Source: Catenuloplanes niger
GTDB taxonomy: Bacteria; Actinomycetota; Actinomycetes; Mycobacteriales; Micromonosporaceae
Length of the DNA: 64,000 nt
Reading direction: 5' to 3'
NCBI RefSeq assembly: GCF_031458255.1
Contig: NZ_JAVDYC010000001.1
Location: 7,984,501-8,048,500, forward strand
The notes below the pieces were generated by a model. That model was not told where the DNA came from, made no database searches, and was given only the letters and a program-made list of their open reading frames with translations. This document shows, piece by piece, positions 1 through 64,000 of this stretch (positions are counted from its first letter, which is position 1; the number at the start of each line of letters is the position of its first letter). The translations under genes and the position numbers were made by a program.

Positions 1-2
1 TG

Positions 3-974
3 CCGGGCTCGCAGACCCGCAGCGCCGCGGACTCGCTGGTGCAGACGATCGAGCTGGCCGAGGCCGCGGAGGAGCTCGGGGTGGACGGCGCGTTCGTGCG
101 CGTGCACCACTTCGAGCGGCAGCTCGCGTCGCCGTTCCCGCTGCTCGCCGCGATCGGTGCGCGCACCCGCCGGATCGAGATCGGCACCGGCGTGATCGAC
201 ATGCGCTACGAGAACCCGCTGTACATGGCGGAGGAGGCCGCGGCCGCGGACCTGATCAGCGGCGGGCGGCTGCAGCTCGGGATCAGCCGGGGGTCCCCGG
301 AGACCGCGCTGCGCGGCGCGGAGACGTTCGGGTACGTGGCGGACGACGCCGCGGAGATGGCCCGGTCGAAGGCCGAGGTGTTCCTGGCCGCGATCGACGG
401 TGCGCCGGTCGCCCGCACCGACCCGGGCCGGACCGGTGGCGTGAGCGGTCACCTGGCGATCCAGCCGCAGTCGCCGGGTCTGCGCGACCGCGTCTGGTGG
501 GGTGCGGGCAGCCGCGCGACCGGCCAGTGGGCCGCGAGGCTCGGCGTGCACCTGCAGAGTTCGACGTTGCTGACCGAGGACACCGGCGTGCCGTTCGACC
601 AGTTGCAGGCCGAGCAGATTCGGCTGTTCAGGGCGGCCTGGGCGGAGCACGGGCACGAGCGGGCGCCGCGGGTGTCCGTGTCCCGCAGCGTGCTGCCGAT
701 CACCGAGGCGATCGACGAGCTGTACTTCGGCGCGCAGGGCCACGACGACCAGGTCGGGCTGCTGGAGGGGGTGCGGTCGCGGTTCGGGCGCACCTACGTC
801 GGCGAGCCGGACCGGATCGCGGCGGAGCTGGCCGCGGACGAGGCGGTACGCGAGGCCGATTACGTGCTGTTCACGGTGCCGAACCAGCTGGGCGTCGAGT
901 ACAACGCGCGGATTCTGGGCACGATCGCGGCCCACGTCGCCCCGGCCATCGGCTGGAAACCGGCGGGCGCGTAG
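3..974 (+). CDS. LLM-class flavin-dependent oxidoreductase, 5' end outside window
   Basis: The frame is open from base 3, so the gene enters from the left; the GTG at 39 lies inside it and is not its true start. About 323 residues are visible. They show bacterial-luciferase-like features: an RTRRIEIGTGV strand, a DLISGGRLQLG segment after it, and a QPQSPGLRDRVWWGAGS motif in the second half. The family uses reduced flavin (FMNH2 or F420) for monooxygenation or hydride transfer in the cytoplasm; the substrate cannot be told. It closely resembles the oxidoreductase at 2388-3410, so the two are probably paralogues. Confidence 0.85.
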   Translation, partial: PGSQTRSAADSLVQTIELAEAAEELGVDGAFVRVHHFERQLASPFPLLAAIGARTRRIEIGTGVIDMRYENPLYMAEEAAAADLISGGRLQLGISRGSPETALRGAETFGYVADDAAEMARSKAEVFLAAIDGAPVARTDPGRTGGVSGHLAIQPQSPGLRDRVWWGAGSRATGQWAARLGVHLQSSTLLTEDTGVPFDQLQAEQIRLFRAAWAEHGHERAPRVSVSRSVLPITEAIDELYFGAQGHDDQVGLLEGVRSRFGRTYVGEPDRIAAELAADEAVREADYVLFTVPNQLGVEYNARILGTIAAHVAPAIGWKPAGA

Positions 975-1113
975 AACGGGTGGAGTGTCGCCCTCGCCGG
1001 ATCGCTAGCCATCAACGCACTGAGACCTACGGGTCGGACCGTCCTAAACCGACGGTCGGGGGTATCGCGCGTCGATAGCATCGGCGACCTCTCGACAACC
1101 GTGGAGGTCTTCG

Positions 1114-2334
1114 ATGCGTGTACGGAAACTGCTGGTGATGATGACGGCCGGGCTGCTGACGGCGGTGATGCTGCCCGGCCGGGCGTCGGCCGCGGAGTTC
1201 GGCGATCCGGCGCCGGTGCTGCTGGCCGACTCGTTCGACGACGGCACCCTGGCGGGCTGGGAGCCGGTGTCCGGTTCCTGGGACGCGGCACTGGACGAGG
1301 AGTGGAACGCGACGGTCGCGCGCACCACCGGCCCCGGCCTGCTGCGGACGGCCGGGCCGGGCTGGGCCGACTACGCCGTGACCGTCGACGTCCGGCCGAC
1401 GCCGGGGCAGACGGGTGCCGGGGTGGCGGTGCGGGTGCGCCCGGACGGTAGCCACTACCGGATGGTCATCCGCAACGACATGGTGCCGGCGCTCCAGTAC
1501 GTCTCCGCCCGGGGCACGGTGCAGACGCTCGACACCCTTCCGGCACTGGTCACCCCACCGGGCTGGCGGTCGGCGCGGCTGATCCTCGCGGTCAGGGGCA
1601 GCACGCTGGTCGGGTACACGGCCGGCACCGGTGGTGCCCTGTTCGCCCGCGACGTCCGGTTGGGCGGCGGCCCGGCGGCGCTGGTCAGCTACGGCGGCCC
1701 GGTCGACTTCGACAACGTGCGCGTCGAGTCGTACGCCGCGGCGCAGCCGGACATCCGCTATCCGCTCCGGCCGCCGGGTGCGGACGTGGTTCGCGTCGAG
1801 CCCGGCTACGCGACGATCCGGGTCCACCCGACGATCGACGACACCGGTGTCACGGACTACGTGGTGTATCGCACGTACACGACGGAGTCCAGCGGGGTGA
1901 TCGCGACGCTTCCCGCGGCCGGTACGGTCCGGCTCCCGCTGGACCCGATCGCGCCGTGGATGAACTTCCACGTCATGGCGCGGGACGCGGCCGGCAACGA
2001 GTCGGCGCTGTCGCACTGGGCCACCGTGCCGCAGCCACCGGCGTTCCCACGGGTGCCGGGTGACACGGAGCGACCGGGCGCACCGGGCCTGCCGACCGCC
2101 ACGCCCGCGCCCGGCGGCGGCTGGACGATCAGCTGGGCACCGGCCACCGACAACGTGGGCGTGGTGGCGTACCACCTCTACCTCTACTCGTCATCGGGCG
2201 GTACCGCGCGGATCCTGAAGACGACCGCCAACAGCCTGACCCTGGGGGCGAACAGCCTGCCCGGTTCGGCGCTCGTCACCGCGTACGACCGGTCGTGGAA
2301 CGAGATGAGCACGATCATGGTGCAGTTGCCGTGA
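1114..2334 (+). CDS. secreted LamG-like and fibronectin type III protein
   Basis: The 406-residue product begins with a signal peptide (MRVRKLL, a hydrophobic stretch, then cleavage near ASA-AEF at about residue 26). Residues 35-205 look like a concanavalin/LamG-type beta sandwich, with the phrase SFDDGTLAGWEPVSGSW and a closing DFDNVRV strand. Two Fn3-like units follow: one holds VTDYVVYRT and NFHVMARDAAGNESA, the other NVGVVAYHLY and ending ALVTAYDRSWNEM. Such proteins are usually exported and bind polysaccharide. No catalytic domain is visible, so an enzyme role is not claimed. A perfect hairpin follows the stop codon. Confidence 0.75.
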   Translation: MRVRKLLVMMTAGLLTAVMLPGRASAAEFGDPAPVLLADSFDDGTLAGWEPVSGSWDAALDEEWNATVARTTGPGLLRTAGPGWADYAVTVDVRPTPGQTGAGVAVRVRPDGSHYRMVIRNDMVPALQYVSARGTVQTLDTLPALVTPPGWRSARLILAVRGSTLVGYTAGTGGALFARDVRLGGGPAALVSYGGPVDFDNVRVESYAAAQPDIRYPLRPPGADVVRVEPGYATIRVHPTIDDTGVTDYVVYRTYTTESSGVIATLPAAGTVRLPLDPIAPWMNFHVMARDAAGNESALSHWATVPQPPAFPRVPGDTERPGAPGLPTATPAPGGGWTISWAPATDNVGVVAYHLYLYSSSGGTARILKTTANSLTLGANSLPGSALVTAYDRSWNEMSTIMVQLP

Positions 2335-2339
2335 GACGA

Positions 2340-2365
2340 CGCCCCGTCGCCCGGGCGACGGGGCG
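2340..2365 (+). terminator. intrinsic hairpin after the Fn3 gene
   Basis: Two 13-base arms (2340-2352 and 2353-2365) are exact reverse complements and begin 6 bases after the stop at 2334. There is no T-tract, as is usual in high-GC actinomycetes. The hairpin also argues against starting the next gene upstream at 2295. Confidence 0.7.
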
Positions 2366-2387
2366 CCCGCGCGTGCAGAATGGGATC

Positions 2388-3410
2388 GTGCCGACGCCTG
2401 ACAAGCCGCTCCGGAAGCTGGGATTCCTCACCATCGGGCTGTTCGACGAGGACGATCCCGCGGCCGGCCACGAGTCCACCCTGCGGATCATCGAGCTGGG
2501 GGAGCGCCTCGGGTTCGACAGCGCCTGGCTGCGCCACCGCCACTTCCAGTTCGGCATCTCCTCGCCGGTGGCGGTGATGGCGGCGGCCACCCAGCGCACC
2601 CGGCGGATCGAGCTGGGCACCGCGGTCACGCCGCTCGGCTGGGAGAACCCGGTCCGGCTCGCCGAGGACTGGGCCACCGTCGACGTGCTCTCCGGCGGCC
2701 GGCTCAACCCCGGGCTCAGCGCCGGCCCGCCGATGCGCTGGGACGTGGTCCGGGACGCGCTCTACCCGGACACCGCGGACACCGAGGACCTCTCGTACGG
2801 CCGGGCCGAGCGGCTGCTCGCGGCCGTGCGCGGCGACGCGCTGACGGACGGCGCCGTGACCGAGGGCTTCGAGGCGTACTCGAACCGGGTGCAGCCGCAC
2901 TCGCCCGGCCTGATCGACCGCCTCTGGTACGGCGGCGGCAGCCTCCGCTCCGCGACCTGGGCCGGCGAGCACGGCATGAACTTCCTGACCAGCAGCGTGG
3001 TCTTCGCCGAGGGTGAGTCGACGGACTTCGCGACGGTCCAGCTGGAGCAGGTGCGCGCGTTCCGGGCCGCGCACCCGGCCGGCGCCGCCGCGCGCGTCTC
3101 GCAGGGCCTGGTCGTCATCCCCACCGACAGCGCGTCGCCGGAGCAGATCGCCACGTACCGGGCGTACGCGGAGAAGCGCCTGCCCCGCACGCGCGAGCCG
3201 CAGGGCCCGCGGCGGATGATGTTCGCGCCGGACCTGGTCGGCACGTCCGAGGAGATCCGGGACATGCTCCACGCGCACGCCGCGTTCCGGGAGATCGACG
3301 AGGTCGCGTTCGCGCTGCCGTTCTCCTTCGCGCACGACGACTACGTCCAGATCCTCACGGACATCGCGACCCGTCTCGGCCCGGCGCTCGGCTGGCGCCC
3401 GGCTAGCTGA
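2388..3410 (+). CDS. LLM-class flavin-dependent oxidoreductase
   Basis: The 340-residue protein is luciferase-like: early LGFLTIGLFDEDDP, then RTRRIELGTAV, DVLSGGRLNPG and QPHSPGLIDRLWYGGGS, the same order of motifs as in the protein at 3-974. I chose the GTG at 2388 because the longer frame from 2295 would run through the preceding gene's stop and its terminator hairpin; the GTG at 2373 is also possible. It probably uses FMNH2 or F420. The stop overlaps the convergent NmrA-like gene by 8 bases. The substrate is unknown. Confidence 0.85.
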   Translation: MPTPDKPLRKLGFLTIGLFDEDDPAAGHESTLRIIELGERLGFDSAWLRHRHFQFGISSPVAVMAAATQRTRRIELGTAVTPLGWENPVRLAEDWATVDVLSGGRLNPGLSAGPPMRWDVVRDALYPDTADTEDLSYGRAERLLAAVRGDALTDGAVTEGFEAYSNRVQPHSPGLIDRLWYGGGSLRSATWAGEHGMNFLTSSVVFAEGESTDFATVQLEQVRAFRAAHPAGAAARVSQGLVVIPTDSASPEQIATYRAYAEKRLPRTREPQGPRRMMFAPDLVGTSEEIRDMLHAHAAFREIDEVAFALPFSFAHDDYVQILTDIATRLGPALGWRPAS

Positions 3411-4182
3411 AGTCGGCCGCGTGGTCGCGCGCCCACGCCGCGAACGTGCGCGCCGGGCGTCCGGTCAATTCCTCCACGGTACGGGTGACCGGCTCCGGCG
3501 TGTGCGCCAGCGACGCCCAGTAGTCCAGCGCGGTCTCCGCCCACTCCGGCGTCGCCCAGGTGAGCATGCCCTCGCGCGCCTCCGCCCGCGGCTGCTCCGC
3601 CACCCGCAGGTCCCGGCCGGTCGCCGCCCCGATCAGCCGCACCTGCTCGGTCTGTGAGATCGCCTCCGGGCCGGTGAGCACATGGGTACGGCCGGCGTGC
3701 GCGTCGTCGAGCAGCGCCGCCACGGCCACGTCCGCGATGTCCCGCTCGTGGATCAGCGATCGCCGGGCGGCCGGGTACGGCACCCGTACCGTGCCGGTGT
3801 CCTTGATCTGATCCGCCCAGCCGAGCGTGTTGGTGGCGAACCCGCTGGGCCGCAGGAACGTCCACCGGTCCGTCACGCCGCGGATCGCGGTCTCCACCTC
3901 ACCCCAGAACCCGGTCTCCGCGCTCATCGCGGACACGTAGACGACCCGCTTCCCGGCGAGCCGGTCCGCCACCGCCCCGGCATGCTCCGCCGTCATGAAC
4001 GGCCAGATCAGGAACACCGAGCCGGCGCTCTCGGCCGCGTCCGCCAGGTCCGGCGGCGAGGCGAGGTCGAACCCGTCCCGCCGGCTCACCGCCCGGACCG
4101 GTGCCCCGCGCTCCCGCAGTCCCGCGACCACATGCCGCCCGATGTTCCCGGTGGCGCCGATGACCAGCGCGCTCTCGCTCAT
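3403..4182 (-). CDS. NmrA-like NAD(P)-binding protein
   Basis: The 259-residue product starts with a Rossmann-fold dinucleotide site (ALVIGATGNIGRHV), has VVYVSAMSAE in the middle and an RPSGFATN motif, as in NmrA and atypical short-chain dehydrogenases. These are either NAD(P)H-dependent quinone/azo reductases or redox-sensing proteins. The ATG at 4182 is preferred over the one at 4191: a GAGGA ribosome site lies 8 bases before it and overlaps the upstream ATG. The gene stands alone and converges on the oxidoreductase at 2388-3410. Confidence 0.85.
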   Translation of the reverse strand: MSESALVIGATGNIGRHVVAGLRERGAPVRAVSRRDGFDLASPPDLADAAESAGSVFLIWPFMTAEHAGAVADRLAGKRVVYVSAMSAETGFWGEVETAIRGVTDRWTFLRPSGFATNTLGWADQIKDTGTVRVPYPAARRSLIHERDIADVAVAALLDDAHAGRTHVLTGPEAISQTEQVRLIGAATGRDLRVAEQPRAEAREGMLTWATPEWAETALDYWASLAHTPEPVTRTVEELTGRPARTFAAWARDHAADFS

Positions 4183-4273
4183 GTGGACCATCCTCGAAGC
4201 TCAACGCCGGTTGAGGTCAAGCCCGGCCAATGAAGCCGGCCTCCTAGGACCGGCCGTGCGTCACGGGCGCGGT

Positions 4274-4313
4274 GCACGCCATGGTGCCGCTCACGGGCGT
4301 CACCATGGCGTGC
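4274..4313 (-). terminator. hairpin downstream of the ABC permease gene
   Basis: Exact 13-base arms (4274-4286 and 4301-4313) with a 14-base loop lie 7 bases past the stop of the minus-strand permease gene at 4321. Confidence 0.65.
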
Positions 4314-4320
4314 GGTCCTC

Positions 4321-6369
4321 CTACCCCGCGGCGTCGGACGCGGTGCGGAGCGCCCGGTCGTTCTCCGCGCGGGCGGCGCGAAGCTGTTGCCAGCCGGCGG
4401 CGAGCATGGTCAGCCCGAGCAGGATCATGGCGATGGTCACCGGCCGTTCCAGCGCGGCCGGGACGTGGCGGGAGAGGAACCAGCCGGGATCGGCGGGCCG
4501 GAGGACCGCGGGCACGAGGCCCTGGGCGACCAGCGGGATCCAGCACAGCGTGCAGAGGGCGTAGACGGCGGCGATCCGGGCCGGGGAGGCGTGCGCGATG
4601 CCGAGGCGGCCGGCGCCGATGTCGGTGTTGCGCAGCGCGGCCAGGTCGAGGTCGCCGCCGAGCGATCCGGATGCCGGGCGGGTGTCCGCGGATCGCATCG
4701 TGGCGAGCAGGTCCGGCGCGTGCGTGGTCAGGTGCCCGGCGGCGAGGCGACCGAGGAACCAGGCCAGGCCGGCGCCGGAGAGCAGGCCGACCGGGAGGCC
4801 GGCCCACGCGGGACCGTGGCGGACGGTCAGGAACGCGGGCGCGGCCGTCAGCGCGACCAGCACCAGCGTCAACAGGACCTGGGTGAAGTCGGTGCCGTTC
4901 TGGACGAGGTTGCCGGAGCGTCTGTGCGGGTCGGTCATCGGCACCGGGCGCAGCACCGAGACCAGCACGACCACGCCGGCACCGCCGCCGAGCAGTGCCG
5001 GGACGAGCGCGGCCAGCCACGGCCAGGCCCAGGTCTGACCGCTGAGCAGCGTGGCCACCACGCTGAGCAGCACGGTCGGCGGTGCGGCGACGATCAGCCA
5101 GGCGAGCTGACGGCCACGGACGTCATGCCGGGCCGCGCCGGGGATCAGGATCGTCTGCCACAGCGCGGTGCCGTCCTCGCCGTACAGGTTCGCGGAGACG
5201 GCGGCGACCCAGACGCCGAACGCGACGCCGGTGAACGGTACGAGGATCGGCACGTGCGCGACGAGCGGGAGCAGGCAGAAGACCAGCGCGTAGACCAGCG
5301 CGAACACCAGGTAGTGGAAGCGCATCAGGTCGCGTACGGCGGTGCGCAGATCGCGTCCGGCCACGGCCCGGACCGCCCCCGCGCGGGCCGGGCGGGTGCC
5401 GCCGGACGAGACCGGCGGACGGGCCGATCGCCGGCTCAGGCGACGGACCAGCAGCGCGGTCCAGCCGAGCAGCGCCAGCCCGGTCAGCGCGGCCAGCCCG
5501 GCGAGCGCGCCGGCGGCGAGCAACCAGTCGCCGCGCGCGGCGGCCTCGACCGCGACCACGCCCCAGCCGGACGGCAGCGCGCGCGTCCAGCTCGCGAACC
5601 AGGCCGGAAAGCCGCCGGTCAGCGCGGACACGATGAGCGGCTGGAGAACCCAGCCGGTGTGGGTGAGCGCGAGGACGCCACCGCTGATCGTGGCCGCGAG
5701 CACGGCACCGAGCTTGGAACGCATCAGCTGGCCGAGCGCGCCGGTGACGCACCGGGACGCGATCACCACGAACGCCAGCTGGAGCACGGTGGCGACGGCC
5801 GAGACCGCGATCGCGGCCGGGCCGAGCGGCGCGGCGGCCACGATCAGCGCGGTGAACGCGATCAGGCTGACCAGCGGCGCCACGCCGGCGAACGCGGCCG
5901 CGACCAGGCCGGTGGCGAGCGTGGCCGGGCGCAGCGGGAGCAGCGACAGGTGCTCCGGGCGCAGCGTCTCGTCACCGCCGCCGAAGACCACCGGGCCGAA
6001 GAGCCAGCCGATCATCCAGAGTGCGAACGCGGCGCCGGCCAGGTCCAGCGGCAGCGACGCGACCGGCCAGGCGCGGCCGGCCAACCAGATCGTGCCGGCC
6101 GCGAGCGCCAGCCCGGCGGTGCCGCCGAGAACCATGTCCGCGGCGCGCTGCCCGGTCATCGAGTGCCGCAGCACCGCGAACTTCATCCGGACGATCACGC
6201 CCGCGGAGCTGCGGCTCAGCGCACCGGCCACACCCCGGCCCGGCATGCCGGCGGTGCCGCCCGCCCGGCCGGCCGCGTCGTGGTCCGGTGTGCCCGGCCG
6301 GCCGGGGTCGTGGACCGGCGCGCCGAGGCCGCCCCGTGGGGTTGCCGGGCCGTTCACGACGCCAGCCAT
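4321..6369 (-). CDS. ABC transporter membrane protein (exporter permease)
   Basis: The 682-residue protein is dominated by about a dozen hydrophobic segments. After a Gly/Pro-rich N-terminal tail of about 65 residues comes MKFAVLRHSMTGQRA, then alternating membrane spans and short loops, with a larger soluble loop around residues 480-520. The open frame runs upstream to 6906, but that part is the antisense-frame shadow of the ATPase gene; the ATG at 6369 overlaps the ATPase stop by 16 bases, the usual coupling for an ABC ATPase/permease pair. The exported substrate is unknown. Confidence 0.8.
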   Translation of the reverse strand: MAGVVNGPATPRGGLGAPVHDPGRPGTPDHDAAGRAGGTAGMPGRGVAGALSRSSAGVIVRMKFAVLRHSMTGQRAADMVLGGTAGLALAAGTIWLAGRAWPVASLPLDLAGAAFALWMIGWLFGPVVFGGGDETLRPEHLSLLPLRPATLATGLVAAAFAGVAPLVSLIAFTALIVAAAPLGPAAIAVSAVATVLQLAFVVIASRCVTGALGQLMRSKLGAVLAATISGGVLALTHTGWVLQPLIVSALTGGFPAWFASWTRALPSGWGVVAVEAAARGDWLLAAGALAGLAALTGLALLGWTALLVRRLSRRSARPPVSSGGTRPARAGAVRAVAGRDLRTAVRDLMRFHYLVFALVYALVFCLLPLVAHVPILVPFTGVAFGVWVAAVSANLYGEDGTALWQTILIPGAARHDVRGRQLAWLIVAAPPTVLLSVVATLLSGQTWAWPWLAALVPALLGGGAGVVVLVSVLRPVPMTDPHRRSGNLVQNGTDFTQVLLTLVLVALTAAPAFLTVRHGPAWAGLPVGLLSGAGLAWFLGRLAAGHLTTHAPDLLATMRSADTRPASGSLGGDLDLAALRNTDIGAGRLGIAHASPARIAAVYALCTLCWIPLVAQGLVPAVLRPADPGWFLSRHVPAALERPVTIAMILLGLTMLAAGWQQLRAARAENDRALRTASDAAG

Positions 6370-7115
6370 GCGAGCTCCCCGGCGTCCGCGGTGCGGCCCG
6401 CGACCAGCTCGACGAAGCGGTCCTCGAGGGACCGGCCGCCGCGCACCTCGTCGATCGGGCCGGCCGCGACGACCCGGCCGCCGGTGACGACGGCGACCCG
6501 GTCGCAGAGCTGTTCGACGACCGGCATGACGTGGCTGGAGAAGACGACGGACCCGCCGCCGGCGACGAACCGCTGCAGGATCACCTTGATCGTGGCGGCG
6601 GAGACCGGGTCGACCGCCTCCAGCGGCTCGTCCAGCACCAGCAGGCGCGGCGCGTGCAGCAGCGCGGTGGCGAGGCCGATCTTCTTGCGCATGCCGGTGG
6701 AGTACTCGAGGACCAGCGTACGGTCGGCGCCGTCGAGTTCCAGCACGGCCAGCAGCTCGTCCGCGCGGGCGGTGACCGCGGCCGGATCCATGCCGCGCAG
6801 CAGGCCGAGGTAGGTGAGCAGCTCCCGTCCGGTGAGCCGCTCGGGCATGGCGAGGCCGTCGGGGAGCACGCCGATCAGCGCCTTGGCGCGGGCCGGGTCG
6901 GCCCACACGTCGGTGCCGAAGATCTCGGCGCGGCCCGCGTCCGGCCGGAGCAGACCGACGGCCATGGACAGTGACGTGGTCTTGCCGGCGCCGTTCGGCC
7001 CGACCAGGCCGAAGAACGAGCCGGCCGGCACGTCGAGGTCGATCCGGTCGACCGCGACCTTGTCGCCGAACGACTTGGCCAGGCCGGTGAGGCGTAGTGC
7101 GGGAACGGGCGTCAC
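6354..7115 (-). CDS. ABC transporter ATP-binding protein
   Basis: The 253-residue ATPase has Walker A GPNGAGKTT (about 39-47), a signature motif EYSTGMRKK (about 137-145), Walker B RLLVLDEP (about 157-164) and the H-loop SSHVM. The GTG at 7115 follows a clean GGAGG site 8 bases upstream; the frame open to 7853 beyond it is antisense to the gene at 7266. It should energise the permease encoded immediately downstream. The signature carries STGM in place of SGGQ, as is common in CcmA/multidrug-export-type ATPases. Confidence 0.92.
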   Translation of the reverse strand: MTPVPALRLTGLAKSFGDKVAVDRIDLDVPAGSFFGLVGPNGAGKTTSLSMAVGLLRPDAGRAEIFGTDVWADPARAKALIGVLPDGLAMPERLTGRELLTYLGLLRGMDPAAVTARADELLAVLELDGADRTLVLEYSTGMRKKIGLATALLHAPRLLVLDEPLEAVDPVSAATIKVILQRFVAGGGSVVFSSHVMPVVEQLCDRVAVVTGGRVVAAGPIDEVRGGRSLEDRFVELVAGRTADAGELAWLAS

Positions 7116-7265
7116 GAAGGGTACCTCCGGGCCGGGAATGGCGCTCCAGTATGGATCTTCGTCGCCCGAAAGGGGGCCCCGGTCTCGTACCGTCGGATGG
7201 TTCTGATCTTCGGAACGGCGCGGCGCGCTAGAGCGCTGCCCGAATTGCCGGGAAATATCTGCATA

Positions 7266-7835
7266 ATGTCGGCCATGAAGCGTAACTACGTGGCGTGGGC
7301 GGCGCTCGCGCTGTCCCTCTCCGGGCTGGTAGTCGGTGCGGCGCCGGGCGTCGCGACGGCCAAGGGGTCGCAGGTGTCGCTGGGCGGGGTGCGCGCACCC
7401 GAACCGAGCGGTGCCAGCCTGCGCGATCTCAGCAGTGGCAAGAGCATCTGCGTGAACATCCAGGTCGACAAGACCGGGTGGCAGGGTTGGCGGTGCGGCA
7501 AGAAGGGCGCGCGGGTGACCGCGGGCGCGGCCGGCACCGTCAAGAAGGCGAAGGCGGTGGCGATCACGGCGAACGGCGTCGGGACGCTCTGCGTGAAGAT
7601 CACGATCCAGTCGGCGCCGGTGCAGACCTGCGTCAGTGACCGGACCGTGCTGGTCGCCGGCTCGGCGAGCAGCGGCGTCCGGCTGGACACGCTGCAGGTC
7701 AAGACGAGCGGCAGCGGCCTCTGCGGCAACAGCCGGTCGTCGACGGCCGCGTGGGCGTCGGTGAAGTGCGTGAAGGCGGGTCAGTGGCTCGCGATCGGGC
7801 GCGGCGGGGCCAACGCGGTCGGTCTGTCGGTCTAG
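7266..7835 (+). CDS. secreted protein with three degenerate ChW-like repeats
   Basis: The product of about 189 residues has a signal peptide (NYVAWAALALSLSGL, cleavage near ATA-KGS). The mature part contains three consecutive units of about 40 residues. The first reads ICVNIQV-DKTGWQGWRCG and then VTAG-AAG; the second begins LCVKITIQ and the third LCGNSRSS. Cys, Trp-Gln/Trp and Gly placement resembles clostridial hydrophobic-W (ChW) repeats of actinomycete surface proteins, but only the first unit is well conserved. ATG 7266 and ATG 7275 are both possible starts; a GGGAA lies 12 bases before the first. The function is unknown, probably cell-surface binding. Confidence 0.65.
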   Translation: MSAMKRNYVAWAALALSLSGLVVGAAPGVATAKGSQVSLGGVRAPEPSGASLRDLSSGKSICVNIQVDKTGWQGWRCGKKGARVTAGAAGTVKKAKAVAITANGVGTLCVKITIQSAPVQTCVSDRTVLVAGSASSGVRLDTLQVKTSGSGLCGNSRSSTAAWASVKCVKAGQWLAIGRGGANAVGLSV

Positions 7836-7916
7836 GCGGACCTCGCCGGACACGTCAGGAGGAGTACGGTCGGGAGCGCGTCCCCGGCCGTACGCCTCCG
7901 CTATGTCCGAAAGGGA

Positions 7917-8549
7917 TTAGTGGAACACGATGGCGTGGCCGCCCTCGACGCTGGCGCGGCAGGCGTCCCAGAGCGTGAACCACACGGTGATCTCGATGGC
8001 GTAGTCGGCGTCGTCGTCGACGTGACCGATCCGGTGTGCCTCGTCCGCCGGCAGCGAGCCGTCCGCGGCCAGCGTGATGCCGAGCGCGGGCGCGCAGCGG
8101 CGCAGTTCCGCGCGCAGGCCCTGGCTGGAGCCGACCATGCCACCGCCGGCAACGCCGGGGTGGTCGTTCAGGAACAGCGGGTCCGGGAAGTCGACCGGCA
8201 CGTAGTAGCCGGCCGAGTCGGAGTGGCAGAGCAGGTGCGAGGAGAACATCATCGTCTCGTCGTCGACGACCTGGCGATCGCGGTCCAGCTCGGCCGGCCC
8301 GCGCGCGGGCGTGACCTCCCGGCCCGCCTCGATCAGCGCGAGGACCCGCCGCAGGTAGGCGAGCATCGAGTAGGAGAGACTGCCGAGCGCGTGCGAGTCG
8401 CGGGGGACCGGCGGTGTCTCCGGTTCCGACCAGGTGATCCCCTCGGCGGCAAGCGCGACGCGCAGCGCCTCCAGCCCGCCGCTGAGCGCCGCACGCTCCG
8501 CCGCGTCGGTCACACCGGACAGCACACCCACCGAGATCGCTACACCCAC
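7917..8549 (-). CDS. hypothetical cytoplasmic protein
   Basis: This is a 210-residue protein with no signal peptide or membrane span. It has a helical N-terminal half (DAAERAALSGGLEALRVAL, SMLAYLRRVLALIE) and a central segment HLLCHSDSAGYYVPVDFPDP followed by GVAGGGMVGSSQGLRAEL. The closing part has the acidic stretch HVDDDADYAIEITVWFTLWDAC. I do not assign it to a named family. The frame has normal high-GC third positions and its stop and start do not clash with neighbours, so it is probably real. The ATG at 8549 has no strong ribosome site. Confidence 0.6.
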   Translation of the reverse strand: MGVAISVGVLSGVTDAAERAALSGGLEALRVALAAEGITWSEPETPPVPRDSHALGSLSYSMLAYLRRVLALIEAGREVTPARGPAELDRDRQVVDDETMMFSSHLLCHSDSAGYYVPVDFPDPLFLNDHPGVAGGGMVGSSQGLRAELRRCAPALGITLAADGSLPADEAHRIGHVDDDADYAIEITVWFTLWDACRASVEGGHAIVFH

Positions 8550-8699
8550 GCCGGCACGTTACCGCCCGTGTCGATCACCGCCGCTCGCCGGGTCCGCGCG
8601 TACGCAGGGTGACGGCGCTGTCCGAAGCGCGACAACCGGCCGCGTCGGACGGTCCGGCGGGACGAAGCTGGGACTCTCACGGTGCGGAGGGGGCCTGTG

Positions 8700-11201
8700 A
8701 TGCGGCGCGTGATGACGGGATTCCACGCGGGGGGCGGTTGGCGGACCGACCGGCATCCTCGATTCGTGCTCGACCTGACCGGGGACGGGCGTGCGGACAT
8801 CGCCGGGTTCGGCGAGGCCGGCGTGCACACCGCACCGGCCGCCGGCGGCGGTGGGTTCGCGGCTCCCCGGCTGGCGCTGGCCGCGTTCGGTCACGCGGCC
8901 GGCTGGCGGGTGGACCGGCATCCGCGGCTGTTCGCGGACCTGACCGGCGACGGCCGGCCGGACATCGTCGGGTTCGGCGAGGACGGCGTGACGGTCGCCC
9001 GGAACAACGGCGACGGTACGTTCGCCGCGGCCCGGCTGGTCGTGCCGGACCTGGGCTACACGGCCGGTGGCTGGCGGGTGGAGCGCAACCCGCGGTTCGC
9101 CGTCGACCTGACCGGTGACGGCCGTGCCGACCTGGCCGGGTTCGGCGACGACGGCGTGGTCACCGCGCTCGGCAACGGCGACGGCACGTTCACCGCGCCG
9201 CGCCTGGTGCTGGCGGACCTCGCGACCGAGGCGGGCGGCTGGCTGGTCGAGCGGCACCCCCGGTTCGTGATCGACCTGACCGGCGACGGGCGCGCCGACA
9301 TCGTGGCGTTCGGCGACGAGGGCGTGGTGGTGGCGCAGGGCAACGGGGACGGCACCTTCGCGCCGCCGAAGCTGGTGCTGGCCGCGTTCGGCTTCGACGC
9401 GGGCGGCTGGCGCACCACCCGGCACGAACGGGTCCTGGCGGACGTGACCGGCGACGGCCGGCCGGACATCGTGGGTTTCGGTGAGGACGGCGTCTGGGTC
9501 GCGCTCAACGACGGCGCGGGCGGGTTCGGGCCGGCCCGCCGGGTGCTGGACGACTTCGCGATCGGCGCCGGCGGGTGGCTGCTCGACCGGCACCCGCGCC
9601 TGCTCGCGGACGTGACCGGGGACGGGCGCGCGGACATCGTCGGCTTCGGCGAGACGGGCGTGCGGATCGCCCGGAGCAACGGCGACGGTACGTTCGCCAC
9701 ACCGGCCCCGGCGCTGACCGGTTTCGGCCAGCGGGCCGGGGACTGGCGCGTCGACCGGCATCCGCGCTTCGCCGTGGACCTGACCGGGGACGGGCGCGCG
9801 GACCTGATCGGGTTCGGCGAGGACGGCGTGTGGACCGCGCCGAACGCGGGGGACGGCACGTTCCGCACCGTCCGGGTCCGCCGGGACGCGTGGGACCTGC
9901 CGGTCTGGGACCCGACGCTGCTGTTCTACGCGCGAGCGGTACGGGCGATGCAGTCCCGGCCGATCTCCGACCCGACGAGCTGGGCGTACCAGGCGGCGGT
10001 GCACGGGCGGAACGGGTCCACGCCGTCCGGCGCGGACTGGAACCTGTGCCAGCACGGCAGCTGGCACTTCCTGCCCTGGCACCGCGGCTACCTCGCCTGG
10101 TTCGAGCGGATCGTGCGCGCGGAGGTGGTCCGGCAGGGCGGGCCGGCCGACTGGGCGCTGCCGTACTGGGACTACTCGACGCCGGCCCGGGCCGCGCTGC
10201 CTCCCGCGTTCCGGGAGCGGACGCTGCCGGACGGCACGCCGAACCCGCTGTTCGTGTCGCAGCGCGCGGCCGGGATCAACGCGGGCGGGCGGCTGCCCGC
10301 GTCCGCGACCGGGAGTGCGAACGCGATGCGCGCCACCGCGTTCACGCCGGGCTTCGGCGGTGGGCGCAGCGGCCCGGAACACTTCTTCAACGCGTACGGG
10401 GAGCTGGAGTTCACGCCGCACAACGACGTCCACTCGCTGATCGGCGGGTTGATGGGCGACCCGAACCAGGCCGCGCTCGACCCGATCTTCTGGCTGCACC
10501 ACGCGAACGTGGACCGGCTGTGGACGGTGTGGCTGCGCCAGGGCGGTGGCCGGGCGAACCCACCGGACGCGGCGTGGCGCAACCAGTCGTGGGCGTTCCG
10601 GGACGCGTCCGGCAACCGGGTCACCACCACCACGGCGGCGCTGCTGGACACGGACCGCGACCTCGGTTACGTCTACCAGGACGGGATCGGCCTCGCGCCG
10701 GCCGCGGTCGAGGCGATGACCGCCGCGGCGCTGGTCTCCGACGCGGCGGTGCCCGAGCCGGAGCTGGTCGGCGCCTCCGACCGCCCGGTCGAGCTGGCCG
10801 GCCGGGCCGCGGCCGTGGACGTGCCGGTCGACGCGCGTGCCGCCGCCGCCCTCGAGTCGGCCGCCGCGCCGCGGGCCTTCCTCAACCTCGAGGACATCGT
10901 GGCGGAGACCAACCCGGAGCTGGTGTACGAGGTGTTCGTCCGCCCGCTCGGCGACGCCCGCGCGGTACCGCACTACGTGGGCAACGTGTCGTTCTTCGGC
11001 ATCGGGCACGACGGGCCGCGCGGGGACGCGCCGCACGGGTTCCGGCGCACGTTCGACATCACGGACTGGGCGGCGAGCCGGGGGACCGGTGTGACGGTGT
11101 CGTTCCGGCCGCTCACGCTCGCGTCACCCGAGGCACGGACGGCGGACGCGGCGGTCCCGCCCGTGCGCGTCGGGCGGGTGAGCATCTTCTACGCACCGTG
11201 A
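8700..11201 (+). CDS. tyrosinase fused to seven FG-GAP/VCBS-like repeats
   Basis: The product has 833 residues. The first ~400 contain seven copies of a D(L/V)TGDGR(A/P)D(I/L)xxFGxxGV unit, typical calcium-binding beta-propeller repeats of the FG-GAP/VCBS type. From about residue 430 comes a type-3 copper domain. For CuA, AAVHGR, then QHGSW and PWHRGYL give three His, the last two nine residues apart. For CuB, HNDVHSLIGG and FWLHHANVDRLW supply the rest, so all six copper ligands are present. A beta-rich C-terminal domain (residues ~650-833) resembles the tyrosinase/polyphenol-oxidase cap. The ATG at 8700 has GGAGGGGG 7 bases upstream. No signal peptide or twin-arginine motif is visible, which is odd for propeller repeats. 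It should oxidise phenols to quinones. Confidence 0.85.
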   Translation: MRRVMTGFHAGGGWRTDRHPRFVLDLTGDGRADIAGFGEAGVHTAPAAGGGGFAAPRLALAAFGHAAGWRVDRHPRLFADLTGDGRPDIVGFGEDGVTVARNNGDGTFAAARLVVPDLGYTAGGWRVERNPRFAVDLTGDGRADLAGFGDDGVVTALGNGDGTFTAPRLVLADLATEAGGWLVERHPRFVIDLTGDGRADIVAFGDEGVVVAQGNGDGTFAPPKLVLAAFGFDAGGWRTTRHERVLADVTGDGRPDIVGFGEDGVWVALNDGAGGFGPARRVLDDFAIGAGGWLLDRHPRLLADVTGDGRADIVGFGETGVRIARSNGDGTFATPAPALTGFGQRAGDWRVDRHPRFAVDLTGDGRADLIGFGEDGVWTAPNAGDGTFRTVRVRRDAWDLPVWDPTLLFYARAVRAMQSRPISDPTSWAYQAAVHGRNGSTPSGADWNLCQHGSWHFLPWHRGYLAWFERIVRAEVVRQGGPADWALPYWDYSTPARAALPPAFRERTLPDGTPNPLFVSQRAAGINAGGRLPASATGSANAMRATAFTPGFGGGRSGPEHFFNAYGELEFTPHNDVHSLIGGLMGDPNQAALDPIFWLHHANVDRLWTVWLRQGGGRANPPDAAWRNQSWAFRDASGNRVTTTTAALLDTDRDLGYVYQDGIGLAPAAVEAMTAAALVSDAAVPEPELVGASDRPVELAGRAAAVDVPVDARAAAALESAAAPRAFLNLEDIVAETNPELVYEVFVRPLGDARAVPHYVGNVSFFGIGHDGPRGDAPHGFRRTFDITDWAASRGTGVTVSFRPLTLASPEARTADAAVPPVRVGRVSIFYAP

Positions 11202-11353
11202 TCGACGCGCTGCTGTGCGGATGGCGTCACGCACCGCGACCGAATCGGGTGGGCGGCGCTGACCAGGAACGATTCTCACGTACCCGCTAGACGGTCGTGA
11301 ATGTGAGGTGGGTGGCCGCTCCTGTCCGAAGCGTGATCACTACCATCGCGCCG

Positions 11354-12625
11354 GTGATCCACAGAAGAGCGTCCATAGTGGCCGTTCTCGGCCTGCTCGG
11401 CATCGTCGCGGTCGCACCGTCCGCCGCGCTCGCCGACGAGACCGAGACCGCACCACCCGCCGAACCGGCCAAGGTCGAACTGGTCCTCGACGTCAGCGGG
11501 TCCATGGAGGCCGCCGACATCGACGGCCGCACCCGCATGTCCGTCGCCAAGGACGCGTTCAACACGGTCGTCGACGCGGTGCCGGAGACCACCCAGCTGG
11601 GCATCCGCGTGCTCGGCGCCACCTATGGCGGCGACGACAAGGCGGAGGGCTGCAAGGACAGCCAGCAGCTGGTCGAGGTCGGCCCGATCAACCGCGTCGC
11701 CGCGAAGAACGCGATCGCCTCGCTGCAGCCCACCGGCTTCACCCCGGTCGGCCTGGCGCTGCGCGGCGCGGCCGAGGACCTCGGCACCGGTGGCTCCACC
11801 CGGCACATCATCCTGATCACCGACGGCGAGGACACCTGCGCGCCGCCGGACCCGTGCGAGGTCGCGCGCGAGCTGGCCGCGCAGGGCACCAACCTGGTGG
11901 TGGACACGCTCGGCCTGGCGCCGGACGAGAAGGTCCGGCAGCAGCTGGTCTGCATCGCGACCGCGACCGGCGGCACGTACACGGCCGCGACCACGCCGAA
12001 CGAACTGACCGACCGGATCACGCAGCTGGTCGAGCGCGCCACCGACGTGCCGGCCGCGGCACCGCCGGTCGCGGTCGCCGGCACGGACGCCTGCGAGGGC
12101 GCGCCGACGCTGACCGCCGGCATCTACACCGACCGGGAGAAGTTCGAGGAGCACCGGTTCTACCGCGTCGTCGTCGCGGAGGACCAGGAGCTGCGCGCGT
12201 CCGTCAGCCTGGCGCTGGACCGGCCGCTGCAGCGCGACTACGGCGTCCTGCTGCGGGCGACCGCCACGGACGGCCGTGAGCTGGTCCGCGGCACGGACGC
12301 GGGCAGCGGGCGCACGGACGTGCTCTCCACCGGTCTGCGTTACTCGGGGGCCTACGAGGACACCGCCGAGGGGGAGCGCGTCGTCTGCCTCGTGGTCAGC
12401 AACTCGTTCGCGCCCGGCGCCGGCGCCGGTGCCGCGAACGCCGCGAACACGCCCGGCATGCCGATCGAGCTGAGCATCGACGTGGTCGACGCCTCGCCCG
12501 CGCCGGACGCGCCCGGCCTCGGCCGCGGCTTCCTGCTGCTGCTCGTGCTCACCGTCTCCGGCCTCGTCGCCGGCCTGCTCGCCGGCTGGCTGACCCGCTG
12601 GTGGGTCGCCACGTGGAGGAACTGA
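11354..12625 (+). CDS. secreted, membrane-anchored VWA-domain protein
   Basis: The 423-residue protein has an N-terminal signal segment (about 6-26, ending AALADE). A von Willebrand A domain follows, with a complete MIDAS motif DVSGSM (46-51), an expected Thr/Gly-containing TGFTPVG loop and LITDGEDTC. A beta-rich region then leads to one C-terminal transmembrane helix (about 392-416) and a short basic tail. The GTG at 11354 puts the signal peptide at the very N-terminus; the frame opens earlier at 11297. The MIDAS binds a divalent metal for protein-protein contacts. It is two bases upstream of the next gene and is probably its partner. Confidence 0.8.
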   Translation: MIHRRASIVAVLGLLGIVAVAPSAALADETETAPPAEPAKVELVLDVSGSMEAADIDGRTRMSVAKDAFNTVVDAVPETTQLGIRVLGATYGGDDKAEGCKDSQQLVEVGPINRVAAKNAIASLQPTGFTPVGLALRGAAEDLGTGGSTRHIILITDGEDTCAPPDPCEVARELAAQGTNLVVDTLGLAPDEKVRQQLVCIATATGGTYTAATTPNELTDRITQLVERATDVPAAAPPVAVAGTDACEGAPTLTAGIYTDREKFEEHRFYRVVVAEDQELRASVSLALDRPLQRDYGVLLRATATDGRELVRGTDAGSGRTDVLSTGLRYSGAYEDTAEGERVVCLVVSNSFAPGAGAGAANAANTPGMPIELSIDVVDASPAPDAPGLGRGFLLLLVLTVSGLVAGLLAGWLTRWWVATWRN

Positions 12626-12627
12626 TC

Positions 12628-13461
12628 ATGCGTCTGTCCCCTTACCTCAGCGGCGCCGTGATCGTCGGCGGCCTGCTGCTCGGCGCGGCCGTGCCCGCGC
12701 AGGCCGCACCGGCCACGCCCACGCCGGACGGCGGCGTCACACCGTCGCCGGGCGCGCAGACGGTCACCAAGGCCGGCACGAGCTTCCTGACCGCGGCCGA
12801 GATCGAGGCCGGGCAGCCGGTCGAGGTCGACGCGGCCACCGGCGAGTACCTCTACTGGGCGTTCGCCGCCCGGGCCGGCCAGGTGCACGACATCGAGGCC
12901 ACGGTCACGCTGCCGCCGGCCGCGGACCGGACCGGCGACCAGGCCTGGACGATCGAGGTCTTCGACGGGCTGCGCCGCCGCCAGGCGTGCGTGGACGGCG
13001 TGCAGAGCCCGGTCGCGAAGACCACCGACGCCGAGGTCGAGCTGCGCTGCTCGCTGCGCCGGGTGCGTTCGTGGGCCGAGCCGTGGTCCGGCGACCCGCT
13101 GCCCGGCACGTACTACGTCCGGCTGTCCATTACGAACCTGCCGGAGAAGGACCTCGGCCAGTCCGCGAAGGTGGCGCTGCTGGTCGGCGCGACCGACGCG
13201 GGCACGTCCGCGGACGACGGCAAGCTGGCCGCGCCGCTCGACCCGGTGACCCGGGCCGGGACGGTCAACGCCCAGCCGTCCGCCTCGGGTGCTCCCCTGG
13301 CGTCCGCCGAGGACGACGACGCGGCCTGGAGCTGGGACTGGCTGCCCGACCTGCCGAAGTTCTCCGCGCGCTGGTTCTGGACCGCCGGCGGCGGCGTGCT
13401 GGCCGCGATCGCGGGCGTGGTCGGCTTCGCGCTGACCCGCCGCCCGCGCGTGCGCGCCTGA
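12628..13461 (+). CDS. secreted membrane-anchored protein, partner of the VWA protein
   Basis: The ATG at 12628 follows the VWA stop by two bases and has GGAGGA 7 bases before it, lying inside the end of the upstream gene. The 277-residue product has a signal peptide (VIVGGLLLGAAVPAQA-AP) and a Pro/Thr linker. An extracellular beta-rich domain holds GEYLYWAFAARAGQVHDIEATV and GTYYVRLSIT. A C-terminal transmembrane helix (WFWTAGGGVLAAIAGVVGF) ends in an Arg-rich tail. The topology matches that of the VWA protein, so the two probably form a surface complex. I recognise no named family. Confidence 0.75.
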   Translation: MRLSPYLSGAVIVGGLLLGAAVPAQAAPATPTPDGGVTPSPGAQTVTKAGTSFLTAAEIEAGQPVEVDAATGEYLYWAFAARAGQVHDIEATVTLPPAADRTGDQAWTIEVFDGLRRRQACVDGVQSPVAKTTDAEVELRCSLRRVRSWAEPWSGDPLPGTYYVRLSITNLPEKDLGQSAKVALLVGATDAGTSADDGKLAAPLDPVTRAGTVNAQPSASGAPLASAEDDDAAWSWDWLPDLPKFSARWFWTAGGGVLAAIAGVVGFALTRRPRVRA

Positions 13462-13543
13462 TGCCCTCCTGATCCCCCGCAGACCGGCGCGTACGCGGCC
13501 AGCCCCCACGCCCGCGCCGGTCTCCCTGCCGCAGGGGGAGTGA

Positions 13544-13582
13544 ACGGCCGGGCCCGGTACCTTCCTCACCGGGCCCGGCCGT
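13544..13582 (+). terminator. strong hairpin after the VWA pair
   Basis: Exact 15-base arms (13544-13558 and 13568-13582) with a 9-base loop, 83 bases after the stop at 13461. Confidence 0.75.
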
Positions 13583-13732
13583 CCGTCGTCCAGAGCGAAA
13601 AACACCATCGGGGGGTACGGGTTTCCGCCCGCGATGAGCGACCCTGAGTGGTGACGGCCCGACTCCGCGTGTTTGACCACATCGACTACCGGGAATGCGC
13701 CCCGGCGGTGCGGGCTGTCGCGGGAGGCTCTG

Positions 13733-14581
13733 ATGAAGATCGACGCGCTCACCTGGTCGTCGGCCGGGGCGTGGACGGCCCGCTGGGCCGCCGGCGCGGT
13801 CCTCGGCCAGATCGTCTTCGGCCCGACCACGATGCTGTTCCTCGCGCTGCTCACCGGCGTCGCCGCGGGCGCGGGCATGATGTATCTCCTGCACCGCCGC
13901 ACCACCGGCCCGCGCGCCTCCCGCGACCGGCGGTCCCGCGCCGGATCCTCCGGTCCGGGCCGGACGGCGCACACCGGTTCCTCCGGTATCTCCGGTCTCG
14001 GCCGGGGGTCGCACGCCGGCGCCTCCGGCGTTCCCGGTCAGGGCCGGAGTCCGCGTGCCGGGACCGCCGGCCGGGGCCGGACGCCTGGCTCGCGCCGCAC
14101 GCCACGCGCCGAGTGGATGTCCCGCACGGCCGGAACGGGCACCCGGCGCCCGTTCGTGCCGCCGGCCCGGCCGGCCCCGGCGAGCCCGGAGCCGGAAACC
14201 GCGCCCGCGCCGGCCTCCACGCCCGCGTCCACGCCGTCGTCCGCGTCCACGCCGTCGTCCGCGTCCACGCCGTCGTCCGCGTCCACGCCGTCGTCCGCGT
14301 CCACGCGGTCGTCCGCGGCCTTGCCGGAGACCGCCGCGGCAACGGAGGCGGCGGCTGGTGCGGCCTGCGCGTGCGGGAGAGCGCCGCGGCGTACCCCCGT
14401 GTCGGTCGTCTCCGTCTCCGTGCGGCTCGCCGCGCTCGCGGCCCGCTCCTGGCGTGCCCTGCGCCGGTCGCGCGTCAGCCGCCCCGCCCCGCCCGGCCCG
14501 CCGCCGGTCCGCCGCTACTCACCGCGCGCGCCGAAGCGCGCGTTCTCGCCGCTGGCGCCGCGCCGGCCGGACGTGTCGTAG
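13733..14581 (+). CDS. hypothetical protein with one membrane hairpin and low-complexity tail
   Basis: The 282-residue product starts at the ATG at 13733, which has GGGAGG 7 bases before it. Residues ~15-45 form one or two membrane segments (ARWAAGAVLGQIVFG, MLFLALLTGVAAGAGMMYLL). The rest is basic and low in complexity, rich in Gly/Ser/Arg, then Pro/Ala, and includes a run of PSSAST repeats encoded by an 18-bp tandem array. The C-terminal end is Arg/Pro-rich. The first 50 residues look like a genuine small membrane protein; the tail could have grown by repeat expansion. No function can be assigned. Confidence 0.5.
   Translation: MKIDALTWSSAGAWTARWAAGAVLGQIVFGPTTMLFLALLTGVAAGAGMMYLLHRRTTGPRASRDRRSRAGSSGPGRTAHTGSSGISGLGRGSHAGASGVPGQGRSPRAGTAGRGRTPGSRRTPRAEWMSRTAGTGTRRPFVPPARPAPASPEPETAPAPASTPASTPSSASTPSSASTPSSASTPSSASTRSSAALPETAAATEAAAGAACACGRAPRRTPVSVVSVSVRLAALAARSWRALRRSRVSRPAPPGPPPVRRYSPRAPKRAFSPLAPRRPDVS
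14226..14315 (+). repeat. 18-bp coding tandem repeat
   Basis: About four and a half near-identical copies of an 18-base unit (core tccacgccgtcgtccgcg), in frame, encode the repeated hexapeptide STPSSA. The last copy differs by one base (ccg to cgg). Confidence 0.9.
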
Positions 14582-14628
14582 CCGGACGGCACCGTGCCGC
14601 CAGGACGCTGACCACGTCGTCGATCCCG

Positions 14629-14873
14629 CTGGACGTCGAGGCGGAGTTCCCCGGGTTCGCCGCGCCGGCCCGGCGCACGGTGCGGCTGCACCCGAGGCTT
14701 GGCGGCCCGGGCCCGTGGGACAGTTCGATCATGGTCCGCCGCTGTGTCGCTCACGCACGACGGCGCGGGCCTCGTGCTCGGCGACGCCGGTTCGGTCTTC
14801 TGCTCCACCCGTGTCACCTGCGCGTTCACCTGGGTCACCCGCGCGCAGCGACCGTTCGCGGACGACCTCCGGT
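14629..14873 (+). pseudogene. possible remnant of a DUF-type hypothetical gene
   Basis: Between two genes, one frame reads PLDVEAEFPGFAAPARRT followed by VRLHPRLGGPGPWDSS. This resembles the N-terminus of a widespread actinomycete hypothetical family in which LHPR-G-P-DSSVGGPLLWP is common. The match breaks off after DSSI. A different frame then gives GLVLGDAGSVFCSTRVTC and ends at 14873, as if the middle were lost. The resemblance is from memory only. It could also be non-coding sequence with a chance open frame. Confidence 0.35.
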
Positions 14874-14890
14874 GAGGATCCTCGGCTAGC

Positions 14891-15784
14891 ATGTCGGTCA
14901 GCATGCCGATGATCGATATTTGCGGGGACAGCCTGGACGGGCTGTCGGTGGGTGACGCGCTGGGCGCGCAGTTCTTCGTTCCGGGCACCAGCCCGGAAAA
15001 GCTTCCCGACGGGCCGTGGCCGTGGACCGACGACACCGAGATGGCCTGCTCGGTCACGGCCGCACTGCGGCCGGACCGGCCGATCGACCAGGACGAGCTG
15101 GCGGCGCTGTTCGGCGAGCACTTCGAGCCCTACCGGGGGTACGGCGGGGGCGCGGTCGTGCTGCTGCGGCGGCTGCGCGAGGGCGGGTCCTGGCGGGAGC
15201 TGGCACCGGCCGCGTTCGGCGGGCAGGGGTCGATGGGCAACGGCGCGGCGATGCGGGTGGCGCCGCTCGGCGCGTTCCACGCCGGGGACTCGCGGACCGC
15301 GGCGCGCGAGGCGCTGCGGTCGGCCGAGGTCACGCACGCGCACCCGGAGGCGATCCTCGGCGCGGTGGCCGTGGCGGTCACGGCGGCCGAGGCCGGCTGG
15401 GCGCGAACCGTGCGTGACCGGCCCGCGCCCGCGGACCTGCTCGACGTGGTGCACGGTTTTCTGGTGGAGAGCCGGGTGGCCGCGGGCGTCGCGCGCGCCC
15501 GGCGGCTACTCGGCGTGAGTGCGGCCGAGGCGGCGTACGAGCTGGGCAACGGATCACAGGTGCTCGCGCCGGACACGGTGCCGTTCGCGCTGTGGACCGC
15601 CGCCACGTACCTCGACGACTTCCCGGCCGCGATCATGGCGTGCGTGGCGGCCGGCGGGGACGTCGACACGACCGCCGCCATCGTGGGCGGGATTGTGGCG
15701 GCATATACGGGGCGTGACGGAATTCCCGCTGAGTGGCTGGCACGCCGCGAGCCGTTGCCGTCCTATGCGCTAACCGTTTCCTGA
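14891..15784 (+). CDS. ADP-ribosylglycohydrolase family protein
   Basis: The 297-residue protein has the family's metal-binding signatures: GLSVGDALGAQF near the start, WTDDTEMA (about 45-52), GNGAAMRVAPLG (about 116-127) and GGDVDTTAAIVGGI near residue 255. These coordinate two Mg2+ ions in enzymes that cleave ADP-ribose from proteins or from ADP-ribose adducts. The target (dinitrogenase reductase-type, protein arginine or O-acetyl-ADP-ribose) cannot be told; no nitrogen-fixation genes are nearby. ATGs at 14891, 14903 and 14909 are all possible starts. I use the first, with GAGGA 13 bases upstream. Confidence 0.88.
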   Translation: MSVSMPMIDICGDSLDGLSVGDALGAQFFVPGTSPEKLPDGPWPWTDDTEMACSVTAALRPDRPIDQDELAALFGEHFEPYRGYGGGAVVLLRRLREGGSWRELAPAAFGGQGSMGNGAAMRVAPLGAFHAGDSRTAAREALRSAEVTHAHPEAILGAVAVAVTAAEAGWARTVRDRPAPADLLDVVHGFLVESRVAAGVARARRLLGVSAAEAAYELGNGSQVLAPDTVPFALWTAATYLDDFPAAIMACVAAGGDVDTTAAIVGGIVAAYTGRDGIPAEWLARREPLPSYALTVS

Positions 15785-16100
15785 CGCGTACCCTCCGTTA
15801 TTTCGGGTCGTTGACGGGCCGGCGCCGGTCACCGCTCGTGACCAGCGCGAACGACGGATGATGCGGCCATAGGGCGAAATTTCCGGCACACCGCGCGCGA
15901 CCAGGAAGATCACAGTCGGTCGGCTCCGGCGCTGGTCACGCGCACGCTCGGGCGGAATCGACCGTCCGCAGTGGCCCCCGCCGCCCCGGAAATCGATGAC
16001 CGAACTGCTTCCCCGGTCTTTTCCGAAGAAGATTCGTTCGGTACGGTCTGGGGCGCTGTGCCGAATTAAGCAATTCTTAAAAGAGCGGTGGGAAGCCAAA
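15785..16100. other. intergenic region upstream of the sigma-like gene
   Basis: No credible gene is seen on either strand. The last 40 bases are unusually AT-rich for this genome and contain a short inverted repeat (ttaag/cttaa, 16066-16080) directly before the ribosome site, so this is probably the promoter and leader of the gene at 16101. Confidence 0.4.
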
Positions 16101-19100
16101 GTGACCGAGGGTACCGACCTCGTTGTTGCGGCCCGGGTGGGCGACCGTCGAGCGCTTGCGGAGCTGAACGCGCTCCATCTGCCCCTGGTCTACCACGTCG
16201 CGGGCCGTGCGCTGCACGTTCACGCCGACATCGCGCACGCGGTCCGCCGCACGTTCGCGCGTGCCGCCCGTGAGCTGGCGCAGCTGCGCGACCCGGACCG
16301 CTTCCGCGGCTGGCTGCTCGCCTGCGCGGTCCGTGAGATCGCGGGCATCCAGGCCGCCGGGACCGGTGTCTCCACCGCACTCGACGGCGGGCCCGCGGAC
16401 CCGTCCGCCGACTTCGTCAGCCTCGCCATCGTCCAGCACGACCTCACCGGCCGGCGCCGCGAGCTGGACGAGGCCACCCGCTGGATCGACGGCGAGCACT
16501 CCGTGGTGCTGGCGCTGTGGTGGCTGGAGGCCGCCGGCCTGCTCACCCGCGCCGAGGTCGCGGACGCGCTGCGCATGCCGCCGGACGACGTCACCGGCCG
16601 GGTCACCGTGCTGCGCGAGCAGTGGGAACAGGCCCGTGCACTGGTCGGCGCGCTGCGCGCCCACCCCGGCTGCCCCGAACTCGCCGTGCTCACCGACGGC
16701 TGGGACCACCTGCCCGCCCCCGCCTGGCGCCGCGGCCTCGGCCTGCACGTCGGCGACTGCCCGGTCTGCGGCGCCGCGATCGCCGGCCTGCCCGAGCTGG
16801 TCCGGCTGCTCGGCGAACACCCGCTGGTCCCGGTCCCGGCCGCGCTGGTCGGCGCGCTCGCCACGGACGGCCTCGTCCCGCCGGACGCGGCGCGGACCAA
16901 CCCCATGCTCGGCGGTACGCCACCGGTCACGCCGGTCCGCTCGTCCGCCACCGGCCCGGCCGGCCCGGCACCGGGCCGCCCCGGCGCCTTCTCGGCCGGC
17001 TGGGCCGGCGCACCGGGCACGGCGGCCGCCGCAGCCGCCGCGGCCGGTGGCGTGGCCGCGACACCCGCCGCCGCGACCACCCGATCGGGTGAACTCTCCA
17101 CGGAATCGACCGTCGACATCACGGCGATCGCGGCCGCCACGGCCGCCGGCGCGATCGGCGCCGGCACCACCTCGCTCACGGACACCGGTCGCGCGGGCTC
17201 CTCTTCCGCCGGCCGCGCGGGGTCGTCCGCCGACCGGGCGGAGGCGACGACCTCCGGCACGGCCGGTGGCGCGTCGCGGCACGTGGCTTCGCCCGAGGCG
17301 CGCGGTGGCGCGGGCAGCGGTGCCGCCGGGGAGGCCGGCGCCGCGAGCGAGGCCGCCGCCGGTGACGCCGCCTCGCGTCGTGCGGCCGGGAACGGCACCG
17401 CCTCGGGTGACGCCCGGCACGCCGACTCGCCGACGACGCCCGCCTCGCGGCACGCGTCCGGAGCGCCGGGAGCGCCGGGACAGACCGGCTCCCGGCGGAC
17501 GACCCCGTCGAACACGGCCGGCGCTGTCGCCGCGACGAGTGCTGCCGCCGCTGCCGACGGCACGGCGGGGCAGACGTCCCCGCGGCACACCGCGGCGTCA
17601 GGTGCGGCCGGTGAGGCGGCCTCGCGGCGCGCCGGGACGGCGGGTGCCGCCGTCGGCACGCCCGGTCAGGCCGGTGCGCGGCACACCGCGGCAGCGGGCG
17701 CCGGTGGTGTGTCCGGGGAGGTGACCTCGCGGCGAGCTGCGGGCAATGCGGCCGGTGGTGTGTCGGGGGAGGCGACCTCGCGGCGAGCCGCGGGGAGTGC
17801 GGCCGGTGGTGTGTCCGGGGAGGCGACCCCGCGGCGAGCCGCCGGAGGTGCGGCTGCTGAGGCCGGTGCCGGGCACACCGGGACGGCGGATGCCGCTGGT
17901 GAGGTGCTCCCGCGGCACACCTCGGGTGCGGCCGGTCAGGCGGGTGCGCGGCACGCCGGCTCGTCGGGTGCCGCCGGTGGGACGGCCGGTGGCCGTACCG
18001 TGGCGGGGTCCGGTGGGGTGGTGGCCGGCAAGGCCGACGGCACGGCCGCGCTGCCGATGATCGCTGGGAAGCGCGCGCCGGAGGAGCCGCCCACGTGGCG
18101 GGGGACGCCGACCCGGATCCCGGGCCCGGCCACGCCCGCCGAGCCGGAGGCGGCCGCGGAGGCGCCGTCGTGGACGGGTGCGCCGACCCGGATCCCGGCC
18201 ACGGACGCGCCGACCGCGATGCTGCCGGCCGTGTCCGGTGGCGCGTCGGCCGCGGCGGCCAAGGGCTCGCACCCACGTGAGGTGCCGCCGGGCCGGCCGG
18301 CCGCCGGGGGAGCGGCCGCGATCACCGCGGGTACCGTGGCGATCCCGCGGCAGCGCGGCGGGGACGCGGACGTGACCGCGGTCATCCCGCGGGTGCCGGC
18401 CGACGACCGGGACGCCGGCGACACCGGCGTGCTGGCCGGCGTGATCCTGCCGGGCGACCAGTTCGTGCCGCCGCAGACCGCGTCGCGGCACATCCCGCCG
18501 CCGTCCGGGGGCGACGATGACGACGACGCGGGTGCGATCGTGCCGCTCGGCGACGCGGAGGAGCCGGAGAACACCGGCCGGTCGAAGAAGGCGCTGGCGC
18601 TCGCCGGCATCGCGGCCGTGGTCGCGCTGAGCACCACGGCCGGCCTGATCATCAACAGCGTGATCGGTGGCGACGACGACACGCTCACGCCGATCGCGGC
18701 GCCGTCCGGCGCGGCCCAGTACGCGGTGCCGCCGGTGGTGGAGCCGTCCGCCTCGGCGTCCGCGTCGCCGTCACCGTCCGCGTCGGCCTCGCCGTCGCCG
18801 TCCGCGTCGGCGTCGCCCAGCCCGTCGGCCGCGGCGAAGCCGTCACCGTCGCGGGTCCCGTCCGTGGCGCCGTCGTCGCCGGCCGCGCCGCCCGGCGGCG
18901 GGACCACCGCCGACCTGCGCTCGTTGCGGATGGCGAGCTCCGAGCGGTACGTGCGGGTCAGCGGCGGAAGCGTGACCGTGGAGCGCGCCTCGGCGGGCAG
19001 CTCCGGGGCCGCGTTCCAGCTGGTGCCGGGCCTGGCCAACGCGGGCTGCGTGTCGCTGCGCACGCCGGACGGCCGGTACCTGCGGCACTACGACTACCGG

Positions 19101-19307
19101 GTGCGTGCCGACGGGGACGACGGGTCCGCGCTGTTCAAGGCGGATGCCACGTTCTGCATGCAGCAGGCGGGCGGCGCGGTCATGCTGCGGTCGCACAACT
19201 TCCCCGACCACTTCCTCCGGGCGCGCGACTCCGGGCTGTTCATCACGCAGCTCGACCGGAACGCGGCCGGGTCGATGCTGTGGGTGCTGACCGACCCGAT
19301 CGGCTGA
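16101..19307 (+). CDS. sigma-70-like N-terminus, Ala-rich region, TM helix and AbfB domain
   Basis: The 1068-residue protein is a mosaic. Residues 1-210 resemble an ECF sigma factor: DLVVAARVGDRRALAELNAL, RDPDRFRGWLLACAVREI (region 2-like), then LLTRAEVADALRMPPDDVTGRV (region 4 HTH-like). A Cys pair (GDCPVCGAAI, ~219-228) follows. Residues ~294-826 are Ala/Gly/Ser/Arg-rich low complexity with 17-residue repeats. One transmembrane helix lies near 830-853, followed by a Ser/Ala/Pro linker. The end (~935-1068) is an AbfB/CBM42-like beta-trefoil (LRSLRMASSERYVRV, SHNFPDHFLRARD). The GTG at 16101 has GGGAAG upstream; the frame opens earlier at 15996. The topology implies a cytoplasmic DNA/RNA-polymerase module and an external sugar-binding module. 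Confidence 0.8.
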   Translation: MTEGTDLVVAARVGDRRALAELNALHLPLVYHVAGRALHVHADIAHAVRRTFARAARELAQLRDPDRFRGWLLACAVREIAGIQAAGTGVSTALDGGPADPSADFVSLAIVQHDLTGRRRELDEATRWIDGEHSVVLALWWLEAAGLLTRAEVADALRMPPDDVTGRVTVLREQWEQARALVGALRAHPGCPELAVLTDGWDHLPAPAWRRGLGLHVGDCPVCGAAIAGLPELVRLLGEHPLVPVPAALVGALATDGLVPPDAARTNPMLGGTPPVTPVRSSATGPAGPAPGRPGAFSAGWAGAPGTAAAAAAAAGGVAATPAAATTRSGELSTESTVDITAIAAATAAGAIGAGTTSLTDTGRAGSSSAGRAGSSADRAEATTSGTAGGASRHVASPEARGGAGSGAAGEAGAASEAAAGDAASRRAAGNGTASGDARHADSPTTPASRHASGAPGAPGQTGSRRTTPSNTAGAVAATSAAAAADGTAGQTSPRHTAASGAAGEAASRRAGTAGAAVGTPGQAGARHTAAAGAGGVSGEVTSRRAAGNAAGGVSGEATSRRAAGSAAGGVSGEATPRRAAGGAAAEAGAGHTGTADAAGEVLPRHTSGAAGQAGARHAGSSGAAGGTAGGRTVAGSGGVVAGKADGTAALPMIAGKRAPEEPPTWRGTPTRIPGPATPAEPEAAAEAPSWTGAPTRIPATDAPTAMLPAVSGGASAAAAKGSHPREVPPGRPAAGGAAAITAGTVAIPRQRGGDADVTAVIPRVPADDRDAGDTGVLAGVILPGDQFVPPQTASRHIPPPSGGDDDDDAGAIVPLGDAEEPENTGRSKKALALAGIAAVVALSTTAGLIINSVIGGDDDTLTPIAAPSGAAQYAVPPVVEPSASASASPSPSASASPSPSASASPSPSAAAKPSPSRVPSVAPSSPAAPPGGGTTADLRSLRMASSERYVRVSGGSVTVERASAGSSGAAFQLVPGLANAGCVSLRTPDGRYLRHYDYRVRADGDDGSALFKADATFCMQQAGGAVMLRSHNFPDHFLRARDSGLFITQLDRNAAGSMLWVLTDPIG
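17703..17855 (+). repeat. three 51-bp coding repeats
   Basis: Three in-frame units of 51 bases (17703-17753, 17754-17804, 17805-17855) encode GGVSGE(V/A)T(S/P)RRAAG(N/S/G)AA within the low-complexity part of the sigma/AbfB fusion. Confidence 0.9.
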
Positions 19308-19310
19308 GCG

Positions 19311-19352
19311 GTCCGGCGGGCCGCCGGGGCACACCCCGGCGGCCCGCCGGAC
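19311..19352. terminator. bidirectional hairpin between convergent genes
   Basis: Exact 19-base arms (19311-19329 and 19334-19352) with the 4-base loop caca lie 3 bases after the stop at 19307 and 4 bases from the minus-strand stop at 19357. It should end transcription from both sides. Confidence 0.85.
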
Positions 19353-19356
19353 GGCG

Positions 19357-21132
19357 TCACGGGTGCGGCGGCGTCGCGACGAGCAGCAGCGCGACGTCGT
19401 CCTCGCCGGTGACGACCGGACCGTTCCGGATCAGCAGGTCGGCCAGTTCGTCCGGTCCGGCACCGTGCCGCCGGCGCAGCAGGTCACGCACGTTGTCGAG
19501 GCCGTCGTCGAGCGTGGCGGTACGCGTCTCGACCAGGCCGTCCGTGTAGAGCACCACGGTTGTGCCGGGCGGCAGGTGCCGGGTGCGGTTGCGGCGTGAC
19601 GCGCGGCGGGTGGCGCCGATCAGCGGGTCGTGCCCGTCGAGCTGCTCGACGGTGCCGTCCGGCAGCACTACCAGCGGCGGTGGATGCCCGGCGTTCGCCC
19701 AGGTCAGCACGTGCCCGCCGGTCGGCGCCGGATCGAGGTAGGCCAGCAGCACGGTGGTCAGGTCGGGCTGGCCGAGCGACCGGCTGGTGTGCTCCAGCCG
19801 GCGCAGCAGCGCGGACGGCGGCTCGTCCCGGTCGATGAGCAGCGTGCGCAGGATGCTGCGGTACTGGCTCATCGCCGCGGCGGCCGCGAGGCTGTGCCCG
19901 GACACGTCGCCGATCACCAGCGCCAGGCGGTCCTCGCCGAGGGTGATCGCGTCGTACCAGTCGCCGCCGACGTGGTCCTCGTGGTGCGCCGGGACGTAGC
20001 GGGCCGCCATCCGCAGGTGCTCGTGCGCGGGCAGCGGGGTGAGCAGGGCTTTCTGCATGGTCGCGGCGGCCGTGCGCCGGTCGTCGAGCACGCTCACCCG
20101 GGCGAGCGTCTGCGCGGTGTAGCCGGCCAGCGCGACCAGCACCGCCTGGACGGCGCCGTCCGGTCGGTACGGCGTGTCCCAGGTGAACGTCAGCGCGCCG
20201 ACCGCACCGGCCGGCCCGGGCAGCGGCACGCTGACCGCGGACTGCCAGCCCATCTCGGTGAACGTGCTCAGCGCGTCCGGTGTCTCGGCCGCGACCGCCG
20301 CCAGGTCCGGCAGCACGACGGGCCGGCCGGTGCGGACGGCGAGCGCGGTCGGGGTGGACGAGGACGACGGGTAGCGCGCCCACCGGTCCGCGATCTGCGC
20401 CGGCAGCAGGCGGGCGGACGCCAGCGTCAGGTGCGGGCCCGGCCCGGTGACGGAGACGCCGACGTACGCCGGGTGCAGCACGTCGGCGATCAGGTCGTGG
20501 ACCGCGTCGACCACGCCGGCCAGCGAGTCGGCGTCGGCCAGCGCCACGCTGGCGCGCAGCAGCAGCCGGTTGCGGTCGAAGGCGGCGGCCGCGCGCTGCT
20601 GGTACCGGTTCGCCCAGTAGGTGGCGATGCGCAGGCGCAGGCTGTCCGAGCAGGCCGCGGCCAGGTCGGCCAGCAGCGAGAGCTCGGCGTCGGTCCAGTG
20701 CCGCGGCTCGTGGTCGATCGCGCACAGCGAGCCCAGGACCTGGCCGTCCGAGTCGGTCAGCGGCATGCCCGCGTACCCGATCACGCCGAGGTCCTCGATC
20801 GCGAGGTTGCCGCGCACCCGCGGGTCGGTCCGGGCGTCGACCACCACGAGCGGCTCCGACGCGGCGACCACGTGCTGGCAGAACGAGTGGGACAGCGGGG
20901 TCTGCCGCCGCCCGGCCCACGGCTCGCCGAGTCCGCAGGCGCCGGGGAAGAACTGCCGGTCGTCGCTGACCAGCGACACCAGCGCGACCGGCACGCGCAG
21001 CACCGTGCGAACCATCGCCGCGAACCGGTCGAACGTCGGGTCGGCGACCGCGTCGAGCCCGGTGCGGGTCAACGCCTCCAGCCGCGCGGTGAGCGACAGC
21101 ACCCCGGACCGCCCCGGGAACGGTTCCGTCAC
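19357..21132 (-). CDS. GAF-GAF-PP2C (SpoIIE-type) phosphatase
   Basis: The 591-residue protein has a first GAF domain (about 25-170; PVALVSLVSDDRQFF, LSHSFCQHVVA, GVIGYAGMPL, GSLCAIDHEPRHW) and a second (about 190-345; WQSAVSVPLPGPAGAVGALTF). A PP2C/SpoIIE serine phosphatase domain follows, with metal-binding motifs VGGDWYDAI, LVIGDVSGHSLAAA, TWANAGHPPPLV, LYTDGLVETR and the closing GEDDVALLL. It probably dephosphorylates an anti-anti-sigma factor in response to a ligand or redox signal sensed by the GAF domains. It converges on the sigma-like gene, but an operon link is excluded by orientation. Confidence 0.92.
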   Translation of the reverse strand: MTEPFPGRSGVLSLTARLEALTRTGLDAVADPTFDRFAAMVRTVLRVPVALVSLVSDDRQFFPGACGLGEPWAGRRQTPLSHSFCQHVVAASEPLVVVDARTDPRVRGNLAIEDLGVIGYAGMPLTDSDGQVLGSLCAIDHEPRHWTDAELSLLADLAAACSDSLRLRIATYWANRYQQRAAAAFDRNRLLLRASVALADADSLAGVVDAVHDLIADVLHPAYVGVSVTGPGPHLTLASARLLPAQIADRWARYPSSSSTPTALAVRTGRPVVLPDLAAVAAETPDALSTFTEMGWQSAVSVPLPGPAGAVGALTFTWDTPYRPDGAVQAVLVALAGYTAQTLARVSVLDDRRTAAATMQKALLTPLPAHEHLRMAARYVPAHHEDHVGGDWYDAITLGEDRLALVIGDVSGHSLAAAAAMSQYRSILRTLLIDRDEPPSALLRRLEHTSRSLGQPDLTTVLLAYLDPAPTGGHVLTWANAGHPPPLVVLPDGTVEQLDGHDPLIGATRRASRRNRTRHLPPGTTVVLYTDGLVETRTATLDDGLDNVRDLLRRRHGAGPDELADLLIRNGPVVTGEDDVALLLVATPPHP

Positions 21133-21436
21133 GCGGGCACCCCACGGCGGGCGGGCCGCCTCGTCACGCTCGCGGCACCGCCTCGGGGACGTTCGTCGCA
21201 GCCCGGCACGCCGGACATTATGACGACATCCGGCCCCGGTCCGCGACCGCTGGTGATCCCGATCCGATCACGCTGGGTACCGGCCGGCCCGTGGCGCTCG
21301 GCCGGCCGAGCGCCGCCGGTCGGGCGAGCGCCGCCGGTCGGGCGAGTGTCGCCGGATGGCGGGTGCCGCGGAACGGCCGAGCGCCACCGGTTGGATGAGG
21401 AGCGCCGGGCGGGTGATGCGGGGTGCCGGACGCGCG
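21133..21436. other. intergenic region with degenerate 18-bp repeats
   Basis: No gene is seen. Two exact copies of an 18-base unit (cgagcgccgccggtcggg, 21307-21324 and 21325-21342) are followed by a degenerate copy (21343-21360) and looser echoes up to about 21415. Confidence 0.6.
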
Positions 21437-21468
21437 GGCGCCGCCGGACGGGGGAGTCCGGCGGCGCC
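21437..21468 (-). terminator. hairpin downstream of the dicarboxylate carrier gene
   Basis: Exact 13-base arms (21437-21449 and 21456-21468) with a 6-base G-rich loop, 20 bases past the minus-strand stop at 21488. Confidence 0.75.
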
Positions 21469-21487
21469 GTGGGGCGGGGGTGCGAGG

Positions 21488-22846
21488 TCAGCCGCGGGGG
21501 GCGGCGGGCTCGGCGGTGTGGGTCTCCTCCTCCTCGTCGAGCATGGTGGCCTCGTCGAACGGGTCCTGGCCGGAGAGCACGGCGTGCATCCGGTCCCGGT
21601 CGATCTCGCGGGTCCAGGTGCCGACCAGGACGGTGGCGACCGCGTTGCCGGCGAAGTTGGTCAGCGCGCGGGCCTCGGACATGAACCGGTCGATGCCGAC
21701 GATCAGGCCGACGCCGTCGACCAGGTCGGGGCGGTGGCTGGACAGGCCGCCGGCCAGCGTGGCCAGGCCGGCGCCGGTGATGCCGGCTGCGCCCTTCGAG
21801 GCGATGATCATGAAGAGGAGCAGCGAGATCTGCTCGCCGACGCTCAGCGGGTCGCCCATCGCGGCCGCGATGAACAGCGAGGCCATGGTCAGGTAGATCG
21901 CGGTGCCGTCCAGGTTGAACGAGTAGCCGGTCGGTACCGTGATGCCGACGACCGACTTGCTGATCCCGGCGTGCTGCATCTTCGCGATCAGGCGGGGCAG
22001 CGCGGACTCGGACGACGACGTCGACACGATCAGCAGGAACTCGCGGCCGAGGTACTTCAGCAGGCTGAAGATGTTGACGCCGGAGACCAGCTTGAGGATC
22101 AGGCCGAGGATCACGAACACGAAGATCGCGCAGGTGACGTAGAAACCGATCATGATCTGGGCCAGGCTCTTCAGCGCGTCCATGCCGGTCGCGCCGACCA
22201 CCGCGGCGATCGCGCCGAACGCGCCGATCGGGGCCAGCCACATGATCATGGCGAGGATCTTGAAGACCAGGCGCTGGATCAGCTCGATCGCGCGCAGCAC
22301 CGGCTCGCCGCGGCTGCCCATCGACTGCACCGCGAACCCGACCAGCAGCGCCACCAACAGCGTCTGCAGCACCAGGCCCTCGGTCAGCGACGAGACCAGC
22401 GTGTGCGGGATGATGCCGAGCAGGAACTCCGACGTGCTCTGGTGCGGCGCGTTGCCGGCCGCCTTCTGGCCCGCGGCCGCGATCGACTCGTTGAGCTGCA
22501 TGCCCTCGCCCGGGTGCACGATGTTGCCGACGACCAGGCCGATCGCCAGCGCCACCGTGGACATGGTGAGGAAGTAGCCGAGGGCCAGGCCGCCGACCTT
22601 GCCGACCGACGCGGCCTTCCGGATCGAGCCGATGCCGAGCACGATGGTGCAGAAGATGACCGGCCCGATCATCATCTTGATCAGGTTGACGAAGCCGGTG
22701 CCGAGCGGCGCCAGAGCCTTCGCGGTCTCCGGCCAGATGAAGCCGACCGCGATGCCGAGCAGCACGGCGACGATGACGGCGATGTAGAGGAAGTGGGTGC
22801 GGCCGCCCGATCGCCGCGCAGGCGCTGTGTTCTCCGTGACGCTCAT
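21488..22846 (-). CDS. dctA: C4-dicarboxylate/cation symporter (DctA/GltP family)
   Basis: The 452-residue membrane protein has the multi-span layout of dicarboxylate/amino acid:cation symporters. It has an early LIKMMIGPVIFCTIVLGI helix, the serine-rich re-entrant loop STSSSESALPRLI, the NLDGTAIY cation-site motif and a helix around TNFAGNAVATVLVG. The C-terminus is acidic and cytoplasmic. The family imports succinate, fumarate or malate with H+ or Na+. The sensor kinase/regulator pair of DcuS/DcuR type starts divergently only 80 bases away, so it is probably substrate-induced through that pair. Confidence 0.9.
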   Translation of the reverse strand: MSVTENTAPARRSGGRTHFLYIAVIVAVLLGIAVGFIWPETAKALAPLGTGFVNLIKMMIGPVIFCTIVLGIGSIRKAASVGKVGGLALGYFLTMSTVALAIGLVVGNIVHPGEGMQLNESIAAAGQKAAGNAPHQSTSEFLLGIIPHTLVSSLTEGLVLQTLLVALLVGFAVQSMGSRGEPVLRAIELIQRLVFKILAMIMWLAPIGAFGAIAAVVGATGMDALKSLAQIMIGFYVTCAIFVFVILGLILKLVSGVNIFSLLKYLGREFLLIVSTSSSESALPRLIAKMQHAGISKSVVGITVPTGYSFNLDGTAIYLTMASLFIAAAMGDPLSVGEQISLLLFMIIASKGAAGITGAGLATLAGGLSSHRPDLVDGVGLIVGIDRFMSEARALTNFAGNAVATVLVGTWTREIDRDRMHAVLSGQDPFDEATMLDEEEETHTAEPAAPRG

Positions 22847-22926
22847 GCCGCAGACTGTGGCCTGTGTCTCACCCGCAAGGCACGATTGCGTTCATTCTGT
22901 TCATCGCGAGGACCCGGAACCGAAAC

Positions 22927-24495
22927 ATGGCGATCATCCGTCGATGGAGCATCGCGCGCGAGCTGTTCGTGCTGCAGGTGCTGGTCGTGACACTGCTGGT
23001 CACGGCCGGGACCGTGGGCACGGTCGCGCTAGCGGCGCAGGACGCGCAGCACGCGGCCGTCGAGGAGGTCACCGCCGTCGCCGAGACGATCGCCCGCTCA
23101 CCGCTGGTGGTCACGGCGCTGCGCGCCGACGATCCCACGACCACCCTGCAGCCGTACGCGGAGAGCGTGCGCGTCGCGACCGGCACCGACTTCATCGTGG
23201 TGATGGCGCCGGACCGCACCCGCTACACGCATCCGAACCCGTCGCTGATCGAGGGACCGTTCGTCGGCTCGATCGACGCGGCGCTGCACGGTGGCGTCGT
23301 GGTGGAGACGACCACCGGCAGCCTCGGCCGGTCCGTGCGCACGGTCGTGCCGGTCCGGGACGAGTCCGGCGCGATCACCGGCCTGGTCTCGGTCGGCATC
23401 ACCACCGACGAGATCAACCGCCGGCTGCGTCACCAGCTGCCGGCCGTGCTGCTGGCCACCGTGCTCGCGCTCGCGCTGGCCGGCCTCGGCGCCTGGCTGC
23501 TCTCCAACCGGCTGCGGCGGCAGACGCACGGGCTCGGCCCGGCCGAGATGCGCCGGATGTACGAGTACTACGACGCGGTCCTGCACTCGGTCCGCGAGGG
23601 CCTGCTCGTGGTGGACCGGAACGGCCGCGTCGCGCTGATCAACGACGAGGGCCGCCGGCTGCTCGGACTGCCCGACGACGTGCCGGTGTCCGGTCTGTCG
23701 CTCCCGGCGGAGGTCGCGGAGCTGTTGACCGCGGCCCAGCCGGCCGCGGACGTGCCGGTGCTGGCCGGCGACCGGGTCCTGGTCGCCAACCAGCGGGTGA
23801 CGCGCTTCGAGGGCCGCACCCTCGGCACGGTGCTGACCCTGCGCGACCACACGGAGCTGCGCGCGCTCGCCGGCGAGCTGGACTCGGTGCGCGGCCTGAC
23901 CGAGGCGCTGCGCGCGCAGGCGCACGAGGCCGCGAACCGGCTGCACACCGTGCTGACCATGGTCGAGCTCGGCCGCGCCGACGAGGCGGTCCGGCTCGCC
24001 ACCGCGGAACTGGAGCTCGCCCAGCAGCTCACCGACCAGGTCGTCGGCGCGGTCGCGGAGCCGGCGCTGGCCGCGCTGCTGCTCGGCAAGTCCGCGCAGG
24101 CCGCGGAGCGCGGCGTCGAGCTGGTCGTCGACCCGCGGTCCAGGCTGGACTCGCCGCGGCTGCCGAGCCGGGACCTGCTCACCGTGGTCGGCAACCTGGT
24201 CGACAACGCGCTGGAGGCGGTCGCCGGCCGACCGGCGCCGCGCCGGGTCACCGTGCTGATCACCGAGGAGCCGGCCGAGGTGCTGGTGCGCGTCTCCGAC
24301 ACCGGCCCGGGCATGACGGAGGCGGAGGCCGCGGCCGCGTTCCGGCGCGGCTGGACCACCAAGCGGGAGGGGCGCGGGCTCGGGCTGGCGCTGGTCCGGC
24401 AGGTCGCGGAGCGGCACAGCGGCACCGCGTCGGCCGCGTCCGGTCCCGCAGGCGGCGCCGTCATCACGGTCCGGCTGCCGGTGGGCGCGCCGTGA
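22927..24495 (+). CDS. DcuS/CitA-type sensor histidine kinase
   Basis: The 522-residue kinase has a first membrane helix (about 12-35) and a periplasmic single-Cache-like sensor (about 36-155, with FIVVMAPDRTRYTHPNP and GSLGRSVRTVVPVRD). A second helix near 166-188, a PAS-like domain (SVREGLLVVDRNGRVALIND) and an H-box QAHEAANRLH follow. The ATPase domain carries N-box NLVDNALEA, DTGPGM and GRGLGLALV. This is the citrate/dicarboxylate sensor layout. I chose the ATG at 22927, which puts RRWSIAREL at the membrane edge as usual for the family. It acts with the regulator at 24545, probably on the carrier encoded divergently. Confidence 0.92.
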   Translation: MAIIRRWSIARELFVLQVLVVTLLVTAGTVGTVALAAQDAQHAAVEEVTAVAETIARSPLVVTALRADDPTTTLQPYAESVRVATGTDFIVVMAPDRTRYTHPNPSLIEGPFVGSIDAALHGGVVVETTTGSLGRSVRTVVPVRDESGAITGLVSVGITTDEINRRLRHQLPAVLLATVLALALAGLGAWLLSNRLRRQTHGLGPAEMRRMYEYYDAVLHSVREGLLVVDRNGRVALINDEGRRLLGLPDDVPVSGLSLPAEVAELLTAAQPAADVPVLAGDRVLVANQRVTRFEGRTLGTVLTLRDHTELRALAGELDSVRGLTEALRAQAHEAANRLHTVLTMVELGRADEAVRLATAELELAQQLTDQVVGAVAEPALAALLLGKSAQAAERGVELVVDPRSRLDSPRLPSRDLLTVVGNLVDNALEAVAGRPAPRRVTVLITEEPAEVLVRVSDTGPGMTEAEAAAAFRRGWTTKREGRGLGLALVRQVAERHSGTASAASGPAGGAVITVRLPVGAP

Positions 24496-24544
24496 CCGGG
24501 ACGCCGGTCCGGTGCACCGGTCACCGCGCCGCGGGACGGCCGGC

Positions 24545-25228
24545 ATGAGCGCGATCCGGGTCCTGGTCGTCGACGACGAGCCGTTGATCGCGGAGGCGCA
24601 CGCGGCGTACACCCGGCGGGTCGAGGGTTTCGAGGTGGCCGGCGTGGCGCACACCGGCCGGGCCGCGCTCGCCGCGCTCCGGGCCGGCGGCGTCGACCTG
24701 GTGCTGCTCGATCTCAATCTGCCCGACCTGCACGGCCTGGAGATCGCCCGGGCGCTGCGCGCGGCCGGCAGCGCCACCGACGTGCTGGCCGTGACGTCCG
24801 CCCGGGACCTGGCCGTGGTCCGTTCCGCCGCGGCCCTCGGCGTCGCCCACTACCTGCTGAAACCGTTCACGTTCGCCGGCTTCCGCGACAAGCTGGAGCG
24901 CTACGCCGACTACCACCGGCAGTTGCACGGTGACGGCCAGGTCGCGGCCCAGCACGAGATCGACCGGGCCTTCGCGACCCTGCGCGGCGCGCCCGCCGAC
25001 TCCCTGCCCAAGGGTCTCGACACGGCCACGCTCGACCTGGTCCTGGCCGCGCTGCGCACCGCACCGCCACCGGGCGGCCTGTCCGCCGCCGAGATCGCCG
25101 CCCGCACCGGCGTCTCGCGCGTCACGGCCCGCCGCTACCTGGAGCACCTCGCCACCGCCGGCCGCGTCGTCCGCTCCCCGCGCTACGGCGGCCCGGGGCG
25201 CCCGGAGGTCGAGTACCGCCCGGCGTGA
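24545..25228 (+). CDS. DcuR/CitB-type response regulator
   Basis: The 227-residue protein has a receiver domain with the acidic pair in VVDDEP (10-11), phosphoacceptor Asp56 in LLDLNLP and the conserved Lys in YLLKPF. A C-terminal winged-helix-like DNA-binding domain follows (GGLSAAEIAARTGVSRVTARRYLEHLA). This architecture is that of regulators paired with DcuS/CitA kinases, the gene upstream. Its targets probably include the dicarboxylate carrier. The end overlaps the convergent acyltransferase gene by 46 bases. Confidence 0.92.
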   Translation: MSAIRVLVVDDEPLIAEAHAAYTRRVEGFEVAGVAHTGRAALAALRAGGVDLVLLDLNLPDLHGLEIARALRAAGSATDVLAVTSARDLAVVRSAAALGVAHYLLKPFTFAGFRDKLERYADYHRQLHGDGQVAAQHEIDRAFATLRGAPADSLPKGLDTATLDLVLAALRTAPPPGGLSAAEIAARTGVSRVTARRYLEHLATAGRVVRSPRYGGPGRPEVEYRPA

Positions 25229-26403
25229 CCGGTGAGCGCCGGGGCGTGTCCCGCCGGCGGCCCCGGGCGCGCGGGCACCTGGTGCGGCACGCCGGCCGGA
25301 TCGCGGCCGGCCGCCGCCGGGCGCTCGACCGGTTCCGGGTGGTCGCGGCGCAGGTCGGCGAGGCCGCGGTGGAGGGCGTCGCGGAGCAGCGGGCCGAAGC
25401 GGCGTTCGACGAGGCGGTGCACCAGCCAGGCCGGGACCAGCATGATCGCCATGGTGGCCGGGACCAGCAGCTCCAGCGGGAGGTCGGCGTCGACCATGCC
25501 GTGCCGGATGAGGATGTAGCCGAGGCGCTGGTGGAGCAGGTAGTAGGGGTAGGTGAGCGCGCCGGCGACGGTCAGCCAGCGCCAGTCGAGGCGGTCGGCC
25601 CGGCCGGTCGCGATCGCGGCCAGCGTCAGGTAGATCGCGGTGACGATCAGGGCGGCCGGCCACAGCGGGACGGTCCAGCCGGGGTTGAGCTGGACGCGCT
25701 CGTTGAGGCTGTGCAGGTTGACCAGCCAGGTGAACGCGAGCATCGCCCAGAGCAGCGGCGAGCCGCCGAAGCGGCGGACCAGGTAGAGCAGGATGCCGGC
25801 GCAGAAGTAGCCGGCGTAGGTGGGCATCGTCAGCATGGTCAGCACCGGGTGGTTGACCTGCACGGCCAGCACCGCCGCGGTCATCCAGACCACACAGAAC
25901 AGCACGGCCCGGCGGTACGTGACACCGCGGCCGACCACCAGCGCCCAGAGCAGGTAGAAGCGCAGCTCGACCCAGAGCGTCCAGTACACGTTGTCGACCG
26001 ACGGGTGGCCCAGCGGGTGCTGCAACATGGTGAGGTTGATGCCGATGTCGACCCAGGTGAAGTCGTCGTAGACCGGCATCCAGCCGCCGGTGACCGGGAA
26101 GAGCGTGGTGAACACGAGCGTGATCGCGATGCACGCCCAGTACGCGGGGTAGAGCCGGGCCACCCGGGAGACCGCGTAGTCGCCGATCCGCTTGCCCCAG
26201 CTGCTCATCCCGATCACGAAGCCGCTGATCATGAAGAACATCTCGACGCCGAGGAAGCCGTAGACGGTCACCCGGGACAGCGACGGCAGGAAGTGCGCGG
26301 GGTTGTGCACGCCGTCCGGCGACCAGAACGTCGTGTAGTGGTAGAGCGCCACAGCCAGCGCGGCCAGGAGCCTGAGGGCGTCGAGAGCGGGAATGCGGCG
26401 CAT
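25183..26403 (-). CDS. acyltransferase family 3 membrane protein
   Basis: The 406-residue protein starts RRIPALDALRLLAALAVALYHY, the hallmark of acyltransferase-3 proteins with the catalytic His in the first helix. It then has FLGVEMFFMISGFVIGMS and about ten membrane spans. These enzymes transfer acetyl or other acyl groups to exported glycans, lipids or antibiotics. The Pro/Arg-rich C-terminal tail is cytoplasmic and overlaps the convergent regulator gene. The ATG at 26403 is used; the frame extends to 26523 but that part lacks a membrane or domain signature. The substrate is unknown. Confidence 0.85.
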   Translation of the reverse strand: MRRIPALDALRLLAALAVALYHYTTFWSPDGVHNPAHFLPSLSRVTVYGFLGVEMFFMISGFVIGMSSWGKRIGDYAVSRVARLYPAYWACIAITLVFTTLFPVTGGWMPVYDDFTWVDIGINLTMLQHPLGHPSVDNVYWTLWVELRFYLLWALVVGRGVTYRRAVLFCVVWMTAAVLAVQVNHPVLTMLTMPTYAGYFCAGILLYLVRRFGGSPLLWAMLAFTWLVNLHSLNERVQLNPGWTVPLWPAALIVTAIYLTLAAIATGRADRLDWRWLTVAGALTYPYYLLHQRLGYILIRHGMVDADLPLELLVPATMAIMLVPAWLVHRLVERRFGPLLRDALHRGLADLRRDHPEPVERPAAAGRDPAGVPHQVPARPGPPAGHAPALTGHAGRYSTSGRPGPP

Positions 26404-26577
26404 AACGGGGCATGATTGCCATCCCGCGCTCCGCTTACACGTAAACCCGCTGTGGTTTTCCGCTCCTGCGAAGCGGATCTTGCAGGGAGGAGCGCCGGCG
26501 ACGACCGGTGCCCGCGGGAGCACGCGGACTCGACCCGCCGGAAGCGGGCGGATGGGCCGTTGCCGCTCGGGCGGCTC

Positions 26578-26862
26578 CTACCGCCCGCGTCCGCGACGGC
26601 CGGCCGGGGCCTCGTGACGGAAGTGCACGAAGAGCCGGCCCCAGTTGTCGCCGTCCTTCTCCACGCGGTGGTAGAGCTGCTTGATGTCGCGCTGGTCGAG
26701 GAAGCGCAGGACCTTCTTCTTCAGCGCGCCGCTGCCCTTGCCGGGGATGATCTCGACGGTGGCGGCCTTCTTCTGGATCGCCTCGTCGATGATGTTCCGC
26801 AGCGCGCGGTCGATCTCGTGACCCTTGTTGAAGATGTCGTGCAGGTCCAGCTTCAGCTTCAC
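26578..26862 (-). CDS. small Smr-domain protein
   Basis: The 94-residue protein is essentially one Smr domain. It has the N-terminal LDLHDIF strand with its His, and the IIPGKGSGALKKKVLRFL glycine-rich loop that corresponds to the HGxGxGxL motif of MutS2/Smr nucleases. The first His of that motif is replaced (IPGKGSG), so nicking activity is uncertain. The tail is Arg/Gly-rich, as in nucleic-acid-binding proteins. The start at 26862 is the first Met, directly before KLKLDLHD. Confidence 0.8.
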   Translation of the reverse strand: MKLKLDLHDIFNKGHEIDRALRNIIDEAIQKKAATVEIIPGKGSGALKKKVLRFLDQRDIKQLYHRVEKDGDNWGRLFVHFRHEAPAGRRGRGR

Positions 26863-26933
26863 GACGTCGATGATAGCTGTCGCCCACGTCTCACCCCGGC
26901 CCGGAAATCCGGACGATCATGCTGGGGTTGGCG

Positions 26934-26959
26934 GGTCTGTAGAGCTTTTCTGACAGACC
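26934..26959. promoter_or_regulatory. inverted repeat before zwf
   Basis: Seven-base arms ggtctgt (26934-26940) and acagacc (26953-26959) flank an AT-rich centre 18 bases before the zwf ATG. It could be an operator or simply a leader hairpin. The regulator is unknown. Confidence 0.3.
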
Positions 26960-26977
26960 TTATGGGGTGACCCGGCA

Positions 26978-28318
26978 ATGGATGGACGCGCGGACGCCGT
27001 CGTTCTCTTCGGTGTGACCGGCGATCTCGCCGCCAAGAAGCTGCTCCCCGCCCTCTACGAGCTGACCCGCCGCGGACGCCTGGACGTGCCCGTCATCGGT
27101 GTCGCCCGGTCGGCGTGGGACCACGAACAGCTGGTCCGGACCGTGCGGAAAGCGGTCACCGAGGCGGTCGACGTGGTGGACGAGGCCGCGTTCGACGCGC
27201 TCGCGGCACGGCTGACGATGATCTCCGGAGCGTACGGGTCCGCCTCGACCTACGCGGACCTCGCCGCCGCGCTGGGCCCGTCCCGGCGGCCGCTGTTCTA
27301 CCTCGCGATCCCGCCCGCGGTCTTCCCGGACGTGGTCGGCGGGCTGAAGCGGTCCGGGCTCGCGGCGCGCGGGCGGGTGATCGTGGAGAAGCCGTTCGGG
27401 CACGACCTCGCGTCCGCGACCGCGCTCGCGGCCACGCTGCGGGACGCGTTCGACCCGGCGGGGATCTTCCGGATCGACCACTACCTCGGCAAGGAGGCGG
27501 TCGAGGGGATCACCGCGGTGCGGTTCGGCAACCGGCTGCTGGAGCCGGTCTGGAGCCGTGAGCACATCGACAACGTGCAGATCACGCTGGCCGAGGAGTT
27601 CGGCACGCAGGGACGGGCCGGGTTCTACGACCGCAGCGGCGCGGTCCGGGACGTGCTGCAGAACCACGTGCTGCAGGTGGCGGCGCTGCTGGCGATGGAG
27701 CCGGGCGGCCGCGCTGAGGAACTGCACGTGCTGCGCCGGATGCGGCCGCTGACGCCGGCCGCGACGGTCTTCGGGCAGTACGCGGGCTACCCGGACGAAC
27801 CGGGCGTCGCACCCGGCTCGACGACCGAGACGTTCGTGGCGTCCACGCTGCGGATCGACACCCGCCGGTGGGCGGGCGTGCCGTTCCACCTGCGGGCCGG
27901 CAAGCACCTCGGCGCGACCGCGACCGAGGTCGTGGTGACGCTGCGGCCGGCCACGTCAGCGCTGCCCGGTGCCGCGCCGAACCTGCTGCGGCTGCGCCTC
28001 GGCCGCGGCGACGGCATCGGGCTGACGCTCAACGTCAAGGAGCCCGGCGGTGCGGTCACGGCCCGCCCGGTCCCGCTCGACGTGGACTTCGGGACGGCGC
28101 TCGGGCCGCGCCAGGAGGCGTACGAACGGCTGATCGACGACGCGCTGGACGGCCGGCCGGACCGGTTCGCGTCCGAGGAGACGATCCACGAGGAGTGGCG
28201 GATCGTGGCGCCGGTGCTGGACGGCAGCGTGCTGCCCCGCCCGTACGAGCGGGGCAGCTGGGGGCCGGAGACGGCGGGCACCCGGCCGGCCGGCGGATGG
28301 CACCCGCTGTCGCGTTGA
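26978..28318 (+). CDS. zwf: glucose-6-phosphate 1-dehydrogenase
   Basis: The 446-residue enzyme has the NADP-binding start VLFGVTGDLAAKKLLPAL, the EKPFGHD motif and the active-site signature RIDHYLGKE (about 166-174) whose His is the catalytic base. It oxidises glucose-6-phosphate to 6-phosphogluconolactone in the oxidative pentose phosphate branch. It is shorter than the classical 480-510-residue Zwf but all blocks are present, ending with the TIHEEWRIVAPVL substrate-domain motif. It stands alone, not beside tal, gnd or opcA, so it may be a second copy. Confidence 0.93.
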   Translation: MDGRADAVVLFGVTGDLAAKKLLPALYELTRRGRLDVPVIGVARSAWDHEQLVRTVRKAVTEAVDVVDEAAFDALAARLTMISGAYGSASTYADLAAALGPSRRPLFYLAIPPAVFPDVVGGLKRSGLAARGRVIVEKPFGHDLASATALAATLRDAFDPAGIFRIDHYLGKEAVEGITAVRFGNRLLEPVWSREHIDNVQITLAEEFGTQGRAGFYDRSGAVRDVLQNHVLQVAALLAMEPGGRAEELHVLRRMRPLTPAATVFGQYAGYPDEPGVAPGSTTETFVASTLRIDTRRWAGVPFHLRAGKHLGATATEVVVTLRPATSALPGAAPNLLRLRLGRGDGIGLTLNVKEPGGAVTARPVPLDVDFGTALGPRQEAYERLIDDALDGRPDRFASEETIHEEWRIVAPVLDGSVLPRPYERGSWGPETAGTRPAGGWHPLSR

Positions 28319-28331
28319 CGGCCCTGTTCGA

Positions 28332-28361
28332 TGCGGGGCCGGACCACGATCCGGCCCCGCA
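28332..28361. terminator. bidirectional hairpin between convergent zwf and reductase
   Basis: Exact 12-base arms (28332-28343 and 28350-28361) with a 6-base loop lie between the stops at 28318 and 28367. Confidence 0.8.
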
Positions 28362-28366
28362 CGGGC

Positions 28367-29590
28367 TCATGAGCCGGGCACCAGCTCCGTCAGCGGGACC
28401 GACTCGTCGGACAGCCGGGCCAGGTCGACCGCGCGGCCGGCCAGACCCGCGCGGATCAGGTCCTGGATCTGGTCCTGCACGTCCCAGACGTTGAGGTTCA
28501 TGCCGGCGGCCACCCGGTCGCCGGCCAGCCAGAACACGATCGCCTCCCGCCGGGCCAGGTCACCGCGGACGACGAGACGGGTCTCCGTGCCCGGCGGCAC
28601 GTGGCCCGCGTACTCCATGCCCAGGTCGAACTGGTCGGTGAAGAAGAACGGCAGCCGGTCCCACGGCGTGCCGCGGCCCAGCATCGCGCGGGCCGCGGCC
28701 GGGCCGGAGTCCAGCGCGTTCGCCCAGTGCTCGACCCGGATCCGCGCGCCCAGCAGCGGATGGTCGACCGCGGCCACGTCACCGGCCGCGAAGATCGCCG
28801 GGTCGCTGGTGGTGTGCAGCGCGTCCACGTGCACGCCGTCGCCGGTCGCCAGCCCCGCCTCCACGGCCAGGGCGTCGTTCGGTACGGCGCCGATCGCGAC
28901 CAGCACGGCGTCCGCCGCCAGCGTGGTGCCGTCGTCGAGCACCACCCGGTCCGGCAGGATCTCGGTGGCGTGCGCGCCGAACCGGAACTCGACGCCGTGC
29001 TCGCGGTGCAGGTCCGCGAACACCTGCGCGACGGTGTCGCCGAGGACCTTGCGCAGCGGCAGCCGGTCCGGCGTCACCACGGTCACGTGCGCGCCGCGCT
29101 GCCGGGCCGCGGCCGCGACCTCCATGCCGATCCAGCCGGCGCCCACGATGACGAGGCGGGCGTTCTTCTCGATCGCGGCGTGGAAGCGGTCGGAGTCCTC
29201 GCGGGTGCGGAACGTGTGGGCGAAGGTCTCCGCGCCGGCCGGCCGGCGGGGCATCGCGCCGGTGGCGAGCAGCAGGCGGTCGTAGCCGACGTCCTCGCCG
29301 GAGGCGGTGTGCACGACCCGGGCGGCCCGGTCGATGCCGGTGACGACCGCGCCGAGACGCAGGTCGACGGCGTTGTCCGGGTACCAGGACGCGGCGTGGA
29401 CGAACGGCTCGTCGGGCCCGGTGGTGCCGAGGAGGAGGCCCTTGGACAGCGGCGGCCGCTCGTACGGCCGGAGCAGCTCGGAGCCGAGCAGGGTGATCCG
29501 GCCGCCGAAGCCCTCGGTGCGGAGGGTCTCGGCGGCCTTCGCGCCGGCAAGCCCGGCGCCGGCGATGACGATCGATTCAGGTTCGGACAT
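28367..29590 (-). CDS. FAD-dependent ferredoxin-reductase-like oxidoreductase
   Basis: The 407-residue flavoprotein has an N-terminal FAD site IVIAGAGLAGAKAAETLR, the RPYERPPLSKGLL motif of ferredoxin/rubredoxin reductases of oxygenase systems, LLLATGAMPRR and an NAD site LVIVGAGWIGMEVAAAARQRG. It also has the second FAD block PAIFAAGDVAAV and a family C-terminal domain (VEHWANALDSG). It should pass electrons from NAD(P)H to a [2Fe-2S] or rubredoxin partner, for example for a P450. No such partner is adjacent. Confidence 0.9.
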   Translation of the reverse strand: MSEPESIVIAGAGLAGAKAAETLRTEGFGGRITLLGSELLRPYERPPLSKGLLLGTTGPDEPFVHAASWYPDNAVDLRLGAVVTGIDRAARVVHTASGEDVGYDRLLLATGAMPRRPAGAETFAHTFRTREDSDRFHAAIEKNARLVIVGAGWIGMEVAAAARQRGAHVTVVTPDRLPLRKVLGDTVAQVFADLHREHGVEFRFGAHATEILPDRVVLDDGTTLAADAVLVAIGAVPNDALAVEAGLATGDGVHVDALHTTSDPAIFAAGDVAAVDHPLLGARIRVEHWANALDSGPAAARAMLGRGTPWDRLPFFFTDQFDLGMEYAGHVPPGTETRLVVRGDLARREAIVFWLAGDRVAAGMNLNVWDVQDQIQDLIRAGLAGRAVDLARLSDESVPLTELVPGS

Positions 29591-29655
29591 GGTTGAGTTC
29601 TACCCGCGCGCGGCCCGATCCGCTCGCCGGTCCCCGGCCGGCCCCGGCGGTATTC

Positions 29656-30153
29656 CTATCCGCTGGTCAGTTCGGACAGTTCGCGGCTGATCGCGTCGGC
29701 GACGCTGCGGCGCTGCCACTGGCGCGCGAACGCGTCCGGCGGCACCACCTGCACCGGGCAGACCGCGTGCGACACGCAGTAGCCGGCCACCGACCGCCGG
29801 AACACCCGCCGCCACCAGCGTTGCGGCGTGCGCCCGACGAACAGCACGTCGTCCTCGCGAGCGTAGTCGACCAGCGCCGCACCGGGCCGGTCGAGCACGG
29901 TCACGGAATTGATCTGCACGTCCGGCGGCATCCCGCCGAGCGCGTCCGCGAAACACTCCCGGATCAGCTGCCGGGCCGCGTCCCGCCCCCGCACGTACAC
30001 CGCGTCCGTACCGTCGAGATCCCAGGCGCGCACCGCACGCAGCGGCACGCCACGCCGCCGCGCCTCCGCCACCGCCAGGCGCAGCGCCCGCAGGCCGGTC
30101 AGCGACGGCGAGACGCCGACGACGACACGTGGACCCACCGAGTCAGCCAACAC
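29656..30153 (-). CDS. universal stress protein (UspA family)
   Basis: The 165-residue protein has the Usp alpha/beta fold: an early VVVGVSPSLTGLRALRLAVAEA segment, a central VTVLDRPGAALVDYARE and the closing VLFVGRTPQRWWRRVFRRSVAGYCVSHAVCPVQVVP. The loop GRT... where ATP-binding members have G-2x-G-9x-G(S/T) is altered by bulky Arg/Trp residues, so ATP binding is doubtful. It is monocistronic and divergent from the ArsR-type gene. Confidence 0.8.
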   Translation of the reverse strand: MLADSVGPRVVVGVSPSLTGLRALRLAVAEARRRGVPLRAVRAWDLDGTDAVYVRGRDAARQLIRECFADALGGMPPDVQINSVTVLDRPGAALVDYAREDDVLFVGRTPQRWWRRVFRRSVAGYCVSHAVCPVQVVPPDAFARQWQRRSVADAISRELSELTSG

Positions 30154-30397
30154 TCTGCCCTCCGTCCCGTCCGCCCGTCACCCTCCACGCCGATGCGCCG
30201 GCGGACGTGCCGCATCACAAGACACAACGATCGAGCGACACGGGGTGCCCGTCCGTTCCCGCTCCGTCGTCATGCAGACCGTAAGCCAGAAAACTCTCTC
30301 TGGTAAGGCCCGAAATTCCATCGATCTGTGACAGGCCGCTTTACCCAGCGTTCCGGGTCGCTCGCCTCTGGCCGCCTCCCCGCGGGTGGTCGCTTGA

Positions 30398-30425
30398 CAT
30401 TATGCAGGCGGATGCCTGCATAATG
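30398..30425. promoter_or_regulatory. perfect operator and promoter of the ArsR-SRPBCC gene
   Basis: Exact 12-base arms cattatgcaggc (30398-30409) and gcctgcataatg (30414-30425) are separated by four bases. They overlap a ttgaca -35 (30394-30399) and a cataat -10 (30419-30424). The -10 ends only 7 bases before the ATG at 30432, so the transcript is probably leaderless. ArsR-type autorepressors typically bind such a dyad. Confidence 0.75.
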
Positions 30426-30431
30426 CTGGTC

Positions 30432-31181
30432 ATGGATCGGGTGTTCCGGGCGCTCGCCGACCCGACCCGGCGCGGCCTGCTCGACAGTCTCCGGGCCCGC
30501 GACGGGCAGACGCTCGGCGAGCTGTGCGCCGGGCTCGACATGGCCCGGCAGTCGGCCACGCAGCACCTCGCCGTGCTCGAGGAGGCGAATCTGATCAGCA
30601 CGGTCCGCCGGGGCCGGGAGAAGCTGCACTACCTGAATCCGGTGCCGATCAACGAGATCCGGCGGCGGTGGATCGCGGCCTTCGACGAGCCGCGGCTGGC
30701 CGCGCTGGAAGCGATCAAGGAGCGAGCGATGGTTCCCGACTACGTCTACGTGACCTACATCCGGAGCACCGCGGAGCGGGTCTGGGCGGCGCTGACCGAC
30801 GCCGATCTGACCGCGGCGTACTGGGGGCACAGCAACCGGTCCGACTGGCGGGCCGGGTCCACCTGGGAGCATCTGCGCACGGACGGCTCCGGGATCGCGG
30901 ACGGCGGTGGCGTGGTGGTGGAGACCGATCCGCCGCGCCGGCTGGTGATCACGTTCGGCATGCCGGGAGAGCGGCCGGAGGACGGCGCGTCCACGGTGAC
31001 GTTCGACGTCGAGCCGTGGCAGGAGATCGTGCGCCTCACCGTGACGCACACCCGGCTCGCGTCCGACGAGGACCGAGCGGCGGTCTCGCGGGGCTGGCCG
31101 GCCGTGTTCGCGAACCTGAAGTCCCTGCTGGAGACCGGTTCCGTGCTGCCGCAAGCGCCGTGGGAGATGGCCGCCGGCTGA
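30432..31181 (+). CDS. ArsR-type HTH regulator fused to an SRPBCC (AHSA1) domain
   Basis: The 249-residue protein has a winged-helix N-terminus (VFRALADPTRRGLLDSLRA, ARQSATQHLAVLEEANLI, RRGREKLHYLNPVPI; residues 1-95) and an SRPBCC/AHSA1 ligand-binding fold from about 105 (VYVTYIRSTAERVWAALTDADLTAAYWG, EMAAG end). No metal-binding Cys cluster of ArsR/SmtB proteins is present, so it probably senses a small hydrophobic ligand. The ATG at 30432 is chosen because the -10 box sits just before it; the longer frame from 30402 would begin inside the operator. Confidence 0.9.
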   Translation: MDRVFRALADPTRRGLLDSLRARDGQTLGELCAGLDMARQSATQHLAVLEEANLISTVRRGREKLHYLNPVPINEIRRRWIAAFDEPRLAALEAIKERAMVPDYVYVTYIRSTAERVWAALTDADLTAAYWGHSNRSDWRAGSTWEHLRTDGSGIADGGGVVVETDPPRRLVITFGMPGERPEDGASTVTFDVEPWQEIVRLTVTHTRLASDEDRAAVSRGWPAVFANLKSLLETGSVLPQAPWEMAAG

Positions 31182-31229
31182 GTACCGGGACTCACGCGCA
31201 CCCGCCGGCCCGCGACATAGGGTGCCGGA

Positions 31230-31607
31230 ATGATCAAGAACATCGGCGGTGCCGCCGCGCTCGCCCTGCTCGCCGTCCTCACCTGGTGGATGTGGCTCGG
31301 CCGGGACTCCGGTTACCGGACCGACGTGAACGGCAACGTCACCGGCCCCTACGAGGCCTGGCAGGTGATCGGCGCCGGCGTCACCCTGCTGATCGTGTTG
31401 ATCGCCGCGCTGGTCCTGCGCGTCCACCCGCTGATCGTTCCGGCCGTCCTCACGCTCGCGTTCACCACGGCCTGGACGATCCACGCCGCGGGCACCGACG
31501 ACTCCGGGCTCTTCGCGGTCGGCGCGCTCCTCCTCCTCGTCGGACTCGGCATCGCGAGCGCGGTCGTCACGGTCGGCACCCGTGCGGTCCTGACCCGGGC
31601 TTCTTGA
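31230..31607 (+). CDS. small membrane protein, three or four spans
   Basis: The 125-residue protein has hydrophobic segments at about 6-23, 44-64, 68-86 and 96-118 (GGAAALALLAVLTWWMWLG, WQVIGAGVTLLIVLIAALVL, LIVPAVLTLAFTTAWTI, FAVGALLLLVGLGIASAVV). A short polar loop (RDSGYRTDVNGNVTGPYE) lies between the first two. No named family is recognised. It lies 22 bases upstream of another small membrane protein, with which it may form a unit. Confidence 0.7.
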   Translation: MIKNIGGAAALALLAVLTWWMWLGRDSGYRTDVNGNVTGPYEAWQVIGAGVTLLIVLIAALVLRVHPLIVPAVLTLAFTTAWTIHAAGTDDSGLFAVGALLLLVGLGIASAVVTVGTRAVLTRAS

Positions 31608-31629
31608 TCAATGATGCGATGATGCGTCG

Positions 31630-32187
31630 ATGGGCATCCGGGGATCCGGCGGTGGCCGCGGTCGCGGTATCGCAACATTGATCGAGAGCGCCTTCGCCGC
31701 CATGTGGTTCAGCTGGGCCGGCACCCACGCGCCGGCCTGGCTGTCGCCGTACCTCGTCGCCGGTGCGGTGCTCGGCGTGCTCCTCGCCGTCCTCGGCGCG
31801 CTGCTGGCCCGGCGGGGCGCCGCCGCCGGCTCCCCGCTGGCCGACTCCGCCGTCCGCCACCGCTACGACGTGGTCGCGGCGGCCGGGGCCGTCCTCGTCC
31901 TCGTGGGCGTCACGGTGCTCGGCTCGCTCGGCGCGGACGAGTACGTGGCCGCCTGGTTCGCCGCGGTCGTCGGCATCCACTTCGTCCCGCTCGGCCGCGC
32001 GTTCGGCGAACCGCTCCTCTACCTCTCCGGCGTGCTGATCACCGCGGTCGCGCTCCTGGCCGCCGTCGTCGTCGCGCTCCGCGGTGGCGACACCAGCACG
32101 ATCGCGGCGACCGGCACCGGACTGCTCCTCCTGCTGACCGCCGTCCCCACCCTGCTCGGCACGCGCGTCCCGGCCCGCGCGCGCTGA
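31630..32187 (+). CDS. membrane protein, about five spans
   Basis: The 185-residue product has hydrophobic segments around residues 42-61, 81-99, 106-123, 129-149 and 159-172. The N-terminal 20 residues are Gly/Arg-rich and there is no ribosome site before ATG 31630, so the real start could be the ATG at 31702 (MWFSWAG). Nothing identifies its function. It resembles other small actinobacterial integral membrane proteins of unknown role and follows the small membrane gene at 31230. Confidence 0.65.
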   Translation: MGIRGSGGGRGRGIATLIESAFAAMWFSWAGTHAPAWLSPYLVAGAVLGVLLAVLGALLARRGAAAGSPLADSAVRHRYDVVAAAGAVLVLVGVTVLGSLGADEYVAAWFAAVVGIHFVPLGRAFGEPLLYLSGVLITAVALLAAVVVALRGGDTSTIAATGTGLLLLLTAVPTLLGTRVPARAR

Positions 32188-32288
32188 CGCTGACCGGCGG
32201 GGGACCGGAAGGGTGAGGGGAGCGATCCCGTGCAGGGTGATCGAGCGGCCGACGTGACCGCACCCGGGGGAAAATCGAGGAGGAAGAG

Positions 32289-32361
32289 AGCGGACGACGG
32301 GATTCGAACCCGCGACCCTCACCTTGGCAAGGTGATGCGCTACCAGCTGCGCTACGTCCGC
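32289..32361 (-). tRNA. tRNA-Gly (anticodon GCC)
   Basis: Read on the minus strand, a 7-bp acceptor stem (gcggacg/cgtccgc), a D-arm gcgcagctggtagcgc, an anticodon stem tcacc/ggtga with loop ttgccaa (anticodon GCC) and a T-arm with ttcgaat all fold into a standard cloverleaf of 73 bases. CCA is not encoded. Confidence 0.95.
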
Positions 32362-32458
32362 GTGTCGGACCGGGGTTGTTGTCCCGGCGACACAGAGAAC
32401 TTTAGACCACGCCCCGTATCGACGGGACGGGGGGTCCCGAGTCGGTACGATATCGATC

Positions 32459-34150
32459 GTGACCGCTTTCATGGAAACGTCCACGCGCGTACATGAAATC
32501 TGCGACTCGTACGTGGAGGACTATGCGCGGCTGAATCCGACCGAGGCGACCGAGTTCGGCATCGCCGGGTACGACGACACGCTTCCCGACCTGTCACCGG
32601 ACGGGCATCGGGCCCGTGCCGAGCTGGCCGGGCGCGCGCTGCGTGCGATCACCGCCGCGCAGCCGGCCGACGAGGGGGAGCGGGTCGCCAAGGCGATCTT
32701 CTCCGAGCGTGTCGGGCTCGAGGCGGAGATCCGGGCGTCCGGCCTCCCGGCGGCCTCGCTGAACGTGACGTGGAGCCCGGTGCAGGAGATACGCCAGGCC
32801 TTCGACCTGATGCCCGCGGAGACCGTGGACGACTGGGCCGCCATCGCCCGGCGGCTGGCGGCGGTCCCGGCGTCACTCGCCGGCTATCAGGCCTCCCTGC
32901 GCGCCTCGGCGGACGACGGCATCGTGGCCGCGGTGCGCCAGGTCGGCCGGGTGAGCACCCAGTGCGAGACCTGGTCCACGTCGTTCTTCGGGCCGTTCGT
33001 CGAGGGCGCCGACGCGGTTCCGGAGATGAGCGAGGCGGTCCGGGCCGACCTTGCCGCCGGTGCCCGCCATGCCGCCGAGGCGTACGCGGGGCTGGCCCGG
33101 TTCCTGCGCGAGCACCTGGCGCCGCGCGCGGCCCGGGAGGACGCGGTCGGTGCGGACGTCTACCGGCTGTGGTCACGCAAGTTCATCGGCGCGGATGTGG
33201 ACCTGCCCGAGGCCTACGCCTGGGGTTGGGAGGAGTTCCGCCGGGTCGAGGCCGAGCTGGCCGAGGTGGCCGCGCGGATCGCGGGCGGCGGCGGCCCGGC
33301 CGAGGCCGCCGCGGTGCTCGACGCCGACGTCCGCTACCGGATCACCGGGCGGGACGCGTTCCGGGGCTGGCTGCAGGAGCTGTCCGACCGGGCGCTGCAC
33401 GACCTGCGTGGCACGCACTTCGACATCCCGGACGAGTTGATGCGGCTGGAGTGCCGGATCGCCCCGTCCGGCGGCGGAATGGGGGCGTACTACACGAACC
33501 CGGCCGGAGACTTCAGCCGCCCCGGGCAGATGTGGTGGTCGTTGCCCGCGGACCGGGAGGAGTTCACCACCTGGCGGGAGCTGAGCACGGTCTACCACGA
33601 GGGCGTGCCCGGCCACCACCTGCAGATCGGCACCGCGGTGGCGACGCCGGGCCTGAACCGGTTCCAGCGCCTGCTGTGCTTCATCGACGGCCACGGCGAG
33701 GGCTGGGCCCTCTACGCCGAGCGGCTGATGCGCGAGTTCGGCTACCTCGACGACGGCCAGTCGCTCGGCATGCTGAACAAGAGCCTGTTCCGCGCGGCCC
33801 GGGTGCTCGTCGACATCGGCATGCACCTGCGGCTGGAGATTCCGGCGGGCACCGGCTTCCACGAGGGCGAGCGCTGGACGCCCGAGCTGGGCCTGGAGTT
33901 CCTGCGGGAGCGGACGCTGACCGAGCACGCCCGCGCGGTGGACGAGATCGACCGTTACCTGGGCTGGCCCGGTCAGGCCCCGTCGTACAAGCTCGGCGAG
34001 CGGCTGTGGGTGTCCATGCGCGAGGAGGCGCGCTCGCGGCAGGGCGCCGCGTTCGACCTCCGGCGATTCCACATGGACGCGCTGCGCCGCGGCCCGGCCG
34101 GGCTGGGCACGCTGCGGGACCTGGTGATCGGCCCCGCAGCGCTCAGCTGA
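32459..34150 (+). CDS. DUF885-family putative zinc metallopeptidase
   Basis: The 563-residue protein matches DUF885: an N-terminal YARLNPTEATEFGIAGYDD, a central QEIRQAFDLMP and the HEGVPGHHLQIG motif near residues 380-391 (HExxxGH-type zinc site). A second Glu sits in GHGEGWALYAERLM. The fold is related to M32 carboxypeptidases, and a peptidase role is likely but not shown. A tacgat -10-like box ends 7 bases before the GTG at 32459, so a leaderless transcript is possible; ATG 32471 is an alternative. The stop overlaps the convergent aminotransferase gene by 8 bases. Confidence 0.85.
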   Translation: MTAFMETSTRVHEICDSYVEDYARLNPTEATEFGIAGYDDTLPDLSPDGHRARAELAGRALRAITAAQPADEGERVAKAIFSERVGLEAEIRASGLPAASLNVTWSPVQEIRQAFDLMPAETVDDWAAIARRLAAVPASLAGYQASLRASADDGIVAAVRQVGRVSTQCETWSTSFFGPFVEGADAVPEMSEAVRADLAAGARHAAEAYAGLARFLREHLAPRAAREDAVGADVYRLWSRKFIGADVDLPEAYAWGWEEFRRVEAELAEVAARIAGGGGPAEAAAVLDADVRYRITGRDAFRGWLQELSDRALHDLRGTHFDIPDELMRLECRIAPSGGGMGAYYTNPAGDFSRPGQMWWSLPADREEFTTWRELSTVYHEGVPGHHLQIGTAVATPGLNRFQRLLCFIDGHGEGWALYAERLMREFGYLDDGQSLGMLNKSLFRAARVLVDIGMHLRLEIPAGTGFHEGERWTPELGLEFLRERTLTEHARAVDEIDRYLGWPGQAPSYKLGERLWVSMREEARSRQGAAFDLRRFHMDALRRGPAGLGTLRDLVIGPAALS

Positions 34151-35114
34151 CCCGGGCGGATTCCAGCGGTACGGACGACAGCCACCCGGGATGCCGGGTG
34201 GCTGTCACCCCGCGGACCAGGTCGGCGTATGCCTGCCGGATCCGGAGCGTGACCGGCCCCGGTCGGCCGTCACCGACCGGCCGGCCGTCGATCGCGGTGA
34301 TCGGCAGGACCTCCACGCCCGTACCCATCAGGAACAGTTCATCCGCGAGGTAGAGCTCCGTGCGGTCGACCTCGCGGTGCACCACGCCGATGCCCAGCTC
34401 CGCGCACAGATCCGCGACCGTGGCCGCGGTGAGGCTCTGCAGCACGTCGCTGGTCGACGACGGCGTGACCACCTGCCCGTCGATCAGCAGGCCGATGCAG
34501 GAGCTGGGCGCCTCGCTGATCTTGCGCCGCTCGTTGAGCATGATCGGGAAGTCGTGGCCGTTCTCCCGGGCCTCGATCAGTGCGAGGCGGCCGTTGTGGT
34601 AGTTCGCGAACGCCTTGACCCGCGCCGGCATCGACGCGTCCGCCGGGCGGGTCCACGAGCTGACCGCGGCCCGGCAGCCCCGCTCCGCGGCCAGCGACGT
34701 CCGGAACGGCCAGGAGTCGATCACCAGGTGGCAGCGCGCGCCGGCCGGCACCATCACCTCGCGGATCACCCCCTCGGGAAAGATCCACGGCCGGAGGTAC
34801 ACGTCCTCCCGGTACCGGTTGATGCGAAGCAGCTCGAGTGCGGCGTCGTGGACCTGGCCGAGGTCGAACGGCACGTCCAGGCGGCAGACCCGGGCGGACC
34901 GGAACAGCCGGGCGAGGTGGTCCGCCAGCCGGAAGGCGGACAGTCGCGCGCCGTCCCGGCTGACGTACGCCTTGATCCCCTCGAAGACCGCCGGCACCGA
35001 CGCGTGGCCGACGCCGTTCACGTGCACCAGCGCCTTGTCCCAGGGGACGAACTCGCCGTCCTTCCAGATCCAGTCCGGGTTTCCCGGTGCGTGCGCCAGT
35101 GAGCTGAGGCTCAT
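34143..35114 (-). CDS. class IV branched-chain-type aminotransferase (last gene of biosynthetic operon)
   Basis: The 323-residue PLP enzyme has the fold-type IV pattern of IlvE: FEGIKAYVSRDG near the start, VYLRPWIFPEG, the lysine region PARVKAFANYHNGRLALIEA, a Glu segment (KISEAPSSCIGLLIDG) and LFLMGTGVEVLPI. It should move an amino group from Glu to a 2-oxo acid. Its start overlaps the preceding small-subunit stop as ATGA. In context it probably aminates the 2-oxo acid made by the five upstream-encoded elongation enzymes. The open question is whether a side-chain carboxylate fits its pocket. Confidence 0.88.
   Translation of the reverse strand: MSLSSLAHAPGNPDWIWKDGEFVPWDKALVHVNGVGHASVPAVFEGIKAYVSRDGARLSAFRLADHLARLFRSARVCRLDVPFDLGQVHDAALELLRINRYREDVYLRPWIFPEGVIREVMVPAGARCHLVIDSWPFRTSLAAERGCRAAVSSWTRPADASMPARVKAFANYHNGRLALIEARENGHDFPIMLNERRKISEAPSSCIGLLIDGQVVTPSSTSDVLQSLTAATVADLCAELGIGVVHREVDRTELYLADELFLMGTGVEVLPITAIDGRPVGDGRPGPVTLRIRQAYADLVRGVTATRHPGWLSSVPLESARVS
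34177..34206 (+). terminator. hairpin inside the aminotransferase 3' end, serving DUF885
   Basis: Exact 13-base arms (34177-34189 and 34194-34206) with a 4-base loop lie 26 bases after the DUF885 stop at 34150, but within the last codons of the opposite-strand aminotransferase gene. The sequence thus encodes protein on one strand and probably a terminator on the other. Confidence 0.6.
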
Positions 35115-35599
35115 CCGGGGAACCTTCCGTTGGCCCGGACGAAGTTGACGATGCCGCCCGCGTCGATGATGTCCTGAGTGAACCGCGGCAGCTCGGGCAG
35201 GTCGTAGGTCTGCTCACCGAGCGATATCCGGCCGGCCGGCAGGTCCAGGGCCACCTCGTCACCGTCCGCCGCGACCTCGGCGATCTCGTCGGACACGAAC
35301 AGCGGGATGCCGAGATTGATCGAGTTGCGGTAGAAGATCCGCGCGAAGCTCGGCGCCACGATGGCGGCGACGCCGCGCTTCTTCAGCGCCAGCGGTGCGT
35401 ACTCCCGGGAGGAGCCGCAGCCGAAGTTCCGGTCGGCCACGATGACGTCGCCGGGCTGGGCGTTCTCCGCGAACTCGGGCCTCGCCTCGATGAACGCGGC
35501 GCGGCCGAGGTCCTCCTTCGGACGCAGGTACGGAGCGTACCGGCCGGGGACGATCTGGTCGGTGTCGACGTTGGCGCCGAACTTCCACACCCGGGTCAT
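35111..35599 (-). CDS. aconitase-family small subunit (homoaconitase/isopropylmalate isomerase type)
   Basis: The 162-residue protein has the LeuD/HacB swivel-domain signatures: VDTDQIVPGRY, DRNFGCGSSREYAPLALK and FARIFYRNSINLGIPLF. It is of the short archaeal/HacB length, not the ~200 residues of canonical bacterial LeuD. The substrate loop reads YLRP; as I recall, archaeal homoaconitase small subunits carry Arg at this position (YLRT) while isopropylmalate isomerases carry aliphatic or aromatic residues. This hints at a substrate with an extra carboxylate. Start and stop both overlap neighbours by 4 bases. Confidence 0.88.
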   Translation of the reverse strand: MTRVWKFGANVDTDQIVPGRYAPYLRPKEDLGRAAFIEARPEFAENAQPGDVIVADRNFGCGSSREYAPLALKKRGVAAIVAPSFARIFYRNSINLGIPLFVSDEIAEVAADGDEVALDLPAGRISLGEQTYDLPELPRFTQDIIDAGGIVNFVRANGRFPG

Positions 35600-36840
35600 G
35601 ACCGCTCCATCCCGTCGCGCGGGTCGCTGATCCGCCCGGTCAGCGCGGTGGCGGCCGCGACCAGCGGAGAGGCGAGGTAGATGCGTGACTTGGGCGAGCC
35701 CATCCGGCCACGGAAGTTGCGATTGCCGGTCGAGAGGCAGACGTCCTCGTCGCTCAGCGTGCCCTGGTGGCGTCCCATGCACGGGCCGCACCCCGCCGAG
35801 CCGATCACGGCACCGGCCTGGAGCAGCGTGGCGAGCGTGTCGTCCGCGGCCGCCCTCTCCATCTCCTGGCTGGAGGCGGGTGTCACCATCATCCGGACGT
35901 TCGGCGAGATCCGCCGGCCGCGCAGGAAGTTCGCGGCGTCGCGCAGGTCCTGGTACCGGCCGTTGGTGCAGGTGCCGATGAACACCACGGAGACCTCGGT
36001 GCCCTCCACCTCGGACAGGTCGACCACGGCGTCCACCGAGTTCGGCTTGGCGACCTGCGGCTCCAGCGTGTCGAGGTCGACCGTGACCGTGCGGTAGTAG
36101 TGCGCGCCCGGGTCGACGTAGAGCCAGTCGGGCACCTCGAAACGGTCGGCGGGCAGGCCGGCCGGCGGCACGATGCCGGCCTTCGCACCCAGCTCGACGG
36201 CCATGCTGGCGAGCGTCTGCCGGCCGGGCAGGTCCAGCCAGTCCAGCCCGTGGTACTCGATCGAGTCGTAGGTGGCGCCCTCGATGGTCAGGTCCCGGCA
36301 GAGCTTCAGGGCCAGGTCCTTGACGTCCACGCCGGGCCGGAACCGTCCGGTCACCAGCACCCGCAACGTCTCCGGCACCCGCAGCCAGATCTGGCCGGTG
36401 GCCCAGACCAGCGCGATGTCCGTGGACCCGAAGCCGCTGCCGAACGCGCCGACCGAGCCGTACCCGCAGGAGTGCGAGTCGGACCCCACCACGATCCGGC
36501 CCGGGGTGGCGATGCCCTCCTCGACGAGCACCTGATGCGCGATGCCGCGGCCCGCGTCGAACAGGCGGATGCCCTGCTCCTTCGCGAACGTACGGATCGT
36601 GCTCTGCATGTTCGCGGTGTCGACCGACGTGGCCGGCGCGACGTGGTCGATGGCCAGCACGATCTGGTCGGGATCCTTGACGTCGGCGACGCCGAGCTGG
36701 TCCCGCATGATCTCGATGATGCTGGGCGTCAGCGAGTCGTGCCCCATCGCGACGTCCGGCCGGACGATCACGAGATCACCGGGCCGCACCGGATGGCCGA
36801 CCGCATGGGAGATGATCTGTTCGGTAAGGGTCTGGTTCAT
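35596..36840 (-). CDS. aconitase-family large subunit (homoaconitase/isopropylmalate isomerase type)
   Basis: The 414-residue subunit binds the [4Fe-4S] cluster. It has VGSDSHSCGYGSVGAFGSG, a first cluster Cys in FIGTCTNGRYQDLRDA, and the pair in GSAGCGPCMGRHQG, plus the RNFRGRMGSP motif near the C-terminus. Its length is of the archaeal LeuC/HacA class (about 420), shorter than bacterial LeuC (about 470). With the small subunit it should isomerise the hydroxy acid through a dehydration/rehydration. ATGA overlaps join it to both neighbours. Confidence 0.9.
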   Translation of the reverse strand: MNQTLTEQIISHAVGHPVRPGDLVIVRPDVAMGHDSLTPSIIEIMRDQLGVADVKDPDQIVLAIDHVAPATSVDTANMQSTIRTFAKEQGIRLFDAGRGIAHQVLVEEGIATPGRIVVGSDSHSCGYGSVGAFGSGFGSTDIALVWATGQIWLRVPETLRVLVTGRFRPGVDVKDLALKLCRDLTIEGATYDSIEYHGLDWLDLPGRQTLASMAVELGAKAGIVPPAGLPADRFEVPDWLYVDPGAHYYRTVTVDLDTLEPQVAKPNSVDAVVDLSEVEGTEVSVVFIGTCTNGRYQDLRDAANFLRGRRISPNVRMMVTPASSQEMERAAADDTLATLLQAGAVIGSAGCGPCMGRHQGTLSDEDVCLSTGNRNFRGRMGSPKSRIYLASPLVAAATALTGRISDPRDGMERS

Positions 36841-37853
36841 GATGTCCCTCCGTCAGAGGATTCGAGCAGGTGGAGCACGGTGTCCCGGACCGAGCTCAGA
36901 ACCGGGGGATGCACCCCGCCGGCCAGGGCGGACCCGACCGCGTGCGTGACGCGCCGGGCGAGGTCCGGGCGCTCCCACACGTGCTCAAGGAGCATGGCGA
37001 CGCTCAGGATCGCCGCGGCCGGGTTCGCGGCACCGGTCCCGGCGATGTCCGGCGCGGAGCCGTGCACCGGCTCGGCGATCGCCACCCCGTCACCGAGGTT
37101 GAGCGACGGGGCGACGCCCAGGCCGCCGCTCCAGTGCGCGGCGGCGTCGGACAGGATGTCGCCGAAGAGGTTGGTGGTCACCACCACGTCGAAGGACTCG
37201 GGAGCTCCGACCATCCGGAGCGCGGCGACGTCGACATAGGTCTCCTCCACCTCGATGCCGGCACTCGGGCCGTCCCACCCGGCCACGACCTCGCGGACGC
37301 TGTCACGGAACAGCCCGTCGGTGACCGGGAGGACGTTCGCCTTGTGCACGATGGTCAGCTTCTTCGCGCCGCGGGTGTCCGCGATGCGCAGCGCGACCCG
37401 GGCGATCCGCCGGCTCGCGGTCGCCGAGATGACCCGCTCCGCGACCGCGACGTCACCGGAGCGGGTCTCCCGCCCGACGTACAGGTCCTCCGTGTTCTCC
37501 CGGACCACCACGAGGTCGACTCCGGTACGGGGGGAGAAGCCGGCCGTGCTGGCCGCGGGGCGGATGTTCGCGTACAGCCCGAGTTGCTGCCGCAGCGTCA
37601 GGATCGCGCTGCGGTAACCGGGCACGACCCGGCCGGGCGAGGCGGTGGCCCCGAACAACGCGGCGCCGCATCGTCGCACGGCGTCCAGCGTCTCCGGCGG
37701 CACCGCCACGCCCCGGGAGCGGAAGCACTCCCACCCGGCCTCTGCCCGCTCGTACCGCACCTCCGGCAGCACGGTCCGGAGCACCTGGACCGCGACCGGC
37801 ACGACTTCCTGGCCGATGCCGTCCCCAGGGATCACGCACAGTCGCGGTTCCAT
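36837..37853 (-). CDS. homoisocitrate-type beta-decarboxylating dehydrogenase
   Basis: The 338-residue enzyme belongs to the isopropylmalate/isocitrate dehydrogenase family: PGDGIGQEV, VRENTEDLYVGRE and NLFGDILSDAAA. Several blocks follow the homoisocitrate branch and not LeuB. Examples are LFGATASPGRVVPGYRSAILTL where LeuB has a GGP/RPE-GLL motif, YANIRPA, and HKANVLPVTDGLF where LeuB has DKANVLE. It should oxidise and decarboxylate the isomerised acid to the elongated 2-oxo acid, using NAD+. The calls come from memory of the two subfamilies. It starts 2 bases after the synthase stop. Confidence 0.85.
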   Translation of the reverse strand: MEPRLCVIPGDGIGQEVVPVAVQVLRTVLPEVRYERAEAGWECFRSRGVAVPPETLDAVRRCGAALFGATASPGRVVPGYRSAILTLRQQLGLYANIRPAASTAGFSPRTGVDLVVVRENTEDLYVGRETRSGDVAVAERVISATASRRIARVALRIADTRGAKKLTIVHKANVLPVTDGLFRDSVREVVAGWDGPSAGIEVEETYVDVAALRMVGAPESFDVVVTTNLFGDILSDAAAHWSGGLGVAPSLNLGDGVAIAEPVHGSAPDIAGTGAANPAAAILSVAMLLEHVWERPDLARRVTHAVGSALAGGVHPPVLSSVRDTVLHLLESSDGGTS

Positions 37854-37855
37854 GG

Positions 37856-39007
37856 CTAGTTCACGTGTCCTTTCACGATCGACAGCAGCGTGGCGTCGTC
37901 GATGTCCGTCCCGTTGTGGGCACGCAGCTTCACCTCGGCCAGCACCGCGTCGAACGCGCCCTGGCTGGGCAGGTCGACGTGCAACTGGGTCAGCTTCGCC
38001 CGCAGGCCGTGGTGGCCGGTGTGCTTGCCGATCACCAGACCGCGCTCCGGGGCGCCGATCAGCGACGGCGAGGCGATCTCGTACGTCGACCGGTCCTGCA
38101 GCACGCCGTGCTGGTGGATGCCGGCCGAGTGCGCGAACGCGTTGGCGCCCACGATCGGCTTGGTGTCGCCGATCGCGACGCCGCTGAGCCGGCTCACCAG
38201 CTGGCTGGTCGCGTAGATCTCGTCCAGTTTCAGCCGCGTCTTGCGCTGGTAGTAGTCCTCGCGGATGGCCAGCGCGGCGACGATCTCCTCCAGGGCCGCG
38301 TTCCCCGCGCGTTCCCCGATGCCGTTGAACGTGCAGCTGACGATGTTCGCGCCGTGGCGCACCGCGGCCAGCGAGTTCGCCACCCCGACACCCAGGTCGT
38401 TGTGGCAGTGGATGCGCACGCCGGTGTCCGGCCCCACCAGTGCGCGCACGCGCGCCACCAGCCGGCCGAACTCCTCCGGCTGGGCGTAGCCGACGGTGTC
38501 CGGCACGCTCACCATCGAGGCGCCGGCGGACAGCGCGGTGAGGTAGCAGCGCTCCAGCGTCTCGGGGTCCGCCCGGGTGACGTCCTCGCCGGAGAAGATG
38601 ACCTGCTGGAAGCGCTTGCAGGCGTACTGCACCGCGTCCTCGATCATGGCGAGTACCTCGTCGAGCGTCTTGCCGAACTTCACCCGGATGTGCAGTTCGG
38701 AGACGGGCGCGAACAGCGTGGCGACGGGTTGCTCGGCGAACTTGAGCGCCTCGGCGCCCTTGTCGATGTCGCTGCGCAGGGCCCGCACGAGCACGGCGGT
38801 CCGGCGGCCGGTCACGACCCGGGACACCGCCTGGATCGCCGCCACCTCCGCCTCCGACGAGCCGGGGAACCCGGCCTCGACCTCGTCCACGCCGAGCCGG
38901 TTGAGCTGCTTGGCGATCTCGACCTTGTCGTCCAGGCTGAAGGCCACCCCGGCGGCCTGCTCGCCGTCCCGGAGGGTGGTGTCGCTGATCTGCACGTGAT
39001 CAGTCAT
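37856..39007 (-). CDS. homocitrate/2-isopropylmalate synthase-type enzyme without regulatory domain
   Basis: The 383-residue protein has the DRE-TIM fold of the family: DTTLRDGEQAAGVAFS at the start, VRIHCHNDLGVGVANSLAA, GIGERAGNAALEE and AHSAGIHQHGVLQDRSTYEI. It lacks the C-terminal LeuA leucine-binding domain, so it should escape leucine feedback. It condenses acetyl-CoA with a 2-oxo acid. Together with the homoisocitrate-type dehydrogenase downstream, 2-oxoglutarate is the most likely acceptor, but short isopropylmalate synthases and HphA-like enzymes of homo-amino-acid pathways look similar. ATG 39007 overlaps the ArgH-like stop and has GGAGAGG upstream. Confidence 0.88.
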   Translation of the reverse strand: MTDHVQISDTTLRDGEQAAGVAFSLDDKVEIAKQLNRLGVDEVEAGFPGSSEAEVAAIQAVSRVVTGRRTAVLVRALRSDIDKGAEALKFAEQPVATLFAPVSELHIRVKFGKTLDEVLAMIEDAVQYACKRFQQVIFSGEDVTRADPETLERCYLTALSAGASMVSVPDTVGYAQPEEFGRLVARVRALVGPDTGVRIHCHNDLGVGVANSLAAVRHGANIVSCTFNGIGERAGNAALEEIVAALAIREDYYQRKTRLKLDEIYATSQLVSRLSGVAIGDTKPIVGANAFAHSAGIHQHGVLQDRSTYEIASPSLIGAPERGLVIGKHTGHHGLRAKLTQLHVDLPSQGAFDAVLAEVKLRAHNGTDIDDATLLSIVKGHVN

Positions 39008-40530
39008 TGGCTTTCCCCTCTCCACTGGGCCACCGCGGCCTGCACGCCGCTGCCGGCGATGACCGCGGCGCTGATCGCCTCGGTGCCGCGGAACGCGCTG
39101 GAGATGCGTTCCTCGCGCGCGTCGACGTCGTGGGTGTGCTCCTCGAGCCGCTCGCGCTCAGCCTTGATCATGCGCAGTACCTCGGCGGGCGCGGTGCCGC
39201 CCAGGCTGGTGTGGCTGTTGACGGAGACCACCGGGTCGAGCACCGGTGCGATCTCCTCCGCCGTGACCTTCGCCCCGGCCGCGGCCAGCGCCTGCACGGT
39301 CTCCTCGACGTTCTCGAACGTGAGGTTCCGGCGGTACAGGCTGCCCACGGTCTCGCCGACGATCCGGTGACACTCGCGGAACGGGATGTTCTGCGTCTTG
39401 ACCAGGTAGTCGGCCACCTCGGTGGCCAGCGCGAAGTTCTTGTGGGCGAGCTCGCGCATGCGGTCCGGGTTGAACCGCAGCGTGGACAGCAGGCCGTTGA
39501 GGGTACGAATGGTGGACGCGGCCGACGCGGACGCCTCCCAGATCGGCGGCTTGTCCTCCTGCAGATCCCGGTTGTATCCGGTCGGGATGCCCTTCATCAT
39601 CGTCAGCAGCTCGACCAGCCGGCCGTACACCTTGCCGGTCTTGCCCCGGATCAGCTCCGCCACGCACGGGTTCTTCTTCTGCGGCATCATCGAGCTGCCC
39701 ATGGCGTAACCGTCCGCCACCTCGACGAGCCGGAACTCGTGGGTCGACCAGTAGACGATCTCCTCGGCGATCTTCGAGATGTTCGAGACCAGGATCGCCA
39801 GCGCGGAGAGGAACTCCAGGCCGAAGTCGCGGGAGCTCACCGCGTCGAGCCCGTTCTCCTGGACGTCGGCGAAGCCGAGCAGCTCGGTGGTCAGCCGGCG
39901 GTCGGTCGGGAAGGAGGTCCCGGCGAGCGCCCCGGCGCCCAGCGGGTTGATGTCCGTGGACCGGTAGGCGTTGCGGAGCCGGACCAGATCGCGGCGGAAC
40001 ATGCCGACGTACGCCGTCGCCCAGTAGCCGATGGTGATCGGTTGCGCGTGCTGGGTGTGCGTGTACCCCATGGACAGGGTGTCGGTGTGGTCGGCGGCCA
40101 GGGTCAGCAGCGTGTCCTGGAGGGCGATCACCTCGCGCTCGATGCCGAGGATCAGGCCGCGGGTGTGCAGGCGGGTATCCGTGATCACCTGGTCGTTACG
40201 GGACCGGGCGGTGTGCATCCGGGCGCCGCGCTTGCCGTGCCGGCTGGTGACGTATCGCTCGACGTTCATGTGCACGTCCTCGTCCGCGACGTCCAGCGTG
40301 AACGTGTTCTCGTCGACTTCCCGGCGAGCGCTCTCGAGGCCGCTCAGGATGGCGCGGGTGTCCTCGTCGTCGATGATGCCGTTGGCGCCCAGCATGATCA
40401 CGTGGGCCTTGCTGCCCCAGATGTCCTCGGTCAGCATGGCGGCGTCCACGGCCAGGGATTCGGTGTATTCCAGAGCCGTCGACGCGATCTGCTCCTGGAA
40501 CCGTCCACCCCACAAGCTGTTGCTCTGCAT
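39004..40530 (-). CDS. argininosuccinate lyase-like protein
   Basis: The 508-residue protein is of the fumarase/aspartase superfamily with ArgH-type motifs: LWGGRFQEQIAS, MHTARSRNDQVITDTRL, YTHTQHAQPITIGYW and the GSSMMPQKKNPCVAELIRGK signature. It should eliminate fumarate from an N-succinyl guanidine or amidine. It is about 40 residues longer than housekeeping ArgH. It sits directly after two ArgG-like genes, but no carbamoyltransferase or other arginine gene is near, so its substrate is probably not argininosuccinate. Confidence 0.88.
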   Translation of the reverse strand: MQSNSLWGGRFQEQIASTALEYTESLAVDAAMLTEDIWGSKAHVIMLGANGIIDDEDTRAILSGLESARREVDENTFTLDVADEDVHMNVERYVTSRHGKRGARMHTARSRNDQVITDTRLHTRGLILGIEREVIALQDTLLTLAADHTDTLSMGYTHTQHAQPITIGYWATAYVGMFRRDLVRLRNAYRSTDINPLGAGALAGTSFPTDRRLTTELLGFADVQENGLDAVSSRDFGLEFLSALAILVSNISKIAEEIVYWSTHEFRLVEVADGYAMGSSMMPQKKNPCVAELIRGKTGKVYGRLVELLTMMKGIPTGYNRDLQEDKPPIWEASASAASTIRTLNGLLSTLRFNPDRMRELAHKNFALATEVADYLVKTQNIPFRECHRIVGETVGSLYRRNLTFENVEETVQALAAAGAKVTAEEIAPVLDPVVSVNSHTSLGGTAPAEVLRMIKAERERLEEHTHDVDAREERISSAFRGTEAISAAVIAGSGVQAAVAQWRGESQ

Positions 40531-40548
40531 AGCCCCTCAATCTGTCCG

Positions 40549-41772
40549 TTAGATCTCAGGCGCCTGAATGACGGCCTGACGTCGGTTTCTTCCACCGAGG
40601 AAGACGCTCTCGAACGCGTACGTCTCGACGACCGCGCTCATGTCGCTCTGATCGAAACTGTCCCGCTCCACGGAGCGCACGGTCGGGTCGAAGAGCGACT
40701 GGTCCGACCGGCGGCCCGCGATGACCGCGTTGCCGCAGTGCAGGTCGATGGTGATCTCGCCGCTGACGTGGCGCTGGGACTCGGCGATGAACGCGTCGAG
40801 CTGTGCCTTCAGCGGGTGGTGCCAGTGCCCGTGGTAGACGAGGTCGGCCCAGGCGGTGTCCACCTGTGCCTTGAACGCCAGCTCCCGCTTGGTCAGGCAG
40901 AGCCGTTCCAGGTCACGGTGCGCGGTGAGCAGCACGCTGGCGGCGGGCGCCTCGTAGACCTCCCGCGACTTCAGGCCCATGATGCCGTCCTCGACGACGT
41001 CGATCCGCCCGATCGACCGGCGGCCGGCGACCTCGTTGAGCATGCCGATCATCTCGTTCATGCCCTTGACGTCGTCCACCCGCACCGGCCGTCCCTCGCG
41101 GAACTCGACCGTGACGCGCACCGGCCCGGCGGCGTCCGCGGAGACCGGGTGCCACCATTCGTACTCGTTGACGTCGATGTCCTGCTCGAGGTCCTCGATC
41201 TCACCGCTGCCGATCGCGCGGCCCCAGCAGGTCTTGTCGTCGCTGATCCCCTCCTTGTAGGTCAGTCCGAACTCCTGCGCCAGACGGCGCTCACCCGCCC
41301 GGGACAGGTTGAGGTCCCGGATCGGTGTGACCACCCGCAGTTCCGGCGCGAGCAGCGTGAACGTGTTGTGGAAGCGGAACTGGTCGTTGCCCTTGCCGGT
41401 GGAGCCCTCGGCGACCGCGTCGCAACCCTGCTCGCGGGCGACCTCGGCGACCCGGGCCGCGATGAGCTGGCGGGTCATCGAGCTCGACAGCGGGTACCCG
41501 CCGTAGCTGCCGTTCGCGGCGACGGCGCGGGGGATCCACTCGTCGGTGAACTCGCGTCGCGCGTCCACCGTGATCAGCTGCAGTGGCAGGCCGGCGACGC
41601 GCTCCCGCGCCTCCGCCAGGCTCGCCTCACCCTGGCCGACATCGACCATGATCAGGATGACTTCCTTGGCGGCGTACTCCCGCTCCAGCAACTTGATGCA
41701 GACCGTGGAGTCGAGGCCGCCGGAGTATGCGAGGGCGACCCGGTTCACGGGTGTGATGCCATCCTTCGGCAT
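40549..41772 (-). CDS. argininosuccinate synthase-like protein 2
   Basis: The 407-residue ATP-pyrophosphatase-type ligase has the P-loop ALAYSGGLDST, EGSTGKGNDQFRF (aspartate site), TCWGRAIGSGEIEDLEQ and the KSREVYEAPAA segment. It is clearly divergent from its upstream paralogue. In the substrate-side motif it reads YPLSSSMTRQ where, as I recall, standard ArgG has L(G/S)T(S/A)xARP, so a Ser replaces the usual Thr. It should join Asp to an adenylated ureido or amide oxygen. An AAGGAG site precedes the ATG at 41772. Confidence 0.85.
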   Translation of the reverse strand: MPKDGITPVNRVALAYSGGLDSTVCIKLLEREYAAKEVILIMVDVGQGEASLAEARERVAGLPLQLITVDARREFTDEWIPRAVAANGSYGGYPLSSSMTRQLIAARVAEVAREQGCDAVAEGSTGKGNDQFRFHNTFTLLAPELRVVTPIRDLNLSRAGERRLAQEFGLTYKEGISDDKTCWGRAIGSGEIEDLEQDIDVNEYEWWHPVSADAAGPVRVTVEFREGRPVRVDDVKGMNEMIGMLNEVAGRRSIGRIDVVEDGIMGLKSREVYEAPAASVLLTAHRDLERLCLTKRELAFKAQVDTAWADLVYHGHWHHPLKAQLDAFIAESQRHVSGEITIDLHCGNAVIAGRRSDQSLFDPTVRSVERDSFDQSDMSAVVETYAFESVFLGGRNRRQAVIQAPEI

Positions 41773-41788
41773 CGATGCTCCTTTCGTG

Positions 41789-43003
41789 TCAGCCGACGGG
41801 TGTGTGACGGACCTTGGCGGCTATCCGGTCCGGCAGTGTGGCGATCCGGGTGAAGCCCCGCCCGGCCTCGTGGTCGAACGAGTCCTGCCGGTCGTAGGTG
41901 GACAGCGCGTAGTCGTAGAGCGCGTGGTCCGACTGCCGGCCGACGATGCGGTGGTTGCCCTTGTACAGCTCGACCTCGATCTGCCCGGTCACGTACCGCT
42001 GGGTGTCCTCGGCGAACGCCGCGAGCGAGCGCCGCAGCGGCGAGAACCAGTAACCCGCGTAGGCCAGGCCGGCGTACCGCGGCGCCACGGTGCGCTTGAA
42101 CTCCAGCGTGTCCCGGTCGAGGGTGAGCTCCTCGAGGTCCTGGTGCGCGTGGTGCAGGATGACGGCCGCCGGGGTCTCGTAGATCTCCCGCGACTTGATG
42201 CCGACGACCTTGTCCTCGATGTGCTCGATGCGGCCGACACCGTGCCGGCCGCCGAGCTCGTTCAGCCGGATCGTGAGCGTCACCGGGTCGAGCTTCTCGT
42301 CGTCCAGCGAGACCGGGCGGCCCTGCTCGAAGCCGATCCGGACGCGCTGCGGCTCGTCCGGCGCCCGCCGCGGTGACACGGTCCAGGTGAACACGTCCTC
42401 GGGCAGCGGGAGGCTGAGATCCTCGATCGGGCCGCACCCGATGCTGCGGCCCCACACGCTCTCGTCGTAGCTGTACGTGGCGTCGGCCGTGACCGGGACG
42501 TCGATGCCGTGCCTCCGGGCCCAGGCGACCTGGTCCTCCCGGTTCTGCAGGGGCCAGTCGAGCAGCGGCTGCATCACCGTGATGCCCGGCCGGATCGCGG
42601 CCGCGGCGAGGGCGAAGCGCAGCTGGTCGTTGCCCTTGCCGCTGCACCCGTGCGCGACCGCGTCGGCGCCCTCCTGGTCGGCGATCCGGAGCAGCTCCTG
42701 GGTCAGCAGCGGCCGGCCGATCGACGACGCCATCGGGTACCGCCCCTGGTACAGCGCGTTCGCCGCCATGCACGGGAAGGCGAAGTCGGTGACGAACCGC
42801 TCGCGCAGGTCGCTGACCACCACCTTGGCGGCGCCGATCCGCTCGGCCTTGACGGCCGTCTCCGCGAGGTCACCGGGTTGCCCCAGGTCCCCGATGAAGG
42901 CGATCACCTCCGCGCCGTAGTCCTCCTGGAGCCACTTCAGGACGGTCGAGGTGTCGAGCCCACCGGAGTAGGCGAGGACGATCTTCTTCGCGCGTTCAGG
43001 CAT
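41789..43003 (-). CDS. argininosuccinate synthase-like protein 1
   Basis: The 404-residue protein has the ArgG hallmarks KIVLAYSGGLDTSTVLKWL, DLRERFVTDFAFP, HGCSGKGNDQLRF, ESVWGRSIGCGPIED and KVVGIKSREIYETP. The citrulline-side motif reads YPMASSIGRP, again with Ser where the usual enzyme has Thr. It is closer to bacterial ArgG than the second copy. The two copies in tandem suggest two successive or substrate-distinct succinylation steps, or one complex. ATG 43003 overlaps the exporter stop by 8 bases. Confidence 0.87.
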   Translation of the reverse strand: MPERAKKIVLAYSGGLDTSTVLKWLQEDYGAEVIAFIGDLGQPGDLAETAVKAERIGAAKVVVSDLRERFVTDFAFPCMAANALYQGRYPMASSIGRPLLTQELLRIADQEGADAVAHGCSGKGNDQLRFALAAAAIRPGITVMQPLLDWPLQNREDQVAWARRHGIDVPVTADATYSYDESVWGRSIGCGPIEDLSLPLPEDVFTWTVSPRRAPDEPQRVRIGFEQGRPVSLDDEKLDPVTLTIRLNELGGRHGVGRIEHIEDKVVGIKSREIYETPAAVILHHAHQDLEELTLDRDTLEFKRTVAPRYAGLAYAGYWFSPLRRSLAAFAEDTQRYVTGQIEVELYKGNHRIVGRQSDHALYDYALSTYDRQDSFDHEAGRGFTRIATLPDRIAAKVRHTPVG

Positions 43004-44288
43004 GTGAGCCTCCCCGTTCGGATAATTCGGCCGGTGATGGTGGAAGGGGCTCGGCGGGCACCGCGGCGGACTCGGCGCGGCGGCGCAGCAGAGGCGGAAG
43101 GCAGAGCTGGGCGGACCACACGCCGGCGACCGCGACGAGCACCCAGAAGACGCCGGCGTTCGCCGCGTAGAGCAGGCCGCCGATGACCGGGCCGAGTCCG
43201 TTGCCGGCCGCGATGGCGGCGCCGTACATGCCCTGGTAGCGGCCCACGATGTGCGGCGGGGCGAGTCCACCGAGGTACGCCGCGGCCATCGAGGCGTACA
43301 TCATCTCGCCGAACGTCCACACCGCCACGGTCACGGCCAGCCAGGACATCGAGCCCGCGAAGGCGGTGGCGGCGAGCCCCAGGCCGGTGAGCAGGTTGCC
43401 CACCGCCAGTACGTACTCGGGTCGCTGGCGCGAGACGGCCGCGGTGATCGGCAGCTCGAGCACCAGCACGATCAGGCCGTTCAGGCCGATCAGCAGGCCG
43501 AAGCTGGTCGGTGACAGGCCCGCGTCGGAGACGTGCAACGGCAGCCCGACGGTGGACTGGATGTAGACCGCCTCCGCGACGAACGTCATGATCAGGAATC
43601 GGCGCAACCGGCGATCCGCGAACGCGGTGCGGTACCCCACCTTCTCCGTGAGCACCGACTCGGACTCGGACCGGGCCGCCTGGTACGCCGCGGGATCGCG
43701 CACCAGGACCGCGGTGACCACGCCGAAGACCAGCGCGGCCACGGCGTTGCCGTAGAAGAGCAGCTCGTACGAGGAGGCCGCGAGCAGTCCACCGAGGACA
43801 CCGCCGATCGCCGCGCCGATGTTCATGGCGAAGCGGAAGACCCCGGCCGCGGCCAGCCGCTGCTTGTGGTTGAGCCCGTCGACCAGCAGCGCCGCCGCGG
43901 CGGGCCGGTAGATCTGGGACACGGTGCCGACCAGGAACACCAGCAGGATCAGCATGGGCAGCGGGTCGACCAGCGGCACACCGGCGGTCAGCACGCCGGT
44001 GAGCAACCCGGACAGCGTCATGGTCCACCGGCGGCCGAGCCGGTCGGCGAGATGCCCGCCGATCGCGTTGCCCAGCACGTTGCCCAGCCCGGCCGCGCCC
44101 AGCACGAACCCGGAGGCCCAGGCGGAGTGGTGGGTGACGGTCACGTACAGCACGATGAAGACCGGCAGGAAGTTGCCGGCGCGGTTGACCAGGATGCCGG
44201 CGCTGACCAGCCAGACCCGCATCGGCAGGTAACGGACCGCCTGCCAGAACCGCAGGTCGTCCTCCGGCGGCGTGGTGTCCGTCGTCAT
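42996..44288 (-). CDS. MFS transporter (probable product exporter)
   Basis: The 430-residue protein has twelve predicted spans with the MFS signature GGHLADRLGRRWTM between spans 2 and 3 and the family repeat near PAAAALLVDGLNHKQRL. Its position between the ATP-grasp and ArgG-like genes, with an ATGA overlap to the ATP-grasp stop, makes export (or self-protection) of the operon's product its likely role. The substrate cannot be read from sequence. Confidence 0.85.
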   Translation of the reverse strand: MTTDTTPPEDDLRFWQAVRYLPMRVWLVSAGILVNRAGNFLPVFIVLYVTVTHHSAWASGFVLGAAGLGNVLGNAIGGHLADRLGRRWTMTLSGLLTGVLTAGVPLVDPLPMLILLVFLVGTVSQIYRPAAAALLVDGLNHKQRLAAAGVFRFAMNIGAAIGGVLGGLLAASSYELLFYGNAVAALVFGVVTAVLVRDPAAYQAARSESESVLTEKVGYRTAFADRRLRRFLIMTFVAEAVYIQSTVGLPLHVSDAGLSPTSFGLLIGLNGLIVLVLELPITAAVSRQRPEYVLAVGNLLTGLGLAATAFAGSMSWLAVTVAVWTFGEMMYASMAAAYLGGLAPPHIVGRYQGMYGAAIAAGNGLGPVIGGLLYAANAGVFWVLVAVAGVWSAQLCLPPLLRRRAESAAVPAEPLPPSPAELSERGGSHA

Positions 44289-45529
44289 CGCACGGCCTCG
44301 GTCTCGATCCGTACGGCGGCCACCAGCCGTTCACAGTTCGCGACGGCCTCCTCGGCGGTCTCGCCCCGCGCGATCACGTGGCCGACCCGGTCCTCGCTCC
44401 AGCGCAGCTCGCGCACCACGTCGCCGGGCGCGACCTCGATCTCCAGCTCGACCAGGGCCGGGTCCTCCCGGACCGCCTCGGTGCCGGTGATCGCCACGAC
44501 CCGGCCGGCCGGCGGCGTGAGGAACCGGATCGCCGCGCCCGCCACCGGCTTCGGTGGTTGCCGCAGCGGCTCGACCAGCCCGAACGGGATGCCGATCCCG
44601 TAGCGGTCCATGTCGACGCCGTAGGCGATCTCGGCCAGCTCGTTGATCCGGTCGCCACCGACCCGGTTGTGCGACTCGATGATCCGCGGCCCGCGCCCGG
44701 TCAGCTTGACCTCCGTGTGCGCGGGTCCCTCCGTGAGCCCGACCGTGTCCAGGAACCGGATCACCAGCTCCTCGACCTCTTCGAGCACCGCGCTCGGGTG
44801 CCGGCTCGGCATGGAGTGGCCGAGCTCGACGAAGGCCGGGCCGCTCACCTTGTCGGTCACCGCGACCAGCACGTGGCGGCCGTCGAAGCTGACCGTTTCC
44901 ACACTGATCTCCGGGCCGTCCAGGAACTCCTCGACCAGGAACTCGTCCAGCGGCCCGGCCAGGTCGATGACGTCGAAGGTGGCACCGGCCTCGTGGTACC
45001 GGTCCACGATCGTCGCCAGGTCCGCCTCCTCGTGGGCCGCGAAGATGCAGATGCTGCCGCCCTCACGGGTGGGCTTGACCACCACCGGCAGGCCGTGCTC
45101 GCGCACGAAGCCGCGCAGGTCCTCCTCGGTACGGCCGACCGCGTTCGCGACCGGGCTGACCCCTGCGGCGTTCAGGTGCGCCCGCATGCGCGGCTTGTCG
45201 AGCAGCATCTCCACCGTGGCCACCGAGTTGCCGCCCAGCCCCAGGTCCTCGGCGATCCGCGCGGCGGGCAGCAGGCCCAGTTCGAAGAGCGAGAGAACCT
45301 TCTGGAACGGGTACGCCGCATGCAGTGCCCGGACCAGCGGCAGCAACCGGTCGATGTCCGAGTAGTCCAGGAGCAGCGCCTGGTCGACGTAGTCCCAGTG
45401 CTCACGGCGGTACGAGTCGGGGTACTGGACGTAGACGACGTCCAGGCCCAGCTCGCGTGCCTTACGAACGATCTTCGGCTTGCCGCCGATCACGAGGATC
45501 CGGGGTCGCGCGGAAGCGGTGTCTGACAT
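44285..45529 (-). CDS. ATP-grasp carboxylate-amine ligase
   Basis: The 414-residue protein has the ATP-grasp layout: an N-terminal RILVIGGKPKIVRKARELG domain, VVVKPTREGGS (ATP-binding Lys), the metal-binding block EVKLTGRGPRIIESHNRVGGDRI and a C-terminal VGHVIARGETAEEAVANCE domain typical of L-amino-acid ligases and biotin-carboxylase-like ligases. It forms an amide or peptide bond through an acyl phosphate. I start at ATG 45529, with AAGGAGA upstream; the longer frame from 45568 lacks this. It may extend or amidate the peptide. Confidence 0.85.
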   Translation of the reverse strand: MSDTASARPRILVIGGKPKIVRKARELGLDVVYVQYPDSYRREHWDYVDQALLLDYSDIDRLLPLVRALHAAYPFQKVLSLFELGLLPAARIAEDLGLGGNSVATVEMLLDKPRMRAHLNAAGVSPVANAVGRTEEDLRGFVREHGLPVVVKPTREGGSICIFAAHEEADLATIVDRYHEAGATFDVIDLAGPLDEFLVEEFLDGPEISVETVSFDGRHVLVAVTDKVSGPAFVELGHSMPSRHPSAVLEEVEELVIRFLDTVGLTEGPAHTEVKLTGRGPRIIESHNRVGGDRINELAEIAYGVDMDRYGIGIPFGLVEPLRQPPKPVAGAAIRFLTPPAGRVVAITGTEAVREDPALVELEIEVAPGDVVRELRWSEDRVGHVIARGETAEEAVANCERLVAAVRIETEAVR

Positions 45530-45564
45530 GATTGAGAGCTCTCCTTCGGCCAGGTGAGGGAGGG

Positions 45565-47088
45565 TCATCGCCCGCCCGCCCGGTACAACGAGTCGCCGAT
45601 CGGGATGCCGGCGAGTGCGGTGCGGTCGACCTTGCCCGGGCGGTTCAGCGGCATCTCGGCCAGCCAGACGTGGAACCGGGGGATCATGTGGCCCGGCAGG
45701 TGGTCGCGGAGGTACTCGACGAGGGCCTCGTCGGGCGACGGCGTGCCGGACAGATAGGAGACGAGCGCGGTCCCGCCCGGCGCTCGCGGGTGGACCAGTA
45801 CGGCCGCGTCGGTGACCCCGGGGAATCCGCGCAGCGCGTGCTCGACCTCGCCGATCTCGACCCGGAACCCGTTGATCTTCACCTGGTCGTCCATCCGTCC
45901 CAGGTAGACGTAGTTGCCGTCCGCGTCGACCGTCGCGCGGTCACCGGTGGCGTACATCCGCCGGCCGGGCTCGTCGCTGAACGGATCCGGCAGGAACGCC
46001 GAGGCGGTCCGGGACGGCAGGCCGAGGTAGCCGCGGGCGAGCCCCCGGCCCGCGATGTAGATCTGACCGACCTCGCCGTCCGGGACCGGGCGCAGGTCCT
46101 CGTCGAGCAGATGGATCCGCACGCCGCCGTAGGGCTTGCCGATCGGCGCCCGCTGCGGGGTGGTGGAGTCGCAGACGTACCAGGTGGCGGCGACCGAGGC
46201 TTCGGTCGGACCGTACCCGTTGTGCACCACGAGGTCGCCGGCCGCGTCCGCGAGTCCGCGCCCGTCCAGCTGCGAGCTGCCGGTGATCACCAGTCGCACC
46301 CCGGCCGCGGCCAGGCGCGGCAGCAGCGACCGGCCGTACGGCCCGACCACGGCGGACGGGAGGTCCAGCACGGTGGCGCCCAGCGCCCGGGCATCGCGGA
46401 CCAGGAGCATCGCCTGCGGCGCGCCCGGCGCGGAGGTCGCGATCGCGGCACCGCAGGCCAACGTCATCAGGCAGTCCTGCATCGACACGTCGACGGTCGG
46501 CTCGGCCGTCCAGAGCAGCACGTCCTCGGGGCGGATCAGGTCCAGTTCGTCCCGGCAGGCGACGATCAGATTGACGATCCCCTCGTGCGGCACGCCGACC
46601 ACCTTCGGCCGGCCGGTCGAGCCCGACGTGGTGATCGCATAGGCGAGGTCCTGGGCCGCTGGCGCCGGCAGACCGGCACCGGTCGAGGGCTCGCCCGCCA
46701 GGCCGGGATCGCCGATCAGCAACGCCCCGGGCAGCCATTCGACCGCGGCGTCCGCGAGCACCAGGGTGCACTCCGCCTCGCGGAGCACGTCCCGGCTGCG
46801 GGCCGGCGGCCCGGCCGGGTCCAGCGGCAGGCACGCGGCACCGGCCCGGATCGTGGCCCAGAGACCGAGCACGGCGGCCGGGCCGCGCGGGGCCACCAGC
46901 CCGACGACCGTGCCGGGACCGGCGCCGAGGCGCCGGAGCCGATGCGCCAGCCGGGCCGTCTCCGCGCCGAACTCCGCGTAGGTCCACGACCGGCCGGACG
47001 TCCGCACCGCGGTCGCGTCCGGACGGGTGCGGAGCTGGTGCTCGAACATCTCGCCGAGGGTCACGGCGGTCCGCGGGGGCGCGCTCAC
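45565..47088 (-). CDS. free-standing NRPS adenylation protein
   Basis: The 507-residue protein is an adenylation domain without condensation or carrier domain. It carries A3 TTSGSTGRPKV, a GYGPTEAS block, YATGDRATVDADGNYVYLGRMDDQVKINGFRVEIGEVE (A7-A9, split here for description) and the A10 Lys in NRPGKVDR. The aspartate that anchors the amino group is in VDVSMQD, so an amino acid is expected. My tentative pocket reading is D-V-Q-D-V-T-G-V-A, which I cannot match to a known residue. It probably loads the 96-residue carrier. GTG 47088 overlaps the MbtH stop and has GGGAGGT upstream. Confidence 0.88.
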   Translation of the reverse strand: MSAPPRTAVTLGEMFEHQLRTRPDATAVRTSGRSWTYAEFGAETARLAHRLRRLGAGPGTVVGLVAPRGPAAVLGLWATIRAGAACLPLDPAGPPARSRDVLREAECTLVLADAAVEWLPGALLIGDPGLAGEPSTGAGLPAPAAQDLAYAITTSGSTGRPKVVGVPHEGIVNLIVACRDELDLIRPEDVLLWTAEPTVDVSMQDCLMTLACGAAIATSAPGAPQAMLLVRDARALGATVLDLPSAVVGPYGRSLLPRLAAAGVRLVITGSSQLDGRGLADAAGDLVVHNGYGPTEASVAATWYVCDSTTPQRAPIGKPYGGVRIHLLDEDLRPVPDGEVGQIYIAGRGLARGYLGLPSRTASAFLPDPFSDEPGRRMYATGDRATVDADGNYVYLGRMDDQVKINGFRVEIGEVEHALRGFPGVTDAAVLVHPRAPGGTALVSYLSGTPSPDEALVEYLRDHLPGHMIPRFHVWLAEMPLNRPGKVDRTALAGIPIGDSLYRAGGR

Positions 47089-47306
47089 CGCTGACCTCCC
47101 GTGGGTTCGGCCGCGGCCGGCCGGCGCACGCTCAGCGGCCGCAGATCGGTCCAGACCTCGTCGATGTGCGCGAGGCACTCCGCCCTGGTGCCGGCCGGGC
47201 CGGTGGCCCGCCAGCCGAGCGGAAGATCACGATCGGCCGGCCAGATGGAGAACTGCTCCTCGTGGTTGACCACGACACGGAACTCCCGCCGTTCATCGTC
47301 GAACAT
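47085..47306 (-). CDS. MbtH-like protein
   Basis: The 73-residue protein has the MbtH signature: FRVVVNHEEQFSIWPADRDLPLGWRATG in two overlapping blocks (NHEEQFSIWP and PLGWR) followed by ECLAHIDEVWTDLRP. Such proteins bind adenylation domains and are often needed for their folding and activity. It lies between the two adenylation-containing genes and overlaps the second by 4 bases; either or both could be its partner. Confidence 0.95.
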   Translation of the reverse strand: MFDDERREFRVVVNHEEQFSIWPADRDLPLGWRATGPAGTRAECLAHIDEVWTDLRPLSVRRPAAAEPTGGQR

Positions 47307-47327
47307 GTGCCCCTCGGTCCCTTCAGG

Positions 47328-50300
47328 TCATTCGTGCTCGGGCTGGTCGGCCAGCGCCCAGCCGACGGCGCCGGGGAGGACTGCCTCCCAGGCGGCATAC
47401 GTGTGGCCGCCGTCCGCGAACTCGGTGCGGACGACGTGGCCCCGGCCGGCCAGGTCCGCGGCCGTCTGCTTCGTCGCCTCCACCAGGCTGAGCCCGTCGT
47501 CGAGCAGGATCTCCTCCTCCTCGCGCCCGGCCGCCAGGAACAGGCGCACCGGCTGGGCGCCGACGCCGTCGCCGTCCGGGGCCGGGCCGAGCCGATGGTC
47601 GGTGAGCGGTCCGGAGATGCCGGCGGCGCCGTCGAACCGGTCCGGGCGGCGCAGCGCGGCACGGACCGCGGCGATCGCGCCCAGGCTCGCGCCCAGCGCG
47701 ACGACCCGGTCGGCCCGGTCCCGTTCGCCCAGCCACGTCCGCAGGTACGGCAGGAGGTCGTCGGCGAGCAGGTCCACGTAGCCGTCGTCGAGCAGCTCCG
47801 TGCGGCGCGACTCCCAGTCGGCGGGGCTCAGGAAGACCGCCGCGGTCACCGGGATGTGCCCGGCCAGGGTCAGCCGGTCCAGGATCACCGGCAGCCGCAT
47901 GATGTCCACCAGCTCCGAGCCGTCGAGCACCACCAGCAGCCGCCGGACCGGCGCCGCGTGGTCGGTGCCGGAGACGAAGAGGTCCACCCGCCGGTCGCCG
48001 CCCAGCCGCTCGGAACGCCAGGACCGGCGTTCCAGCCGGTGCTCGCGGGACACCCCGGCCAGGTCGGGCCGGCTCTCGCCGAGCAGCGCCGTCGCGTACG
48101 CCGCCGGGGTCCGGTGCTCCATCATCAGGCGCAGCGGGACCTCGCGGCCGAGCAGCCGCCGGACCGCCGCGGTCGCCCGCGGTACGAGCAGCGAGTGCCC
48201 ACCGTGCTCGAAGAAGTCGCCGGTGGCCGGCACCGGGCCGCCCAGCACCGTCGACCACGCCTCGGCCACCCGGGCCTGGAGCCCGGTCTCCGGTGCCACG
48301 TCCTGCTCCGCGCCCGGCGGGGCGGCCGTGACCGGCGGGAGCGCCGCGCGGTCCACCTTGTTGTTCGCGGTCAGCGGGATCCGCGGCACCTGCACGACGT
48401 GGTCCGGCACCATGTACGCCGGGAGGGTCTCGCCCAGCCCGCGGCGCAGCGCGGCCCGGTCGACCGGCTCGGCCGCCACCACGTACGCCACCAGCGCCGG
48501 TCCGGTCCGCAGCTCCGCCCGGAGCACGATCGCCGAGGTGATCCCGGCCTGGCGCAGCAGCGCGTGCTCGATCTCGCTGGTCTCGATCCGGAAGCCGCGG
48601 ATCTTCACCTGGCGATCCGCGCGGCCGAGGAAGTCGATCTCGCCGTTCGCGAGGTAGCGGCCCAGGTCACCGGTGCGGTACATCCGGGAGCCGGGTGGAC
48701 CGTACGGATCGGGGACGAACGCGGCCGCGGTGAGGCCGGGCCGCCCGTGGTAGCCGCGGGCCAGGCCGTCACCGCCCAGGTAGATCTCACCCCGCGCACC
48801 GGCCGGGACGTGCCGCAGGTCGCGGTCCAGCACGTAGACCCGGGTGTGCGGTACGGCGTGGCCGATCGGCACCCGGCCGCTGCCGGGGTCGCCGTCGAAC
48901 ACGGTGGCCAGCACGGTGCACTCGGTCGGCCCGTACGACGCCGTCACCCGGCAGCGCGGCAGCAGCTCCCGGATCGCCGCGAAGCTCCTGGGCGTGACCA
49001 CGTCGCCGCCGACGATCAGCTGGCGCAGCCCGCCCAGGGCCGCGACGTCCCGTTCCACCAGGAGATCGAGCTGAGGAGAGACCAGCTTGAGCGTGGTCAC
49101 GGCGTGCTCGCGGACAAGGGCGCCGAGGTTCTCCTGAAGCGTTCCGGTGTCGGTCACCACGACGCGCCCGCCGTTCGCCAGCGCCGTCCACTCCAGCGCG
49201 GCCACGTCGAAGGTCAGCGGCCCGGCCTGCAGGAACGTGGTCCCGGGCCCGACCTCGAGGTAGCTCGGGGCGCCGGCGACGAGCCGGCTCAGCCCTCGGT
49301 GGGTGACCGCCACGGACTTGGGCGTCCCGGTCGAGCCGGACGTGGAGATCAGGTACGCCAGGTCGTCGGGTCGCGCGGCCGGCGGCAGGTCACCGGCCGC
49401 GTCGCCGGCGAGGCCGGGCGCGCCGGCACCGGCTTCGAGCACGGGCGTGGAGTGCGCCGGGAGTGCGCCGCGCAGCGACGGGCTGACCACGGTCAGGACG
49501 GCACCGGAGTCGTCGAGCAGGAACGTCAGCCGCTCGGCCGGGAAGCCCGGGTCGAGCGGAAGGTACGCCGCACCGCACTTGAGGATCGCGAGCAGCACCA
49601 CGTACCGCTCGATGCCGTGCTCCAGGCAGACCGCGACGACGCGCTGCGGGCCGGCGCCCCGGGTGACCAGGTGCCGGGCCAGCCGGTCGGACCGCTCGTC
49701 CAGCTCGCGACAGGACAGTGCACCGTCCGCGGCGACCACCGCCGGTGCGTCCGGCGCGGCCGAGGCGCGGGCCCGGAACAGCTCGACCACGGTGGTCTCC
49801 GGTGCCGACGACGGGTCGTTGCGGGCGTGCAGGGCCGCCAGCTCCTCGTCCGTGGTCAGGACGAACTCGCGCAGCGGCCGCTCGGGCTCGGCGATCGCGC
49901 GCTCGAGCAGGCGGACGTACCGGGCCGTGAGCGCGGCGACGGGCTCCCGCTCGAACAGGTCGGGACGGTAGAGGAAGGACGCCCGGAGGCGGCCGTCGAC
50001 CGGCATCGTGGTGAGCGAGAGGTCGAACCGGGCGGTTTCCGGGACCTCCGGGTACCACCAGATCGGCGCGTTCGGCAGCTCGGTCAGGGCGAGCCGGTCG
50101 CCGGCGTGGTTCACCGCGACGTCGAAGATCGCGTTGCGCCGGTCCGCCGCACCGCTGCGCAGCGCGCCGACGATCTGCTCGAACGGCGCGTCCTGATGGG
50201 CGTCCGCGGCCATCCACGCATCCCGGGTGCGGACGATCAGCTCCCGGAAGGTCAGATCGGTCCCGGACACGTCCACCCGGACCGGCACCGTGTTGACGAA

Positions 50301-51212
50301 GAACCCGACCACGTCCTGCAGGTCGTTGTGCGGGCGGTCGGAGACGATCGCGCCGACGACCACATCGGACTGGCCGGTGAAGTCGGCCAGCGTCGCGGCC
50401 AGCGCGGCCGTCACCACGATGAACGGCGTCGCCCGGGACTGCCAGGCCAGCGCCGTCATCGCGGACGTGGACTCCTCGGACAGCTCCTCGACGACGCTCG
50501 CGCCGTCGCCCGCCGCGACGGCCGGGCGCGGACGGTCGAGCGGCAGCTCCAGCCGGTCGAGGCCGGCCAGCGCGCCCGACCACCACTCCAGCAGCGACGC
50601 GAGCCGTTCCTCGGTCAGGAACCGCCGCTGCCAGACGGCGTAGTCGCCGTACTGGACCGGCAGCTCCGGCAGTTGCGCCGGCCGCTTCTCCAGCGCGGCG
50701 TCGTACAGCTCCATCAGGTCCCGGGGCAGCACGTCCATCGACCACCGGTCGGTGATGATGTGGTGCAACACCATGTACAGCCCGGGTCCGTCGTCCAGCT
50801 CCGCGCCGACCAGCCGGAACAGCGGCGGGTCGGCGAGGTCGAAGGGAGCGGTCGCGGCGGCCTCGACCGCCGCGACCCAATCCCGGCCGCTCCAGGTGAT
50901 GGGGATCTCGACGTCGTCGAGCACCTCCTGGGCCGTGGTCCCGTCCGGGCGGAGGACGAACCTCGTCCGCAGGATCTCGTGCCGTTGCACCAGCCCGGCG
51001 AAGGCGGTGGTGATGGCCACGGGGTCCAGTCCCTTGGGGAAGCGCCATCCACCATGGATGTGGTACTGGTCGTGCGCGGAGTCCAGCTGGCGTAGCCACC
51101 AGAGGCGCTCCTGACCCACCGACAGCGGGTATCCGCTCGTCACGGGCTCGCGGTGCAGTGGGAACGGGTTGGCGGGGCGCTTCTCACGTCGGGGCATGGC
51201 CACCAGGTCCAT
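47328..51212 (-). CDS. NRPS, condensation-adenylation-carrier-esterase
   Basis: The 1294-residue synthetase begins with a condensation domain (about 30-450; SVGQERLWWLRQLD, active HHIITDRWS). An adenylation domain follows (about 470-960; ISTSGSTGTPKS, SYGPTECT, YRTGDLGRY, NNKVDR), then a carrier with FFEHGGHSLLVPR (Ser near 1010) and an Fes/enterochelin-esterase-like domain (about 1060-1290; VVLDGSELVDIM, VALGASLGAIAAV, closing GGHTYAAWEAVLPGA). It should join the residue from the free carrier to its own residue and release a dipeptide. My pocket reading is D-V-L-K-I-G-S-V-L, whose Lys278 recalls Asp/Asn-type pockets. The start could be ATG 51197, which has the better ribosome site. Confidence 0.92.
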   Translation of the reverse strand: MDLVAMPRREKRPANPFPLHREPVTSGYPLSVGQERLWWLRQLDSAHDQYHIHGGWRFPKGLDPVAITTAFAGLVQRHEILRTRFVLRPDGTTAQEVLDDVEIPITWSGRDWVAAVEAAATAPFDLADPPLFRLVGAELDDGPGLYMVLHHIITDRWSMDVLPRDLMELYDAALEKRPAQLPELPVQYGDYAVWQRRFLTEERLASLLEWWSGALAGLDRLELPLDRPRPAVAAGDGASVVEELSEESTSAMTALAWQSRATPFIVVTAALAATLADFTGQSDVVVGAIVSDRPHNDLQDVVGFFVNTVPVRVDVSGTDLTFRELIVRTRDAWMAADAHQDAPFEQIVGALRSGAADRRNAIFDVAVNHAGDRLALTELPNAPIWWYPEVPETARFDLSLTTMPVDGRLRASFLYRPDLFEREPVAALTARYVRLLERAIAEPERPLREFVLTTDEELAALHARNDPSSAPETTVVELFRARASAAPDAPAVVAADGALSCRELDERSDRLARHLVTRGAGPQRVVAVCLEHGIERYVVLLAILKCGAAYLPLDPGFPAERLTFLLDDSGAVLTVVSPSLRGALPAHSTPVLEAGAGAPGLAGDAAGDLPPAARPDDLAYLISTSGSTGTPKSVAVTHRGLSRLVAGAPSYLEVGPGTTFLQAGPLTFDVAALEWTALANGGRVVVTDTGTLQENLGALVREHAVTTLKLVSPQLDLLVERDVAALGGLRQLIVGGDVVTPRSFAAIRELLPRCRVTASYGPTECTVLATVFDGDPGSGRVPIGHAVPHTRVYVLDRDLRHVPAGARGEIYLGGDGLARGYHGRPGLTAAAFVPDPYGPPGSRMYRTGDLGRYLANGEIDFLGRADRQVKIRGFRIETSEIEHALLRQAGITSAIVLRAELRTGPALVAYVVAAEPVDRAALRRGLGETLPAYMVPDHVVQVPRIPLTANNKVDRAALPPVTAAPPGAEQDVAPETGLQARVAEAWSTVLGGPVPATGDFFEHGGHSLLVPRATAAVRRLLGREVPLRLMMEHRTPAAYATALLGESRPDLAGVSREHRLERRSWRSERLGGDRRVDLFVSGTDHAAPVRRLLVVLDGSELVDIMRLPVILDRLTLAGHIPVTAAVFLSPADWESRRTELLDDGYVDLLADDLLPYLRTWLGERDRADRVVALGASLGAIAAVRAALRRPDRFDGAAGISGPLTDHRLGPAPDGDGVGAQPVRLFLAAGREEEEILLDDGLSLVEATKQTAADLAGRGHVVRTEFADGGHTYAAWEAVLPGAVGWALADQPEHE

Positions 51213-51219
51213 ACGGGAG

Positions 51220-51241
51220 GTTCCGGTGCGCGCACCGGAAC
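51220..51241 (-). promoter_or_regulatory. 22-bp perfect palindrome before the NRPS gene
   Basis: gttccggtgcg and cgcaccggaac form an exact 11+11 palindrome in the gap between the carrier stop (51265) and the NRPS start. It could be an attenuator, a processing hairpin or a regulator site inside the operon. Confidence 0.45.
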
Positions 51242-51264
51242 GGGCGGGTGTGCGGACGTGCCGG

Positions 51265-51555
51265 TCAGGCCACCGGCGTCGTGGCGTCGGCGGCCGGCTC
51301 GGCGTCCTCCCGGACGGCGGCGACCGCGGCCACGATGGTGTTGACGCTGCGGAAGGTGCCGTGCTGGAGGCTCTCCGTCGGCAGTTCGACGTCGAGCGCG
51401 TCCTCCAGGTTGAGCATGAGACCCATGCAGGAGAGCGAGGTCATGCCCATGTTCCACAGGTCGTCGTCGGGGGCCAGCTCGCGGCTGCCGAAGTTGAGCT
51501 GCTCCTGGACGAGTTTGCTGACGAGGTCCCGGAGGGACTGATCGGCGTTCGTCAC
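51265..51555 (-). CDS. free-standing peptidyl/acyl carrier protein
   Basis: The 96-residue protein is a single carrier domain with the phosphopantetheine Ser in NMGMTSLSCMGLM (about residue 39) and a helical LNLEDALDVELPTESL. GTG 51555 overlaps the oxidase stop as GTGA and has GGAGA upstream. The last 15 residues are an Ala/Asp tail. It is probably charged by the free adenylation protein, serves the FAD enzyme encoded before it, and donates to the condensation domain encoded after it. Confidence 0.88.
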   Translation of the reverse strand: MTNADQSLRDLVSKLVQEQLNFGSRELAPDDDLWNMGMTSLSCMGLMLNLEDALDVELPTESLQHGTFRSVNTIVAAVAAVREDAEPAADATTPVA

Positions 51556-53060
51556 CGCGATTCTCCAATGCCGCTCGTGGCCGGGGCCAGGGAAGGAGCG
51601 TCGCCGACGCGACGCAGGTAGCGTGCGACCCGGCGCGCGCCGACGAGGCTGCCCTCGGCGTACCAGAGCACGTCGGGGCCGAGGGCGTATCCGGAGCCGA
51701 TCTTCTCGTAGAACTCCGTGCCCCGGGCGCGGTAGTACGCGGCCAGCTGCGTGGTCGTCATCTGCGGCGCGGCCTCCGCGCCGGTCTCGAACCAGGCGGC
51801 CATGTTGTGCTGCACGTACTCCTCGACCGAAGCCTCGACCGTCCGGGTCTGGATCGGCTGGCGGACCGGGTTGAACATCGGGTCGATGGTGCCGGGCTTG
51901 CCCTGCAGCTCGTTGGCGACGTGCGTGGCCAGCAGCGGGGCGCAGTGGAACCCGTCCCGGTAGGTGCCGGTCATCAGGTAGAGCCCGGAGGTCGGGAGCC
52001 AGCCGATCATCGGGAAGCCGTCGAGCGTGACCGGCCGGTTGCCGCTGAGCCACTGCAGGACCTCGTGCCGCGCGATCTGCTCGTCCAGCTGCTGCATCGA
52101 GTACTGGGCGAGGTAGCGCACATCGGCGATCCAGGTGACGCTGGCGATGTCGTCGACCAGGCGGTTGGTGGCGCCGAGGTACTCCCGGCCGGGGCCGGCC
52201 GGCACGACGTGCAGGCCACAGGCGAAGCCGCGGTTCGGCGTGCGCACCACGCTGCGGAACGGCTCACCGGCGGTGCGCTTGGCGATCATCGCGAACCCGA
52301 GGCCCGGGAACGTCGGGATCAGCTCGGTCTCCTTGGCCACGGTCCGGACCAGGGCCTCGCTGCGCGCGCCGACCGCCACGACGACCTTGCCCGCCTCGAT
52401 GATGCTGCCGTCCTCGAGCTCGACCCCGGTGACGGCGTCGGCGTTACCGGTCAGCCGCCGCACGGTCTGGTCGAGCAGCGTCGCACCGGCCGCGTCGAGC
52501 CGGGTCTCCAGCGCGGCGAGCACGCCGCGCGCGTCGACCGCACCCTCGTCGTGCAGGTGAACGGCGCGCAGTGCGCGCGCGTCGGTCCGCGGCCGGAAGC
52601 CGGGGATGTCCGCCGGGTCGATCGGGGACCAGGGCTTGCCGTACTCGTCGAGCGCCTTGAGCATCGCCTCGAAGTTGACGGTGTCCAGCTCGGCGCCGAT
52701 GGCGTTGAGCACCACGTGCGTCTCGGTGGCGGTCTGCAGGGGGAACCCGGTCGAGGAGTGCTCCTCGAGCTTGCGCAGGACCTCGGGCCAGCGGCTGTGC
52801 GCCTGGACGCCGAGCTCGAACCGGGTGCGCGAGGCGTCCGTGCGAAGCGACTCGGAGGTCACCTCGCCGAAGCAGCCGAGCATCGCGCCGGCCGCGCGGC
52901 TCGCCCCCGCGTCACGGTGGCTGGGACCGACCACGACGACGGACCCGACCTTGCGTTCCACCAGTTCGTCGGCGAGAAACAGGCCGAGCGCGCCGTTGCC
53001 GACGATGACCACATCGGCCTGCTTCGGCGCTGCAGTGTTTCTGACACCAGGATGTTCCAT
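51552..53060 (-). CDS. FAD-dependent amine/amino acid oxidase (DAO family), first gene of operon
   Basis: The 502-residue flavoprotein has the N-terminal FAD site VVIVGNGALGLFLADEL (GxGxxG), VVGPSHRDAGASRAAGAMLG, and the second DAO block VVVAVGARSEALV. Late motifs are PVTLDGFPMIGWLP and LMTGTYRDGFHCAPLLA. This is the glycine-oxidase/sarcosine-oxidase type. Being coupled to a carrier protein gene, it may oxidise an aminoacyl-carrier intermediate to an imine or 2-oxo form. ATG 53060 has GGAGGA 7 bases upstream; the frame opens earlier at 53099 without one. Confidence 0.85.
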   Translation of the reverse strand: MEHPGVRNTAAPKQADVVIVGNGALGLFLADELVERKVGSVVVVGPSHRDAGASRAAGAMLGCFGEVTSESLRTDASRTRFELGVQAHSRWPEVLRKLEEHSSTGFPLQTATETHVVLNAIGAELDTVNFEAMLKALDEYGKPWSPIDPADIPGFRPRTDARALRAVHLHDEGAVDARGVLAALETRLDAAGATLLDQTVRRLTGNADAVTGVELEDGSIIEAGKVVVAVGARSEALVRTVAKETELIPTFPGLGFAMIAKRTAGEPFRSVVRTPNRGFACGLHVVPAGPGREYLGATNRLVDDIASVTWIADVRYLAQYSMQQLDEQIARHEVLQWLSGNRPVTLDGFPMIGWLPTSGLYLMTGTYRDGFHCAPLLATHVANELQGKPGTIDPMFNPVRQPIQTRTVEASVEEYVQHNMAAWFETGAEAAPQMTTTQLAAYYRARGTEFYEKIGSGYALGPDVLWYAEGSLVGARRVARYLRRVGDAPSLAPATSGIGESR

Positions 53061-53821
53061 CGAAATCCTCCGATAAACCGTAAAGCAGGCATGGAGCATT
53101 CACATCACCGAAGCTCTACCGTTTCGGCAATGGCTTTCACGGGTGCGGACTTTCACGGGAACGCGACGCGTCATTACGGCTCATTGCTGACCGGGCTTCT
53201 CGATATTTCCGCACAGAAATGGTCAAGAATGCCTGGGTGTGCGCATTTTCGGGCGCAATTAACCCATGAGCCGGACTGTGGCGGTCGGCTGCGCGATGTA
53301 TATGCTTGTCGGCTTGGCCGCGGCATGATCGCATGACCGGCAGGCGCGCCGGTGCGATCGTCAGCGGTGCTGAGGTGGGCGAAGTCGTCGCGCGCACAGC
53401 ACAATATGTGATCACTTAATAGTGATCACAGAGCGGCCCTGGAGGCCCCGTTTCCCCCGTTGCAAATCCCCCGTTCCGGGATGACTGCGAGCGCCGAGGC
53501 TCGCGGGCATCCTACGTCGATTCGTCACTCTCCGAACATCGATCGTCGACTAACGACTCTTGGAGTTTAGACGGGGCGCCTGCTGGGTGCAAGCAGTTAG
53601 GCGTTAAGAGATCGAACGAATTGGCCCGCAATAAGTTGACCTTTGTTTGGGGAGTCTTTTTGCAGGTCAGCATCGCTGTTTCGCATTGATCAACACATTG
53701 AATATTGATCAGGAACGGGGCGGCGGCGGGCAAGTTTGAGGATCATATGCAATTTGCAGAACGGCAATCGCGTGCCCGATGTCCGGCTTGCGGGGTTTGG
53801 TGAGGCCGGGGCGGACGACGA
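53061..53821 (-). promoter_or_regulatory. AT-richer leader/promoter region of the biosynthetic operon
   Basis: No credible gene is seen in these 761 bases. Short frames at 53137-53415 and 53512-53733 have no ribosome site or domain. The GC content falls visibly below the surroundings, especially from 53400 to 53760. The stretch holds a perfect inverted repeat (53407-53430) and two further attgatca copies at 53685-53692 and 53704-53711. It must contain the promoter of the operon beginning at 53060. Confidence 0.6.
53407..53430. promoter_or_regulatory. perfect inverted repeat, two GTGATCAC palindromes
   Basis: Exact 10-base arms tgtgatcact (53407-53416) and agtgatcaca (53421-53430) flank taat. 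Each arm contains the self-palindrome gtgatcac, 14 bases apart. This looks like an operator for a dimeric or tetrameric repressor, about 350 bases before the first gene of the operon. Confidence 0.6.
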
Positions 53822-53853
53822 CGCCGCCCGCCCCGGGGAGGGGGCGGGCGGCG
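53822..53853 (-). terminator. hairpin after the sugar permease gene
   Basis: Exact 13-base arms (53822-53834 and 53841-53853) with a 6-base loop, 23 bases past the minus-strand stop at 53876. It separates the sugar operon from the biosynthetic operon. Confidence 0.8.
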
Positions 53854-53875
53854 CGGGAACGCGGAGCGGCGGCGG

Positions 53876-54715
53876 TCAGCCCTTGACGCCGCCGGCGATG
53901 AGGTCGAGCTTCCAGTAGCGCTGGAGGAAGAGGAACAGCGCGAAGATCGGGATGATCGACAGCAGCGCGCCGGTGATGACGAGCGTGTAGAGCGCGGGCT
54001 GCGAGGCGCCGCGGTTGAGCAGGGAGTAGAGGCCGACGGTGAGCGGGAAGCGGTCGTCGTTGGCGAGCATGATGTACGGCAGCAGGAAGTTGTTCCAGAT
54101 GCCGATGAACTGCAGCAGGAACACGGTGACCAGGCCGGGCATCATGACCGGCAGGCCGATCGACCACAGCATGCGGAACTCGCCGGCGCCGTCGACGCGG
54201 CCGGCCTCGAGCATCTCGTCCGGGATCGACGCGGACGCGTAGACCTGGCAGAGGTAGATGCTGTACGGGCTGATCACGCTGGGCAGGATGACCGACCAGT
54301 ACGTGCCGACCAGCCCGGCGGACGACAGCAGCAGGTACTGCGGGATGGACAGGGTGATGCCGGGGACGAGCACGCCGGCCAGCAGCGAGCCGAGGATCAG
54401 TTTCTGGCCGCGGAACCGGTACTTCGCCATCGCGTACCCGCAGGTGGCGGAGATGATCACGGTGAGCAGCGCGCCGCCGCCGGCGTAGATGAGACTGTTG
54501 AGCGTCCACTTCCAGAACCGGCCGTCGCCGAACTCGTTCAGCGTGCGCACGTTCTCCATGAACCCGCCGTTGAAGCTGGGGAAGCCGGAGAACGTGGTGA
54601 ACAGCTCGCCCGGGCCCTTGGTGGAGGCGAAGACCAGCCAGACGACCGGCGCGATCGAGTAGAGCGCGCCGAGCAGCAGCAGGATCGTCGGGATGAGTTT
54701 GACGCGCCGATTCAC
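53876..54715 (-). CDS. sugar ABC transporter permease (MalG type)
   Basis: The 279-residue protein has six spans and the MalG-type EAA loop EMLEAGRVDGAGEFRMLWSIGLPVMMPGL, which contacts the ATPase. The first periplasmic segment is TKGPGELFTTFSGFPSFNGGF. The GTG at 54715 overlaps the upstream permease stop by 4 bases; the frame extends farther upstream but is antisense or shadow there. It forms the channel with the other permease for the sugar delivered by the binding protein. No ATPase gene lies in the operon, so a shared MsiK-type ATPase is likely. Confidence 0.9.
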   Translation of the reverse strand: MNRRVKLIPTILLLLGALYSIAPVVWLVFASTKGPGELFTTFSGFPSFNGGFMENVRTLNEFGDGRFWKWTLNSLIYAGGGALLTVIISATCGYAMAKYRFRGQKLILGSLLAGVLVPGITLSIPQYLLLSSAGLVGTYWSVILPSVISPYSIYLCQVYASASIPDEMLEAGRVDGAGEFRMLWSIGLPVMMPGLVTVFLLQFIGIWNNFLLPYIMLANDDRFPLTVGLYSLLNRGASQPALYTLVITGALLSIIPIFALFLFLQRYWKLDLIAGGVKG

Positions 54716-55626
54716 GACGACCTCCGGGCACGGAACCGGAACACGGCCAGGGCGGCCAGGGACAGCAGTACGGTGACCAGTGCCAGCAGGACGGACGTGG
54801 CCGCGCTCAGGTAGATGTCGTTCTCGATGAAGCCCTGCTGGTAGATCCGCATCAGCGGCACCCAGTCCGGCGTGATCGAGTTGGTCATCGACTTGACCGT
54901 GTTCGGCTCGCTGAAGACCTGCAGCATGCCGATCAGCGAGAACACCGACGTCATGATCAGGGCGGGGGCGAGCAGCGGAATCTTGATCTTCCAGGCGATC
55001 TGCCACTCGGACGCGCCGTCGATCTTCGCGGCCTCGTACACCTCGGCCGGCATCGCGCGCAGCGCGGTGTAGAGCACCACCATGTTGAAGCCGACCGAGC
55101 CCCAGATCGCGATGTTCGCGATCGAGAAGTAGATCGACACGTCGCCGAAGAAGTCCGGCGCCGGCAGCCCGGCCTCGGTGAAGATCCGGGTGATCGGGGA
55201 GACCGCGGGCAGGTACGTGAAGCCCCACAGCACGGACGCGATCACGCCCGGCACCGCGTACGGCAGGAAGATGGCGAGCCGGGAGAAGCTCTTCAGCCCG
55301 ACCTTGGGCACGTCCAGCATGAGCGCGAACGACAGGGCCAGGCCCATCGTCACCGGCACCATGATCACGCCGTACGCCAGCATGCGGACCAGCGCCTCGT
55401 ACATGGCCGAGTCGCCGATCGCGGAGAGGTAGTTCTCCAGCCCCACGAACACCTCGGTACGCACGCCGAAGCCCCGGCCGCGCACCCGCATCGCGTGCAG
55501 GCTCAGCCAGATCGCGTACCCGATGGGAATGAGGAAGAACGCTATGAACAGCAGGACGGCCGGCGCGGCCATCAGATAGGGCGCCGCACCGGGTCCCCGG
55601 CGTCGCCGCCTCGTGACAGTGGTCAT
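54712..55626 (-). CDS. sugar ABC transporter permease (MalF type)
   Basis: The 304-residue protein has an Arg-rich N-terminus (TRRRRRGPG), six spans and an EAA loop EVYEAAKIDGASEWQIAWKIKIPLLAPAL. It is the partner permease in the CUT1 family for oligosaccharides. It starts 61 bases after the binding-protein stop and overlaps the next permease. The sugar is probably a beta-galactoside given the GH42 gene upstream. Confidence 0.9.
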   Translation of the reverse strand: MTTVTRRRRRGPGAAPYLMAAPAVLLFIAFFLIPIGYAIWLSLHAMRVRGRGFGVRTEVFVGLENYLSAIGDSAMYEALVRMLAYGVIMVPVTMGLALSFALMLDVPKVGLKSFSRLAIFLPYAVPGVIASVLWGFTYLPAVSPITRIFTEAGLPAPDFFGDVSIYFSIANIAIWGSVGFNMVVLYTALRAMPAEVYEAAKIDGASEWQIAWKIKIPLLAPALIMTSVFSLIGMLQVFSEPNTVKSMTNSITPDWVPLMRIYQQGFIENDIYLSAATSVLLALVTVLLSLAALAVFRFRARRSS

Positions 55627-55687
55627 GTGTGTTTCCGTTCCGGCGGAGACGGCCCGCCGGTCACCAGGGACCGGCGGGCCGAGAAGA

Positions 55688-57004
55688 TCAAGCGACCTGG
55701 TAGCCCTGCTTCTTGAGGTCCTCGAGCGAGGTGTTCTGGACCTGGTCCGCGACCGCCGTGAAGTCGGTCTTGTTCTTGACCGCGGTCGGCAGCAGGTCCT
55801 CGAACGCGCCGTACGTGACGTTCGTGTTCGGACCCCAGCTGTCGAAGCCGCGCGCGGTCTTCGCGATCGCCGCCGCCGTCGTGTAGTAGTCCGGCTGCGC
55901 CGACATGATCGCCGGCGGCGCGCCCAGCACCTCGGCGGTCTGGCCGGCGGACGCCGCCGGGTACAGGCCGATCTTGGCGAGCGCGGCCAGTGCCTCCGGG
56001 TCGGAGTTCAGCCACTTCGCGAACTTCGCGGCCTGCGCCTTCTGCGTCGACGACGTGCTGACCGCGGTCGACGAGCCGCCCCAGAAGCCGGTGTACTGCT
56101 CGGACGCCGACCACTGCGGCATCGGCGCGGCCTTCCACTTGCCGGCCAGCCCCGGCGTGACACCGGTCAGCACGCCCGCGCCCCACACCGCGCTCGGCCA
56201 GGCGATGATCGTGCCGTCGCTCATCTGGCTGTTCCACTGCGGCGTGTACATCGGGTCGCCGAGCAGGTCGCCGGAGTTCACCAGCCCGCCCCAGAACGAG
56301 AGCATCTTCTTGGTGGCCTCGTCGTTGACCGCGACGGTCCAGGCGTCGTTCGAGTTGCTCCACCACTTCGAGCCGGCCTGCTGCGCGAAGCCGGCCAGCC
56401 AGCCCGCGTCGCCGGGGGAGAACGTGGTCAGGTACTTCTTCGGGTCCTTCTGCCGCACCGCCTTGGCCAGGACGCCGAACTCCTCCCAGGTCTTCGGCAC
56501 CGAGAAGCCCATCTCCGTGAAGATGTCCTCGCGGTAGAACAGCATCATCGGGCCGACGTCCTGCGGGATGCCGTAGGTGGCACCGCCGAACGACGTCAGG
56601 TTCCAGGTGCCCGCCGGGAACGCGCTCTTCGTCGTGTCGTCGATCGCGCTGGTCAGGTCCGCGAGCGCGTTGTTCGTGATCAGCGTGGGCAGCGCCTGGT
56701 ACTCGGCCTGCACCACGTCCGGCGCGTTGCCGGCCTTGACCGCGGTGAGGAACTTGGAGACCAGCTCGTCGCTCGCGGCCTGCCCGCTGAGCTGCACCTT
56801 CTGGGTCGGGTTCTTCGAGTTCCACAGGTCGACGACCTGCTGGATGTTCTCCGCCCAGGCCCAGAAGACCAGGTTGGCCGGGGCGTTCTCGTCGCCCTCG
56901 ATCGCCGGTGCGGCGCCGTTCTCGCCACCCTCGTCGTCGCCGGTGCCGCACGCGGCCAGCAGCATCGCGGCCGAGGAGGCGGCCAGCAGGGACCTTCTAC
57001 GCAT
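55688..57004 (-). CDS. sugar-binding lipoprotein of an ABC transporter
   Basis: The 438-residue protein has a lipoprotein signal (RRRSLLAASSAAMLLAAC, lipobox LAAC with Cys19) and the extracellular solute-binding fold of family 1: NLVFWAWAENIQQVVDLWN, APDVVQAEYQALP, TWEEFGVLAKAV and AGWLAGFAQQ. It captures an oligosaccharide at the cell surface for the two permeases downstream. GGAG lies before ATG 57004. Confidence 0.92.
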   Translation of the reverse strand: MRRRSLLAASSAAMLLAACGTGDDEGGENGAAPAIEGDENAPANLVFWAWAENIQQVVDLWNSKNPTQKVQLSGQAASDELVSKFLTAVKAGNAPDVVQAEYQALPTLITNNALADLTSAIDDTTKSAFPAGTWNLTSFGGATYGIPQDVGPMMLFYREDIFTEMGFSVPKTWEEFGVLAKAVRQKDPKKYLTTFSPGDAGWLAGFAQQAGSKWWSNSNDAWTVAVNDEATKKMLSFWGGLVNSGDLLGDPMYTPQWNSQMSDGTIIAWPSAVWGAGVLTGVTPGLAGKWKAAPMPQWSASEQYTGFWGGSSTAVSTSSTQKAQAAKFAKWLNSDPEALAALAKIGLYPAASAGQTAEVLGAPPAIMSAQPDYYTTAAAIAKTARGFDSWGPNTNVTYGAFEDLLPTAVKNKTDFTAVADQVQNTSLEDLKKQGYQVA

Positions 57005-57040
57005 GATGTTCTCCGCTTTCGCAGGTTTTACCAGGGTTGT

Positions 57041-59071
57041 TCATCGGGTGGCCGGTGCGGTGGTGCCCGTACCGGCGTGCTGCCGCAGGATCGCGACACC
57101 ACGAGGGGCGAGCGTCGCCCCGTTGTGCATCGGGGCGCCGGTGAGCACGTCCACGGCGTCCCCCTCGAAGGGCACGGAGACGGTGCCGTCCCCGTGGTTG
57201 AGCACCCAGAGCAGATCGCCGCGGCGCACCGCCTCGACCCCCTCGGGAAGGTCCATTCCGGACACTCCGGCGTCCGCGAGGAACCTCTCGGTGAGCTCCG
57301 ACAGGCCGGCCGCGTCCGGGAGAGTGCCGACGTACCAGGCGACGCCGGCGCCGAACTCGTGCCGGGTGACGGCCGGCCCGCCGTCGTCGAACACGGCGAT
57401 CACGTCGGCGCCGTCGCTACGCAGACTCTCGGTCCAGTCCCGGGCCGTGAAACCGGACCCTGTGAAACCGGTTTCATCGCGCCACGAGCAGTGCACGGGC
57501 TGATCGACCGGGTGCCACGCCTCGCCGGAGACGCCGAGCACCTCGCGCAGCGGCGCCGGGAACCGTCCGGTGTGGAGGTGGCCACGCGGGTCCGCGATGC
57601 CGGAGAACGGCCCGACCACGAGCACGCCGCCGGCCCGCACGTGTTCCGTCAGTGCCGCGGCGTCCGCCTCGCTGATCAAGAACAGATCAGGGGCGATGAC
57701 CAGGGGGTACGGGGAGAGCTCCGACGACGGCCGCGCGAGGTCCACGGTCACGCCCCGCTGCCAGAGCGGGTGATAGTAGTCGGTCAGCTGCTCGATCACG
57801 GACAGTCGGTCGCTGGGCCGGGCCCGCTCCTCCGCCGCCCACCAGCTGTGCCAGTCGTGCAACATCGCGACCTGCGCGCTCACGACCGTACCCGCGACGT
57901 CCTTGAGCCCTTGAAGTTCCTGACCGTGGGCGCGCACCTCGGCGTGGGCGGCCGTGTCCGGGCCCGCCAGCGGCAGCATCGCGGAGTGGAAGCGCTCCGC
58001 GCCGAACGCGGACTGCCGCCACTGGAAGTAGCAGGACCCGTCCGCGCCGCGCGCCACCGCCTGCAGCGACTCCAGCCGCAGCTGCCCGGCCGGCTTCGGC
58101 AGGTTGTGCGGCCGCCAGTTGACCGCGCCGGTGGACTGCTCCATCAGCATCCACGGCCGGCCGCCGGCCAGCGAGCGCATCAGGTCGTGGGTGAGCGCGG
58201 CGCGGACCGGGAAGCGCGGGTCGGCCAGGTCCGGGTACCAGTCGTTGGAGATCACATCCTGCTCCGGTGCCCAGGACCAGTAGTCGACCGGCTTGAAGAA
58301 CCCCATGTAGTTCGTGGTGACCGGGATGCCGGGGGAGTGCGCGCGGAGCACGTCCCGCTCGGCCGTGAACTGCTCCAGCAGCGCGTCCGAGCAGAACCGG
58401 GCCCAGTCCAGCTTCTGCGACGGGTTGATGATGTACGGCGCGGTGCGCGGCGGGATGATCTCGGCCCAGTCGGAGTAGTGCTGCGACCAGAACGTGGTGC
58501 CCCAGGCCTCGTTGAGCGCGGCCAGGTCGCCGTACTTCGCGGTCAGCCAGCGCCGGAAGTTCGCCGCGGTCAGGTCGCAGTGGCAGACCTGACCGTACTC
58601 GTTGCCGACGTGCCACATGACGACGGCCGGGTGGCCGGCGTACCGCTCCGCCAGCGCGGTCGTGATTTCCAATGATTTTTCGCGATACACCGGCGACGAC
58701 GGGCACCACTGGTTGCGCGCGCCGTAGTGCAGGACCGTCCCGTTCTCGTCCACCGGCAGCGTCTCCGGCCAGCGGTGCCCCATCCACGGCGGCGGCGACG
58801 CGGTCGGCGTGGCCAGGTCGACCGCCACCCCGGCGCCGTGCATCAGGTCCAGCACCCGGTCCAGCCAGGCGAAGTCGCGCTCACCCGGCGACGGCTCCAG
58901 CCGCCCCCAGCTGAACACGCCCACGGTGACCAGGTTGACGCCGGCCGCCCGCATCAGCGCCGCGTCCTCCTCCCACACGTGCTCCGGCCACTGCTCCGGG
59001 TTGTAGTCACCGCCGAAGAGCAGGCCGCGGCCTCGGGTCACGGTGTGCAGGCCGGGTCGGTCCGCGCTCAC
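57041..59071 (-). CDS. GH42 beta-galactosidase
   Basis: The 676-residue enzyme has GH42 signatures: FGGDYNPEQWP at the start, FSWGRLEPSPGERDF, MWHVGNEYGQVCHCDLTAANFRRWL (acid/base Glu in GNEYG and the family's Cys pair) and the nucleophile region PWMLMEQSTGAVNWRPHN. A C-terminal A/B trimerisation and beta domain follows. It has no signal peptide, so it cleaves imported galactosides in the cytoplasm. Start overlaps the LacI stop by 4 bases. A LacI-like palindrome lies inside its coding region (57462-57475). Confidence 0.93.
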   Translation of the reverse strand: MSADRPGLHTVTRGRGLLFGGDYNPEQWPEHVWEEDAALMRAAGVNLVTVGVFSWGRLEPSPGERDFAWLDRVLDLMHGAGVAVDLATPTASPPPWMGHRWPETLPVDENGTVLHYGARNQWCPSSPVYREKSLEITTALAERYAGHPAVVMWHVGNEYGQVCHCDLTAANFRRWLTAKYGDLAALNEAWGTTFWSQHYSDWAEIIPPRTAPYIINPSQKLDWARFCSDALLEQFTAERDVLRAHSPGIPVTTNYMGFFKPVDYWSWAPEQDVISNDWYPDLADPRFPVRAALTHDLMRSLAGGRPWMLMEQSTGAVNWRPHNLPKPAGQLRLESLQAVARGADGSCYFQWRQSAFGAERFHSAMLPLAGPDTAAHAEVRAHGQELQGLKDVAGTVVSAQVAMLHDWHSWWAAEERARPSDRLSVIEQLTDYYHPLWQRGVTVDLARPSSELSPYPLVIAPDLFLISEADAAALTEHVRAGGVLVVGPFSGIADPRGHLHTGRFPAPLREVLGVSGEAWHPVDQPVHCSWRDETGFTGSGFTARDWTESLRSDGADVIAVFDDGGPAVTRHEFGAGVAWYVGTLPDAAGLSELTERFLADAGVSGMDLPEGVEAVRRGDLLWVLNHGDGTVSVPFEGDAVDVLTGAPMHNGATLAPRGVAILRQHAGTGTTAPATR
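57462..57475. promoter_or_regulatory. LacI-type palindrome inside the GH42 gene
   Basis: The exact 14-base palindrome tgaaaccggtttca has the CG centre and flanking A/T runs of LacI-family operators. It lies within coding sequence, so it could be an intragenic auxiliary operator or a coincidence. Confidence 0.35.
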
Positions 59072-60111
59072 GCTCGTACCTCCTTGTGGTCTTCCCGCGG
59101 TGCGGCGGAACTGTCACCGATCACCAGGCGGCAGGGCACCAGTTCACCGCCGGGCGGCGGGCCCGCGGTGTCGTCCGCGAGCTGCTCGATCAACATCTGC
59201 GCGCCGCGCCGGCCGAGCTCCAGGCTGGGCGGCTCCAGTGTGGTCAGTCGCGGCCGGAACATGGACGCCACCTGCGCGGACGTCAGGACCATCACGACCG
59301 TCAGATCCCCGGGTACGTGCAGGCCGCGCTCCTCCGCCGCCGCCAGCACGCCGACGGCCGCCTGGTCGGAGAAGACCGCCACGGCCGTGACCTCGGGGTG
59401 CGTGGCCAGCAGCCCGTCCAGCGCGGCCCGGCCCTGCTCCGCGGTGTCCGCGTCGAAGCCGTCGGCGTAGCTCATCCCGGCCTCCTTCGCGGCGGCCGCG
59501 ATCTCCTCACCGATCCGGACGACCGGTCCGTAGTCCCCGGTGTAGGCGTCCCGGGTGTGGTTGATGAACGCCATCGTGCGGTGGCCGAGCCCGGTCAGGT
59601 GCTCCACCACGTCCGCGCCGAGCCGGCCGAAGTCGATGTCCGCGAACCACAGCCGCTCCGGGTGCCGGGTGCGGCCGATCAGCGCGAACGGCACGTTCTC
59701 GCCGGTCAGCAGCGCGACCCGCTCGTCGTCCAGCCGGACCTCCATCAGCAGCACGCCGTCGAGCAGGCCGGTGCCGGTCAGGTAGCGCAACTCGTCCAGC
59801 GGATCCGCGTTCTCCGGGGAGAGCAGCAGGTGGTAGCCCAGCTCGCTGGCGGCCGCGGCCGCACCGGTCGCGAACTGCATCTCGGTCAGGCCGAACCCAC
59901 CGGCCGGTGCCGGGTAGTGCAGCGCCAGGATCCGGGTCCGCTTCGAGACCAGGCCGCGGGCCAGCACGTTCGGCCGGTACCCGAGCTCGGCGGCCGCGGC
60001 CAGGATCCGGCGCTTCGTCTCGGCCGCGACCGGGCGCGTGCCGTTCAGCGCAGCGGACGCGGTGGAGACCGCGACATTCGCCCGCGTGGCTACGTCCCGT
60101 AGCGAACCCAT
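59068..60111 (-). CDS. LacI-family transcriptional regulator of the sugar operon
   Basis: The 347-residue repressor has the LacI HTH and hinge (LRDVATRANVAVSTASAALNG, TKRRILAAAAELGYRPNVLARGL) and a periplasmic-binding-type effector domain (RTRHPERLWFADIDFGRLGADVVEHLTGLGHR). It is the first gene of the galactoside operon and is translationally coupled to the GH42 gene. A perfect LacI-type operator at 60143-60154, just before its start, points to autoregulation. Confidence 0.93.
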   Translation of the reverse strand: MGSLRDVATRANVAVSTASAALNGTRPVAAETKRRILAAAAELGYRPNVLARGLVSKRTRILALHYPAPAGGFGLTEMQFATGAAAAASELGYHLLLSPENADPLDELRYLTGTGLLDGVLLMEVRLDDERVALLTGENVPFALIGRTRHPERLWFADIDFGRLGADVVEHLTGLGHRTMAFINHTRDAYTGDYGPVVRIGEEIAAAAKEAGMSYADGFDADTAEQGRAALDGLLATHPEVTAVAVFSDQAAVGVLAAAEERGLHVPGDLTVVMVLTSAQVASMFRPRLTTLEPPSLELGRRGAQMLIEQLADDTAGPPPGGELVPCRLVIGDSSAAPREDHKEVRA

Positions 60112-60475
60112 GCGCCACCGATCCTCGTCGTCCGTTGGCCGTCGAAACGTTTCGCAAAAGCTAGGCCTGTGACTCTGAACATGTCAATGGCGTTACGTGA
60201 ACAATTCTGCGGGCCGAACGGTGATCATTTCGCGACGGTGGGTAATCGGGTCCGGCGCCGTCGTCTACTGTGGAACTCCCGCGCCGGGGAGGGCCGACCC
60301 GTGACCTCACCGATCGACCGGGCCGTCTCGGACTCCGTCCGGCTCCGGAACCACCGGCTCGGCGGCACCGGCGGCGCCGGTGCGAGCGTCGACCGGGAGT
60401 TTGAGTCGGTGCACGGCCGCCGGTCGACATCGTGATGCGGGCCGGCTCAACTGTCGCTTCGAGCGGTCGTAGCTG
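60112..60475. other. intergenic region upstream of the LacI gene
   Basis: It contains the LacI-type operator and probably the operon promoter near its left end. A GTG at 60301 with GGAGGG 8 bases upstream opens a 44-codon frame on the plus strand, but it has no recognisable motif and I do not call it. Nothing else is seen. Confidence 0.4.
60143..60154. promoter_or_regulatory. LacI-family operator
   Basis: The exact palindrome cgaaacgtttcg, 32 bases before the LacI ATG, is a typical LacI-family site with CG at its centre. It should control the five-gene galactoside operon. Confidence 0.8.
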
Positions 60476-60504
60476 ACGCCCCGGACCACCGCGGTCCGGG
60501 GCGT
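60476..60504 (-). terminator. hairpin after the toxin-antitoxin pair
   Basis: Exact 12-base arms (60476-60487 and 60493-60504) with a 5-base loop lie 18 bases past the minus-strand stop at 60522. Confidence 0.75.
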
Positions 60505-60521
60505 TGTCCGCGTCTACGGCG

Positions 60522-60821
60522 TCAGGCGTCCGGGAGGCCCTCGATGAGCCTGCCGACCACCTGTCGCCGCCACTCGACGATCTGCCACGTGGCGACGACG
60601 GACGTTCCGTCGATCCGGGCGTGGTACATGTCCTCGAAGTCATCGTCGATGATGCCTGAGTGCCCGCCGAGCTGATCGGCGCCGACGGGCTCCGGGTCCT
60701 TCTGGAGTGCGTCAACCCACGCTTGCACGCGTTCGATCTCGATGGCGCTGGGCTTGTGCTCGGCGATCCAGTCCGCGATGAGCTGGTCGAAACCGGTAAC
60801 CGCGTACGGCCTATCGGTCAT
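60522..60821 (-). CDS. small partner protein of a Panacea antitoxin, possible toxin
   Basis: The 99-residue protein has a helical N-terminal half (AVTGFDQLIADWIAEH, EIERVQAWVDALQKD) and a beta-like end (DMYHARIDGTSVVATWQIVE, then RRQVVGRLIEGLPD). The order helix-helix-strands and the final strand pair recall RelE/ParE-type toxins, but I cannot name the family. Its start overlaps the Panacea gene by 11 bases, the usual coupling of toxin-antitoxin genes. The toxin role is an inference from context. Confidence 0.65.
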   Translation of the reverse strand: MTDRPYAVTGFDQLIADWIAEHKPSAIEIERVQAWVDALQKDPEPVGADQLGGHSGIIDDDFEDMYHARIDGTSVVATWQIVEWRRQVVGRLIEGLPDA

Positions 60822-61290
60822 GGCCGACCGTCCCCGGGGTGAGCTGCGCGGCGAGCGCGGCACGGAACGCGGGGTCCGTGAGGCGCGGGTCGGGCAGGCT
60901 CGCCGGGGACGGGGCGGCGAAGAAGGCGTGCAGTTCGGCGTGGTCGATCGGGCGGTTGTCGCGGTGGGCGTTGACCCAGGGAGATTCCTGGCGGGTCAGG
61001 TGACGCAACTGCCGGCTGTCGAGTGCGCCGTAGCGCCAGGTCACGTGGTCGACGACCGCGGCGGCGGCTTCGGGGAGTGTGTCGCCGCCGGCCGGTTGGT
61101 GTGCCTCGTCGAGGGCCGGTATGTGCGGGCCGTCGTCGGTGGCGATCATGTCGGCGTCGAACAGGGGTTTGTCGTATTCCGCGAGGTAGTGGCCTTGCGT
61201 GTAGTAGACGAGCCGGTGGATGTCTTCCGGTGGGAGGCCGGGTAGCCGTCGGGTGACGGCCGCGGCTACGTCGTGGACGGTTGCGGTCAT
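60811..61290 (-). CDS. Panacea/SocA-domain (DUF4065) antitoxin-like protein
   Basis: The 159-residue protein has the pattern of Panacea/SocA-like proteins: DIHRLVYYTQGHYLAEYDKPLFDADMIATDDGPHIP early on, then YGALDSRQLRHLTRQESPWVNAHRDN. This domain is known as an antitoxin fold in many unrelated toxin-antitoxin pairs and in phage-associated proteins. ATG 61290 is used; the frame opens to 61428 but that part has no motif. It is followed, with overlap, by a small gene that would be its toxin. Confidence 0.8.
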   Translation of the reverse strand: MTATVHDVAAAVTRRLPGLPPEDIHRLVYYTQGHYLAEYDKPLFDADMIATDDGPHIPALDEAHQPAGGDTLPEAAAAVVDHVTWRYGALDSRQLRHLTRQESPWVNAHRDNRPIDHAELHAFFAAPSPASLPDPRLTDPAFRAALAAQLTPGTVGHDR

Positions 61291-61582
61291 CGGGCGACCG
61301 TAGCGACCCCCGGTTGATGATCGGCAGGGGTTGTCCAGGCCGGAAATTTCATACACCCGTTCGGGTTGACGGCTGACGGCGATGACCATGGCGCTGCCTC
61401 CGCGGGGATCGACCGGCATCAACCACATACGGTATTGATCCCATTACACGATCAGCAGTGTCCGTTTTTGCAACTGCCGCCCACCGGCGGCGGGTGGGTT
61501 CGTGGTGCGGTGGCCGGCTCGCGGGGCGGTGCGGGTGGGTGCTGTCGTGGATTCCGGCACCGCGGCCGCGCGGGCGGGTGGG

Positions 61583-62131
61583 TCAGGCCGGGGTGCAGAG
61601 GCGGGCCAGGGCCGCGAGCTGGGCGCCGTGGCGTGGTGTGACGAGCTGGATCGGGGCGTGCTGCCAGCGGGCGTGTGCGTCCTCCGGGGTGAGGCCGGTG
61701 GCCGCGCCGATGTCGGACCAGGACGCGCCCAGTTCCCGGGCCCGGCCGACCGCGGTCAGCACGTGGTCGCCGGCCAGCCGGAGCAGCGAGGCCAGCAGGC
61801 CCTCCCGGATCGGGGCGATGTGGTCGGCGTACTCGTGGCCGCTGATCAGATCGATCGTGTCCATCGGCGGCGACGGGTGCGCGGACCAGACCCGGCGGGC
61901 CGGGAGGTCCTGGTCGCCCGGGCCGGTCGCGCGCCGCCAGTGGGTGCCGTGCCAGCCGCACGAGCAGACGTGGGCCCAGCCGGTGATCTCGGTGTCCGGG
62001 CGCGCGTGGTACTCGTCCGGCTCCAGTTCCCGGTCGCCGACGCGGACGACGAGGACCTTTCCCGCCGCGTACGCCGCGCCGACGCCGCCGTCCGCGAACG
62101 TCGCACCGAGCAGACCCTCGTGCCGCATCAT
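61583..62131 (-). CDS. hypothetical protein with C-terminal HTH-like segment
   Basis: The 182-residue protein has a short N-terminal beta region (VGAAYAAGKVLVVRVGD), then a segment with Cys-rich WAHVCSCGWHGTHWRRA and a C-terminal helical block AVGRARELGASWSDIGAATGLTPEDAHARW. The last recalls HTH segments of actinobacterial proteins that count Asp/Glu sites. I recognise no family. It is divergent in composition from neither side, so it looks native. The ATG at 62131 is followed by a second ATG at 62128. Confidence 0.6.
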   Translation of the reverse strand: MMRHEGLLGATFADGGVGAAYAAGKVLVVRVGDRELEPDEYHARPDTEITGWAHVCSCGWHGTHWRRATGPGDQDLPARRVWSAHPSPPMDTIDLISGHEYADHIAPIREGLLASLLRLAGDHVLTAVGRARELGASWSDIGAATGLTPEDAHARWQHAPIQLVTPRHGAQLAALARLCTPA

Positions 62132-62137
62132 CGCCTC

Positions 62138-62860
62138 CTAGAGTCCCGTACAGGGGTTGCCGTTCACCGCGCACCGGTCCGGCACGTCGGCGCCGTCCTC
62201 CCGGTTGAAATGGAATCTCAGCGGTACGCTGCCGCCCGCGCTCACCGGCACACCGGACCGCCACGTGTACGTGCGGCCGTCCACCTCCAGCGTGGCCTGC
62301 GGCGCGCCCTCCACCCACGACGTGACCAGCCCGGTCATCGAGGCCGGCACGGTCAGCGTGACCGTCCAGGCGGTGTCCGTGCGCGCCGGGTTCTCGACCA
62401 GCACCTCGCCGATGAACCCGCCGGGGAAGGCGTCGACCACCCGGTACGTACCGCCCGGTCCGCTGCTCGGCCTTTGCCGGGCCGGCGCCGAGCCGGTGGC
62501 CCGCGCGCGCTCCGGTGTGCTCCGCTGCGCCTCCGGCACCCGCCGGTCCGGCGCGTCCCGCTTCGGGTCGGCCACCCCGATCGCCGCCTCCGGCCGGTCG
62601 TCCGCCGCCCCGGCCGCGCCGGGTGCCGGCGTCCCGGAGGCCGATGCCCCGGACGCCGGTGCCGTGGGGTCCGGTGCCGTGGGGTCCGGTGTCTCGGGGG
62701 AGAACGGTGGCAGCGGTGCCGCCCGGCCCGGCGGCGGCACGGGATCGTCGCCGCGCACCGCGTAGCCCGCGACCGTGACCAGGGAGCCCAGCAGGAACGC
62801 GACCGCCACGCCGGTGGGCAGCCACGGCGCAAGGTTACGGAGCGTTGTCGCCGCCGGCAT
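62138..62860 (-). CDS. membrane-anchored CBM2-like protein
   Basis: The 240-residue protein has a single N-terminal membrane helix (WLPTGVAVAFLLGSLVTVAGYAV) and a long Pro/Ala/Asp linker. Its C-terminal domain of about 100 residues resembles cellulose-binding CBM2: YRVVDAFPGGFIGEVLVEN, WTVTLTVPASMTGLVTSWV, the aromatic YTWRSG and a closing CAVNGNPCTG Cys pair. It should display a carbohydrate-binding domain on the outer face. GGAGAGG lies before ATG 62860. No enzyme domain is attached. Confidence 0.78.
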   Translation of the reverse strand: MPAATTLRNLAPWLPTGVAVAFLLGSLVTVAGYAVRGDDPVPPPGRAAPLPPFSPETPDPTAPDPTAPASGASASGTPAPGAAGAADDRPEAAIGVADPKRDAPDRRVPEAQRSTPERARATGSAPARQRPSSGPGGTYRVVDAFPGGFIGEVLVENPARTDTAWTVTLTVPASMTGLVTSWVEGAPQATLEVDGRTYTWRSGVPVSAGGSVPLRFHFNREDGADVPDRCAVNGNPCTGL

Positions 62861-62991
62861 CGCTCGCCTCTCCGGTAGGAACAGGGGCCACAGACTACCC
62901 GCACCGGGCGACGAACGGTCGGACGAGACACATCGGACAGCCGTCGGTAGGGTGCCCGGGACGCCTGTCACTTCCCGTCGAGGAGACTCCC

Positions 62992-63549
62992 GTGGGCCGT
63001 TTCGACCTGCCCGACCCGGACACGCTGCGCGCCCGCGAGAAGCTCGTCCTCGACCACTTCCACGACGAGGTCCGCCAGGAGTGGGACGACGTGCTGGCCA
63101 CGTTCCCGCACCCGCACTACGAGCTGATCGCCATGATGACGGTCCACGACGGCGACGCCGCGGTCCGCCGCTACTACGACGACACGCGCGTCGCGTTCCC
63201 GGACCAGGATCACGAGATCATCGCGGTCCGGCACAGCGCCGACGCGGTCATCGTCGAGTTCTGGCTGATCGGCACGCACCTCGGCCCGCTCAACGGCATC
63301 CCGCCGACCGGTGGCCGTTTCCGGGTCCGGATGACCGGTTACTTCCTCTTCGACGAGGCCGAGAACCTCGTCTGCGAACGCGTCTACTTCGACCGCCTCA
63401 CCATGTTCTCCCAGCTCCTCGCGGCCCAGGACATGCGTGACCCCCGCACCTGGTGGTGGCTCGTCCGGGCGCTGCGCGGCCTGGCGAGGATGGGCTCCAC
63501 CCCCGACCCGCGCCTCACCGACACGACACCCCCGGACCTCTCGCACTGA
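62992..63549 (+). CDS. SnoaL-like/ester cyclase-type protein
   Basis: The 185-residue protein has the NTF2-like cone fold pattern: YELIAMMTVHDGDAAVRRYYDDTRVAFPDQDHEIIAVRHSADAVIVEFWLIGTHLG in separate strand/helix units (VRRYYDDTRVAFPD, AVIVEFWLIGTHLG, FRVRMTGYFLFDEAENLVCERVYFD). SnoaL-like proteins cyclise, hydrate or isomerise small molecules, or are non-enzymatic binders. The GTG at 62992 has GAGGAG 6 bases before it. It stands alone, divergent from the CBM2-like gene. Confidence 0.78.
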   Translation: MGRFDLPDPDTLRAREKLVLDHFHDEVRQEWDDVLATFPHPHYELIAMMTVHDGDAAVRRYYDDTRVAFPDQDHEIIAVRHSADAVIVEFWLIGTHLGPLNGIPPTGGRFRVRMTGYFLFDEAENLVCERVYFDRLTMFSQLLAAQDMRDPRTWWWLVRALRGLARMGSTPDPRLTDTTPPDLSH

Positions 63550-63706
63550 CCGGTTCGGCGGGTCAGCCGCTCCGGAGGACGGCGGCCTCGGCGGCGCGGC
63601 GGTCCGGGTCCATGGCCGGGCGCCGCACACCGGCCCGGTGCCGGTTGTTGCGCGGGTCCTGCCGGCCGGACCGGTGGCCGGCGCCGTCGGCCACGTCGCG
63701 GGTCTG

Positions 63707-63955
63707 TCAGGCGGTCGCCTCCAGGACCGCGCGGGCCGGCTGCCCCTCGGCGATGCAGAGCCGGTAGCGGCCGTCGTCCTGTGTGACGCACCCGACGTGC
63801 GCGAGCGTGTGCGGGATGCCGCGCGCGGCCGCCTGGGCCGGGCCGAGCGCGTCCGCTATCTCCTTGACCCGCAGGCCGGCGGGTGCGGCACCGATCAGCC
63901 GGAGCATCGCGGACGACCGCTCGATGGACTGGATCAAGCCCGGTGCGTGCGACAT
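63707..63955 (-). CDS. short IclR-type HTH protein, effector domain missing
   Basis: The 82-residue product starts LIQSIERSSAMLRLIGAAPAG and continues LRVKEIADALGPAQAAARGIPHTLAHVGCV, matching the IclR winged-helix domain (about 65 residues). It stops shortly after, without the ~170-residue effector-binding GAF domain. It could be a broken iclR gene or a small regulator acting alone. No frame continuing the effector domain is visible between the stop at 63707 and the SnoaL-like gene. Confidence 0.6.
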   Translation of the reverse strand: MSHAPGLIQSIERSSAMLRLIGAAPAGLRVKEIADALGPAQAAARGIPHTLAHVGCVTQDDGRYRLCIAEGQPARAVLEATA

Positions 63956-64000
63956 TGTCGCACGCGAGGCGTTGTCGCGGGGTCCGTCGGTTCATACCGT

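Follow-up and report, generated by a model that had tools for sequence, protein, structure and literature searches.

The closest described counterparts of the locus considered here are the N-formimidoyl synthases Orf1, from the streptothricin-type BD-12 pathway, and Fsm14, the N-formimidoyl fortimicin A synthase, which belong to a family of FAD-dependent enzymes that use glycine to transfer an N-formimidoyl or N-iminoacetyl group. The acceptors of the characterised members are free aminoglycoside-type compounds. According to the work on Orf1 (PMC10156733), C281 and E426 are required for the transfer and dispensable for glycine oxidation, the substitution A278V abolishes the transfer, and H284 is among the site residues that ThiO does not share; the roles given below to residues of the glycine site are taken from the same work. 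Here, a relative of these enzymes is encoded at the head of a nonribosomal peptide synthetase (NRPS) operon, for which the best reading, at a probability of roughly 55%, is that its product is a peptide of two or three residues bearing an amidine derived from glycine.

The operon occupies positions 34143–53060 on the minus strand of the window (the whole stretch of 64,000 nucleotides that was analysed), and all the genes located below lie on that strand. It holds 15 genes, each of them open and with zero internal stops. All 14 junctions are overlaps or gaps of at most 52 bases: 4-base overlaps account for eight of them, counting the LeuC/LeuD junction with the LeuD start placed at the ATG at 35599, the MFS/ArgG1 junction is an 8-base overlap, and the remaining five are gaps of 52, 21, 16, 18 and 2 bases. 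The Pfam families found, in operon order, are DAO; PP-binding; Condensation, AMP-binding, PP-binding and Esterase in a single protein; MbtH; AMP-binding; ATP-grasp_4 with LAL_C2; MFS_1; Arginosuc_synth twice; Lyase_1 with ASL_C2; HMGL-like with HCS_D2; Iso_dh; Aconitase; Aconitase_C; and Aminotran_4. The family motifs appear intact when the translations are read by eye, with GNGALG in the flavoenzyme, GGHSL and GMTSL in the carriers, HHIITD in the condensation domain, GASLG in the esterase, the SGGLD ATP loop in both ArgG proteins, GSSMMPQKKNP (the GSSxMPQKxN loop) in ArgH, and IGTCTNG and CGPCMG in LeuC. The first-pass annotation had proposed a fifteen-gene operon running in a single direction, with gene families named from motifs, and both proposals hold, the former on the open frames and close junctions and the latter on matches in Pfam, NCBIfam and PDB; the domain matches likewise bear out the minimal NRPS, the complete chain-elongation set and the extra ArgG and ArgH genes that it had listed.

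The first gene (51552..53060; Pfam DAO), which the first-pass annotation had called an FAD oxidase, is by its sequence a member of the Orf1/Fsm14 family of glycine-using N-formimidoyl or N-iminoacetyl transferases. Its best PDB matches are to N-formimidoyl fortimicin A synthase (E 2e-77), and it shares with Orf1 and Fsm14 the NOS-bridge cysteine and the glycine-site residues, at 38% identity over the aligned part. In the alignment with Orf1, C281, H284, Y294, T298, R342, R368, H419 and E426 are kept, a set that includes the NOS-bridge Cys281, Glu426 and all four glycine-site residues (R342, R368, H284 and Y294). C281 is present in 16/16 aligned family members (the operon protein, 13 others and two shorter ones), a count that leaves out 13 plasmid records. 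The tunnel residues L124, A280 and H419 are also kept, and A278 of Orf1 is replaced by glycine. On the acceptor side, R306, S310, E312, E313, F316 and T423 of Orf1 are all changed, the near-adduct residues E312, E313 and F316 being Ala, Asp and Tyr here. The family is marked by approximately 100 extra C-terminal residues that contribute to the acceptor site; the protein has 502 residues as against 491 in Orf1, and the alignment extends to residue 426.

It seems unlikely that this enzyme is instead an ordinary glycine or aminoacyl-carrier oxidase that forms no amidine. Its best NCBIfam name is indeed ThiO, but at 121 bits where the cut-off is 251, and the glycine oxidase structures, the best of which reaches E 2e-16, trail Orf1 by some 60 orders of magnitude. 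Moreover, C281, H284, H419 and E426 are kept, and the protein has 502 residues, as against 376–395 in the glycine oxidase chains among the PDB matches listed.

The setting of the transferase gene differs from that of Orf1 and Fsm14, as it lies within an NRPS operon and overlaps, by four bases (GTGA), the gene for a free aminoacyl carrier protein (51265..51555; PP-binding E 4e-9; GMTSL). Then follow a one-module NRPS with condensation, adenylation, carrier and PF00756 esterase domains (47328..51212), an MbtH-like protein (47085..47306; PF03621 E 2e-23) and a free adenylation protein (45565..47088; AMP-binding, with AA-adenyl-dom above its cut-off), presumably the loader of the free carrier. An arrangement is thus present in which one protein carries C, A, PCP and release domains and is accompanied by a free A protein and a free carrier. 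From this arrangement we infer that the acceptor of the transferase would be carrier-bound, unlike the free acceptors of the characterised family members.

With regard to other genomes, a profile search found a free carrier adjoining the flavoenzyme-family gene in 5/17 other loci, although three of these five contributed carriers to the search profile, L019 belongs to the sister core and L083 alone is independent; in the other 12 loci no free carrier was detected beside the gene. The core of oxidase, carrier, NRPS and A protein is also found in two genomes of the same family and other genera, G166 and G128, where the oxidase, the NRPS and the A protein have 59–71% identity to those of the operon. 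These minimal clusters share the four core genes with the operon, whereas the ArgG/ArgH and elongation genes are present in the operon only, as far as the stretches read extend. Within those stretches, no match to ArgG, ArgH, the MFS protein, the ligase, MbtH or the isomerase was found beside either core, and G166 and G128 have one ArgG match per genome. The single synthase-like match near such cores, at 26% identity, lies far downstream in L020, and a conserved protein of 615–625 residues is encoded upstream of both the G166 and the G128 core.

The adenylation codes, which were read by hand with GrsA numbering and name no substrate, permit a further comparison. The code of the NRPS (DVLKIGSVLK) is common to the operon, G166 and G128 except for I/V at one place, whereas the free A protein reads DVQDIGGVAK in the operon and DSHEIGGVAK in both minimal cores. 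Position 278 is acidic in both free-A codes, so this residue alone does not set the operon apart. The combination of the same NRPS code with a different free-A code suggests that the extra operon genes may supply the carrier-loaded residue. The product of the minimal cores could, however, be unrelated to that of the operon.

These cores also bear on the origin of the amidine. Since the flavoenzyme falls in a glycine-using transferase family and cores with no ArgG gene in the stretches read occur elsewhere, the ArgG genes would not be needed for an amidine, and its source is most likely glycine by way of the flavoenzyme rather than ArgG. The first-pass annotation's expectation of a very short peptide bearing an elongated amino acid with an amidine or guanidine is thereby upheld in part, with the correction that an amidine need not come from ArgG.

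Downstream of the adenylation gene, the operon encodes an ATP-grasp L-amino acid ligase (44285..45568; LAL_C2 and ATP-grasp_4; PDB matches BL00235 at E 4e-20 and BacD at E 4e-19), which might form a further peptide bond, and a predicted MFS exporter (42996..44288; MFS_1 E 7e-47). They are followed by the argininosuccinate-synthase-like ArgG1 (41789..43003; NCBIfam argG 454 bits; nearest structure 1j1z) and ArgG2 (40549..41772; NCBIfam argG 361 bits, PRK13820 401 bits; placed in a divergent clade of the tree) and by an argininosuccinate-lyase-like ArgH (39004..40530; NCBIfam argH 523 bits, cut-off 279.5). No carbamoyltransferase or amidotransferase able to make an ArgG substrate was found within the operon.

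That the operon genes might be the strain's only leucine and arginine genes, which the first-pass annotation had raised against its own proposal, proved false and was rejected: argC, argJ, argB, argD, argF, argR and argH are clustered at 7.27 Mb in the same genome, and other loci there hold an argG of the E. coli type (6.25 Mb), a leuC (5.71 Mb) and a homologue of leuA (4.02 Mb).

The two ArgG proteins and ArgH share with argininosuccinate synthase and lyase the family scores, the ATP motif, the aspartate-site residues and the lyase signature. At the aspartate site, both ArgG proteins retain N120 and D121, whereas T116 is found in ArgG2 and is replaced by Ser in ArgG1; neither protein has lost any of the citrulline contacts Y84, N120, R124, E258 and Y270. 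In contrast to argininosuccinate synthase, however, both have Gly in place of Glu184, a further citrulline contact that corresponds to human Glu191. Glu184 is present in 33/37 readable other ArgG rows, the exceptions being L030, L031, L032 and L042, and position 182, which is Ala in ArgG2, is likewise Ala in 11/37; this comparison set is uneven, 29 rows being best-scoring loci and a 38th, L061, being unreadable. The absence of Glu184 from ArgG2 was rejected as evidence for a new substrate, given that the clade mates L030, L031 and L032 also lack it and that in L032 an argH-like frame, seen by eye, adjoins the ArgG2-clade gene. No close relatives of ArgG2 were found among 354 family genomes, 394 class genomes or plasmids, and scanning the contigs of 84,980 species with exact eight-residue ArgG2 patterns recovered three relatives at 48–50%; none of these searches led to a relative of the full operon.

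Antibiotic clusters often include additional copies of the target. This habit, together with the family motifs kept by all three proteins, would fit a role of ArgG1, ArgG2 and ArgH as an arginine boost or as resistant target copies, with the elongation genes serving leucine likewise, a reading that we nonetheless regard as improbable. The three are not recent duplicates of the separate housekeeping copies, as ArgG1 and ArgG2 have 28% and 26% identity to the housekeeping argG and 178/452 aligned positions are identical between the ArgH copies, and the elongation genes make up an entire pathway, its dehydrogenase being of the homoisocitrate type. Furthermore, ArgG1 lacks the residue that corresponds to human Glu191, and replacement of Glu191 by Gln left zero activity in an assay cited in PMC13289927.

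Both ArgG proteins are also detectably related to the nitrile synthetase chains 9leh/9lei, which might suggest a nitrile synthetase role for one of them and a nitrile-bearing product. This appears very improbable, as the best argininosuccinate synthases are far closer (E 3e-80 for ArgG2 and 6e-119 for ArgG1) than these chains (E 5e-27 and 2e-33, respectively), and the operon provides an ArgH partner.

The last five genes form a chain-elongation set that is as complete as those of lysine (aminoadipate) and leucine elongation, with a synthase, a two-part isomerase, a dehydrogenase and an aminotransferase, and that differs from them in its mixed ancestry, an isopropylmalate-type synthase being combined with a homoisocitrate-type dehydrogenase. 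The 2-isopropylmalate/homocitrate-synthase-like enzyme (37856..39007; HMGL-like and HCS_D2) has as its best NCBIfam match 2-isopropylmalate synthase, below cut-off, and no LeuA regulatory domain was found in its 383 residues. Leu and Ile are aligned with His72 and Arg133 of Thermus homocitrate synthase, which bind the carboxylate of 2-oxoglutarate. The lack of these two residues weakens homocitrate as the predicted first elongation product, although some homocitrate synthases may be devoid of them. The dehydrogenase (36837..37853) is closest to homoisocitrate dehydrogenase (best PDB match 3asj, E 2e-97), yet it has Leu at the place of Arg85 of the Thermus enzyme; the homoisocitrate dehydrogenase 3ty3, aligned there, also lacks this Arg. 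The isomerase consists of a LeuC/homoaconitase large subunit (35596..36840; TIGR02086 521 bits and TIGR01343 502 bits, both above cut-off) and a LeuD/homoaconitase small subunit (35111..35599), whose best matches are the homoaconitase small-subunit model PRK14023 (214 bits, cut-off 229) and, in PDB, the isopropylmalate/citramalate isomerase 3vba, with TIGR02087 above cut-off. The final gene (34143..35114) encodes a class IV aminotransferase of the branched-chain type (Aminotran_4 E 1e-37; PRK06606 257 bits and ilvE_I 233 bits, both below cut-off). At E<=1e-75, the dehydrogenase matched its own genome alone in searches of 354 family genomes and 394 class genomes, and no relatives of the full operon were found through the dehydrogenase in these genomes or in plasmids.

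Taken in order, the predicted enzymes could act as follows. The synthase, the LeuC/D-like isomerase and the dehydrogenase would add at least one CH2 to a 2-oxo acid, which the aminotransferase would aminate, and one or both ArgG proteins with ArgH, using aspartate as the nitrogen donor, might create an amidine or guanidine at the end of this amino acid from a group of the amide or ureido type. The free A protein, with MbtH, would load the amino acid on the free carrier. The flavoenzyme, to judge from its family and its catalytic residues, would oxidise free glycine, hold the product on Cys281 as an N–O–S adduct and pass on an N-formimidoyl or N-iminoacetyl group, the presumed acceptor being the amine of the residue on the carrier. 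The NRPS module would then join a second amino acid and the esterase domain release the product, which the ATP-grasp ligase may lengthen by one residue before the MFS protein exports it.

Two rival routes to the elongated residue are each rather unlikely. In the first, citrulline in its keto form, or another neutral ureido 2-oxo acid, might be elongated and re-aminated to homocitrulline, which ArgG and ArgH would turn into homoarginine to be loaded and N-formimidoylated. A neutral side chain fits Leu/Ile for His/Arg in the synthase and Leu for Arg85 in the dehydrogenase, and the five citrulline contacts kept in both ArgG proteins agree with such a substrate. Conversely, the dehydrogenase and, by NCBIfam, the small isomerase subunit are nearest to the homoisocitrate/homoaconitate families, this route has no need for two ArgG proteins, and the citrulline contact Glu184 is gone from both, with the Ala at 182 in ArgG2 that is also seen elsewhere.

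The other route would lead from 2-oxoglutarate to 2-aminoadipate or 2-aminopimelate, whose far carboxylate would become first an amide and next an amidine through the two ArgG proteins and ArgH, at the cost of two aspartates. Two ArgG proteins and one ArgH suit two rounds of the same chemistry, and the dehydrogenase is nearest to homoisocitrate dehydrogenase. The synthase, however, lacks the residues that bind the 2-oxoglutarate carboxylate, and no ArgG is known to place aspartate on a carboxylate. A parallel is offered by the ATP-dependent nitrile synthetases, the name given to the chains 9leh/9lei that match both ArgG proteins, as these enzymes are, according to PMC13060819, presumed to act by activation of a carboxylate followed by that of an amide. 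A doubly amidinated short peptide, with a serial ArgG/ArgH amidine on an elongated dicarboxylic amino acid and a glycine-derived amidine set by the NOS-bridge transferase in trans on the NRPS carrier, is a speculative and rather unlikely extension; if true, it would represent a new enzymatic route to amidines.

The first-pass annotation knew of no described cluster with this gene set, and within the open-access literature none was found among the matches listed, nor was a counterpart found there for a cluster of the ArgG/NRPS/homocitrate, indospicine or amidine kind; the papers listed on nitrile synthetases took the comparison no further. If the preferred reading, a short peptide with a glycine-derived amidine, is right, the reach of NOS-bridge N-formimidoyl transferases would go beyond aminoglycoside-type antibiotics and take in peptide assembly lines, and the operon would offer a small, testable system in which chain elongation and ArgG/ArgH may together yield an amidine or guanidine amino acid. 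The minimal oxidase–carrier–NRPS–A cores allow the transferase step to be examined apart from the remaining genes. Among the papers listed, the three that combine all the features sought concern streptothricins or beta-lactams, to judge by their titles and the openings of their abstracts. The neighbours of the operon look unrelated to it, with a DUF885 gene at 32459–34150 on the plus strand and a sugar ABC transporter, GH42 and LacI at 53876–60111.

Fifteen open genes make up the operon, which occupies 34143–53060 on the minus strand; neighbouring genes overlap or lie no more than 52 bases apart. It is a real, apparently intact and rare biosynthetic operon. The gene families proposed in the first-pass annotation were all borne out by Pfam, in agreement with NCBIfam. 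ArgG1, ArgG2, ArgH, both isomerase subunits (as subfamilies) and both adenylation (A) domains score above the NCBIfam cut-offs, and the synthase, dehydrogenase and aminotransferase fall below those of the named enzymes. Neither a regulator nor a phosphopantetheinyl transferase is present among the fifteen genes. Downstream lies a convergent DUF885 gene with no apparent relation to the operon, and upstream, after approximately 0.8 kb, a sugar ABC transporter, a GH42 beta-galactosidase and a LacI regulator (53876–60111), which look like ordinary sugar-use genes unrelated to it. No described cluster with the same gene combination was found in the open-access literature searched; among the matches listed by a looser search for formimidoyl with nonribosomal peptides, none concerns such a cluster, as judged by title and the start of the abstract.

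The first gene (51552–53060) had been annotated as an FAD oxidase. A PDB search places this flavoenzyme with N-formimidoyl fortimicin A synthase (E 2e-77 to 3e-75), far above the glycine oxidases (E 2e-16 at best). The residue numbering of the matched chains fits that of Orf1 of the BD-12 pathway, described in PMC10156733. In that description Orf1 has two sites: glycine is oxidised at the first, Cys281 holds the product as an N-O-S adduct, and at the second an amine receives an N-formimidoyl or N-iminoacetyl group; C281 and E426 are required for transfer and not for glycine oxidation (PMC10156733). In the alignment, the head enzyme conserves C281, E426, H419, H284, Y294, T298, R342 and R368, and likewise L124, F279 and A280; the tunnel residue A278 is replaced by Gly, and the acceptor-side residues R306, S310, E312, E313, F316 and T423 are changed. 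With the catalytic residues kept and the acceptor side altered, the apparatus for a glycine-derived amidine appears to be present and the acceptor probably differs from that of Orf1. The change at E312 need not abolish transfer, as the Orf1 mutant E312A is described as still modifying the short acceptor glycylthricin (PMC10156733). When the head enzyme was aligned with 13 relatives, C281, H284, Y294, T298, R342 and R368 were found in all 14 sequences and H419 and E426 in 13, the exception being one relative (L077); C281 also occurs in two shorter relatives whose alignment stops short of the 419–426 region. Membership of the Orf1/Fsm14 N-formimidoyl synthase family is well supported, with a probability of about 0.85.

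With less assurance, the head enzyme is considered likely to act on a carrier-bound residue. The transferase and carrier genes share a 4-base overlap. A carrier profile built from six carriers (the two of the window, those of loci L021 and L025, and two of L027) was run on seventeen other loci with a member of the transferase family, and a free carrier directly adjoins this gene in five (L019, L021, L025, L027 and L083). The first four belong to the profile or to the sister core described below, which leaves L083 as the sole independent case. In the other 12 loci scanned with the profile no free carrier adjoins the gene, one having only a weak match (L084, E 0.006) and another a carrier inside an NRPS (L087); carrier coupling is therefore not general in the family. 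In L083, the carrier-like frame (8201–8530) immediately adjoins the Orf1-family gene (8434–9855) in a longer same-strand gene run. L087, from a linear plasmid of Streptomyces finlayi, has its family member (11965–13422) within a few genes of an NRPS, and the surroundings include GMC oxidoreductase, thioesterase, acyl-CoA dehydrogenase, RidA and SARP genes.

Two genomes of the same family and other genera, G166 and G128, contain a clustered transferase (71%), carrier, NRPS (64–65%) and A protein (59–60%). In the stretches read around the transferase (~26 kb downstream in G166 and ~24 kb in G128, with ~3 kb upstream in each), ArgG, ArgH, isomerase, dehydrogenase, MFS, ligase and MbtH gave no match at E<=1e-5, and the lone match is a distant, synthase-like one (26%) far downstream in locus L020. 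The A codes were read by hand with gramicidin-synthetase numbering; read in this manner, the NRPS code DVLK(I/V)GSVLK is common to all three clusters, and the free A code is DVQDIGGVAK in the operon versus DSHEIGGVAK in both G166 and G128. The simplest reading of these codes is that the second residue would be the same in all three clusters and the carrier-loaded residue different, and the extra genes of the operon would act on the latter. The best-supported mechanism would yield a peptide of two or three residues, in which the carrier-bound residue, supplied by ArgG/ArgH and the elongation enzymes, would receive a glycine-derived amidine. In two genera the gene directly upstream of the minimal core encodes a conserved protein, 625 residues long in L019 (1338–3215) and 615 in L021 (12414–14261), which was not seen in the window operon.

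The first-pass annotation had allowed that its reading would fail if these were the strain's only leucine and arginine genes. This objection falls, since further arg genes and leuC and leuA homologues lie elsewhere on the 9.74 Mb contig that contains the window. Two of the three argG matches are in the operon, the third being an E. coli-type enzyme (841 bits), and of the two argH genes above the cut-off, the one outside the operon comes after argC, J, B, D, F and R. A leuC is found at 5.71 Mb (725 bits). A homologue of leuA (4.02 Mb) and a gene resembling citramalate synthase (5.69 Mb) were each scored on the catalytic part only. ArgG1 and ArgG2 share 28% and 26% identity with the housekeeping ArgG, and the operon's ArgH shares 178 of 452 residues with the housekeeping ArgH. 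The arg- and leu-type genes of the operon are not the housekeeping genes.

The structure nearest to ArgG1 is 1j1z, and ArgG2 clusters with proteins of Poribacteria, Hecatellales and Spirochaetales genomes (49–50%). Both keep the ATP motif, Y84, N120, D121, R124, E258 and Y270; at position 182 ArgG1 has Ser and ArgG2 has Ala. The place of Glu184 is taken by Gly in both, with Glu present in 33 of the 37 readable comparison sequences; as three of the four exceptions make up ArgG2's clade, of which the loss is typical, ArgG1 is the only real outlier. The matching human Glu191 is reported to take part in citrulline binding, with E191Q inactive (PMC13289927). Given this replacement, the ArgG substrate may not be citrulline. 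The related PDB chains 9leh and 9lei are named nitrile synthetases, and PMC13060819 refers to a 2025 publication on a nitrile synthetase that resembles argininosuccinate synthetase; that publication may describe these chains. ArgG matches number one per genome in G166 and G128, that of G166 (L042, C1:2262347–2263444) having a low score (286 bits) and lacking the conserved Glu184 in the alignment.

The elongation set is complete. The synthase is nearest to isopropylmalate synthase, with Leu and Ile at the places of His and Arg in the aligned homocitrate synthase. The dehydrogenase is nearest to homoisocitrate dehydrogenase, and the small isomerase subunit has homoaconitase as its nearest NCBIfam model (below the cut-off) and an isopropylmalate/citramalate isomerase as its nearest PDB entry. 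In searches of 354 family and 394 class genomes, the dehydrogenase gave no match at E<=1e-75 outside the genome that contains the window, and the same applies to ArgG2 at E<=1e-115 and E<=1e-100, respectively; ArgG2 also had no plasmid match at E<=1e-100. A scan of 84,980 species returned three ArgG2 relatives at 48–50% and none closer, although its exact peptide patterns could miss further ones.

The transferase family is thinly spread, being present in 11 of 200 family genomes (E<=1e-20) and 5 of 252 class genomes (E<=1e-60), the own genome counted in both. An Orf1-family gene lies near an annotated LLM oxidoreductase on an Agrobacterium plasmid (L088, 4953–6305), and another, in a genome from the same family as the window (L023, 10919–12268), sits beside a gene that by eye resembles a luciferase-like (LLM) monooxygenase; this pairing is perhaps a separate small pathway.
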